From positions 1 to 39,583 of the forward strand of contig CAJONI010000042.1 of NCBI GenBank assembly GCA_905235995.1: a stretch of DNA of 39,583 bases, given 5' to 3'. The translations under genes were made by a program, and so were the position numbers. Source of the stretch: an uncultured Bacteroidales bacterium. Lineage in GTDB: Bacteria > Bacteroidota > Bacteroidia > Bacteroidales > UBA932. The notes under the pieces were generated by a model, which had not been told where the DNA came from, searched no databases, and saw only the letters and a list, made by a program, of their open reading frames with translations. This document shows, piece after piece, positions 1-39,583 of the stretch (positions are counted from its first letter, which is position 1; the number at the start of each line of letters is the position of its first letter).

Positions 1-285
1 ATCCGTAATCGTCAATTCTTTGCGCCAACGCTTCAGATGCGGGAAATACATCTTCATCTGGCCGATGTATTCCTCTTTCGTGATGGGCTGGGGCAGGCCC
101 TTGTTGACTTCGTCCACAAACTGGGCGCAGTGCTCAATCATCTCATCCATTGTGCATTCCTGCAAGAACTTGCCGTTCTTGTAGCAGTACATGCAATATT
201 CTTCGTTTTTGCTTCCGTCGGCATTCGTGCCGAGGATTTCCGGGGAGAGCGGCATTCCGCAGCTCTGGCAGAATTTCATTTCCAT
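1..285 (-). CDS. Zinc-ribbon domain protein (3' end outside window)
   Basis: The visible N-terminal 95 residues begin MEMKFCQSCGMPL and carry two CxxC pairs (C6/C9 and C31/C34), the pattern of the putative zinc-ribbon family (zf_ribbon_2 type) found in small stand-alone proteins and some regulators. The rest is a charged helical tail that runs off the window at base 1 with no stop, so the length is unknown. The start could be either of two in-frame ATGs (285 or 279). It lies 25 bp downstream of the TfoX-like gene on the same strand and is probably co-transcribed with it. Function beyond zinc binding is not evident. Confidence 0.75.
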   Translation of the reverse strand, partial: MEMKFCQSCGMPLSPEILGTNADGSKNEEYCMYCYKNGKFLQECTMDEMIEHCAQFVDEVNKGLPQPITKEEYIGQMKMYFPHLKRWRKELTITD

Positions 286-310
286 ATCACGTGTTATCGT
301 ATAATTACCA

Positions 311-628
311 TTAAATTTTTTTCGCCTTTGGCTTAGGAAGCGCAGGAATCGTGGCCTTGATAAGTGTCGTCAGATAATCGCGGTCGTCCACATCGCTGAT
401 GTAGTAGTAGTCCTTGGCCCCGTCATACGGTGGCCGCAGGATAACTTCTTTAAGGATGGTCCTTCCAGGTTCCGTCACTTTCACGTAGAAGTTATTGTCG
501 CAGATAAGGCCGAAGAGAACACCGTCGCAGTACGCGCAGTAGTCCCCCATCATCTTCTTCACGGCAATCTCCCCGGCACCGGAACACTGGTCGATGATGT
601 ATTGTACAAAGTCTGAATTACAGGCCAT
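311..628 (-). CDS. TfoX N-terminal domain family protein
   Basis: A 105-residue protein matching the TfoX/Sxy N-terminal domain: an opening helix, the core KKMMGDYCAYCDGVLFGLI and a following VTEPGRTILKE segment. In Enterobacteria TfoX/Sxy co-activates competence genes, but single-domain relatives in Bacteroidota are mostly uncharacterised, so no competence role is claimed. I chose the ATG at 628; an upstream ATG at 655 would add nine residues but would overlap the -7 promoter box at 653-660. The C-terminus is lysine-rich (PKPKAKKI). First gene of a likely two-gene unit with the zinc-ribbon gene. Confidence 0.8.
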   Translation of the reverse strand: MACNSDFVQYIIDQCSGAGEIAVKKMMGDYCAYCDGVLFGLICDNNFYVKVTEPGRTILKEVILRPPYDGAKDYYYISDVDDRDYLTTLIKATIPALPKPKAKKI

Positions 629-652
629 ATTATTCGTCTTTATATTCAAAGA

Positions 653-683
653 CAAAGATACGCCCTTACGGCCATTCCCGCAA
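653..683 (-). promoter_or_regulatory. Promoter of the tfoX-like gene
   Basis: On the minus strand, TATCTTTG (653-660) matches the Bacteroidota -7 box TAnnTTTG, with TTG at 681-683 as -33 element and a 20-bp spacer. The spacer is filled by the family C hairpin at 661-688, which is unusual. Confidence 0.6.
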
Positions 684-688
684 GGGCG
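661..688. repeat. Family C palindrome, copy 1
   Basis: Arms of 11 bp (661-671 and 678-688) around a 6-nt loop. One position is A opposite C on the plus strand but G-U on the minus strand. The adjoining bases read GGGCGTATCT on the minus strand, as they do beside the second copy at 3227-3254. Confidence 0.6.
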
Positions 689-792
689 CGGGATAATACG
701 TTCGTTTCGGAGCGTAGGTTACGAATCAAGAGAAATGAAAAATGTTTTATAGAGAGTTTGCATAAGTTACCGTCCCTTTCGCGGAGTGAGCA

Positions 793-823
793 TTGCGAAA
801 ATCGCGGCGGAGGTGTATCTTTG
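793..823 (+). promoter_or_regulatory. Promoter of the esterase gene
   Basis: TTG (793-795), a 20-bp spacer and TATCTTTG (816-823) fit the Bacteroidota promoter. The leader to the ATG at 876 contains a seven-codon reading frame (856-879, MFIGMKR) whose stop overlaps that ATG as ATGA. Confidence 0.6.
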
Positions 824-875
824 CAAGACATGAAGTCTTTCTGAAGATATTGACCATGTTCATTGGGATGAAACG

Positions 876-1568
876 ATGATAGAAAGCATAAACATAGGTG
901 GCAGGACATGCCGCTTGTTCGGGTCGGAGGCACCGGCCTGCCTGCTGGTCCAGCCTTCGGCCCGGCATGAGAATACGACGCTGGAAGCCGAAGCAGCACA
1001 TATCGCGGCGCTTAGCCCAATTCCATTCGTGCTGGCAGCCATCGAACTCGAAGACTGGATCATCGACCTGATGCCATGGCCGGACGGGAACATTTCCCGG
1101 GATCCGGAGGCCGGGAGACACGGGCATGAAACCCTGCAATTCCTGCTTCTGTCGATACTTCCTGCATTACAAGAGCGCTACGGGAAGCTGCCCGTCATAT
1201 TGGGCGGCTATTCGCTCGGCGGCCTGTTCGCCCTCTGGACATCCACCCAGACCGACAGCTTCAAGGCCATTGCCGCAGCTTCTCCTTCCGTCTGGATCCA
1301 TGGCTGGCTTCCCTACGCCAGGAAGCATGTCACACTGGCGGATCATGTCTATCTGAGCCTGGGCGAACAGGAGGAACATGTGAAGAACCAGGCCATCGCA
1401 CGCGTGGGCGACAATCTCCGGGCCTGCCATGCGTTGCTGCAGGAGCAGTTGGGACTGGAGCGCTCCACGCTCGTTTGGGAAGAGGGGAATCACTTCACCG
1501 ATAACGAAGGACGCCTCGCCCGCGCCTTTGCCTGGTGTATGATTACTGCTGGTACTCCAGCCCTTTGA
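876..1568 (+). CDS. Putative alpha/beta-hydrolase esterase
   Basis: A 230-residue cytoplasmic protein with a nucleophile elbow GGYSLGG (Ser113) and a late histidine in EEGNHF (His206). The acidic member probably lies in the SLGEQEEHVK stretch (161-170), where Fes/IroE-type esterases have their conserved carboxylate. The fold and spacing suggest the D-type/Fes-like esterase group, but nothing shows the substrate. There is no signal peptide. Its last 26 bases overlap the 3' end of the convergent gene at 1543-2409. It has its own promoter and looks monocistronic. Confidence 0.75.
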   Translation: MIESINIGGRTCRLFGSEAPACLLVQPSARHENTTLEAEAAHIAALSPIPFVLAAIELEDWIIDLMPWPDGNISRDPEAGRHGHETLQFLLLSILPALQERYGKLPVILGGYSLGGLFALWTSTQTDSFKAIAAASPSVWIHGWLPYARKHVTLADHVYLSLGEQEEHVKNQAIARVGDNLRACHALLQEQLGLERSTLVWEEGNHFTDNEGRLARAFAWCMITAGTPAL

Positions 1569-2409
1569 CGGCAATGCCGATATTGACGGGGAGCGGTTTC
1601 ATCTCACCCAGGGCCACTTCCCTGACATAGCTGCTTTTGAAGTGGATGATGAAGTCCATGGTCATTTCCCAGAAATTCCTGTCTTCTTCAGGTCTGGCCA
1701 GGAAAGCCTCCAGGGCTTGTTCATCGTACCCGACAATCTGGAAGGCGATGAAGTATTTGCCGGGCTCCAGCATCAGGGTCTCTTCCGGCTGGAGATCAAA
1801 TGGCTGCGGGTCGTCAGATACGGCGACGTCGAAGTAAATGGGTCTGCGGAGCACATTGACAAACGATTCATTCTTGCCCTCGATGCGGTAGATGTTGACG
1901 CTTGCAACGCAACCGGGGATATGGTTGCTATGGACGGAGAGCAGGATATCCTGCACGAGGAACGGTTTCCTGACCTGGGCGACAGATCCCAGCTCCCGCC
2001 CTTCCGAACGGCCATTCTGGAGTGAAAAGCTGATGATTCCTTTGTTTCCCAGCACCTTCGTCCCCGGACGCAGGAGATACTTCTCTTTTGTATCTCCGCC
2101 GATGAGAACGGCTGGCGGCAACTCCTGCTCGTGCAGGACGATAACCACGTCGTCGGCAGCGCCTGAGACAGGATACGCTGCCGGCTGATAGGATACGTGG
2201 AAGAATTCCAGCGTGTCGCAAGGCATCTCGATTTCAAAGCGGCCGTCGGCGGTAGAAATGGTACCTATCTGGAGTTTGGGCACGCCAAGCTGGACGTATT
2301 CGACTGCGTCGCCTTTTTCATCGACGATCCGCCCTTTGACGGTGACGCGATCCTGTGCAAATAGCATTACGGGCAGCAACAGGGTTGCCAACACGAACTT
2401 AATCCGCAT
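1543..2409 (-). CDS. Secreted protein with CarboxypepD_reg-like domain
   Basis: From the ATG at 2409 the protein has 288 residues: signal peptide (MRIKFVLATLLLPVMLFAQ), then a beta-sandwich domain typical of Bacteroidota cell-envelope proteins (VKGRIVDEKGDAVEYVQLGV, later TISTADGRFEIEMP), then about 180 residues of beta-rich sequence I do not recognise. An ATG at 2430 would add seven residues but would spoil the signal peptide. It overlaps the upstream HTH gene by 11 bp, so it is probably translationally coupled to it. No TonB box or barrel follows the domain, so this is not a receptor. Function unknown. Confidence 0.7.
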   Translation of the reverse strand: MRIKFVLATLLLPVMLFAQDRVTVKGRIVDEKGDAVEYVQLGVPKLQIGTISTADGRFEIEMPCDTLEFFHVSYQPAAYPVSGAADDVVIVLHEQELPPAVLIGGDTKEKYLLRPGTKVLGNKGIISFSLQNGRSEGRELGSVAQVRKPFLVQDILLSVHSNHIPGCVASVNIYRIEGKNESFVNVLRRPIYFDVAVSDDPQPFDLQPEETLMLEPGKYFIAFQIVGYDEQALEAFLARPEEDRNFWEMTMDFIIHFKSSYVREVALGEMKPLPVNIGIAVKGLEYQQ

Positions 2410-2641
2410 AGATGTCATCCTCCATTTCAACTCCTTCAGGATCCGGCTGGTAATCCAGGATATCGCCCGGAAGACAGTCGAGTACCTTGCAGAGCTTGTT
2501 GAGCGTCGTGAAGCGGATGGCGCGGCCTTTTCCTGTCTTGAGCAGGGAAAGGTTCGTCATCGAGATGCCAATCTTTTCGGACAGCTCCGAGAGTTTCATG
2601 TGGCGCTCCCAGAGTATTTTATCGAGGTTGACGGTAATCAT
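2399..2641 (-). CDS. Small XRE-family regulator (YozG-like)
   Basis: An 80-residue Cro/C1-type helix-turn-helix protein. The DNA-binding core is LSELSEKIGISMTNLSLLKTG, followed by KLCKVLDCLPGDILDYQPDP, typical of the HTH_26/YozG group. Such regulators are commonly encoded next to a DUF2975 membrane protein, as here: the two genes overlap by 4 bp (ATGA, 2638-2641). The acidic tail (EMEDDIYAD) is usual for the group. It may regulate its own operon through the palindrome at 3162-3184 (inference). Confidence 0.85.
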   Translation of the reverse strand: MITVNLDKILWERHMKLSELSEKIGISMTNLSLLKTGKGRAIRFTTLNKLCKVLDCLPGDILDYQPDPEGVEMEDDIYAD

Positions 2642-3114
2642 ATCGCAAGCTTGCTGTCTTTGGCGGCCAGGTAAGCCATTTTGTAGAGTCCTGAAAACAA
2701 GAGGACAATGAGGGGAATAAGGATGGTGTTGGAATCGAGCATGAACACTGATTCACCTTTCACGACAGCGTCGTAATTGGAGTGCACAAAGGCGAGGAGC
2801 GCGGCAACCAGTGCGGTCCAGCGGATGATGGGGATGTTGGATTCAGGAAAGATCTCCCCGTTCTTCAGCCCCTGGTTGATGCGGTAAAGGAAAATGCAGC
2901 ACAGGACGTAAAGAAGCGTGACGCCGACGAAACGTCCCGCGAGGATGAATATCTGCCAGCCCTTGATGTCCGGATTCCAGGTCATGGGAGTAATAAAGTT
3001 GTTGAGCCATAACTGGGAAATCATCTGTACGTAGGTGTAGATAAGAGTCAGGCCACCTATGACGAGAATGGCGACGGAGAGATTCCGGATGCTATTTTGC
3101 GTTGAATTCTTCAT
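2638..3114 (-). CDS. DUF2975 membrane protein (YoaS-like)
   Basis: A 158-residue integral membrane protein with about four hydrophobic segments (roughly residues 12-34, 53-78, 97-113 and 126-147). The LLYVLCCIFLYRINQGLKNGEIF motif region is typical of DUF2975, where the RINQGLKxGEIF-like loop joins TM2 to TM3. The family is nearly always paired with a YozG-type regulator, as here. The biochemical role is unknown; a membrane sensor or partner of the regulator is possible. First gene of a likely three-gene transcript with the HTH and regulatory-domain genes. Confidence 0.8.
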   Translation of the reverse strand: MKNSTQNSIRNLSVAILVIGGLTLIYTYVQMISQLWLNNFITPMTWNPDIKGWQIFILAGRFVGVTLLYVLCCIFLYRINQGLKNGEIFPESNIPIIRWTALVAALLAFVHSNYDAVVKGESVFMLDSNTILIPLIVLLFSGLYKMAYLAAKDSKLAI

Positions 3115-3148
3115 ATCGTTGTCTTTTTTGTTTCGCGCTACCGACAGA

Positions 3149-3156
3149 CAAAGATA
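3149..3156 (-). promoter_or_regulatory. -7 box upstream of the DUF2975/HTH operon
   Basis: TATCTTTG on the minus strand, 34 bp before the ATG at 3114. No clear -33 TTG is present; the expected position falls in the palindrome at 3162-3184. Confidence 0.55.
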
Positions 3157-3161
3157 ATGCC

Positions 3162-3184
3162 AATTTTATGAAAAACATAAAATT
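3162..3184. promoter_or_regulatory. Perfect inverted repeat, candidate operator
   Basis: AATTTTATG (3162-3170), five A, then CATAAAATT (3176-3184): a perfect 9-bp dyad immediately upstream of the -7 box of an operon that encodes an HTH regulator. The position suits autorepression. This is inference from location and symmetry only. Confidence 0.4.
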
Positions 3185-3226
3185 AATTTACGAATATCAT
3201 AATGACGGATTCGGGCCAATAAGAAA

Positions 3227-3254
3227 CGCCCTTGCGGGAATTTCCGCAAGGGCG
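3227..3254 (-). terminator. Family C palindrome, copy 2; likely hsp20 terminator
   Basis: A perfect 11-bp stem (3227-3237 with 3244-3254) and 6-nt loop. Read on the minus strand it lies 26 bp after the hsp20 stop and is followed by TTTCTTATT, a reasonable intrinsic terminator. The same hairpin with the adjoining GGGCGTATCT occurs at 661-688, so it may be a repeat used as a terminator. Confidence 0.55.
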
Positions 3255-3280
3255 TATCTCATTCAAGCTTCCGGTCGCTT

Positions 3281-3715
3281 TTATTGGATGGAAATCTGTC
3301 TGACGGCCTCGGTCTTCTGAAGTTTCTCCTTCTTGGGGATGTGGACGTTCAGCACGCCTTTCTCAACCTTCGCCTCGATCTTGTCGGCTTCGGCATCGTC
3401 GGGCAGAAGCAGGGTCTGCTGGAACTTCTCGTAGGAGAATTCGCGACGGAGATAACGTCCGTGCTTCTTGCTTTCCTTGTTCTCAGTCTTCTTCTCCATC
3501 TCGATATGCAGGTTGTTGTCGGCATCGACATGGACCTTGAAATCTTCCTTGTCCAGACCGGGAGCGGCGACTTCGACGTCGTACTCCTTCTCAGTTTCCA
3601 TTACATTGATGGCAGGGGCCGTATAGGTGGGCCTTTCCATCCAGCTGTTGTCGAAAAAGTCATTGAAAATGTCCGGCAGCCAGCTGTCACTTGTCCTTCT
3701 GATCATCGGTAACAT
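3281..3715 (-). CDS. Hsp20/alpha-crystallin small heat-shock protein
   Basis: A 144-residue holdase chaperone that would bind unfolding proteins in the cytoplasm as an oligomer. A short N-terminal arm (WLPDIFNDFFDNSW) precedes an alpha-crystallin domain (about residues 34-128) with the hallmarks VAAPGLDKEDFKV, GRYLRREFSYEKFQQTLLLPDD and the closing GVLNVHIPK. The C-terminal tail includes RQISIQ, an I-x-I type motif used for oligomer contacts. Length is typical. An internal ATG at codon 4 is an alternative start. It appears monocistronic, with the hairpin at 3227-3254 downstream; no clear promoter box was identified. Confidence 0.93.
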   Translation of the reverse strand: MLPMIRRTSDSWLPDIFNDFFDNSWMERPTYTAPAINVMETEKEYDVEVAAPGLDKEDFKVHVDADNNLHIEMEKKTENKESKKHGRYLRREFSYEKFQQTLLLPDDAEADKIEAKVEKGVLNVHIPKKEKLQKTEAVRQISIQ

Positions 3716-3804
3716 AACTCAAAAACTTTAAATTGTTTTAATTTGGTTTGCCTATCATATTACAAACCCGGGACCAATGGCCAAAAGGAGGACAAAGTGG
3801 CACT

Positions 3805-3894
3805 TCACATGCCAGAATGTCGGTACCGCTTCCGCTCTTCCTCGGGGAATTTCTCGATGGAGTGCATGAGCATCCGGTCTCTGAGCAGATTCAT
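3805..3894 (-). CDS. Possible 29-residue ORF after the peptidase gene
   Basis: An ATG six bases after the peptidase stop opens a 29-codon frame, MNLLRDRMLMHSIEKF then PEEERKRYRHSGM. It is charged and amphipathic, without signal or membrane segment. The tight spacing would allow re-initiation, but there is no homology I recognise, and it could equally be chance or the remnant of a longer gene. The remaining sequence between here and hsp20 is AT-rich and shows no other gene. Confidence 0.25.
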   Translation of the reverse strand: MNLLRDRMLMHSIEKFPEEERKRYRHSGM

Positions 3895-3900
3895 TGCCGG

Positions 3901-5154
3901 TCAATACAGCTCTATGAAACGGGTTATCAGCCGGAAGACCGGCTCGTAGCTATCCCAGCGGATGGTCTTCAGGTTGTCCGCAGGGGTGTGATAATACTGG
4001 AAAGCGCTGCCTTCCTCATTTTCCAGGAAGATGCATGGTACGCCGCGTACCGCGAAGGGATAGTGGTCGCTGTTTGCGGCCAGGGCACCGCGGTTGAGGG
4101 ACTCGAAGAGATGAAGCTCCTCATTTACAGCCTCGAAGAGCGCATAGCGCCCCATACCCGCATCACTGACCTCGCAATACTGCACGGGATTGTCATCGCC
4201 TATCATGTCGATGTTGAACAGGTACCTGACCTGCTCCAGCGGCACCACGGGATGCTCGGCGAAGAAGGTCGAGCCGCGAAGGTTCGCATCCTCGCCGGAG
4301 AAGGCCACGAAGTACATGTCGTACTCAGGTCTGTTCCTGGCATAATATGCCGCCAGCGTAACTATGGCGGCGGTGCCGGAGGCGTTGTCGTTGGCGCCGG
4401 GGTAGAACACTTTCCTGCCAAGGTTGCCCAGGTGGTCGTAGTGGGCCGTGAAGACATAGCAGCTGTCGTGGCGGGCACCTTCCACATTGGCTATCACGTT
4501 GAAGAGCCCGTAGTCCTTGAGAAACTCATTGTCGACATCGAGCTTCACGCGCCGGGCACCTTCGATGGCTTCCGGCGTCACCCAGACGATGGGCTTGTCC
4601 ACGACCTTTTCGCCGTAGGCCTTGAAGAATTTGATAGGTGCAGCCCAGGTATAGAGGAGACCCGCATTCGCACAGGCCCCCGCCTTCTGCAGCTTCGAGA
4701 ACACGTCACGATGCCTGTAGGTGAACCAGAAATCGCAGCAGACCATGCAGTCCGCATACTCGGGCAGGGCAAGGTCCTCAAAGATCCTTTCAGGGTTGAA
4801 ATTCAGCGTATCAATGAAATAGACTGGGAACTCGCCATGGACCCCGGGGGAATATTCCCTCATGGAGAAGTCCACGCCGGGGCGGAGCTTCCTGCCGTCG
4901 GCCCACATCTCCATCGCTCCGCAGAAGGTATTGATGTCAATCGTGAAAGGCTGAAGGGTCACCTCGTCCACGCCGGCTTTCCGGAACTCCTTCTCGAGAT
5001 ATTTCCCGGCCTTGTTGGCGCCGTCCCTGGCATAGCCGCGGCCCTGGTATCTGGCAGAGCTCAGTTCCTTCACGACTTTCTTGAAATGAGGCAGGTCCTG
5101 GGCGCCGAGCTGGACGGAAGCCAGCAGCATCACAATTATCAATAACTTTTTCAT
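3901..5154 (-). CDS. Secreted M28-family zinc aminopeptidase
   Basis: 417 residues with a signal peptide (about 1-19, ending LGAQ). The M28 catalytic set is complete: TAHYDHLG (His238), GANDNASG (Asp256), FSGEDANLRGS (Glu288 as general base, Asp289 where most members have a second Glu ligand), NIDMIGDD (Asp316) and YYHTPADN (His389). Residues 20-225 hold the PA-like and N-terminal part. It would cleave N-terminal residues from peptides in the periplasm or outside the cell. The ATG lies 12 bp after the CbiJ-CbiD stop on the same strand, so it probably ends the corrin-ring operon transcript, with no evident metabolic link. Confidence 0.88.
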   Translation of the reverse strand: MKKLLIIVMLLASVQLGAQDLPHFKKVVKELSSARYQGRGYARDGANKAGKYLEKEFRKAGVDEVTLQPFTIDINTFCGAMEMWADGRKLRPGVDFSMREYSPGVHGEFPVYFIDTLNFNPERIFEDLALPEYADCMVCCDFWFTYRHRDVFSKLQKAGACANAGLLYTWAAPIKFFKAYGEKVVDKPIVWVTPEAIEGARRVKLDVDNEFLKDYGLFNVIANVEGARHDSCYVFTAHYDHLGNLGRKVFYPGANDNASGTAAIVTLAAYYARNRPEYDMYFVAFSGEDANLRGSTFFAEHPVVPLEQVRYLFNIDMIGDDNPVQYCEVSDAGMGRYALFEAVNEELHLFESLNRGALAANSDHYPFAVRGVPCIFLENEEGSAFQYYHTPADNLKTIRWDSYEPVFRLITRFIELY

Positions 5155-5166
5155 ATCCTGTACATT

Positions 5167-7020
5167 TTAGTTTTCAGTTTCGGAAGGGACGAAGACATTG
5201 CCGTCTTCGTCGAGGAGGAGGATGGTGAGGGATGCCGGGTCGAGGCCCGGCATGACGGGTTGGTCGGGGTATACGGTAGCGCAGACGGCGTGGCAGCGGG
5301 AGAGGATGGCGGAGAAGAAGCGGCGCGCATCGGCTTCGGGGAGGCCATGCCAGAGCTCGCGGGCCAGGGTCATGCTGTCGATGGCCTCTGCAGTGGCCTG
5401 CGAGCAGCCCGCCGCGGCAGCGACTTCCTTCAGGAAATCCTTGTTCATCACCACACTCTTGCTGTGGGTGTCGAGATGGCCCTCCGCCAGCTTTACTGCC
5501 TTGCCGAGCATGATGCCCATAGCCACCTGAGGCACTTTCAGTTCGGAAGCGATCTTCAGCGTTTCGCCTATGAAATTGCCGTAATGGACGAAGGCCTGCG
5601 GAGGCAGTCCCGGATAGCGGTCTTTCAGGAAGGCCTCGCTGCGTGCACCGGAATTTATGACCAGCATGGGGGAGCCTACGGCCATCGCAACTTCGACTTC
5701 CTTGCGTATGGCCTCGACGAAGGCCTCATTGGAGAACGGGCGCACGATTCCGGAAGTGCCTATGATGGAGATTCCGTCGACGACTCCCAATTTCGGATTG
5801 AAAGTCTTACGGGCGATTTCACTGCCGCCGGGCACGGATATCGTTACGTCCAGACCACCGGCGTAGAGCTCAGAAAGATTCTGCTCCATCATCTGTCGCG
5901 GGACCCGGTTTATGGCAGGACCACCGACCGGAAGGCCCAGTCCGGGAAGCGTCACGCGGCCTACGCCCTCTCCCTGAAGGAAATGTATCCCGGGTTCATC
6001 GTTGAATGCCACGGTCGCCAGGATTTCGATGCCGTTGGTTACGTCGGGGTCGTCTCCGGCATCCTTCACGACAGCGGCCGTCGCCGTATCCCGCAATGAC
6101 ACCGGCAGGGAAAGGACTTCCCCGTCGGGAAATCTGATCTCTACGCTCTCCCCTACCGGTCGGCCCAGGAGCGACAGCAGGGCGGCTTTGGAAGCCGCAG
6201 TGGCGCAGGCTCCTGTGGTGAAGCCGCTGCGGAGTGGGAAGAAGCCCGGCACGAGTCTTTCAATGGCTTTGCGAAGGCCATGCTCTCCGGTAACGGTCTC
6301 GAATCCTGAAGGAAGCGCAGGACGTCGCACCACATAGACAGGAATACCTGCCGCCTGGGCGGCCTCCAACTTGCTGGTGAAGCCTCCCGACTCCCCGCTT
6401 TCCTTGGTGAGGATGGCCTGGGGCCTGAGGCGGGCAATCAGAGTCGCGTCGTCATCATCTTCGTAGTATACGAGACGGTCCTTTGGAAAGCCTTCACTCT
6501 CAGCCTTTTCCAGCGATTCATCGCGCCGCAGGATACGAAACATGCAGTCATGCCGCGTCCAGAAGGGACGGAGCTTGCCTATGGTCTGCACACCGGTCAG
6601 CGCCAGCAGCCGGGCGATGCCATCAGCCTCAAGGCGTTTAACGGCATCGGAATAGTCGTCGCACCAGATGAGAGATGCCGGGTCGGAGCCCGGCATGACA
6701 AGTTGGTCGGAGCCCGGCATGACGGGATAGACGCGTTCGACACGGACGACAGGAAGATCGAGAGACTCAGCCACAGCTGCGACCGTCCGGTGCAGTTCGG
6801 AGGCGAAGGGATGCGCAGCATCGACCAGCAGACGGATGCCGTGTTCCGAACAGAACGCCGACATCGCTGCCTCGTCCATGGCGCCGGAGATATGCGTACC
6901 GTGCTTGCAATCAATCTGCTGCAGCTCGCCACGCGTCGAATACCAATACGGCGAACCCGCCGCATCGGCCACCCTGACCGCCAGCCGCCCTTCAGTCGTT
7001 CCTCCGAGAATCAGGATCAT
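5167..7020 (-). CDS. cbiJ/cbiD: CbiJ-CbiD fusion: cobalt-precorrin-6A reductase / precorrin-5B C1-methyltransferase
   Basis: 617 residues. The N-terminal part (1 to about 258) is a CbiJ/CobK reductase with a Rossmann start (ILILGGTTEGRLAV), VDAAHPFA and LALTGVQTIGKL. The C-terminal part is CbiD, opening with GFTTGACATAASKAA (266-280) and containing FPDGEVLSLPV, GIHFLQGEGVGRVT and GISIIGTSGIVRPFS. The two activities act near each other in the anaerobic pathway (C1 methylation with deacylation, later ring reduction). Family A palindromes encode PVMPGSD..PGSDPASL (about 99-117) in CbiJ and PVMPGLDPASL (about 587-597) near the CbiD C-terminus. Neither interrupts the frame. It starts 3 bp after the CbiG-CbiF stop. 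Confidence 0.93.
   Translation of the reverse strand: MILILGGTTEGRLAVRVADAAGSPYWYSTRGELQQIDCKHGTHISGAMDEAAMSAFCSEHGIRLLVDAAHPFASELHRTVAAVAESLDLPVVRVERVYPVMPGSDQLVMPGSDPASLIWCDDYSDAVKRLEADGIARLLALTGVQTIGKLRPFWTRHDCMFRILRRDESLEKAESEGFPKDRLVYYEDDDDATLIARLRPQAILTKESGESGGFTSKLEAAQAAGIPVYVVRRPALPSGFETVTGEHGLRKAIERLVPGFFPLRSGFTTGACATAASKAALLSLLGRPVGESVEIRFPDGEVLSLPVSLRDTATAAVVKDAGDDPDVTNGIEILATVAFNDEPGIHFLQGEGVGRVTLPGLGLPVGGPAINRVPRQMMEQNLSELYAGGLDVTISVPGGSEIARKTFNPKLGVVDGISIIGTSGIVRPFSNEAFVEAIRKEVEVAMAVGSPMLVINSGARSEAFLKDRYPGLPPQAFVHYGNFIGETLKIASELKVPQVAMGIMLGKAVKLAEGHLDTHSKSVVMNKDFLKEVAAAAGCSQATAEAIDSMTLARELWHGLPEADARRFFSAILSRCHAVCATVYPDQPVMPGLDPASLTILLLDEDGNVFVPSETEN
5232..5253. repeat. Family A palindrome in cbiD
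   Basis: ATGCCGGG and CCCGGCAT arms (5232-5239, 5246-5253) around TCGAGG, flanked by GACGG. It lies in frame near the CbiD C-terminus, in antisense orientation relative to the copy at 11666. Confidence 0.75.
6675..6720. repeat. Family A palindrome in cbiJ, one and a half copies
   Basis: A full copy (6675-6696) is followed by a second half copy ending at 6720. The TCGGAGCCCGGCATGAC string recurs 24 bp apart, as though part of the element was tandemly duplicated by a whole number of codons. It stays in frame in CbiJ. Confidence 0.75.
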
Positions 7021-7023
7021 TGG

Positions 7024-8883
7024 CTAATTCCGGAAAAGGTGTTTGAATTCGTGCGCATAGAGCCGCGAGAGCCCTTCGCGATTGCCTATGGCCTCGCCAA
7101 CGACAAGCAATGTAGTGAGCGTCAGATTGTTTTCGCGCACTATCTTCGCCAGGTCGCGAAGCTCCCCGCGGTAGATCCTCTCCTCCTTCCAGGTCAGTTT
7201 GTAGCACGCAGCCACTGGCGTCTCAGGCGGATAAGCCTGCAGCAGCTCGGCCTGCACCTCCTCTACGATCCCGGCACTCAGATAGATGCACATCGTGCTC
7301 TGCGACTGCGCAAGCTTGTGGAGCTGCTCACGCTCAGGCATGGGCGTGCGCCCCTCACCGCGCGTCAGGATGATGGTCTGAACCTTTTCAGGAATGGTGA
7401 ACTGCGAACGCAAAGCCGCGGCAGCAGCCTGAAAAGCGCTGATACCCGGAGTGATATGGTAGTCCATCCTGTAGCGGTCGAAGAATGCCATCTGTTCCTG
7501 GATGGCACCGTAAAGGCAAGGGTCTCCGGTATGGAGCCGCACCACCAGCAGCCCACGGTCGTAGAATTCCTTCATAAGCGCGAACTGCTCCTCCAGGTCC
7601 ATGGAGGCAGAACTGCGCACCGTGCAGCCAGGCTTAGCATAATGCGTAAGTTCCACAGGCACAAGGCTGCCGGCGTAGAGGATGAGGTCGGCCTGCTCGA
7701 GGAAGCGCTTTCCGCGCACCGACACCAGTTCCGGATCGCCGGGGCCGGCGCCCACTATTTCAATGTGCCCCGCGCGAACCGTAGAAGCTTCCTGCGCAAG
7801 CGCGAAGGTAAAATCGTTGTCTTCAGTCAGTTTGCCCTTCTGCTTCTCGATCGGCAGCGGGCCTCCGTGGGAAGATGCCAGCGCCGCCGCCTCGGCCACT
7901 CCGGCACTTCCTGTGGCCTCGAGGGCCTTTTCTGAAGGGTTCGGGACATCGATGGCGGCAAGGGTCTCAGCGGAATGAATCTCATTATGCGCGTGGGGCC
8001 AGCGGGACAGAAGCGCCTCCAGCAGGGGTTCGTCTTTCTTGAGTTCGATGGTGCCTATGCTCGCGATGGACAGGGGCGAGAAGCCCGCCTCGTGCAGCTT
8101 TGCCTCGATGTGTTCCGGGATTCCTGCAGGGTCGCACTGTTTCCTGCAGCCGAAGCCGAGATGCAGCACAGGAGGGCGGTAGCTCAGCACAGGGAGGCTC
8201 TCCGGGAACTCCGGGAGCAGTCGGGGAGTCACTGCGATGAGCAGTTCAAAACCTTCAGGATCAAATGCCTCGCGGTTGTGGAAGACCTTGACATGCGAAG
8301 GGCAGGTACGTTCGAGGTAAGCTGTGCCGGGATCCTGCATTTCAAGCAGCAGGGCCGTGGGACGCCTGTTGACGAAGGCGAAGACGGCGCGGTTCATCAG
8401 CGCGGGCGTGGACTCGACCTGCCAGCCCATGCAGCGGTCGAGCACGTCGAGGGCCCAGAGGCCTTCGTTGTCGCTCTGGGTGCTGACTACGGCCGTGCCT
8501 CCGATATGGGCCGCGATGGCGCGGGCGAGGTCGTTGGCGCCGCCGACATGGCCGGAGACGACGGGAATCACGAATTTGCCGGTACTGTCGACGCAGACGA
8601 CGGCGGGGTCGCGATATTTATTCTTGAGCGCCGGAGCTATGCTGCGGACGCAGATGCCAAGCGCGCCGATGAAGATGACGGCGTCGAACTCTTCCCAATG
8701 CTGCTTCAGGTACGGCCCGTACGGCCCGATCTCATTTTTCGTAAATATGCGAACGCTTCGCTGCTCTGGTTTTTCGTCCCGCGGGCAGAAAAAATGCCCG
8801 CTGTCCGAAAAACCACCCGCAGCTACGCTTTCAGCCAGAGCCCGGGACGATTCTGAAACCAATATGATAGCTATGTTGCTCAT
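7024..8883 (-). CDS. cbiG/cbiF: CbiG-CbiF fusion: cobalt-precorrin-5A hydrolase / precorrin-4 C11-methyltransferase
   Basis: 619 residues. CbiG occupies about 1-310: IGALGICVRSIAP, VIPVVSGHVGGANDLARAIA and the C-terminal CobE/GbiG module (LHLGFGCRKQC, SIASIGTIELKKDE). After a low-complexity linker (about 315-370), CbiF/CobM begins at IEIVGAGPGDPELVSVRGKR and includes LHTGDPCLYGAIQEQM and HITPGISAFQAAAAAL, the SAM-binding uroporphyrin-III methyltransferase fold. CbiF methylates C11 and CbiG opens the lactone and releases acetaldehyde, so the fusion joins consecutive steps. Residues about 19-43 (GGFSDSGHFFCPRDEKPEQRS) are a family B repeat insertion. It overlaps cbiET by 4 bp. Confidence 0.93.
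   Translation of the reverse strand: MSNIAIILVSESSRALAESVAAGGFSDSGHFFCPRDEKPEQRSVRIFTKNEIGPYGPYLKQHWEEFDAVIFIGALGICVRSIAPALKNKYRDPAVVCVDSTGKFVIPVVSGHVGGANDLARAIAAHIGGTAVVSTQSDNEGLWALDVLDRCMGWQVESTPALMNRAVFAFVNRRPTALLLEMQDPGTAYLERTCPSHVKVFHNREAFDPEGFELLIAVTPRLLPEFPESLPVLSYRPPVLHLGFGCRKQCDPAGIPEHIEAKLHEAGFSPLSIASIGTIELKKDEPLLEALLSRWPHAHNEIHSAETLAAIDVPNPSEKALEATGSAGVAEAAALASSHGGPLPIEKQKGKLTEDNDFTFALAQEASTVRAGHIEIVGAGPGDPELVSVRGKRFLEQADLILYAGSLVPVELTHYAKPGCTVRSSASMDLEEQFALMKEFYDRGLLVVRLHTGDPCLYGAIQEQMAFFDRYRMDYHITPGISAFQAAAAALRSQFTIPEKVQTIILTRGEGRTPMPEREQLHKLAQSQSTMCIYLSAGIVEEVQAELLQAYPPETPVAACYKLTWKEERIYRGELRDLAKIVRENNLTLTTLLVVGEAIGNREGLSRLYAHEFKHLFRN
8754..8829 (-). repeat. Family B palindromic element, copy B1, inside cbiG
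   Basis: About 76 bp in sense orientation to the gene: left arm ending GCTGC, GGG, stem TGGTTTTTCG, apical stem GCGGGCA/TGCCCGC around a T-rich loop, stem CGAAAAACCA, GA, right arm GCAGC. In B1 the apical stem is perfectly paired. One of the six frames contains a stop; the coding frame is open. Confidence 0.8.
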
Positions 8884-10067
8884 TCTGCGCGGAATATCGT
8901 TATGGGATTAAAGTTGTCTACCGTAACGTGCATTTCACCGGTAATCCTGCGGCCGACGGCCGCGACTGCTTCGCGGAAGAGCGCCCGGCTCTGCTCGCTC
9001 ACGGCGTTGAAGACTATCACGCCGCCGGGAAGGAGTACTTCGTCGATGCGGCGGAGCATCTCGTGGAGGCGGCCGCCATGGCCGCCGATGAAGACGGCGT
9101 CGGGAGCCGGCAAGACTGAGAGATCAGCATCGAGGAAATCGCCGATGACGGTGTTGATGCCAGGGGCGCCGAACTTGCGGCTGTTGGCCTCCATCAGGGC
9201 GCGGCCCTGCTCACGGATTTCAAAAGACGTGACTTTCAGCTGCGGAAACTGCAGCCGGGCCTCGATCGATACGGAACCTGTGCAGAAGCCCACGTCCCAG
9301 AAGGACGAACGGCGCCGGAGCTCGAGCTGGCTTAGAGTCAGGAGCCTGACCGGCATCTTGGTGATCATGTTCACCCTTCCGTCGAGCAGTTCGAACTCCC
9401 GCTCCGGGATCCCGAAAGGATGTACGCGGGGCTGCGTCCTTTCCAGAATCAGGCAATTCGGAAAAGCAAATTCCTCAGCTGCAGCATCTTCCATGGAGAA
9501 GGTACGCACTCTTTCGGCCTCGCGGTTTCCGAGGCACTCCCCCACCGTCATCCTGTAGTTGCCGTAGCCGTAGTCGAGCATCCTGCGGGCGATCATGGCA
9601 GGGGTCTTCTGCCTGTCGGTCAGGGCGCCGATGAGCCTCTCGCCCCGGATCAGAGCCTCGTCGAAACCATCCCATGGGCGGCCGGTAAGCGAAACCGTCC
9701 GCATGTCCGAGTACGGCAGGAGCATCCGGTGCGCAAGCATCTGCAGGGAGTTGAAAGCCGGAAAGACAGTGATTTCCGCTTCGGGCAGCTCGCGCCTCAG
9801 CGTATTGGCGAAGCCGAAGAAGAGGGGGTCGCCGGAGGCGAAGACCACTATTTCAGAATGGGGCTTATATTGCTCGAACACAGCCTCCAACGGCACCGTG
9901 ATGTCGATCCATTCCGAAGCCTCCGGCAGCAGAGAGGCCACGATCTCGTGGTGGCGCTTCCCGCCGGAGAACACGCGGCCATCGGCGATTGCGGAGAGGA
10001 CCTCAGGAGGGAACCAGGCCTCGCGCTCGTCGGTCATGCCGATGACGATGAAGCGCTGCCTAGACAT
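8880..10067 (-). CDS. cbiET: CbiE-CbiT (CobL-type) precorrin-6Y/7 C5,15-methyltransferase
   Basis: 395 residues. The CbiE half (about 1-200) has the tetrapyrrole methylase fold (VVFASGDPLFFGFANTL, VFPAFNSLQMLAHRM). The CbiT half (about 210-395) is a class I SAM methyltransferase with WDVGFCTGSVSIEA as the SAM motif, then VIGDFLDADL and FIGGHGGRLHEMLRRI. Together they methylate C5 and C15 and decarboxylate the C12 acetate. The ATG overlaps the CbiH-CbiC stop by 8 bp and its end overlaps the next gene by 4 bp, so translation is probably coupled. The order CbiE then CbiT is as in CobL. Confidence 0.93.
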   Translation of the reverse strand: MSRQRFIVIGMTDEREAWFPPEVLSAIADGRVFSGGKRHHEIVASLLPEASEWIDITVPLEAVFEQYKPHSEIVVFASGDPLFFGFANTLRRELPEAEITVFPAFNSLQMLAHRMLLPYSDMRTVSLTGRPWDGFDEALIRGERLIGALTDRQKTPAMIARRMLDYGYGNYRMTVGECLGNREAERVRTFSMEDAAAEEFAFPNCLILERTQPRVHPFGIPEREFELLDGRVNMITKMPVRLLTLSQLELRRRSSFWDVGFCTGSVSIEARLQFPQLKVTSFEIREQGRALMEANSRKFGAPGINTVIGDFLDADLSVLPAPDAVFIGGHGGRLHEMLRRIDEVLLPGGVIVFNAVSEQSRALFREAVAAVGRRITGEMHVTVDNFNPITIFRAE

Positions 10068-11469
10068 CGCGTCCGGGTTTGAGCGCTTCCGCGTCGTTGA
10101 AACAGAGTATGGCGTTGACCAGCGTGGCGGCGAGGTTGCTGCCTCCCTTGCGGCCTTCCACTATGAGCTTAGGGATGTTCCTGAAGGGCTTGACCATGTG
10201 CTTGCTCTCACGCACATGCACGAAGCCCACGGGCGCTGCGATAATGCCGGAAGGGCAGGCTGCTCCTTTGCGTATCTGTTCGCAGAGCTCCATCAGTGCG
10301 GTGGGGGCGTTGCCGAAGGCGAAGAGTGCGTCGGGATGTTCCGCCACCGCCAGGCGGATGCCGGCCTGGGTGCGGGTGATTCCATCTTCGGCGGCCATCT
10401 CCGCCACGCGGGGGTCTGAGAGATAGCATCTTACCTCCACACCGAGGCGTTGCAGCGCGCCTTTGCGTATTCCCGAGGCGGCCATGGTCACATCGGTCAC
10501 TATGGTACTGATGCGGCCTTCGGCGAAGCCGGCGTAGAGCGTTTCCACTGCACCTTCGTCCACCTGCAGGATGTTTTCCATGTCGAAATCCGCGGTGGTG
10601 TGGATGGCGTGGAGCAGGGCCCACTTGCGTCCCAGCGGAATATCGGGGTTCCGGAGTTCCTTCTCTATGGTCCGGAAGCTTTCGATCATGATCTCCTGGC
10701 CTATGCCCTTCGCTTCGCCCGAAGCGGAACCGCGGTAGTAGCCACGCGGAGTAATGAACTTTCCTTCATGCACATAGGACTGGGAATTACCGATGAGCAC
10801 CACGGTAAACATGTCAATCTGCTCCGGATCGAAATCGCCCAGGGTAGTGAGGCTCACCTGCTCGCCTCCGCGGCCTGCCTGGCGTACGTAGCCCACCGGC
10901 GTGGAGGGGTCACGGTGCTGCAGGAAGATCTCCTGCAGGCGGTAGAGCTGCCAGTAGCGGCCGTGGCTGCGGGGATTGTAGACCGCCGTGATGAAATCGG
11001 CAGTGGCGGCTGCGACGATACGGCGCTCGATGGTCTCCCACGGGGTCATCAGGTCGGACAGGGAGATCAGGCAGAGGTCGTGGCCTATGGGGGCTCCGAG
11101 CAGCGATGCGGCTTTCTGGAAGGCGCTGATGCCGGGCAGCACTTCGATCCCGAGGTCGCCGCCACGCTCGCGCTGCATCTCCCAGATAAGGGGCGCCATG
11201 CCGTAGATGCCTGCGTCGCCGGAGCTTATCACGCACACTGTCCTCCCCTCCTCCGCCTGCGCGAAGGCTTCCTCGGCCCGTTCACGCTCTTTCTTCATGC
11301 CGGTATCGATACAGATCGTACCGGGCCGAAGGTAAGGCTCGACGAACTGAAAGTAATATTTGTAGCCGATGATCACATCGGACTGCCGGACGGCATCGAG
11401 CACCTCGGGAGTCACCTCGTCGGCGCCCCCCGGCCCGATCCCCGCCACGATTATCTTCGCTTTGCTCAT
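10060..11469 (-). CDS. cbiH/cbiC: CbiH-CbiC fusion: precorrin-3 C17-methyltransferase / precorrin-8 methylmutase
   Basis: 469 residues. CbiH/CobJ (about 1-245) shows IIVAGIGPGGADEVTPE, ISSGDAGIYGMAPLIWE, EVLPGISAFQKAASLLGAP and AVYNPRSHGR, the ring-contraction methyltransferase signature. CbiC/CobH (about 255-469) follows: MIESFRTIEKEL, LLHAIHTTADFDME (catalytic His), TDVTMAASGI and GIIAAPVGFVHVRESK. The two activities are the ring-contraction and the last methyl-migration steps, here joined head to tail. First gene of the minus-strand corrin operon; a -7 box lies only 6 bp upstream of the ATG. Confidence 0.93.
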   Translation of the reverse strand: MSKAKIIVAGIGPGGADEVTPEVLDAVRQSDVIIGYKYYFQFVEPYLRPGTICIDTGMKKERERAEEAFAQAEEGRTVCVISSGDAGIYGMAPLIWEMQRERGGDLGIEVLPGISAFQKAASLLGAPIGHDLCLISLSDLMTPWETIERRIVAAATADFITAVYNPRSHGRYWQLYRLQEIFLQHRDPSTPVGYVRQAGRGGEQVSLTTLGDFDPEQIDMFTVVLIGNSQSYVHEGKFITPRGYYRGSASGEAKGIGQEIMIESFRTIEKELRNPDIPLGRKWALLHAIHTTADFDMENILQVDEGAVETLYAGFAEGRISTIVTDVTMAASGIRKGALQRLGVEVRCYLSDPRVAEMAAEDGITRTQAGIRLAVAEHPDALFAFGNAPTALMELCEQIRKGAACPSGIIAAPVGFVHVRESKHMVKPFRNIPKLIVEGRKGGSNLAATLVNAILCFNDAEALKPGRDV

Positions 11470-11475
11470 AACTTA

Positions 11476-11483
11476 CAAAGATA
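11476..11483 (-). promoter_or_regulatory. -7 box of the corrin-ring operon
   Basis: TATCTTTG on the minus strand, 6 bp before the ATG at 11469. If the start site lies the usual few bases downstream, the mRNA is almost leaderless. No -33 TTG is apparent, and no riboswitch fits in the 47-bp gap. Confidence 0.6.
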
Positions 11484-11503
11484 ATAATTTACATTTTTAT
11501 TGC

Positions 11504-11511
11504 TAAATTTG
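11504..11511 (+). promoter_or_regulatory. -7 box of the adenosyltransferase operon
   Basis: TAAATTTG, five bases before the ATG at 11517; divergent to the box at 11476-11483. A very short leader is implied. Confidence 0.5.
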
Positions 11512-11516
11512 TGGTG

Positions 11517-12218
11517 ATGAAAAGGATTTACACACGGACAGGAGATGCGGGAACGACGGGCATCCACGGCGGGACCCGGGTGCCGAAAGACGACGCACGT
11601 ATCGAAGCCAACGGCGACCTCGACGAACTCAACTGCCAGATAGGGATCGTCCGCTCGATGCTGAGATGCCGGGTCAAGCCCGGCATGACGGAAGAGAGCG
11701 AGCCCGGCGGCGGGTGGTTTTTGGAGCCGCGAGCATTTTTCTGCGAGCGGGACAAAAACCAGAGCCGCCAGGCGAGCGAGACGAATGCCGAAGCCGTCCA
11801 GCGAGCATCCTTCGATGATATCCTTCGGATTGTCCAAACTAATCTCATGACGGTCATGAGCATCGTGGCTACACCGGCAGCCGAACGGGAGAAAAACCCC
11901 AACCAGCTGCCCGACAACCTCGTTGCCGACTGCGAACAGACAATAGATACCCTTACCGGACAGGCCGGCGAAGGACACCATTTCCTCCTGCCCGGCGGAA
12001 CCCCCATCGCCGCCCAGCTGCAGATGGCCCGCGCCATCTGCCGCCGCGCCGAACGCCGCCTCTGGACCCTCAACCGCCAGGACCCCCTCCCCGAAACCGT
12101 CCTGCAGTATGTCAACCGCCTCTCAGACCTTTTCTTCGTAATGGCCCGCTGCGAACTGGCCACCCGGGACTGGCCCGAAGAACGCTGGAAAGCCTTCGCC
12201 TATAAGAACCAGAAATGA
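11517..12218 (+). CDS. PduO-type ATP:cob(I)alamin adenosyltransferase
   Basis: 233 residues from the ATG at 11517 (two GTG codons just upstream are less likely). The family core is present: MKRIYTRTGDAGTTGI, RVPKDDARIEANGDLDELN, LPGGTPIAAQLQMARAICRRAERR and YVNRLSDLFFVMAR. It transfers the 5'-deoxyadenosyl group of ATP to cob(I)alamin or cobyrinate. The family is usually near 185-190 residues; the surplus is an insert at about 49-96 made of a family A palindrome (RVKPGM) and a family B element (GGGWFLEPRAFFCERDKNQSRQ), between the N-terminal helix and ILRIVQTNLM. The insert lies between conserved blocks, so activity is plausible but unproven. It overlaps cbiP by 4 bp. Confidence 0.92.
   Translation: MKRIYTRTGDAGTTGIHGGTRVPKDDARIEANGDLDELNCQIGIVRSMLRCRVKPGMTEESEPGGGWFLEPRAFFCERDKNQSRQASETNAEAVQRASFDDILRIVQTNLMTVMSIVATPAAEREKNPNQLPDNLVADCEQTIDTLTGQAGEGHHFLLPGGTPIAAQLQMARAICRRAERRLWTLNRQDPLPETVLQYVNRLSDLFFVMARCELATRDWPEERWKAFAYKNQK
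11666..11686. repeat. Family A palindrome in the adenosyltransferase gene
   Basis: ATGCCGGG (11666-11673), TCAAG, CCCGGCAT (11679-11686), followed by GACGG. It lies sense to the gene, encodes CRVKPGMT and sits 10 bp before a family B element. Confidence 0.75.
11697..11779 (+). repeat. Family B palindromic element, copy B2
   Basis: About 83 bp. Outer arms GGCGGC/GCCGCC; middle stem TGGTTTTTG (11715-11723) with CAAAAACCA (11753-11761); apical part CCGCGAGCATTTTTC then TGCGAGCGG. Free of stop codons in all six frames. It is read in frame as GGGWFLEPRAFFCERDKNQSR. Confidence 0.82.
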
Positions 12219-13708
12219 AAGAGAGGCTACATCCAGTGATGCTCGCCGGAACCGGCAGTGACGTGGGCAAGAGCGTGCTCGCCACCGCCCTCTGCCGCAT
12301 CTTCCGGCAGGACGGCTGGACTCCCGCCCCCTTCAAGGCCCAGAACATGGCCCTCAACTCCTTCGCGACCCCCGAAGGACTCGAAATAGGACGCGCACAG
12401 GCAGTACAGGCCGAAGCCGCAGGCATACCCTGCCATACCGACATGAATCCCCTGCTGCTCAAGCCCCAGAGCGACCACACATCGCAGGTGGTGCTCAACG
12501 GCAGGCCCATAGGCAAGCGCGACGCCTACGACTATTTCCGCAGGGAAGGCCGCGAAGAGCTGCGCGAAGCCGTTTATGCAGCCTACGACCGCCTCGCCTC
12601 ACGGCACAACCCCATAGTGATGGAAGGCGCCGGAAGCCTCGCGGAAATCAACCTCCGCGACTCCGACCTGGTGAACGTACCCATGGCCATGCATGCCGGA
12701 GCCGACATCATCCTCGTGGGCGACATCGACCGCGGCGGCGTGTTCGCCAGCGTCTACGGCTCGGTGATGCTCCTGCCGCCCGAAGAGCGCAAATACGTCA
12801 AGGGCATACTGATCAACAAGTTCCGAGGCGACCTGCGTCTCTTCGAAGAAGGCCGGAAGATGCTCGAGGAGCTCTGCGGCATCCCCGTGCTGGGCGTGAT
12901 CCCCTACTTCCACGACATCCACATCGAGGAGGAGGATTCCGTGGCCCTGGCCGCCAAGAGCGCAGCGGCGCAGAGAGGCAAGGTCAACGTGGCGGTGGTG
13001 CTCCTGCGTCACATCAGCAACTTCACCGACTTCAACTCACTGGAGCGCGACCCGCGTATCCATCTGTTCTACAGCAACAACGTGGAAGAGATAGGCAAGG
13101 CCGACATCATCATCATCCCCGGCAGCAAGAGCACCCTCGCCGACCTGCACGAACTCCGCCGCAACGGCGTGGCCCAGGCGATACTGAGGGCAAGGCGCGA
13201 AGGAGCCACAGTGCTGGGAATCTGCGGCGGCTACCAGATGATGGGGATGCAGGTACGAGACCCGCACCACGTGGAGGGCGACATAGAGGCCATGCCAGGG
13301 CTCGGGCTGCTGCCCATGGTCACGGAGATGCTCGGCGAAAAGGTGACCCGCCAGGTGCGCTTCACCCTGGCCGACGGTAGCGGACCCGTGATGGAGGGCT
13401 ACGAGATACATATGGGCGAAACCCTGCCTGCAGATGGAAGCAGCGTCAGCCCGCTGGCCCGCCTGGAGGACGGAAAACCTGACGGCTGCCGAGTCGATGA
13501 GAAATGCATGGGAACCTATCTCCACGGCATACTCGACAACCCCGGCTTCGTCGGCACGCTCCTCGCCCCGCACGGCGCAAAATTCTCAGGATCCGCCACT
13601 TTCGACTACCACTCCTTCAAGGAGGAGCAGTACGACCTCCTGGCCGACCACTTCCGCCGCCACGTCGACATGGCGAAGCTCTACGAAATACTCTGTTCTT
13701 CCCGGTAG
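12215..13708 (+). CDS. cbiP: Cobyric acid synthase
   Basis: 497 residues, the usual length for CbiP/CobQ. The N-terminal ATP-dependent domain has GTGSDVGKSVLATALCRIF (P-loop about 12-20), FKAQNMALNS and VMEGAGSLAEINL. The C-terminal class I glutamine amidotransferase domain has IIIPGSKSTLADL, the nucleophile GICGGYQMMG and the late YLHGILDN. It amidates side chains b, d, e and g of adenosylcobyrinate a,c-diamide, which fits its position directly after the adenosyltransferase with an ATGA overlap. Its 3' end overlaps the convergent HD gene by 28 bp. Confidence 0.96.
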   Translation: MKERLHPVMLAGTGSDVGKSVLATALCRIFRQDGWTPAPFKAQNMALNSFATPEGLEIGRAQAVQAEAAGIPCHTDMNPLLLKPQSDHTSQVVLNGRPIGKRDAYDYFRREGREELREAVYAAYDRLASRHNPIVMEGAGSLAEINLRDSDLVNVPMAMHAGADIILVGDIDRGGVFASVYGSVMLLPPEERKYVKGILINKFRGDLRLFEEGRKMLEELCGIPVLGVIPYFHDIHIEEEDSVALAAKSAAAQRGKVNVAVVLLRHISNFTDFNSLERDPRIHLFYSNNVEEIGKADIIIIPGSKSTLADLHELRRNGVAQAILRARREGATVLGICGGYQMMGMQVRDPHHVEGDIEAMPGLGLLPMVTEMLGEKVTRQVRFTLADGSGPVMEGYEIHMGETLPADGSSVSPLARLEDGKPDGCRVDEKCMGTYLHGILDNPGFVGTLLAPHGAKFSGSATFDYHSFKEEQYDLLADHFRRHVDMAKLYEILCSSR

Positions 13709-14325
13709 ATCTGTTCGAACAGGGTCCGGAGATAACCCTCGTCAGCGATGATGGCCCTGAGTTCCGCCAGCGGGGCCTCGTTGGGAGAACCCGGGATCAG
13801 CAGGTGCAGATAGCCGCCTTCGGCGTACTTTTCGTGCAGATGCTCCAGCGTGCGCTGCCAATGCCCTTCCTTGTCCAGCCCGGGGTAATGCGACAGCCCG
13901 AACTGCACGGTGCGGCGGATGATGGTCTCAGGGACGATGAGACGGTCGGCTTCTGCCACGAGTCGGCCGTAGATGCTGCGCGGAGGCTCGGTCGCGGAGG
14001 CACGGTGGTCCTCTGCGGCCTGGGCTATGGTCTCGATCTGCTCAGGAGTGAACCATTCGCGCAACCTCGCGTCGGAGCGTATGATGCGCCCGCTTTCCAG
14101 ATGGTGCGTCTTGCGGTCCACCGCCAGGCCCAGGTCGTGGCAGGCGGCCGCGGTAAGGAGCATGTCCTGGTCGATGTCATAGGCCTTTCCCATGGCCAGC
14201 GCCCGCTCTATCACGGTGCGCGCATGGTCCTCCCTGTGCGCCTTGTCGAACGAGGCATAGCGGGGGATGATCTCTTCCTGCAGGTAGCGGACGAGTTCCG
14301 CCCTGTCTCCCGATGCCGCCATCAT
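13681..14325 (-). CDS. HD-domain phosphohydrolase
   Basis: 214 residues. The metal-binding HD set is visible: His34 (EDHARTV), His63-Asp64 (ACHDLGL) and a late Asp127 (AEADRL), with the alpha-helical pattern of small HD hydrolases. HD proteins cleave phosphate esters or nucleotides, but the substrate cannot be read here. The ATGATG at 14325/14322 overlaps the stop of the DUF362 gene, so the two form one transcript. The frame stays open far upstream through the DUF362 gene, but that part is antisense noise of the other frame. Its position between cbiP and cobD makes a cobamide-related role worth testing (inference). Confidence 0.82.
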   Translation of the reverse strand: MMAASGDRAELVRYLQEEIIPRYASFDKAHREDHARTVIERALAMGKAYDIDQDMLLTAAACHDLGLAVDRKTHHLESGRIIRSDARLREWFTPEQIETIAQAAEDHRASATEPPRSIYGRLVAEADRLIVPETIIRRTVQFGLSHYPGLDKEGHWQRTLEHLHEKYAEGGYLHLLIPGSPNEAPLAELRAIIADEGYLRTLFEQIYREEQSIS

Positions 14326-15356
14326 TGCTCCGCTACGAAGGGTTTGAGCCCTTTCACGGCGTCCGCGACGCTGATCTCCACGCCCCCGTTGTCGAGGTCG
14401 ATGAGCTTGTAGCGGTCGTGGCCCATGCCGAGTTCCTTCATGTAGCTGAGCTGGCGAAGGCCGTGGCGGGATTCGATGCGCTCCACAAGGTCGTGGTGCT
14501 CCTCGGCGGTCATGGCGTAGACGAGGTCGACGCAGGCCTGGTCGATGGCGAGGATGTCGGTCGATGAGAGTATGCCCACGTTGGGGGTCACAACCGGCTC
14601 GGCAAGAACGCCCTCGCAGTCGCAGGACACTGACATGTTGCGCATTACGTTGACATAGGTCACTCTGTTGCCGAAGTGGTCGATGGTGGCCTTGGTGCTT
14701 TCTGTCATGCGTTCCATGAACTCCTCCTCCACGATGTCCCACTGGTCGGGCTGACCGGGATGTGTGTGTATCCATGACTTGCCGAGATGGCCGTCGGCGC
14801 AGCCTATGCCTATGTTCTTGTTGCTGCCGCCGAACCCGCCGTTGGTGTGCCCCTTGAAGTGCGTGAGGGCCACCATGGAGTCGTAGTTCATCAGATGCGA
14901 GCCGACCGACATCTGCTTGAACCATTTGCCGCCATTCACGGGAAGGCATACGTTTCCTTCCTCGTCCAGGATGTCAACGGGGCAGAAGGTCCAGCCGTTG
15001 ACCTCTATGGTCTTGCGGTGCAGGGCCGTGGTGGAACGGTCGCCTTCGTAGTAGGTGTTGGTCTCGATGATGGTCGCTTCGGGAATGTCCTTCTCGAAAA
15101 GGGCCTTCACCCAGGGCCGCGGGATGATGTTCGGGCCGTTCTGCTCCCCGGTATGGAGTTTGACGCCCACTTTTCCGGTAATCGCGCCGTTGACCTTCTC
15201 ATAGGCCTTGATCAGGCCTTCGGGGGAAAGGTCGCGGGTGAAATAGACTATTGCTTCGTCGCCGAGGCGCCTGTCGTAGGAAACGTACTTATTACCGTCG
15301 GTCCCCGGGACCGGGGCAGCTGTCTTCTTGCTGGCTTTGTGTCCGCTTATTATCAT
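14322..15356 (-). CDS. DUF362 domain protein
   Basis: 344 residues. Typical DUF362 features are the metal- or substrate-binding region VGVKLHTGEQNGPNIIP, a long conserved centre ALTHFKGHTNGGFGGSNKNIGIG and CADGHLGKSWIHTHPG, and SVSCDCEG followed by a DILAIDQACVDLVY segment. No clear 4Fe-4S ferredoxin motif is present, unlike many longer relatives. There is no obvious signal peptide. The family has no firm biochemical role. It is the first gene of a two-gene unit with the HD hydrolase and is divergent from cobD. A -7 box lies 26 bp upstream. Confidence 0.8.
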   Translation of the reverse strand: MIISGHKASKKTAAPVPGTDGNKYVSYDRRLGDEAIVYFTRDLSPEGLIKAYEKVNGAITGKVGVKLHTGEQNGPNIIPRPWVKALFEKDIPEATIIETNTYYEGDRSTTALHRKTIEVNGWTFCPVDILDEEGNVCLPVNGGKWFKQMSVGSHLMNYDSMVALTHFKGHTNGGFGGSNKNIGIGCADGHLGKSWIHTHPGQPDQWDIVEEEFMERMTESTKATIDHFGNRVTYVNVMRNMSVSCDCEGVLAEPVVTPNVGILSSTDILAIDQACVDLVYAMTAEEHHDLVERIESRHGLRQLSYMKELGMGHDRYKLIDLDNGGVEISVADAVKGLKPFVAEQ

Positions 15357-15382
15357 GGCAGAGGAAGGATTATGGTTATATG

Positions 15383-15390
15383 CAAATATA
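15383..15390 (-). promoter_or_regulatory. -7 box of the DUF362/HD operon
   Basis: TATATTTG on the minus strand, 26 bp before the ATG at 15356. No convincing -33 element. Confidence 0.5.
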
Positions 15391-15419
15391 AGAAATAATC
15401 CTTATGACGGGGAAATTGT

Positions 15420-15427
15420 TAATTTTG
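15420..15427 (+). promoter_or_regulatory. -7 box of the cobD-cbiB operon
   Basis: TAATTTTG, 11 bp before the ATG at 15439. This short leader supports that start over earlier in-frame ATGs, which lie upstream of the box. Confidence 0.55.
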
Positions 15428-15438
15428 CACAAAAAAAG

Positions 15439-16512
15439 ATGATCCAGGGACACGGGGACGATGCTTACCGGTATGGACGGGAGATACGGGCGAACTTCAG
15501 TTCGAACGTATACCGGCATGTCGACCTCGGTCCGCTCAAGGAGCATCTTGCCGCGCAGCTCGACGCCATCGGAAACTATCCCGAGCCTGAGCCTTACACC
15601 CTGGAAACCGCTATCGCCCGCATGGAGGACGTCCCGACGGAAGCCGTCTGCGCCACCGCCGGCGCCACCGAAGCCATCTATCTCATAGCCCACGCCTTCC
15701 AAGGGTCCAATTCCAAGATCATCGGACCCACTTTCAGCGAATACGCCGATGCGTGTAGATTGTTCGCTCATTCCGCAGCTCTGGTTTTGAATAGCGAGCC
15801 CCGCGGCGGGTGGTATCCGGCGAGCGAGCATTTTTCTGCGAGCGAGACGGATACCAGAGCCGCCGGGCGAGCGATGGTCTGGTTGTGCAATCCCAACAAT
15901 CCAGACGGGAGAGTCATTGCCAAGTCAGATCTGATGGCGGCAATCGAGAAGCATCCGGAGACGGTCTTTGTCATCGACCAGTCCTACGGATCCTTTACAC
16001 AGGAAGCCCTGATGACCGCCAGGGAAGCGGCCGCCCATCAGAATGTAATACAATTGCATTCGATGACAAAACGCTACGCCATCCCGGGCCTGAGGCTCGG
16101 ATATGTTGTGGCCAATCCGAATATAATCAAGAAGATACGCCAGGTCCGCATGCCCTGGAGCGTGAACGCCATGGCCATCGAAGCAGGACTGTACCTCTGC
16201 GGACATCCCGATACCGCCCCCATCGACCTTCCGGCCCTGCTCTCAGAAGCAAAACGCCTCCGCAGCAGACTGGAAGCCATCCCCGGAATCAGAGTTGTAC
16301 CTACGGACACCCATTTCATGCTCTGCCGCCTCGCTGAAGGCCGCGCCAAGGAGTTGAAAGACTGGCTCGCACACGAACACGGCATCCTGATCCGTGACGC
16401 CTCGAACTTTGAAGGGCTCGACGAAGGCTGCTTCCGCATCGCAGCCCAGACAACGGAGCAAAACGACACCCTCGCAGAAGCCATCAAGGCATGGCAGGAG
16501 GCACATCGATGA
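15439..16512 (+). CDS. cobD: L-threonine-O-3-phosphate decarboxylase-like PLP enzyme
   Basis: 357 residues from the ATG at 15439. A fold-type I PLP enzyme of the histidinol-phosphate aminotransferase branch: ANFSSNVY at the substrate entry, TAGATEAIYLIAHAF, WLCNPNNPDGRV, VIDQSYGSF, the Schiff-base lysine in HSMTKRYAIPGLRLGY (Lys211) and a late FRIAAQT. Its place directly before cbiB, with a 4-bp overlap, points to CobD, which makes aminopropanol phosphate, rather than HisC. Residues about 118-144 (SEPRGGWYPASEHFSASETD..) are a family B insertion just before the conserved WLCNPNNP strand. Confidence 0.88.
   Translation: MIQGHGDDAYRYGREIRANFSSNVYRHVDLGPLKEHLAAQLDAIGNYPEPEPYTLETAIARMEDVPTEAVCATAGATEAIYLIAHAFQGSNSKIIGPTFSEYADACRLFAHSAALVLNSEPRGGWYPASEHFSASETDTRAAGRAMVWLCNPNNPDGRVIAKSDLMAAIEKHPETVFVIDQSYGSFTQEALMTAREAAAHQNVIQLHSMTKRYAIPGLRLGYVVANPNIIKKIRQVRMPWSVNAMAIEAGLYLCGHPDTAPIDLPALLSEAKRLRSRLEAIPGIRVVPTDTHFMLCRLAEGRAKELKDWLAHEHGILIRDASNFEGLDEGCFRIAAQTTEQNDTLAEAIKAWQEAHR
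15793..15874 (+). repeat. Family B palindromic element, copy B3, inside cobD
   Basis: About 82 bp. Middle stem TGGTATCCG with CGGATACCA, different from B2 but still fully complementary; outer arms GCGGC/GCCGC; apical GCGAGCATTTTTCTGCGAGC. Open in all six frames and read in the same frame as B2. Confidence 0.82.
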
Positions 16513-17459
16513 GCGGACATTTCTTCGCACTCATAGGAGGCTGGTTGCTCGACCTGCTGGCAGGAGACCCCGCCCGGCTCCCCCACCCCGTCGTGGGCTT
16601 CGGCAAGCTCATAGCCGCAGGCGAAAGGCGCTGGAACAAAGGCGTGAAGCGTCGCCTGAAAGGCGCTATTCTGGCTATCTCATTGATAGTCGGGGCTTTC
16701 GCCCTGACACTCGCCCTGCTCTTCGGACTGCAGGTCCTTTCCGAAACAATCGGCCTCGGAGCGCTGTTGCAAAATGTCGGCGAAAGCATACTCATCTTCT
16801 ACTGCCTCGCAGGCACCACCCTCATAAGGGAAGTCCGGGAGGTCTTCAGGGCAGCCGACCGCTCGCTCGAGGAGGGCCGGAAACAAGTGGCCCGCATCGT
16901 AGGCCGCGACACCGCCGCCCTCTCCGGCCAGGAAGTCCGCAAGGCCGCGCTCGAGACCCTGGCCGAAAACCTCAACGACGGGGTCATCGCACCCATGTTC
17001 TGGTTCCTCCTGCTCGGAGTGCCGGGGATGGTGGCCTACAAGATGGTCAATACCCTCGACTCCATGATAGGCTACCGCAACGAGCGCTACGCCGACTTCG
17101 GCCGCTTCGCCGCAAAGGCCGACGACGTCGCAGGCTGGATTCCCGCCCGTCTCACGGCCTTCCTTATGCTGCTGGTATCAGGAAGGCTGGACAAACTGAA
17201 GTGGGTGCGTGAGAACGGCAGGAAACACCTGAGTCCCAACTCAGGACATCCCGAAGCCGCCCTTGCTGCCATACTCGACTGCCGCTTCGGCGGTCCGCAC
17301 GACTATTTCGGGGAAGAAGTCTGGAAGCCGTATATCGGTGAAAACGACCGGCTTCTCACAGGCGCCGACATGGAACAGGCAACCCTGGTGAACCGGCTGG
17401 CGGAAATGGTGATGGTCCTCGCCGTGTCGACGGTATTCCTGGTGGTCTGGATCTTCTGA
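16509..17459 (+). CDS. cbiB: Adenosylcobinamide-phosphate synthase membrane protein
   Basis: 316 residues from the ATG at 16509, chosen because it overlaps the cobD stop (ATGA) and has AGGAGG eight bases upstream; an ATG at 16491 would add six residues. Family motifs are LDLLAGDPARLPHPVVGFGKLI at the start, ETLAENLNDGVIAPMFW in the middle, NTLDSMIGYRNERYADFGRFAAKADD, and PNSGHPEAALAAIL. Several hydrophobic segments agree with an inner-membrane enzyme. It joins aminopropanol phosphate (or a similar amine) to adenosylcobyric acid. It ends 1 bp before the convergent DUF4374 gene. Confidence 0.95.
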   Translation: MSGHFFALIGGWLLDLLAGDPARLPHPVVGFGKLIAAGERRWNKGVKRRLKGAILAISLIVGAFALTLALLFGLQVLSETIGLGALLQNVGESILIFYCLAGTTLIREVREVFRAADRSLEEGRKQVARIVGRDTAALSGQEVRKAALETLAENLNDGVIAPMFWFLLLGVPGMVAYKMVNTLDSMIGYRNERYADFGRFAAKADDVAGWIPARLTAFLMLLVSGRLDKLKWVRENGRKHLSPNSGHPEAALAAILDCRFGGPHDYFGEEVWKPYIGENDRLLTGADMEQATLVNRLAEMVMVLAVSTVFLVVWIF

Positions 17460-17460
17460 A

Positions 17461-18747
17461 CTAGTCGCCTTCCATTATCCTGATAAGGTCGAAGCAGAAG
17501 CCCTTGGAAAGCTTCACGCCCGGAGTCACGACCCCCGTGGCGGAATCGTAGATATACACCATCGGATAGTCGTCCGCCCCGTCGCCTTCGGTCACGCCGA
17601 TGTAGGCCTTGCCGTCGGCCACGGCGCTGCGCTGAGAATAGCCGCCGCTGCAGTATCGCAGGGGCTCGCCGTTGTATGAAACCCTCTCCCGCAGGGTGGT
17701 ACCCAGGTCTATGATGCTGTAGAAATGGCTGCGGCTGTCGATCTTCGTGCCCATCGTCTCTACGCGGGAATACGAGAGCATGCGGTTGTTGCCTACATAC
17801 TGCAGGGTCAGCAGCCTGCCCTCAGGATTGGGAAAGCCGTTCCAAGATGCGTCGAAAGTCGTCTGTCCGGCAAGGATGCGCCTCATTACGCCCTTCTTCA
17901 CGCCGTCGAAGGTGCAGAGGCCGGCCACGTACATGGTACCCCTGTCGTCGTAGGCTATGATGTTGCGGAGCAGCTCTCCGTAGGCGGCGGTCACGGGTTC
18001 CTCCATCACGGCTTCGGGGACTACGGTGTCGGAAACCACGTCCATGGTCGAGGGATTGATGATGGCGATATGCGTCACGGGCTTGTGGTCGCTGTCGCCG
18101 TCCTTCACGTAATAAAGGTAGAAGAGGGTGCCGTCGGAGGGACGGAGCGTAAGCAGGCCGGAGGTCGAGAAAGTCACGAAGCCTGCGGGCAGCGAAAGCC
18201 CCAGCTTCCCTTCGCTCTGTATGGCCAGGTCGGTCTCATTGAGTTTCGTCCAGAAGATTTCCTCGTGGGCGGAGTCGGTCCCCAGGATCAGGAGGGTCTT
18301 GCCGCCATCAAGCCAGGCGTGGGTGTATTTGCGTGCGTAATAGGTATTTTCCTTGAACGGCACTTCCGCGTCCAGCGGCGTGGGAATCCATTCCTCGCCC
18401 GCGGCGTTGCGCTCGATGTGGAACTTCACGAAACGGTCGGAACCTTCCTGCGGCACCTGGTAGTAGTACTTGCCGCGGGTGATGCTCTCCATGGAGAACT
18501 GCTGCGTGATGTCGATGCCTCGGCCCGTGAACTCCACCATGGGCTGGTCGGCTTCGAGCGAGGGCACGCTGCGCACGAAGGTACCGTTCTTGTTCTGCCC
18601 CATTCCGCCGTGCTTCACTGCGCAGACGTAGAGGTCGAATACGCGCGAGTGGGTTTCGGGCTCCGGATCGGGAATCACGGGGTCTTCGCAGGATGCCGCC
18701 GAAAGCAGCGCAGTGGAAAGGAGGATGAGTGCAATACGCAGTTTCAT
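17461..18747 (-). CDS. DUF4374 lipoprotein
   Basis: 428 residues from the ATG at 18747. An N-terminal SPII signal (LSTALLSAASC) places it on the envelope. The body resembles DUF4374 proteins: RGKYYYQVPQEGSDRFVKFHI, NTYYARKYTHAWLDGGKTLLIL, FSTSGLLTLRPSDG, AAYGELLRNIIAYDDRGTMY and YSQRSAVADGKAYIGV, likely a beta-propeller. In Bacteroidota this family is often encoded beside TonB-dependent receptors for metals or tetrapyrroles. Here it is divergent from the riboswitch-controlled receptor, which suggests a surface or periplasmic role in corrinoid or metal capture (inference). Another ATG at 18753 is possible. Confidence 0.75.
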   Translation of the reverse strand: MKLRIALILLSTALLSAASCEDPVIPDPEPETHSRVFDLYVCAVKHGGMGQNKNGTFVRSVPSLEADQPMVEFTGRGIDITQQFSMESITRGKYYYQVPQEGSDRFVKFHIERNAAGEEWIPTPLDAEVPFKENTYYARKYTHAWLDGGKTLLILGTDSAHEEIFWTKLNETDLAIQSEGKLGLSLPAGFVTFSTSGLLTLRPSDGTLFYLYYVKDGDSDHKPVTHIAIINPSTMDVVSDTVVPEAVMEEPVTAAYGELLRNIIAYDDRGTMYVAGLCTFDGVKKGVMRRILAGQTTFDASWNGFPNPEGRLLTLQYVGNNRMLSYSRVETMGTKIDSRSHFYSIIDLGTTLRERVSYNGEPLRYCSGGYSQRSAVADGKAYIGVTEGDGADDYPMVYIYDSATGVVTPGVKLSKGFCFDLIRIMEGD

Positions 18748-18772
18748 GGCCAAAAATATTGGGTTCGAACCG

Positions 18773-18780
18773 CAAAGATA
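18773..18780 (-). promoter_or_regulatory. -7 box of the DUF4374 gene
   Basis: TATCTTTG on the minus strand, 25 bp before the ATG at 18747; 12 bp from the divergent box at 18793-18800, so the two promoters probably influence each other. Confidence 0.6.
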
Positions 18781-18792
18781 AAAAGATTATGT

Positions 18793-18800
18793 TATCTTTG
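18793..18800 (+). promoter_or_regulatory. -7 box of the riboswitch-btuB-cbiK transcript
   Basis: TATCTTTG immediately upstream of the riboswitch, so transcription would start at or near its 5' end. Confidence 0.65.
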
Positions 18801-18803
18801 CAT

Positions 18804-19006
18804 CGGTTTTGGTAACCGGCAATTTTTAGGCCGGTGCAAGGGAACCCGGTGAAAGGCCGGGGCTGTTCCTGCAGCTGTGATCCCCGCAAGGGGCCTGTTT
18901 CCAAACGCCACTGGGCGCATCGCTCCACCCTTCTGCAGGGCCCGGAGAGTTGCAGGGCCCGGGAAGGCGGAGCAGGCCGGGGAAAGCCAGAAGACCTGCC
19001 TGAACC
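18804..19006 (+). promoter_or_regulatory. Cobalamin riboswitch
   Basis: The leader carries the conserved parts of the adenosylcobalamin riboswitch in order: GCCGGTGCAAGGGAACCCGG then TGAAAGGCCGGGGCTG, GCAGCTGTGATCC, and the B12 box GCCAGAAGACCTGCC (18986-19000). The variable region between holds further GC-rich hairpins. Downstream, before the chosen ATG, a small hairpin CCCGCT/AGCGGG (19020-19039) may be part of the expression platform. Corrinoid binding would be expected to lower expression of the receptor and CbiK lipoprotein. End points are approximate. It is the only such element seen in the window. Confidence 0.93.
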
Positions 19007-19046
19007 CATAAAAATGAAGCCCGCTCAGGAACAAGCGGGGCCGATT

Positions 19047-21200
19047 ATGAAAACAAGGGAACTTCTGCTCATCGGGGCCCTGTGCCTCAGCATGCCGCTC
19101 GCAGCGCAATCGTACCTGCTGGATACGATTCCGGAGACCGTAATCACGGCCACCGGCACCACCCATCTGCTCAAGGACGCCCCCGTGCAGACGGAAGTCA
19201 TCTCCCGCCAGATGCTTCAGGACTACGCCGGACGCTCTCTGGAGGACATACTCTCCGGCCTGACCGCCTCCTTCGCCTTCAACGAGGACGACATGGGCTC
19301 GCACATGCAGCTCGGCGGCCTGGGCAACAACTACATCCTCGTCCTGATCGACGGCAAGCGCATACACGGAGACGTGGGCGGCGAGAACGACCTCGCACTC
19401 ATCGATCCGCAGAACATCGAGAAGATAGAGATAGTGAAAGGCGCCTCCTCGGCGCTCTATGGCAGCGACGCCATAGCCGGAGTAATAAACATCATCACAC
19501 GCAAACATAAGGAGGAAGGCCTGCTGCTGGAAAACAGCACCCGCGGCGGCTCGTACTTCGACCTGAGGCAGCACAATGCCATCGGCGTGAAATACGGCAG
19601 GTTCAGCTCGCTCACAAACTTCCAGCTGCAGCATTCCGACGGCTGGCAGAACACCTCGGTGGAACACACCGCCGCCACCCAAGAGCCCGTCACAGACTCC
19701 CGGAACAAGACCGTCAACAAGCACACCAACGCCCAGGTCGCGGAACAGCTGACCTTCGCGGCCGGCGACAGGCTCGAGTTCTACGCCGGCGGCACGATCT
19801 ACGGCAAGCGGATCTACCGCCCTTCCGGCAAATACGCCCAGTTCGACGTACACACCTACGACCTGCAGTACCGCAACGCCTCCGCCTCCGCAGGAGCGAA
19901 GTGGAAGCCCAACGACACCGACGTGGTGACCTTCGACCTCGACTGGAACCGCCACGCATACCAGTACTACTACACCGCCACCACCCTGGTCATGGACTAC
20001 GAAAAGAGCAAGGGAACGATCTATTATCCCTACTATCCCTACCTGCCCGGCCAGACAGAGCTTCAGAGCGACCAGCGGCGCACCATGGCCAGCCTCAAGG
20101 GCATATTCCACCTGCCGGCGGGTAACCTGCTGAACGCGGGAGCCGAATTCCGCCACGACTGGCTCCGGGCCCCGAACCGCGTGGAGGGCGGCACGGTAAG
20201 CGACTGGACTGCAGCGGTCTACGCACAGGATGAATTCAAGACTGAATTCGGACGCAACATGCTGCATCTGGCTGGAGGGGCGCGTCTCACGATGAACGGC
20301 AACTTCGGGTTGAAGTTCACTCCAAAGGTATCGGCCATGATCGGCCTCGGCATCCCCTGGCGCATCCGCGCCTCCTGGAGCCAGGGTTTCAAGACCCCCA
20401 CCCCCAAGGAACTGCACTACCGCTACGTCAGGCAGATGAGCGGCACCTATCTCTATCTGGGCAACCTGAACCTCAGGCCGCAGACCAGCAACTACTTCTC
20501 GCTGGGCGGCGAATACACATACGCGGGCCTGAGCATCAACGTGACGGGCTATCTCAACCTGGTGAAGGACATGATCACGCTGGTGACCATCCCCAACTAC
20601 CAGGCTCCGCCAGAGTATATCGTGCAATACGACCCCGTCAAGACACGCCAGTACCAGAACGTCGACGACGCCCGCACCATGGGGATCGACGTGAGCGTGC
20701 GCTACGGCCTGCGCGACTGGGCCTTCGGCCTGGCCTACAGCTGGCTCGACACCGACGCCAACCAGTACGACTCCACGCACGACCGCATGAAGAAAGTCAT
20801 AATCGACGGCACGGCCCACCACAAGGGCAACTGCTTCGTGACCTGGAACCACCGCTTCTCACCCGCCTACAAACTAAGCGCAGGCATCTACGGCCGCATG
20901 TCCTCAACACGCTACTATCAGGACGACGGCAACGGCAAGCCCTACCAGATATGGCGCATCTCCACGAGCCACGACCTGGGCCGCTCGCAAAAAACAAAAT
21001 GGCGCATCGAGGCGGGAGTCGACAACATCTTCAACTACGTCGACCGCACGCCCCACGGCCTGCATCTCGGCACTACCACCCCGGGCACCACTTTCTTCCT
21101 GGGGTTCACCGTCCGCTTCAACCACGGACGCAAGGTTAACGACAAATTCAACCATACTATCAACAACAATTACAACTCAAGGTCAAATGAAGAAAACTAG
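19047..21200 (+). CDS. btuB: BtuB-like TonB-dependent corrinoid receptor
   Basis: 717 residues from the ATG at 19047, which begins a good signal peptide (MKTRELLLIGALCLSMPLAAQ); an ATG at 19014 is in frame but would put 11 polar residues first. The TonB-box-like PETVITATG is followed by the plug domain (about 35-150: DAPVQTEVISRQMLQ, LGGLGNNYILVLIDGKRI, IEIVKGASSALYGSDAIAGV), then a 22-strand-type barrel ending FFLGFTVRF. A tail of about 25 polar residues after the terminal aromatic is unusual. Control by the cobalamin riboswitch supports a cobamide substrate. It overlaps cbiK by 14 bp. Confidence 0.92.
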   Translation: MKTRELLLIGALCLSMPLAAQSYLLDTIPETVITATGTTHLLKDAPVQTEVISRQMLQDYAGRSLEDILSGLTASFAFNEDDMGSHMQLGGLGNNYILVLIDGKRIHGDVGGENDLALIDPQNIEKIEIVKGASSALYGSDAIAGVINIITRKHKEEGLLLENSTRGGSYFDLRQHNAIGVKYGRFSSLTNFQLQHSDGWQNTSVEHTAATQEPVTDSRNKTVNKHTNAQVAEQLTFAAGDRLEFYAGGTIYGKRIYRPSGKYAQFDVHTYDLQYRNASASAGAKWKPNDTDVVTFDLDWNRHAYQYYYTATTLVMDYEKSKGTIYYPYYPYLPGQTELQSDQRRTMASLKGIFHLPAGNLLNAGAEFRHDWLRAPNRVEGGTVSDWTAAVYAQDEFKTEFGRNMLHLAGGARLTMNGNFGLKFTPKVSAMIGLGIPWRIRASWSQGFKTPTPKELHYRYVRQMSGTYLYLGNLNLRPQTSNYFSLGGEYTYAGLSINVTGYLNLVKDMITLVTIPNYQAPPEYIVQYDPVKTRQYQNVDDARTMGIDVSVRYGLRDWAFGLAYSWLDTDANQYDSTHDRMKKVIIDGTAHHKGNCFVTWNHRFSPAYKLSAGIYGRMSSTRYYQDDGNGKPYQIWRISTSHDLGRSQKTKWRIEAGVDNIFNYVDRTPHGLHLGTTTPGTTFFLGFTVRFNHGRKVNDKFNHTINNNYNSRSNEEN

Positions 21201-22326
21201 AATCCTGACACTCGCCATCCTGGCGGGGCTCGTCTTCGGCTTCGCCGCCTGCGATCCCGTGGAAGACGACCAGTACAACTACGGAGTATACCAGAAAGCA
21301 GTCAACCAGACGGTGAAAGACAACAAGAAGAGCAACAAGGTGATCCTGCTGGTGGCCTTCGGCTCCACCTGGCAGCAGGCCTTCGATGCCTTCGACACCA
21401 CCATCGCTGCCTACAAGACCGCCTTCCCTTCCTACGACGTGTTCCTCTCCTTCTCCTCGGCCATCTGCATCAACCGCGCGGCCGCAGGTGAAAACGCCGC
21501 CGACGGCGCCGAGATCCGCCAGTACTACGCTCCGCCGTTCTGGCTCACCGCCTTCGCGCAGAAAGGCGTCCAGTACAGCGAGATAGTGGTCCAGTCGCTG
21601 CAGGTGATCCCGGGCGAGGAATACACCCGCGTGATCAACTACATCAAGGACTTCGCCAACAACTCCAACGGCGACATCGACGATGACTATCTGTCGAGGG
21701 TGGTCCTCAAGCTCGGCGTCCCCCTGCTTCAGGATGCCGATTCCGATGTCTCCACGGTAGCGCGGGCCCTCGACAATCTCTACAAAGACAAGGCCGTCAA
21801 CGACCTGGTCGCATTCATGGGCCACGGCAACCCCGACTCCTACGACACCTACAAGGCCAACATCCGCTACACCCAGCTGGAGGAGGCCCTTCAGGCCATC
21901 AATCCCCATTACTTCGTAGGCACGGTCGACATGATGGAGAACTTCAAGCCCCACGTGTACGAGCGCATGGCCGAGGCCGGTCTCAACACCTCCAACCGCA
22001 AGGTGTATCTGCATCCACTGATGTCGATCGATGGTGACCACGGCCACAACGACATGGCCGGCGACGACCTGCCCGAGAAATTCGCAGGCAAGAGCTACAC
22101 CTTCCAGCAGTTGCTGGATGAGGCCAACGATGAAGGCGAGGTAGAGGACTGCAGCTGGAAGGTGTTCTTCGGCGCCGAAGGTTCCGGCTTTGTCTGCAAC
22201 AACAGCACCATGCTGGAATTCGGTCTCCTGGAACTGCCCTCCATCCGCCAGGTCTGGATGAATCACACCCAGGACGCCATCAACGGCGAACCTCTCGACT
22301 ACTACCATTCCAAGAATCCGGAATAG
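21187..22326 (+). CDS. cbiK: CbiK-like cobalt chelatase, predicted lipoprotein
   Basis: 379 residues. After an SPII signal (FGFAAC, lipid Cys22) comes a CbiK-type class II chelatase: KVILLVAFGSTWQQAFDAFD (51-70), FLSFSSAICINR, GVQYSEIVVQSLQVIPGEEY, the metal-site FMGHGNPDSY (His213) and LHPLMSIDGDHGHNDMAGDD (His276, His285, His287). Cytoplasmic CbiK inserts cobalt into sirohydrochlorin; periplasmic forms are known (Desulfovibrio CbiKP). The lipoprotein form and the riboswitch-controlled receptor partner suggest handling of metal or tetrapyrrole in the periplasm rather than, or besides, biosynthesis. It is followed by a strong terminator. Confidence 0.88.
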   Translation: MKKTRILTLAILAGLVFGFAACDPVEDDQYNYGVYQKAVNQTVKDNKKSNKVILLVAFGSTWQQAFDAFDTTIAAYKTAFPSYDVFLSFSSAICINRAAAGENAADGAEIRQYYAPPFWLTAFAQKGVQYSEIVVQSLQVIPGEEYTRVINYIKDFANNSNGDIDDDYLSRVVLKLGVPLLQDADSDVSTVARALDNLYKDKAVNDLVAFMGHGNPDSYDTYKANIRYTQLEEALQAINPHYFVGTVDMMENFKPHVYERMAEAGLNTSNRKVYLHPLMSIDGDHGHNDMAGDDLPEKFAGKSYTFQQLLDEANDEGEVEDCSWKVFFGAEGSGFVCNNSTMLEFGLLELPSIRQVWMNHTQDAINGEPLDYYHSKNPE

Positions 22327-22364
22327 CATCCCCCGCCCGGGAAGGGCGAATTATAGTGTGTCCG

Positions 22365-22400
22365 GCCCCGCCTGTTCTACCACAGACGGGGCTATTTTTA
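22365..22400 (+). terminator. Intrinsic terminator after cbiK
   Basis: CCCCGCCTG (22366-22374) pairs with CAGACGGGG (22383-22391) with one mismatch, followed by CTATTTTTA. It lies about 40 bp after the cbiK stop and ends the btuB-cbiK transcript. The rest of 22327-22430 holds no gene. Confidence 0.8.
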
Positions 22401-22430
22401 TTCGGGCTTCGCGCCAGACGCAAGGAGCCG

Positions 22431-23186
22431 TTATACCAGAAGGGTTATCGAGAGGTAGAGGGAGAGTTCGCAGAGGAGGAAGGTGGCGCCGCAGCAGTCG
22501 CCTGTATAGCCCTGGAGGCGGCGTTTCATCAGCCATGCGAGCAGCAGCATGACAACCAGCGGGACGGGCAGCAGCCAGCAGAAGGCGACGGGCAGCCAGT
22601 GCAGGACGAAGGTCATGACGATCCAGGGCGCAAGACCGGACACGAGGCAGAGAATGCCGTCGGTCAGCGACATGCGGTCGTACACCGTCCTGTTCTTTGC
22701 TGTCGACTCGGTCCGGGCGTATGGCAGGAGGTTTACCAGCTGTGCGGCGCAGCATTTTGCCCAGCAGTCGCCTCCCAGCACTGTCAGGCACAGCGTGTCG
22801 CGCGAAAGCGTGGCCGGCAGCTGCAGCATCAGCGCGAAATAGACTATCAGGCCTATGACGCCGTAGGTGCCGATGTGCGAGTCCTTCATGATTGCCAGCG
22901 TCCGTTCGCGGGTCGGGCCGCCTCCGAAACCGTCGATGAAATCGGCCAGCCCGTCCTCGTGGAGAGCGCCGGTCAGCAGCAGCCGCGCCGCCAGTGCGAT
23001 GATCCAGGCCAGGGTCAGGGGCATCACATGGCTGCAGAGCCAGAACACCAGGGCCATCGTGAAACCAGTGAGCCAGCCCGCCAGCGGCCAGAGCGGAACC
23101 ACGCGCTTGAAGGCCTCCGCCGGAATCTCGCGGATGCGCCAGAAAGGCAGGCGCGTGAAAAAGGTAAGGGCGGCCAGCAATCTCAT
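22431..23186 (-). CDS. cobS: Adenosylcobinamide-GDP ribazoletransferase (cobalamin synthase)
   Basis: 251 residues and highly hydrophobic, with several transmembrane helices as expected for this inner-membrane enzyme. Diagnostic motifs are LTFFTRLPFWR at the start and LHEDGLADFIDGFGGGPTRE with IMKDSHIGTYG (about 76-108), the metal and substrate site. It joins alpha-ribazole (phosphate) to adenosylcobinamide-GDP. It lies 3 bp after cobT, the last gene of cobU-cobT-cobS. Confidence 0.95.
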   Translation of the reverse strand: MRLLAALTFFTRLPFWRIREIPAEAFKRVVPLWPLAGWLTGFTMALVFWLCSHVMPLTLAWIIALAARLLLTGALHEDGLADFIDGFGGGPTRERTLAIMKDSHIGTYGVIGLIVYFALMLQLPATLSRDTLCLTVLGGDCWAKCCAAQLVNLLPYARTESTAKNRTVYDRMSLTDGILCLVSGLAPWIVMTFVLHWLPVAFCWLLPVPLVVMLLLAWLMKRRLQGYTGDCCGATFLLCELSLYLSITLLV

Positions 23187-23189
23187 GGC

Positions 23190-24233
23190 TCAGAAGTATT
23201 TGGTAATGTCGGCCCCCGAGAAGGTATCCATCTGGTTGATCATGTTCACGGCCGAAACCAGTATGGGATAGGCGCAGATTGCGCCGGTGCCTTCGCCTAG
23301 TCGCAGGCTCAGGTCCAGAAGTGGCTTTGCGCCCAGGAAGTCGAGCATCTTCCGGTGCCCGGATTCGTCGCCGCAGTGCCCGAAGACGGCGTAGTCCAGG
23401 ACTTCAGGGTGCAGGCGCGAGGCGGCCAGGATGCAGGCGGTCATGATGAAACCGTCGACGAGTATTATCATCTTCAGTTCAGCAGCCTTCAGCATCGCAC
23501 CCACTGCCATGACAAGTTCGAAGCCGCCGAACCAGCGGATGATGTCGAGAGGGGTGCCGTCGCCCGAATAGTTGTCCATCGCCTTGGAGAGCACCTCGTA
23601 CTTGTGCCTTACGCCGGCGTTGTCGAGTCCGCTGCCGGCCCCCACGCACTGAGCGAGCGGAATGCCGGTGAAATACGACATCCATATAGATGAGGCGGAA
23701 GTGTTGCCTATGCCCATCTCTCCGAAACTCAAGACATTGCTGCCTTCTTCGAAGCAGTCCTGAACGACGCGTGCGCCCCCCGCCAGACAGCGCCGCATTT
23801 CCAGGTCGTTCATGGCGTGTCCGTGGAGGAAGTTCCGGGTTCCGCGCCCGACCTTCAGGTCGATGATGCCGCGGTCGCGGGGCAGGTCGTAATCGACGCC
23901 CGCATCTACGACTTTCAGCTTGAAGCCGTGCTGGCGGCAGAGGAAATTGACCCCGCCCGTACCCTGGGGATGGGTGAAATGGCACACCTGCTGCCAGGTG
24001 ACTTCCTTCGGAGCGATGCTCACTCCTTCCTCCACTATGCCGTGGTCGCCAGCGAAGATTATGTTCTGCGGCTGGCGGAGTTCCGGCGAGAGGGTATGCT
24101 GGATCAGGCCCACCTGCATGGCGAGCTCTTCGAGCCGGCCCAGGGAACCCCTGGGTTTGGTGAGATCGTCGATCTTCGCCTGGAGCGCGGGCCTCAGCGC
24201 CTCGTCAGGATGTCCTATATGGAATTCAATCAT
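23190..24233 (-). CDS. cobT: Nicotinate-nucleotide:dimethylbenzimidazole phosphoribosyltransferase
   Basis: 347 residues from the ATG at 24233. A GTG at 24242 overlapping the cobU stop would add three residues and cannot be excluded. Motifs are [62 protein letters not shown] and the late LRLGEGTGA whose Glu is the catalytic base of the Salmonella enzyme. It activates the lower-ligand base to alpha-ribazole phosphate. No bluB or bza gene for making a benzimidazole was seen nearby, so the base may be made elsewhere or scavenged. Confidence 0.95.
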
Positions 24234-24238
24234 GAAAG

Positions 24239-24748
24239 TCACTTGATTTTAACCGGGATGCCGCTCACCATCAGCTCCACTTCGTCAGCACGGGATGCCG
24301 CATACTGGTTCATCCAGCCCTGGAGGTCGGTGAAACGGCGCTGAAGTGCGTTCTCCGAAGTGCCGCCAAGGCCTATCTCGTTGGTCACGAAGATGAAGGT
24401 CGCGTCTTGGGCCGTGAAGCTGTCGAACTCTGCCTTCAGGGCTTCCAGAGCCTTGTCGACATCACCTTCAAGGTCGTAGAAGAAGTTTGTGGCCCAGAGT
24501 GTAAGACAGTCCACCAGCACTACGCGCCCTGCCACCTCACAGCGGCTCAGGACCTTCTCTTCCTCCAGATTGGTCCACTGCGGACCGCGCCGCGCCTGAT
24601 GCTTCCGCACCCGCTCACGAAACTCCTCGTCCCAGATACGGGCAGTGGCCAGATACACCGGATTGGGGTCCAGGCCCAGCGCCAGACTCTCGGCCCGGGC
24701 GCTTTTGCCGGAGCGGGCTCCGCCGGTTATGAGAATGATGCGTTTCAC
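24239..24748 (-). CDS. cobU: Adenosylcobinamide kinase / guanylyltransferase
   Basis: 169 residues. P-loop [17 protein letters not shown] at the N-terminus, then [20 protein letters not shown] with the conserved HQ-R region where guanylylation occurs, [13 protein letters not shown], and [10 protein letters not shown]. It phosphorylates adenosylcobinamide and adds GMP. The start is a GTG at 24748, only 4 bp after a -7 box, so the transcript would be almost leaderless. It heads cobU-cobT-cobS. Confidence 0.95.
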
Positions 24749-24752
24749 AACT

Positions 24753-24760
24753 CAAAATTA
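24753..24760 (-). promoter_or_regulatory. -7 box of cobUTS
   Basis: TAATTTTG on the minus strand, 4 bp before the GTG start of cobU. No -33 TTG seen. Confidence 0.5.
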
Positions 24761-24781
24761 GGGTTTTTTCGGCACTTTTCG

Positions 24782-24789
24782 TAACTTCG
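24782..24789 (+). promoter_or_regulatory. Weak -7 box of the second receptor gene
   Basis: TAACTTCG, one mismatch to TAnnTTTG, 20 bp before the ATG at 24810. No riboswitch is present here. Confidence 0.3.
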
Positions 24790-24809
24790 CCTTGCTTTTC
24801 AGCAACTTG

Positions 24810-26951
24810 ATGAAAGGAAAATCGATCATTGTTTTCGCATGGGCCCTGATCGGCCTGGGAACGGCCGCCTCGGCGCAGTCGAAACTGCAGGACACTCTGC
24901 AGCTCGACAACGCCACCGTGACCGCCAAGACGCGTGAGCAGCACCTGCGCGAAGGTGCCTACGCCGTCAGCGCGGTGGGGATACGCAGCCAGGCCGCGTC
25001 CCTGCAGTCGCTCACCCAGGCCATCGACCGCACCGCCGGCATACGCATACGCGAAGACGGAGGAGTGGGCAGCGACTACGACCTTTCAATAGGCGGCCTT
25101 TCCGGCAATTCCATTCGCTATTTCCTCGACGGCATGCCTCTCGAAGCCAAAGGCACCGGCATGACGCTCGCCAACCTGCCCGTCAATCTCATAGAGCGCG
25201 TCGAGATTTACAAGGGGGTGATCCCCGCCAGCTTCGGCAGCGACGCCCTGGGCGGGGCCATCAACATCATCACGGGCCGCCGCGACCGCCGGTTCCTGGA
25301 CTTCTCCTACGGGCTGGGCTCGTTCCATACCCACAAGGCCGACTTCAACGCACAGGCCATAGGCAGGAAGACGGGACTGATCATCCGCCCCACGATCAGC
25401 GCGCACTATTCCAAGAACAACTACATCATGCGCGGAGTGAAGGTGCGCAACGAAGACCATACGGCCTTCGTAACCCGCGACCTGCCGCGCTTCCACGACA
25501 GATACCTCTCTCTCTTCGGCCAGCTGGAAGCCGGCGTCGCCGACAGGAAATGGGCCGACGAGTTCTTCGTCTCCGCCTCGGCCTCGAAGGTCGACAAGGA
25601 CCTCCAGACCGGCGCCACCCAGTCATGGGTCTACGGCATGGTGGAGCGCAACACCCGGTCGCTCAACCTATCGGCCCGCTATGCAAAAAAGGGCTTCATA
25701 GCCGACAGGCTCGACTTCGCAGCCTCGGTATCGCAGACCTTTGACCGCTCCGTGACAGTCGACACAACCTACCGCCGCTACTATTGGGACGGCACCTACA
25801 TCGAAGGCTCGCACAGCGAGATACGCGACCGCGGCAAGTCGATGCGCCGCTTCCGCCGCCCGATGACCCTGGCGCGCGCCAACCTCGACTGGCGCATCGC
25901 CGAAGGACATTCCCTGACCCTCAACTACATGCTCAACCGCACTGGCAACCGTCAGGACGACCTGGCCGACGCGACTTACGTCCCAACCAATGACGTGCTG
26001 GCCAAGCACATAGTGGGCCTGGCCTACAACCAGTCGCTCCTGGACGGAAAGCTCTCCAACGCATTCTTCGTCAAGGACTACGTCAACCATCTGCACGTGG
26101 AACTCTATGAGAACGCCTCGCGCATAGGTCTCGACGACGTGGAGACCGACAACACTCGCAACTATGTCGGTTACGGCCTTGGAAGCCGCTACGCCATCCT
26201 GGAGCCCATCTCGGTCAAGGCTTCCTACGAGCACAGCGTCCGCCTGCCGGTAGCGCGTGAGGTGCTCGGCAACGGCTCGACCCTCTATCCCAACGTGGCC
26301 CTGAAGCCCGAGGTCAGCGACAATGTCAACCTCGGCGTGTTCGGAGCATGGGACCTGGGCGGCGGGCATGTGATAGCCTACGAGGCCAACGGCTTCCTGA
26401 GACTGGTGGACAACTACATACAGGCGACGATCTCCGAGACTGAGGGCATGATGCAGTATGGCAACGTGGCCGCAGTGCACATAAAGGGCGTGGACGGTGA
26501 GATACGCTATGACTGGGCCGGCAGGCTGCACCTGGCCGCCAACGCCAGCTATGACGACTGCCGCGACATGCGCGAGTTCACCCAGGCCGGACAACCTTCC
26601 GTGACCTACCGAAACCGCACTCCAAACCGCCCCTGGGCCTTCACCAATGCCGAGGCGGCCTACACCTTCCATCAGGTCGTCCTGCCCGACAGCCGCCTGC
26701 GCCTGGCGCTCGACTATCAGTGGGTCCACTGGTTCTACGTCACCTGGGAAGCCTACGGCTCTGCGAGTTCCAAATCGAAGGTCCCCACCCAGCACGTGTT
26801 CAACGCATCGCTGCTCTACGCATGGCATGGCGGCCGCTACAATATCTCCTTCGAATGCACGAACCTCTTCGACCAACTCCTCTACGACAACTATATGCTC
26901 CAGAAGCCCGGCAGGGCCTTCTTCCTGAAATTCAGACTCTTCCTGGGATGA
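24810..26951 (+). CDS. Second TonB-dependent receptor of the corrinoid locus
   Basis: 713 residues from the ATG at 24810 (a TTG at 24792 is less likely). Signal peptide to about residue 22 (AASAQ), then DNATVTAK as a possible TonB-interacting segment, a plug (LTQAIDRTAGIRIREDGGVG, NSIRYFLDGMPLE, VEIYKGVIPASFGSDALGGAINIIT) and a barrel ending AFFLKFRLFLG. It is distinct from the receptor at 19047 and lacks an N-terminal carboxypeptidase-like domain. Its stop overlaps the cbiA ATG by 4 bp, which ties it to cobamide metabolism. The ligand could be a corrinoid, a precursor or cobalt complex; the sequence does not decide. Confidence 0.88.
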   Translation: MKGKSIIVFAWALIGLGTAASAQSKLQDTLQLDNATVTAKTREQHLREGAYAVSAVGIRSQAASLQSLTQAIDRTAGIRIREDGGVGSDYDLSIGGLSGNSIRYFLDGMPLEAKGTGMTLANLPVNLIERVEIYKGVIPASFGSDALGGAINIITGRRDRRFLDFSYGLGSFHTHKADFNAQAIGRKTGLIIRPTISAHYSKNNYIMRGVKVRNEDHTAFVTRDLPRFHDRYLSLFGQLEAGVADRKWADEFFVSASASKVDKDLQTGATQSWVYGMVERNTRSLNLSARYAKKGFIADRLDFAASVSQTFDRSVTVDTTYRRYYWDGTYIEGSHSEIRDRGKSMRRFRRPMTLARANLDWRIAEGHSLTLNYMLNRTGNRQDDLADATYVPTNDVLAKHIVGLAYNQSLLDGKLSNAFFVKDYVNHLHVELYENASRIGLDDVETDNTRNYVGYGLGSRYAILEPISVKASYEHSVRLPVAREVLGNGSTLYPNVALKPEVSDNVNLGVFGAWDLGGGHVIAYEANGFLRLVDNYIQATISETEGMMQYGNVAAVHIKGVDGEIRYDWAGRLHLAANASYDDCRDMREFTQAGQPSVTYRNRTPNRPWAFTNAEAAYTFHQVVLPDSRLRLALDYQWVHWFYVTWEAYGSASSKSKVPTQHVFNASLLYAWHGGRYNISFECTNLFDQLLYDNYMLQKPGRAFFLKFRLFLG

Positions 26952-28249
26952 AACCGCAGTTCCTCATTGCAGCCGCAAGTTCCGGCAGCGGCAAGACCAC
27001 GCTGACCACCGGCCTTCTCGGAGCCCTTCGCTCCCGGGGTCTGAAGGTCCAGCCTTTCAAGTGCGGTCCCGACTACATAGACACCCGCTTCCACGAAGCC
27101 GCGACCGGCCGTCCGTCGGTCAACCTCGACACCTGGCTCTCATCCGAAGCCCATGTGCAGGAGCTGTACGCCCGCTATGGCGCCGACGCCGACGTATGCG
27201 TGACCGAGGGCGTGATGGGCTTCTATGACGGCTACGACAGGGCTTCAGGCAGCAGTGCCCAGATCGCATTCCTGACCGGCGCACCGGTGGTGCTGGTAGC
27301 GGGTGCCCGCTCTGCCTCCTACACCCTGGCCGCGCAGCTCTACGGGCTGCAGCACTTCCGTCCGGGCCTGCGCTTCGCCGGCGTCGTGTTCAACAGCGTC
27401 GGCTCTCCCCGGCACGAACGCCTGCTGCGTCAGGCCGCCGAGGATGCCGGAATCCCCTGCCTGGGAGCGATTCCTCGCCTGGAGGAGCTCGAGATTCCCT
27501 CGCGGCATCTCGGCCTGCAGCTATCCGACCCGAAGGAGATGGAGCAGCGGGCCGCGCGAATGGCGGCGCTGACAGAGCGCTACGTGAACGTGCAGGAACT
27601 GCTCGACAGGACGGCATCGGACTTCCCCGTGCCTGGCGTCGCACCCGCCCCGATGCGGTGCGGGAAGCCTTTGCGCATCGCCGTGGCCCGCGACGCTGCC
27701 TTCAACTTCATCTACAGCGAGAACCTGGCACGGCTCAAGCAGTCAGGCGAGGTGACGTTCTTCAGCCCGCTGGCGGGCGACGGCCTGCCCGAAGCCGACC
27801 TTGTATATTTCCCGGGAGGATATCCCGAACTTCATGTCCGCGAGCTGTCGGTTCTTGAGCCCCTGAAGAAGCAGGTGCGCGACTACGCCGAGGCCGGCGG
27901 ACGCATCCTGGCCGAGTGCGGCGGGATGATCTGGCTGTGCCGTTCCCTGGAAGGTGTGGAGGGCGGCCCCTTTCCTTTCTGCGGCGTGCTTCCCTTCAGC
28001 GCGACGATGGAAGGAGCCCGGCTGCACATGGGCTACCGCCGCATCGTGGACGCTTCCGGAAGGGAATGGCGCGGCCATGAGTTCCACTATTCCTCGCTCA
28101 CCGGGCCGGACGCCCTGCCGTCCGTCGCGCAGCAGTTCGATGCCACCGGGGAGAAGGTCCCGACTCCGCTCTACCGCTACAGGAACGTGATCGCCGGCTA
28201 CACCCATTTCTATTGGGGAGAATCCAATATTTTGTATCTTTGGGCCTGA
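26948..28249 (+). CDS. cbiA: Cobyrinate a,c-diamide synthase
   Basis: 433 residues from the ATG at 26948, which forms ATGA with the receptor stop. The upstream open frame is a shadow of the receptor gene. ATP-binding domain: FLIAAASSGSGKTTLTTGLLGAL, FKCGPDYIDTRFH and VTEGVMGFYDG. Glutaminase-like domain: LVYFPGGYPELH, ILAECGGMIWL (Cys nucleophile) and a late YTHFYWG. It amidates side chains a and c using glutamine. A promoter for btuF is embedded in its last codons. Confidence 0.95.
   Translation: MKPQFLIAAASSGSGKTTLTTGLLGALRSRGLKVQPFKCGPDYIDTRFHEAATGRPSVNLDTWLSSEAHVQELYARYGADADVCVTEGVMGFYDGYDRASGSSAQIAFLTGAPVVLVAGARSASYTLAAQLYGLQHFRPGLRFAGVVFNSVGSPRHERLLRQAAEDAGIPCLGAIPRLEELEIPSRHLGLQLSDPKEMEQRAARMAALTERYVNVQELLDRTASDFPVPGVAPAPMRCGKPLRIAVARDAAFNFIYSENLARLKQSGEVTFFSPLAGDGLPEADLVYFPGGYPELHVRELSVLEPLKKQVRDYAEAGGRILAECGGMIWLCRSLEGVEGGPFPFCGVLPFSATMEGARLHMGYRRIVDASGREWRGHEFHYSSLTGPDALPSVAQQFDATGEKVPTPLYRYRNVIAGYTHFYWGESNILYLWA
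28213..28242 (+). promoter_or_regulatory. Internal promoter for btuF
   Basis: TTG (28213-28215), exactly 19 bp, then TATCTTTG (28235-28242), inside the 3' end of cbiA and 8 bp before the btuF ATG. A full match to the Bacteroidota consensus, giving a very short leader. Confidence 0.65.
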
Positions 28250-28250
28250 T

Positions 28251-29387
28251 ATGAAAAAACTTGCCATCTTGCTCCTGGCTTCTGTCGCCTTCATGGCTGT
28301 TTCCTGCCGCGGGGGCGCACCCGTGGCCGAAGCCCCAGTCGAGGCGAAAGACGGCGCCATAAAGCCGGTCCATGCCGAAGGTTTCAGGGTGACCTACACC
28401 GACGAAGGCTGCCGCGTGGACATCCAGGACCCGCAGCGTGAGGAAAGCCAGACCTTCCACTTCCTGCTGGTTCCCGCCGGAGAGAAACCCGCCTCGGTAC
28501 CAGCCGATTACACAGTCGTGGAAGTGCCCGTGAAGCGTCTGGTCTGCATGACTTCGCTCCAGCTCTCGAACTTCATCTGCATCGGTGAGCTCGACCGTGT
28601 GGCAGGCATCACCAGCACGCGGCATCTTTTCAACGAGGACGTGAAACAGCGCCTTGCCGACGGCCGGACGCAGAAGATAGGCATCGAGGGCAACTTCGAC
28701 AACGAGGTGATAATAGGCCTGGACCCCGACCTGATACTCATCTCGCCCTTCAAGAGAGGGGGCTACGAGGCGCTCAAAGGGGTCGACATCCCGCTGGTGC
28801 CGCACCTCGGCTACAAGGAAAGGACCCCGCTCGGCCAGGCCGAATGGATCAAGTTCGTCGGCCTGCTGACCGGCGAGGAAGAGAAGGCCAATGAGATATT
28901 CAGCGGCATCGAACAGCGCTACGACGAGCTCAAGGCCCTGACGGCTGATGTAAAGGAGCGTCCGGTGGTCCTGAGCGGAGAGCTTCACGGCGGCAACTGG
29001 TATGTGGGCGGAGGCCGCAGCTTCCTGGCCCAGATCTTCCGCGACGCCGGGGGCGAATATTTCCTGCCCGACGACGAGAACTCCGGCGGCCTGAACCTCG
29101 ATTTCGAGACGGTCTACAGCCAGACGGCCAACGCGAAGTACTGGCGCATAGTCAACAGTTTCAACGGCGACTTCTCATACGATGCGCTGAAGGCCGAAGA
29201 CGGCCGCTACGCCGACCTCGAGGCTTTCCGCAACCACGGCGTGATCTACTGCAACATGAGCCGCACGCCTTTCTACGAAAACATGCCGGTGCAGCCCGAC
29301 CTCGTGCTTGCCGACCTGATCCATATTTTCCATCCTGAACTTATGCCGGCAGACTATGAACCGGCTTTCTACGCCCTGCTTCCATGA
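28251..29387 (+). CDS. btuF: Corrinoid ABC transporter substrate-binding lipoprotein
   Basis: 378 residues with an SPII signal (AFMAVSC, lipid Cys19). The periplasmic-binding fold of the FecB/BtuF class starts with PVKRLVCMTSLQLSNFICIGELDRVAGITS and continues with GIEGNFDNEVIIGLDPDLILISPF, then PLVPHLGYKERTPLGQAEWIKFVG and a C-terminal lobe with GRSFLAQIFRDAGG. It would hand corrinoid to BtuC. The next gene, btuC, overlaps by 4 bp. The substrate is assigned from the surrounding cobamide genes, since this class also carries siderophores and heme. Confidence 0.85.
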   Translation: MKKLAILLLASVAFMAVSCRGGAPVAEAPVEAKDGAIKPVHAEGFRVTYTDEGCRVDIQDPQREESQTFHFLLVPAGEKPASVPADYTVVEVPVKRLVCMTSLQLSNFICIGELDRVAGITSTRHLFNEDVKQRLADGRTQKIGIEGNFDNEVIIGLDPDLILISPFKRGGYEALKGVDIPLVPHLGYKERTPLGQAEWIKFVGLLTGEEEKANEIFSGIEQRYDELKALTADVKERPVVLSGELHGGNWYVGGGRSFLAQIFRDAGGEYFLPDDENSGGLNLDFETVYSQTANAKYWRIVNSFNGDFSYDALKAEDGRYADLEAFRNHGVIYCNMSRTPFYENMPVQPDLVLADLIHIFHPELMPADYEPAFYALLP

Positions 29388-30421
29388 AACGCACCGTCAC
29401 CATAGGCATGACAGCACTGGCAGTCTCGATACTCCTGCTCTTTTTCCTCAACCTGCTGCTGGGTTCGGTGACGATTCCTGCCGCTTCGGTCTGGAAGATT
29501 CTGACGGGCGGCTCCGTGGACAACGACATCTGGCAGAACATCGTGCTCAAATCGCGTCTCCCCCAGGCAGTTACGGCCCTCATGGCCGGCGCGGGGCTTT
29601 CTGTCGCCGGTCTACAGATGCAGACTGTCTTCCGCAATCCGCTGGCCGGCCCTTCGGTTCTGGGCGTAAGCTCTGGAGCGAGCCTCGGCGTGGCCTTCGT
29701 GGTGCTGCTCTCCGGAAGGATAGGAGGAATCGCCTTGAGCAGGCTGGGCTATATGGGTGAGGTTGCCATGACGCTTTCGGCGATCGCGGGCGCGATGGCG
29801 GTGATGCTGCTCATAGTATGGGTGGCGCAAAAGGTCAGGGGCAACGTCACTCTGCTGATCATAGGCGTGATGATAGGCTATGTGGCCACTGCGATCATCG
29901 GCGTGCTGAAGTTCTTCAGCGCCGAAGAAGACGTGAGGGCCTACGTGGTATGGGGTCTGGGAAGCTTCTCACGCGTATCGGGCGACCAGGTCACGACCTT
30001 CGCCTTGATCATGGCGGTGCTGCTGCCTCTTTCCATGCTGCTTGTCAAGACGCTGAACCTGCTGCTGCTGGGCGACAGCTATGCGCGCAACCTTGGCCTG
30101 AACGTGCGCCGTGCGCGCAACTGGGTCATAGTGAGCGCGGGCGTACTGGTGGCCATAGTTACGGCCTATTGCGGCCCCATCTCCTTCCTGGGCCTGGCGG
30201 TGCCGCATCTCTGCCGCGGCATGTTCCGCACTTCCGACCATCGCATACTCATGCCTGGTTCGCTGCTGGCCGGCGCCTCCCTGGCGCTGCTCTGCAACCT
30301 TATAGCGCGCCTCCCCGGCTTCGAGGGAGCGCTCCCCGTCAACTCCGTGACGGCCCTCATCGGCGCCCCCGTCGTCGCCGCTGTCCTCTTCCGCCGCCGG
30401 AAAGAAGAATTCAGCGAGTAA
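29384..30421 (+). CDS. btuC: FecCD-family ABC permease, probable BtuC
   Basis: 345 residues with about nine or ten transmembrane helices. Hallmarks are LKSRLPQAVTALMAGAGLSVAGLQMQTVFRNPLAGPSVLGVSSGASLG in the N-terminal half, and ARNLGLNVRRARNW plus CGPISFLGLAVPHLCRGMF, the coupling region, in the C-terminal half. It forms the membrane channel with BtuF and the ATPase at 31483-32502. The ATPase is not in this transcript but on the opposite strand beyond the next gene. Confidence 0.9.
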   Translation: MKRTVTIGMTALAVSILLLFFLNLLLGSVTIPAASVWKILTGGSVDNDIWQNIVLKSRLPQAVTALMAGAGLSVAGLQMQTVFRNPLAGPSVLGVSSGASLGVAFVVLLSGRIGGIALSRLGYMGEVAMTLSAIAGAMAVMLLIVWVAQKVRGNVTLLIIGVMIGYVATAIIGVLKFFSAEEDVRAYVVWGLGSFSRVSGDQVTTFALIMAVLLPLSMLLVKTLNLLLLGDSYARNLGLNVRRARNWVIVSAGVLVAIVTAYCGPISFLGLAVPHLCRGMFRTSDHRILMPGSLLAGASLALLCNLIARLPGFEGALPVNSVTALIGAPVVAAVLFRRRKEEFSE

Positions 30422-30435
30422 ACATCAGTATTGCC

Positions 30436-31479
30436 ATGAAACGACCGATTATCTTCATTATGACTCTCGCGGCGGTTGCGATGCTGCCGGGATGCACGCC
30501 TTACATGAACCATGACGCCTCTTCCTTCGAGAAGGAGTCCGCGGCAGCGGATGCAAGGATAGTGGATGTCCGCACCGCGGAAGAATTTGCGGAGGGGCAC
30601 CTGCCCCGCGCCGTCAACTGCGACTGGAAGTCCGAGGATTTCCTGCAGGAGATGGAAGCAATGTTCGACAAATCCGAACCGCTCTACATCTATTGCCGGA
30701 GCGGACGTCGCAGCGCCGAGGCCGCCGAAGCGCTCACCAAGGCCGGCTACACGGTGAACAATCTGATCGCCGGCATCGAAGGCTGGAAGGAGGCCGGGAA
30801 GCCCGTCACGAAATACGAGGTTGAGCGCTTCATGACCGATGGCGGACAAGCCGTCGATATCACCCTCATCCAGCACGGGACCCTCGCCATAGACTGCGAC
30901 GGCATCTCCATCCACGTCGACCCTGTATCCAGGCTCTCGAAAGAGGTTGACTACGCCGCCGAGTTCCCGAAAGCCGACGTGATCCTGGTCACCCACGAAC
31001 ACGGCGACCATCTCGACAAGGCGGCCATCGACGCCCTCAGCGATGAAAACACTCTCCTGCTGCTCAACGCCGCCAGCCGCGACAGGATCGGCGCGGGCCA
31101 GGCGATAGGCAACGGGGAGCGGTGCCAGCTGAGCGACGGCGTCCTGCTGGAAGCTGTGCCCGCCTACAATACGACCCCGGGCCGCGAGATGTTTCATCCC
31201 AAGGGCAACGGGAACGGCTATATCCTGAGCTTCGACGGGCTGCGCATCTACATCGCAGGAGACACTGAAGATATCCCGGAGATGTCTGGATTCAAGGATA
31301 TTGACGTGGCCTTCCTTCCTGTCAACCAACCCTACACCATGACGTTGGAGCAGTGCGTGAATGCCGCCGAGGCACTGCAGCTCAAGGTCCTGATCCCCTA
31401 CCATTTCAGCAGCACCGACCTGAGCGCCCTTCCGGAACTGCTTCCCGAAACGGAGGTCAGGCTGCGTCAGATGCAGTAA
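30436..31479 (+). CDS. Rhodanese / metallo-beta-lactamase-fold fusion lipoprotein
   Basis: 347 residues from the ATG at 30436, 14 bp after btuC. The SPII signal ends MLPGC (Cys20). Residues about 28-125 are a rhodanese domain (RIVDVRTAEEFAEGHLPRAVN) with active-site Cys87 in YCRSGRRS. Residues 138-347 are an UlaG-like metal hydrolase: VTHEHGDHLD (His187, His189, Asp191, His192), His254, IAGDTED (Asp276) and PYHF (His323). Rhodaneses move sulfane sulfur; MBL-fold hydrolases cleave varied substrates. The fusion tethered to the envelope suggests periplasmic sulfur or thiol chemistry, perhaps linked to import, but this is a guess. Confidence 0.85.
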   Translation: MKRPIIFIMTLAAVAMLPGCTPYMNHDASSFEKESAAADARIVDVRTAEEFAEGHLPRAVNCDWKSEDFLQEMEAMFDKSEPLYIYCRSGRRSAEAAEALTKAGYTVNNLIAGIEGWKEAGKPVTKYEVERFMTDGGQAVDITLIQHGTLAIDCDGISIHVDPVSRLSKEVDYAAEFPKADVILVTHEHGDHLDKAAIDALSDENTLLLLNAASRDRIGAGQAIGNGERCQLSDGVLLEAVPAYNTTPGREMFHPKGNGNGYILSFDGLRIYIAGDTEDIPEMSGFKDIDVAFLPVNQPYTMTLEQCVNAAEALQLKVLIPYHFSSTDLSALPELLPETEVRLRQMQ

Positions 31480-31482
31480 TTA

Positions 31483-32502
31483 CTATTGATTGTAGACTTT
31501 CTCCAGATTGTGGAGGAGCTCGTCGATCGATCCGGCACGGAGGAGTATCGCCTCGCCGCGGCGGACGATGAAACGGTCGCGGGCGCTCGGATCCGCCACG
31601 AGGGTCAGTTCCGCAGTGCTGTCGAATTCAGCACGGACTCCGTTGCGCCTCAGAGCCTTCGCAGCAAGGGAGCAGGAGACTGCATCGCCTATCATGCGCA
31701 TCTCCAGGTTATATGACGGTTCGATGCGGTAGAGACCCGTGCGCTGCTCGAACACGACGCCATCACGCTGGAAGAAGGTTCCCAGCACGCCGTTGAGCGC
31801 CAGGTCTTCGGGCGTTCCGGCCATCACCTCGCGCTGGCGGGCCATAAGCCAGAGCCTGTCGGCCACCTGCAGCGCCAGTTCCAGGTCGTGGGTCGACATG
31901 AAGATGGTCTTGCCCGTATCGTGCGACAGCCTGTGCAGCAGGTGCAGAGTCTCGACCTTGCTGGGATAGTCGAGGAAAGCAGTGGGCTCATCGAGGAAGA
32001 TGATGGGCGTTTCCTGGGCCAGAGCCTTGGCTATCATGGCTTTCTGGCGTTCTCCGTCGCTCAGGGTCTGGACCATGCGCGTACGCAGCGGCGCAATTCC
32101 GACCAGGTCGAGCGCCTCGTCGACCTTCCGCTTGTCTTCCGCGGAAAGCAGGCCCCAGAAACCGGTGTAGGGGCTGCGCCCCATGCCTACGAGTTCGTCG
32201 ACCGTCATGTTGGCGAGGGAGGACCTGTCGGTAAGGACCACGCCCACCACGCGGGCGAGTTCGTTGTCGCTGTAGTCGCGTATGGGACGGCCCAGGATGG
32301 TGATTTCTCCCGACAAGGGCGGCAGGAAGCCTGAAAGCGTACGCAGCAGCGTGGACTTTCCGGCTCCGTTCTCGCCAAGCAGACACGTCAGTTCTCCGCT
32401 ACGTATGGTCTCGGTGATGTTGCGGGCGACGACTTTCCTGGAAGTCTTGCCCGTATAGCCGATCGACAGCCGTGCCAGCCTGATGGTCTCCTGGTGATTC
32501 AT
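31483..32502 (-). CDS. btuD: Corrinoid ABC transporter ATPase with C-terminal extension
   Basis: 339 residues from the ATG at 32502. An ATG at 32556 is rejected because a terminator-like hairpin lies between the two. Walker A GENGAGKS (43-50), signature LSDGERQK (147-154), Walker B IIFLDEPT (167-174) and the switch STHD are intact, as in FecE/BtuD ATPases. After about residue 250 comes an extra 85-residue segment (from LYRIEPSYNLEMRMIGDAVS onward) not needed for an ATPase, possibly a small regulatory domain. It is convergent with the rhodanese-MBL gene (3 bp apart) and would supply the ATPase for BtuC in trans. Confidence 0.87.
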   Translation of the reverse strand: MNHQETIRLARLSIGYTGKTSRKVVARNITETIRSGELTCLLGENGAGKSTLLRTLSGFLPPLSGEITILGRPIRDYSDNELARVVGVVLTDRSSLANMTVDELVGMGRSPYTGFWGLLSAEDKRKVDEALDLVGIAPLRTRMVQTLSDGERQKAMIAKALAQETPIIFLDEPTAFLDYPSKVETLHLLHRLSHDTGKTIFMSTHDLELALQVADRLWLMARQREVMAGTPEDLALNGVLGTFFQRDGVVFEQRTGLYRIEPSYNLEMRMIGDAVSCSLAAKALRRNGVRAEFDSTAELTLVADPSARDRFIVRRGEAILLRAGSIDELLHNLEKVYNQ

Positions 32503-32527
32503 GTCGGGGTTTGAAAACGACGAAAGA

Positions 32528-32548
32528 GGAAAACCCGACGGGTTCTCC
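32528..32548 (-). terminator. Terminator after rplU-rpmA
   Basis: On the minus strand GGAGAACCC, loop GTC, GGGTTTTCC, followed by a T-rich run TCTTTCGTCGTTTTC. It lies 24 bp after the rpmA stop and within the rejected upstream extension of the btuD frame. Confidence 0.6.
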
Positions 32549-32571
32549 CCTTTCATTCGAACTTCACAGGG

Positions 32572-32841
32572 TTAAGCCTCGGCCTGGGGCAGAGGGAGCA
32601 CCGACACGAAAGATTTGTCGCCCTGCTTCTTCTTGAAGGAGACAACGCCGTCGACGAGGGCGAAGAGGGTATGGTCCTTGCCCATTCCCACGTTCGCACC
32701 GGGATAGTGAACTGTGCCACGCTGACGGACCAGGATGTTGCCGGCTTTGCAGATCTGACCACCGAACAGTTTGACGCCCAAACGTTTGCTTTGTGATTCA
32801 CGGCCGTTCTTGGAACTACCTACACCTTTTTTGTGTGCCAT
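32572..32841 (-). CDS. rpmA: 50S ribosomal protein L27
   Basis: 89 residues beginning [20 protein letters not shown], the standard L27 N-terminus that reaches the peptidyl-transferase centre. [20 protein letters not shown] and [18 protein letters not shown] are also diagnostic. There is no N-terminal extension of the kind removed by Prp protease in Firmicutes. It lies 22 bp after rplU, the usual pairing. Confidence 0.98.
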
Positions 32842-32863
32842 AATGATTCTGTTTTAATGGTTG

Positions 32864-33172
32864 TTAAGCAATGCCCTCGATCTGGAGCTTGGTAAGATAC
32901 TGGCGATGGCCGTTCTTCTTCTGATAGCCTTTGCGGCGGCGTTTCTTGAAGATGATGACCTTGTCGGCCTTGCAGTGCTCGAGGACGGTGGCGTTGACGA
33001 CGGCACCCTTCACGTAGGGGGCTCCGACCTTCACCTTGCCCTCATTGTCGAGGAGCAACACCTTGTCGAAGGAAAGGGCTGCGCCGACTTCGGCGGCCTG
33101 ACGGTTGACGAAGATCTGCTTGCCAGCCTCTACCTTGAACTGTTGTCCTGCAATATCAACGATTGCGTACAT
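32864..33172 (-). CDS. rplU: 50S ribosomal protein L21
   Basis: 102 residues: MYAIVDIAGQQFKVEAGKQI, then VLLLDNEGKVKVGAPYV and the basic KRRRKGYQKKNGHRQYLTKLQI, typical of L21, which binds 23S rRNA. First gene of the rplU-rpmA operon, with a promoter at 33271-33302 and a leader of about 90 nt. Confidence 0.98.
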   Translation of the reverse strand: MYAIVDIAGQQFKVEAGKQIFVNRQAAEVGAALSFDKVLLLDNEGKVKVGAPYVKGAVVNATVLEHCKADKVIIFKKRRRKGYQKKNGHRQYLTKLQIEGIA

Positions 33173-33264
33173 GATAAATTTTTTTAAAAAATTTATAACC
33201 GGAAGCGGATAGCCTGTAACTATCTCTTAATCACTAGCTTAACGGTTTTCTAATCAGTCTTTTA
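33173..33264 (-). promoter_or_regulatory. Structured 5' leader of rplU-rpmA
   Basis: An AT-rich leader between the predicted start site and the ATG. It holds an 11-bp near-continuous dyad (33174-33196, runs of A and T) directly before the start codon and a small GATAG/CTATC hairpin upstream. Ribosomal protein leaders often mediate autoregulation; that is inference here. Confidence 0.4.
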
Positions 33265-33270
33265 GGGATG

Positions 33271-33302
33271 CAAAGATACACATTAATTCAATATCCGCAA
33301 AA
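33271..33302 (-). promoter_or_regulatory. Promoter of rplU-rpmA
   Basis: On the minus strand TTTTG, 19 bp, then TATCTTTG (33271-33278): the best full consensus promoter in the window, as expected for ribosomal genes. The rest of 33173-33308 shows no gene. Confidence 0.75.
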
Positions 33303-33308
33303 CTTTTT

Positions 33309-34505
33309 TCATTTTCTTCCCGGATAGACTTCCAGGGCTTTGGCGAGGCAGACCAGGGCGGCGCGTAGGTCTTCTTCCTTGAGGACGTAGGCCAGGCGGA
33401 TCTGGTTGCGGCCCAGGCCGGGCGTGGCGTAGAAGCCGGCCATCGGGGCCACCATGACCGTGGCGCCATTGTAGCTGAAGTCTTCCAGCAGCCACCTGGC
33501 GAACACTTCAGTGTCGTCGACAGGCAGCTCGACGGCAGCATAGAAAGCACCCATGGGGCGAGGAGCCACAACTCCGGGAATCTTCTGCAGCCCGTCGATC
33601 AGCACGTCGCGGCGATGTATGTATTCGTCGCGAACCGCCTTGAAATAGGAAGCCGGCGCCGAGAGCGCTCCCTCAGCCGCAATCTGTCCGTAGGCCGGCG
33701 AGCAGAGGCGCGCCTGGGCATAGCGCATGACGGCCTCCATCACCTCCCTGTTGCGCGACACCACGAAGCCGATGCGCGCCCCGCAGAGGCTGTAGCGCTT
33801 CGATACGCTGTCGATCAGGATCACGTTCTGCTCCAGGCCGGGGATGTGCATGCAGGAGAAGTGCGGTGCGTCGGTGTAGCAGAATTCGCGGTACACCTCG
33901 TCGGCATAAACGTACAGGCCGTATTTTTTGGCTATCTCCCCCAATTCAAGCAGCGACTCCTTCGTGTAGAGGCAGCCCGTCGGATTGCCCGGGTTGCAGA
34001 TCACGACGCCCCTGGTCCGGGACGTGATGCGCTTCTCCACCTCCCGCATGGGCGGCAGCGCGAAGCCGTCCCCGATGTGCGTGGTGATGGGCACCAGCTT
34101 CACGTCGTTCTGCACTGCGAAACTGTTGTAGTTGGTGTAGAAAGGCTCGAAGACTATGACCTCGTCCTCAGGGTCGCAGGTCACCGAGAGAGCGATCTGC
34201 AGCGCCTCGCTGCCACCGTTGGTTATGTTGATGTCCGCCGCCTGAACCTCGATCCCTATGCCCTGGTAGTAGCGGGCGAGGCCTTCGCGCAGAGAATCCA
34301 CACCGCCGCTCTTGGCATATTCAACCACTTTCAACTTGTTGTTCCTCACGGCAGCCAGCGCCTCTTCCGGCGACTCGATGTCGGGCTGGCCTATGTTCAG
34401 ATGGTAGACCTTGACGCCCCGTTTCTTGGCAGCGTCAGCGAAGGGGACGAGCTTGCGTATGGGAGAAGCCTGGATTGCATGGGCTTTGCGTGAAAGGGTG
34501 AGCAT
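33309..34505 (-). CDS. Class I PLP-dependent aminotransferase
   Basis: 398 residues, fold-type I subgroup Igamma-like, as in aspartate or aromatic aminotransferases. Motifs are IQASPIRKLVPFADAAKKRG, YHLNIGQPDIESP, VICNPGNPTGCLY (171-177), YADEVYREFCY (Asp202, Tyr205), the PLP lysine in DSVSKRYSLCGARIGF (Lys236) and the late NQIRLAYV. A cytoplasmic transaminase of amino-acid metabolism; substrate not decidable by eye. It lies 23 bp after the PBP4 gene on the same strand, so it may be co-transcribed. Confidence 0.9.
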   Translation of the reverse strand: MLTLSRKAHAIQASPIRKLVPFADAAKKRGVKVYHLNIGQPDIESPEEALAAVRNNKLKVVEYAKSGGVDSLREGLARYYQGIGIEVQAADINITNGGSEALQIALSVTCDPEDEVIVFEPFYTNYNSFAVQNDVKLVPITTHIGDGFALPPMREVEKRITSRTRGVVICNPGNPTGCLYTKESLLELGEIAKKYGLYVYADEVYREFCYTDAPHFSCMHIPGLEQNVILIDSVSKRYSLCGARIGFVVSRNREVMEAVMRYAQARLCSPAYGQIAAEGALSAPASYFKAVRDEYIHRRDVLIDGLQKIPGVVAPRPMGAFYAAVELPVDDTEVFARWLLEDFSYNGATVMVAPMAGFYATPGLGRNQIRLAYVLKEEDLRAALVCLAKALEVYPGRK

Positions 34506-34528
34506 TTATCTATGTTTTTGGTTATGAA

Positions 34529-36028
34529 TCAAAGAGATGCCGCGTAACGTGCGAGTTCCTCCATGAAGCCTTCGATCTTGGGCTGGACCTTGCGCGAGGG
34601 GCAGTCGTAATGGTTGACCAGTATTGCGAAACGCAGCGGGCCGTCGGGAGAGTCGACGTAGCCGGCATAGCAGCGGACCCCGCTGAGCGAACCGCTCTTG
34701 GCGTGTATGGAGCGCTTGAGCGCAGGGTCGGCCTTGGGAAGGACATACTGCAGGGTGCCGCGGCGTCCTGGGCCGGGGAAACAATCCAGGTAGGTCTGGA
34801 AACCGGGCCGGGTGGCCATCCAACCATAGAAGCGCGTGAGGAAGCGGGGCGACAGGCAGTCCTCGCGGGACAGCCCGCTGCCGTCGTCCTGGATGTAGCC
34901 GCGCGTCGACACCCCCTGCCCCTGAAGAAAGGCCTTGACCGCGGCGCGGGCCATGTCGTATGTCACCTCGCCGCAGGGCTCGTCCTGGTTCTCTTCGACG
35001 AGCTCCCGCCCCACCATCTTGAAGATGGTCTCGGCGTAGAAGTTGTTGCTGATCGCGAGCATCTCTTCCACTATCAGCCTGAGTTCGGGAGAAAAGGTTT
35101 CCACGAGCACTTCCATGTCTTCCTGAGCAGGCACGAAATAGGATGAGGCCATGTGGCGCACGTCGGTGGCCCCTTTGCTGTTCACTCCCGCTTCCTGCAG
35201 GAAGAGAGCGAATTCCGCGGCGCAGGCGGCAGGGCCGTATTTGTTCGACATCGCCACCGTACGGGGTGCGGCGTCTATGCCGAAAGTCCCGGACATCCTG
35301 CCCACGGGCGCGAGCGCAGAGGCATGGTACACCAGCTTGTCGCCGGAACCCCGCGGGCCGGTCACCGCCTCGTTGCGGTAAGTGATGTAGGGGGCCTGGG
35401 GGCCGGCGGGCGTGATGCGCACAGGATCGCCCACTGCCGCGCCGGGAGCTATGTCGAAATAGGTGAGATTCTCGCAGAACGACAGGCCGGAAGCTCCGCT
35501 GCCGTAGTCCCAGCCGATATCGTCGAACACCCAGTTGGGGTGGATGGATTCTTCGGCGAAGATGCGGTCGTCGCCCACCACGCTGCCGTCGATGCGGCGT
35601 ATGCCCGCCTTGCTTACGGCCTGCGCCCAGATGCCGAAGATAGAATCGAGGGGATAGGCTATGGTGTCGAGTGAACCGAGGGTCGGGTCGGCCCCGCCGA
35701 CGATGTAGAGGTTGCCATGGAGCACTCCGTCCTCGATATGGCCGTCGTGCGCCACGCGGGTGGAGAAACGGTAATCAGCGCCCAGAACCTCGAAGGCCAG
35801 GCCTGCGGTGACGGTCTTCATGGTCGAGGCCGGAAGCAGGGGCAGGTCGGCGTTCCATTCCGCGATCTCCCGTCCGTCGGCATCGACGGCCAGTACACCC
35901 ACTATGGCGTTGGTGAACAGGGTATCGGTCTTCAGCTGGCGGTCTATGTAGTTCTGCACGCGGTTCTGCGCCGCGCCCGAAAGGCAGCACAGAAGAAGCA
36001 GCGACAGTGACAGAAAAGAGTTTCTCAT
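34529..36028 (-). CDS. dacB: PBP4-type D-Ala-D-Ala carboxypeptidase/endopeptidase
   Basis: 499 residues from the ATG at 36028 (an ATG at 36052 overlaps the -7 box). Signal peptide about 1-20. Peptidase family S13 motifs are complete: SxxK in PASTMKT (Ser68, Lys71), SxN in AISNNFYAE, and KSG in HAKSGSLSG, with the large insert between the first two motifs that defines PBP4. It trims or cleaves peptidoglycan cross-links in the periplasm. It is divergent from the racemase-like lipoprotein; the promoters are back to back. Confidence 0.93.
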   Translation of the reverse strand: MRNSFLSLSLLLLCCLSGAAQNRVQNYIDRQLKTDTLFTNAIVGVLAVDADGREIAEWNADLPLLPASTMKTVTAGLAFEVLGADYRFSTRVAHDGHIEDGVLHGNLYIVGGADPTLGSLDTIAYPLDSIFGIWAQAVSKAGIRRIDGSVVGDDRIFAEESIHPNWVFDDIGWDYGSGASGLSFCENLTYFDIAPGAAVGDPVRITPAGPQAPYITYRNEAVTGPRGSGDKLVYHASALAPVGRMSGTFGIDAAPRTVAMSNKYGPAACAAEFALFLQEAGVNSKGATDVRHMASSYFVPAQEDMEVLVETFSPELRLIVEEMLAISNNFYAETIFKMVGRELVEENQDEPCGEVTYDMARAAVKAFLQGQGVSTRGYIQDDGSGLSREDCLSPRFLTRFYGWMATRPGFQTYLDCFPGPGRRGTLQYVLPKADPALKRSIHAKSGSLSGVRCYAGYVDSPDGPLRFAILVNHYDCPSRKVQPKIEGFMEELARYAASL

Positions 36029-36049
36029 CCTGACAGGCAATAGTTTCGA

Positions 36050-36057
36050 CAAATTTA
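36050..36057 (-). promoter_or_regulatory. -7 box of dacB
   Basis: TAAATTTG on the minus strand, 21 bp before the ATG at 36028. Confidence 0.5.
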
Positions 36058-36058
36058 G

Positions 36059-36066
36059 TAATTTTG
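36059..36066 (+). promoter_or_regulatory. -7 box of the racemase-like gene
   Basis: TAATTTTG, 19 bp before the ATG at 36086 and one base from the dacB box on the other strand, so polymerases could compete for the site. Confidence 0.5.
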
Positions 36067-36085
36067 CATTTTAAACGGAAAAAAT

Positions 36086-37588
36086 ATGAAATACAGGTCC
36101 CCTCTCACCGGTGTTTCCGTCGTCATGGCGCTGATGCTCGTGTTTGCGTCCGGCTGCCACAGGACAGAGATGCCCAACGGCAACCTGCCTATCGTCAACA
36201 AGGCGCTCTACGACACGGCTTCCAATTTCTACGTTGGGTTCGACGGATATCCGGAGGATCTCCGTTCGCTGCCCATCGGCATCTTCGATTCCGGCAACGG
36301 CGGACTTGCCCTGCTGGAGACCCTGCTCACCATCGACGCCTTCGACAACATCACAGGCTCTACCAAACGCGACAGCATACGCGACTTTGCCGGAGAGCAC
36401 TTCATCTACCTGGCCGACATGGCCAATATGCCCTACTCCAACTACATCAAGGAGGACAATGAAGCCTACCTGCAGGAACTGACCATCAAGGGCGCCCTCT
36501 TCCTGACCGGCGACGACTATTTCACAGACCCCATAGAAGAAATCCCCTCCGGGAAGAAGCCCCGGGTCAAGATCATATTGATGGCCAGCCATACGAACGC
36601 CAATTCCGCCATCGACCCCATACGTTCGATGCTGGCCCAGAGCGGCAAGGACATCAAACTCATCGAAGTGGTGGGAGCGGGTGTCAGCGCCGCGGTCGAG
36701 GAGCTGGAGACGCTCAACCCCGACGGGCCCTTCACCATAGGAATCCTGGCGACCCCCGAGACCATAGCCTCAGAAGTCTACGAACAGTCGCTGACGCGCG
36801 CCATCGCATCGCGCGGTCACCAGTGGAAGGTGTCGGTAATCAATCAGGAAGTGCACGACTTCGCCGAACCGACCGACAACGACGAAGATTTCGTCAATCC
36901 CCTGCTCTTCGCCCCCCGCAGCACCTACCGCGGTCCCGTGCTGGGTGAGACCTTGGGCGACATACGCCCCAGCCTGCTAAGCGCCTACAACTTCGACTTC
37001 TCCGGAAACAACATGCTTGCCCGCCGCCGCCCCGACGGCAACTACGACGCACTGCAGCTCAACAGCACTGAGAACTACGTCCGTTTCAGCATCGTGACAC
37101 TCCTTGAAAGAATCCGCCGCAGCGAGAACCCGTCCGCCCTGCGCTCCATCATCCTGGGCTGCCCCCAGTATTCATTGCATCTGGAAACGCTTCGCCAGAT
37201 CCTCGCCGAACTGCGGGAATACCGCGTCGACGGCCGCTACCCCTATCGCGACCTCATCGCCGAGGAGGTGTCGTTCATCGACCCGACCATCCATGCCGCG
37301 ATAGCGTGCTACCGCACCCTGCGCGAAGACAGGAACCTGGCCTTCCGCATAACCCCCACTGAGCTCGACGCCTTCATCACCGTGCCCAGCAAACTGCTTG
37401 AAGACGCCAACCTCAACAAGGACGGAGGCCTGTCCTATTCATACAAATACAACCGGCAGACCGGGACCGAAGCCTTGACCACCAAGGCCGTCCACCTGTC
37501 GAAAGGCGGCATCAGCGACGACAACATGCAGCGGATCGGAGAACTCTTCCCGGTCAGCTACTCACTGATCGCCACTTCGCTCAAATAG
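36086..37588 (+). CDS. Glutamate-racemase-like lipoprotein with altered active site
   Basis: 500 residues with an SPII signal (VFASGC, Cys24). The body follows the Asp/Glu racemase (MurI) order: IGIFDSGNGGLALLETLL (64-81), YLADMANMPYSNY (108-120), IILMASHTNANSA (163-175), VVGAGVSAAVE (195-204), IILGCPQYSLHLETL (355-369) and SFIDPTIHAA. MurI normally has cysteines in ACNTAS and LGCTHY; here the first site reads ASHTNANS with no cysteine (Ser168), and Cys359 remains but its partner His is Gln361. It is longer than MurI (about 260-270), with inserts. Cytoplasmic racemase activity is unlikely. A binding or other role in the envelope is possible. Confidence 0.72.
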   Translation: MKYRSPLTGVSVVMALMLVFASGCHRTEMPNGNLPIVNKALYDTASNFYVGFDGYPEDLRSLPIGIFDSGNGGLALLETLLTIDAFDNITGSTKRDSIRDFAGEHFIYLADMANMPYSNYIKEDNEAYLQELTIKGALFLTGDDYFTDPIEEIPSGKKPRVKIILMASHTNANSAIDPIRSMLAQSGKDIKLIEVVGAGVSAAVEELETLNPDGPFTIGILATPETIASEVYEQSLTRAIASRGHQWKVSVINQEVHDFAEPTDNDEDFVNPLLFAPRSTYRGPVLGETLGDIRPSLLSAYNFDFSGNNMLARRRPDGNYDALQLNSTENYVRFSIVTLLERIRRSENPSALRSIILGCPQYSLHLETLRQILAELREYRVDGRYPYRDLIAEEVSFIDPTIHAAIACYRTLREDRNLAFRITPTELDAFITVPSKLLEDANLNKDGGLSYSYKYNRQTGTEALTTKAVHLSKGGISDDNMQRIGELFPVSYSLIATSLK

Positions 37589-37593
37589 ATTTC

Positions 37594-38181
37594 ATGTACC
37601 AGGAGACCATCACGCCCGAAGAGATAGAACAACTCGAACTGGCTGCTTTCCCCGGCAGGATCCACGTGATCACTGAACCGGGGCCCACGCTCGACCACGC
37701 CATAGAACATCTTTCATCCCAGCGCCTCATAGGCTTCGACACCGAGACCAAACCGGTGTTCCAGGCCCACCAGCCCCGTCACGACACGGCCCTGCTGCAG
37801 CTCTCCAGCGAGACCGAGGCCTTCCTCTTCCGTCTGCAGATGCTGGGGCTCCCGCAGGAAATCGCCGAAATCATGGCAAGTCCGTACATCACCAAGATAG
37901 GAGCCGCAGTAGGCGAGGACATCCGCGGCCTGCAGCATTACCTCCCCTTCCAGCCCCATCGCTTCATGGACCTGCAGCATTTCGCAGAGCAGTACGGCAT
38001 CCAGGAAAAGAGCGTCAGGAAGATGGCCGCCATCATCCTGGGCTGCAAGGTATCAAAGGCACAGCAGTGCTCCAACTGGGAGGCGGAGCCCCTCTCCGAC
38101 GCTCAGGTGCTCTACGCCGCCACCGATGCGTGGATCTGCGTAAGGATGTACAAGGCTCTTCTCTCGACTCCACGACCATGA
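37594..38181 (+). CDS. DEDDy-type 3'-5' exonuclease domain protein
   Basis: 195 residues comprising one RNase D/WRN-like exonuclease domain: Exo I GFDTETKP (Asp49, Glu51), Exo II GAAVGEDIRGL (Asp109) and Exo III YAATDAWICVRMY (Tyr174 and Asp178, spacing of DEDDy). There is no HRDC domain, so it is shorter than RNase D. It should act on RNA or DNA 3' ends in the cytoplasm. It starts 5 bp after the racemase-like gene and overlaps rlmI by 4 bp. Confidence 0.9.
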   Translation: MYQETITPEEIEQLELAAFPGRIHVITEPGPTLDHAIEHLSSQRLIGFDTETKPVFQAHQPRHDTALLQLSSETEAFLFRLQMLGLPQEIAEIMASPYITKIGAAVGEDIRGLQHYLPFQPHRFMDLQHFAEQYGIQEKSVRKMAAIILGCKVSKAQQCSNWEAEPLSDAQVLYAATDAWICVRMYKALLSTPRP

Positions 38182-39389
38182 CACGACTCTATCTCAAGAA
38201 AGGACGCGACGAATCGCTGCGGCGCTTCCACCCCTGGGTCTTCTCGGGGGCCATAGGCGGCATAGAAGGCCCCGACCCCGCCGAGGGCGACGCCGTGGAA
38301 GTGTTTTCGGCCCAGAAGGCCTTCCTTGGCTGGGGCCACTACCAGATAGGATCGATCGCCGTGCGCATGCTCAGCTTCGCCGACGACATGCCCTCCGGCG
38401 GTCCGGACGTCGCGTTCTGGACGCGCCGCCTGCAGGCCTGCCTCGACGCACGCCGGGCCTTTTCCCTTGCCGGGGCTTCGAATACCACCTGCTACCGTCT
38501 CGTTCATGGGGAAGGCGACTTCCTGCCAGGCCTGATAGTCGACTGGTACGACGGCTGCTGCGTGCTGCAGGCCCATTCCGTGGGCATGTTCCGCGCCCTG
38601 CCCCAGCTGACCGAGGCTCTCCGCACCGTCTACGGACCGGCCCTGAAAGCGGTCTACGACAAGAGTTCCGGCACCGCTCCCTTCAAGGCGGGACTCGACC
38701 TGGCCGACGGCTATCTATGGCAGGCTCCAGGGCAGGCGGCCCTCTGCCCGCGCACGGTGCTGGAAAACGGGCACAGCTTCCTGGTGGACTGGGAGAACGG
38801 GCAGAAGACGGGTTTTTTCCTCGACCAGAGGGACAATCGCGCCCGTGTCGAGAGCTATGCCAGGGGCCGTAGGGTGCTCAATCTTTTCTGCTATACCGGC
38901 GGCTTCAGCGTCTACGCCCTTGCGGGCGGTGCCGTCAGCGTCGATTCTGTCGACAGCTCGGCACGGGCCATTGAAATGGCCGGCCGCAACGTCGAGCTCA
39001 ACTTCGGGCCGGACGCACCCCACAGGGCCCTTTGCACCGACGCCATCGATTTCGTCAAACAGACCGAGCCCGGGGCTTACGACCTTATGATAGTCGACCC
39101 TCCGGCCTTCGCCAAGCATCGCGGCGCCCTCGCCGGAGCTTTGCGGGCCTACCAGCGGCTCAACGCCGCCGCCATCTCGGCCGTCGCCCCCGGCGGACTG
39201 GTGTTCACCTTCAGCTGTTCGCAGGTGGTCGACCGGGAAGCCTTCGCACTGGCGGTATTCAGCGCAGCCGCCGATGCCAGGCGGGAGGTCAGGATACTCG
39301 ACCGCGTGGGCCAGGGCGCCGACCATCCGGTCAACATCTTCCATCCGGAAGGATCATACCTCAAGGGGCTGGTCCTCTATGTTGAATAA
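38178..39389 (+). CDS. rlmI: RlmI-type 23S rRNA (cytosine-C5) methyltransferase
   Basis: 403 residues from the ATG at 38178 (ATGA overlap). An N-terminal PUA domain (RLYLKKGRDESLRRFHPWVF) precedes a class I SAM methyltransferase: LVHGEGDFLPGLIVDWY, ENGQKTGFFLDQRDNR, VLNLFCYTGGFSVYAL for SAM binding, DLMIVDPPAFAK, and FTFSCSQVV holding the catalytic cysteine motif. The length agrees with RlmI/YccW, which makes m5C1962 in 23S rRNA in E. coli. Confidence 0.92.
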   Translation: MTRLYLKKGRDESLRRFHPWVFSGAIGGIEGPDPAEGDAVEVFSAQKAFLGWGHYQIGSIAVRMLSFADDMPSGGPDVAFWTRRLQACLDARRAFSLAGASNTTCYRLVHGEGDFLPGLIVDWYDGCCVLQAHSVGMFRALPQLTEALRTVYGPALKAVYDKSSGTAPFKAGLDLADGYLWQAPGQAALCPRTVLENGHSFLVDWENGQKTGFFLDQRDNRARVESYARGRRVLNLFCYTGGFSVYALAGGAVSVDSVDSSARAIEMAGRNVELNFGPDAPHRALCTDAIDFVKQTEPGAYDLMIVDPPAFAKHRGALAGALRAYQRLNAAAISAVAPGGLVFTFSCSQVVDREAFALAVFSAAADARREVRILDRVGQGADHPVNIFHPEGSYLKGLVLYVE

Positions 39390-39583
39390 TCCTTTCTGCT
39401 ACATCCCCTCCCCTTCCGTCGTCGAAGCCGCCCGCGCCCTGACCGCCCGCATCGACGCGACACCGTCACTGCGCTCTGTATTCGTTGAAGGCAAGATGCT
39501 GGGAATAATGGAAGTGGAAGCGAGCGACACGGCGGGTGGTGTTCGGAGCCGCGAGCTTTTTTTGCGAGCGGGACGAACACCAG
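39379..39583 (+). CDS. RluA-like pseudouridine synthase, N-terminal part only
   Basis: The first 68 codons are visible: MLNNPFCYIPSPSVVEAARA, then SVFVEGKMLGIMEVEASD. The FCY-P-P-VEAA and GKM-G opening resembles the extended RluA-family synthases of Bacteroidota. The start overlaps the rlmI stop by 11 bp. Codons from about 47 on are a family B element, in frame, still running at the window edge. The catalytic domain is not visible, so the assignment is tentative. Confidence 0.55.
   Translation, partial: MLNNPFCYIPSPSVVEAARALTARIDATPSLRSVFVEGKMLGIMEVEASDTAGGVRSRELFLRAGRTP
39519..39583 (+). repeat. Family B palindromic element, copy B4 (cut by window end)
   Basis: Left arm ACGGCGGG, stem TGGTGTTCG, apical part with a T-rich loop, stem CGAACACCA, then the window ends. 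All visible frames are open. It is read in the same frame as B1 and sense to its host gene. Confidence 0.8.

Follow-up and report, generated by a model that had tools for sequence, protein, structure and literature searches.

The palindromic elements of Rickettsia (RPEs) and of Wolbachia lie both inside and outside genes, and passages of the papers describing them report that the genic copies are read in frame and occupy exposed parts of the protein, and that the elements found near a given place can differ between orthologues (PMC3767692, PMC2229807, PMC10969869). For RPE-4, RPE-6 and RPE-7, the relevant passage leaves open whether such places are hotspot loops or hold one old insert that has since diverged (PMC3767692). 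A second kind, the repetitive extragenic palindromes (REPs), is described in part of a further source as short and mostly intergenic, with some intragenic copies, with dimers and G/A mispairs in some families, and with a CGTC-type REP in Bacteroidetes (PMC3733652). The bacterial MITEs, such as ERIC/RU-1, Correia/NEMIS, RUP and YPAL, are small and non-autonomous, give rise to long stem-loop transcripts, and in some cases are fused in frame to ORFs, according to the section that treats them (PMC2229807). Here we describe family B, a set of dispersed imperfect hairpins of about 85-94 bp (covariance-model match lengths in the copies used), which was noticed as four repeats within genes of an uncultured Bacteroidales bacterium.

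Four Copies in One Window

The window, the whole stretch of 39,583 nucleotides analysed here, contains all four family B copies of the original prediction, each of which is recovered by a covariance model trained on 22 copies from the same genome (Table 1). Open frames run through the first three copies in sense orientation; the first host carries the Pfam domains CbiG_N, CbiG_C and TP_methylase, and the third is a CobD-like aminotransferase. The ORF around the fourth copy, only putatively the RluA-like gene of the original prediction, has no Pfam match across its 68 available residues, and its homologues in 26 other genomes of the genus match only up to residues 47-56, while the element begins at residue 46, approximately where this homology stops. 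In a 27th genome (G008) the match is confined to the element part, and in G004 an antisense family B copy overlaps the homologue of the same ORF. The contig end falls inside this copy, as would happen if assembly had stopped at the repeat.

Table 1. Palindromic elements and a riboswitch located in the window.
Feature	Position	Strand	Context	Basis
Family B copy 1	8746..8835	-	Inside cbiG, ORF 7024-8883 (-), sense to gene	Covariance model
Family B copy 2	11695..11782	+	Cobalamin adenosyltransferase gene, ORF 11511-12218 (+), sense	Covariance model
Family B copy 3	15791..15877	+	cobD-like gene, ORF 15328-16512 (+), sense	Covariance model
Family B copy 4	39517..39583	+	Within ORF starting at 39379; cut by contig end	Covariance model
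Family A palindrome	11665..11690	+	Directly upstream of copy 2, same adenosyltransferase loop	Core at 11679
Family A palindrome	5226..5267
Family A palindrome	6669..6733
Cobalamin riboswitch	18793..19017			98.9 bits

Two other palindrome families were seen alongside. Family A, with the core CCCGGCATGAC present four times in the window, resembles by eye the CGTC-type REP as depicted in the part of PMC3733652 used for the comparison, and also occurs in protein loops of relatives. A third family, with the core CACCAGGCC, lies in protein loops of several species, in the HI0933-like gene (L312, L314, L319, L320) and in cobD (L120-L123), and some of its members have perfect arms of 12-14 bp.

Restriction to One Genus

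A pattern search of the genome that carries the window (1.96 Mb in 78 contigs, 88% complete) gave 25 matches, a count that by itself proves little because a reversed-pattern control gave 13; 22 were judged real from their sequence and three (L017, L021, L025) were dropped. The covariance-model search that had been proposed as a check revealed a dispersed family, with 34 matches in this genome at E<=0.1, of which the best has 9.4e-30 and three are short fragments at the ends of contigs. Among 61 relatives, 19 genomes match, every one inside the genus, and none of the 24 genomes from other families of the order in this set does. Within the genus, 20 of 40 genomes carry family B, with 338 matches summed and between 0 and 53 copies per member. 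In an order-wide sample of 393 genomes the original genome is the sole match, with none among the 392 others, a sample in which weak copies may be missed because 11 candidates were scored per genome. An exact-pattern scan of a genome contig collection returned 31 stretches from ten Bacteroidales/Bacteroidia MAGs and from no other taxa, and the titles of five of these ten MAGs name ruminants (sheep, goat, red deer or water buffalo). In these samples family B is restricted to the genus. Carriage by phage was considered and rejected, the exact pattern having 0 matches in a viral contig collection.

Genic and Intergenic Copies

For a census of location, 141 copies were retained from 151 rows after ten same-place repeats and overlong weak matches had been dropped, a few repeated places remaining; the set was drawn from the best-scoring matches, namely 31 of the 34 in the original genome and 110 others, out of the 338 in the genus. 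A hexamer coding score trained on the fetched loci, for which the values of true and false windows overlap, placed 43 of the 141 copies inside genes and 98 not, and it missed four copies that are genic by homology (window 8746, window 39517, L067 and L218). The 43 gene-internal copies fall into 20 host clusters, with 27 called sense and 16 antisense (the strand call of L071 is wrong). The original prediction had every copy genic, in sense and none between genes, which is true inside the window and does not extend to the family at large. In the original genome, seven of the 31 census copies scored as gene-internal, two of them antisense (L043, L054), and the copies at window 8746 and 39517 are added by homology; for the other census copies of this genome, apart from the ambiguous L053 and L056, the score finds no coding frame running through them. 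Ten hosts were scanned, belonging to the DnaX, HI0933-like, HHH, WbqC, Fer4, ABC-F-like, GH88, FGGY kinase, radical-SAM/TRAM and HydF families. In several species, differing family B copies lie outside genes at apparently one position upstream of a single gene (L070, L079, L082, L222, L257).

A Hairpin Conserved as Structure

The copies fold into one long hairpin with a GGG/GA internal loop, a T-rich terminal loop and conserved G/A mismatches. Covariation was measured in 131 copies, with the register fixed solely by the GG[GA] and GA motifs; ten motif-less copies, identical copies and copies lying too close to the end of a contig were excluded, and the shuffles from which the expectations derive ignore the relatedness of the copies. 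Position 5 is paired in 127 of 131 copies against 58.6 expected (the highest of 300 shuffles being 73), with three pair types, and position -3 in 102 of 131 against 48.3. The 40 gene-internal copies behave alike, with position 5 paired in 38 of them against 17.9 expected. Several positions have no pairing excess (e.g., 6, -9 and -10) because variation there is slight or pairing absent. Among the same 131 copies, mismatches are conserved as well (G/A in 86 at -8, A/G in 74 at -6 and G/A in 76 at 10), and therefore the arms are not merely kept identical. A long imperfect hairpin is conserved as structure, with compensatory changes in its stem. RNAalifold recovers only 14 pairs from the 22-copy alignment because the inner stems differ in length. 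The copies also contain fewer stops than their dinucleotide shuffles, with 4.69 of six frames open per copy against 3.68 (131 copies), and therefore allow read-through of several frames in either orientation.

Strong structural covariation is what a functional RNA element would display, and the hairpin could be a terminator, an attenuator or a processing hairpin kept intergenically, with the genic copies as by-products. T.G pairs outnumber C.A pairs (41 vs 8 in the lists of pairs at positions 1-9), as would fit a role for one strand as RNA or as single-stranded DNA, and the occupation of one upstream site in several species points the same way. This account is nevertheless unlikely to hold for the family, given the share of census copies scored genic, in both orientations, the range of copy number among genus members, and a search of the window and four loci against Rfam in which no family reached the gathering score at the element, the one match below the cut-off being to mir-138 on one element (25.2 vs 50 bits).

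The Same Protein Loops in Different Species

The cobD loop that holds the third window copy is occupied differently from species to species. Family B lies there in sense in one frame in G000, G028 and G032 and in another frame in G011 and G023, and in antisense in G004 and G008, while the remaining species have other palindromes, remnants (G027, G034) or nothing. In the HI0933-like gene, for which 25 of 26 loci were inspected, the corresponding loop contains family B in sense in G001, G004, G008 and G024, in antisense in G000 and as a remnant, recognised by eye, in G007; in G015, G018, G023 and G063 it contains a palindrome with the CACCAGGCC core instead, in G027 a CGTC-REP-like sequence that is degenerate in G028, G033 and G036 (a loose tag plus inspection by eye), and in other species no insert. 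In both DnaX and the FGGY kinase, opposite family B orientations are found at one loop. These four genes differ by species in presence, orientation or frame, and therefore insertion recurs at preferred loops. In an AlphaFold2 model of the window CobD (14-sequence alignment), the insert is predicted as a low-confidence loop at residues about 151-180, flanked by strands 149-153 and 182-187, and in the best solved homologue, 3fkd, the aligned loop is shorter at the insert position.

Not every copy in the same loop needs to be independent, and some may descend from one insertion. The cobD copies of G000, G028 and G032 may represent one shared old insertion, having the same 5' frame and similar borders, and so may the adenosyltransferase copies of G000, G004, G008, G024 and G034 by the same signs; if so, the stems of such copies would either have changed in matched fashion or undergone conversion. 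In the adenosyltransferase, G000 and G008 have the same 5' frame and only G023 differs, and the copy common to G004 and G024 has decayed in G004 (50.6 vs 67.9 bits). In the same loops of cobD and the adenosyltransferase in G007 (L136, L151), a further palindrome seems to be enclosed by family-B-like outer ends, and in G027 the adenosyltransferase orthologue (L169) is split across two frames in tblastn, which may be real or an assembly error.

It might be supposed that all such copies are ancient insertions, inherited vertically and since diverged, with opposite orientations arising by inversion in place and with no recurrent insertion at all. The shared borders and 5' frames just mentioned are in its favour, as are the remnants in cobD and in the HI0933-like gene, but it has to contend with the frame of G023, which is shifted relative to G000 in both cobD and the adenosyltransferase, with unrelated palindromes that occupy the same loop, and with identical 55-bp cores that recur at several loci of one genome, where their flanks differ (e.g., L004, L005 and L016). 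We regard descent without recurrent insertion as improbable, somewhat more so than the functional RNA. That a conserved protein domain or motif has been mistaken for a repeat found no support and can be dismissed, being contradicted by the occurrence of the same DNA outside genes, in both orientations and in several frames, and by orthologues that do not have the segment.

The alignment of host orthologues bears out the expectation that the element is missing from many of them within the genus, and the 3fkd comparison gives no sign of distant orthologues with the same residues at the same positions. In these respects the proposal of a palindromic family that enters Bacteroidota proteins in frame is supported, and its further remark, that a Bacteroidota family with these properties is not known, agrees with the open-access literature searched, in which we found no precedent for protein-invading palindromes in this phylum.

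Arms Matched to the Insertion Site

Some family B copies have longer outer arms. Perfect outer arms of at least 6 bp are present in 15 of 126 copies, against 1.0 expected from arms exchanged among the copies, an excess of which part may be subfamily sequence because several arms are alike (TTTTGC-like). In the HI0933-like gene, the left arm consists of native coding DNA (codons for R-[IML]-x-R-[ED], also present in species free of the element), and the right arm repeats it perfectly as the reverse complement over 10 bp in G001, 11 bp in G004 and 11 bp in G008, the arms in each case matching their own species. In G063 the palindrome, which is unrelated, has an arm of 14 bp, and 6 nt of the same native codons are included in it. 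Tentatively, these sequences could mean that the host flank is copied in inverted form onto the far side of the hairpin, either at insertion or in a later template switch, so that the palindrome would grow into the target codons. The site-matched arms, together with loops that several palindrome families have entered repeatedly, suggest a fold-back, single-strand route of insertion; for fold-back copying the suggestion comes from one site, the HI0933-like gene, where shared descent with matched changes is the alternative.

Mode of Spread

On the whole, we consider family B to be probably a non-autonomous, genus-restricted palindromic repeat that has been dispersed by copying and is tolerated between genes and in the loops and linkers of proteins. 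Such a repeat would move by way of a single-stranded hairpin and a trans-acting enzyme that recognises it; the surviving genic copies would be those that landed in frame in a permissive loop, and would mostly be neutral and free to decay. A benefit to the host is unnecessary to account for the data. Against this reading stand the Y1 loci free of the element and the missing general target-site duplication (both below), the possible common descent of some same-loop copies, and, for the covariation, shuffles that disregard relatedness and several positions with no excess. Inversion of a palindrome in place could also yield pairs of sense and antisense copies without a new insertion, and the shared upstream site could be a sign of function there.

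The traces of movement itself include one clear pair of filled and empty sites (L246 vs L093), with a 6-bp repeat seen by eye, and adjacent inverted pairs of family B (L264). No general excess of target-site duplication was found, a repeat of at least 6 bp being present in 8 of 136 copies against 7.7 expected. A RAYT/Y1 transposase was considered as the mobilising enzyme and is unsupported, for none of 21 Y1 transposase loci of the genus (of 68 listed) has a family B model match at E<=10. Y1_Tnp is matched at E<=0.001 in 19 of the 20 genomes of the genus that bear the element and in 8 of the 20 that are free of it, an association that is not probative because it is confounded by kinship and genome completeness. 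Several Y1 transposase genes (L283, L286, L288, L290, L292) are flanked by palindromes of their own, unlike family B, and one in the original genome (L026) lies, by eye, between two direct repeats of about 110 bp with a palindrome inside them.

Palindromes that invade proteins are familiar above all in Rickettsia and Wolbachia, and are now also found in one gut Bacteroidales genus, which offers dozens of species for comparison. Since orientation, frame and palindrome family differ at the same loop, hotspots with repeated insertion are favoured for at least some genes. The annotation of this group should also take into account that repeat-encoded segments sit in core proteins such as DnaX.

Comparison With Known Repeats

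Like the MITEs, family B is a small, non-autonomous repeat, whereas it is without their general target-site duplication. The closest known kinds are the RPEs of Rickettsia and the intragenic REPs, and family B is assigned to neither because the size tests and the test for Y1 flanks failed, the separation from RPEs being one of description. Like the REPs, family B is a palindrome that lies mostly between genes and in part inside them, and it has G/A mismatches. The GTAG and CGTC REPs are given in the literature as 20-40 bp long and ending in an unpaired GTAG or CGTC, and family B differs from them in its greater length and its several internal loops; GTAG is present in many of its copies, but within the outer part of the longer hairpin, and unlike the GTAG REP/RAYT system, family B does not flank Y1 transposase genes at the 21 genus loci. 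With the RPEs it has in common that it is palindromic, is read in frame inside ORFs and also occurs outside genes, while it comes from another phylum and measures 85-94 bp against 100-150 bp. Further compared with RPEs, in family B sense, antisense and frame vary between species at one and the same loop.
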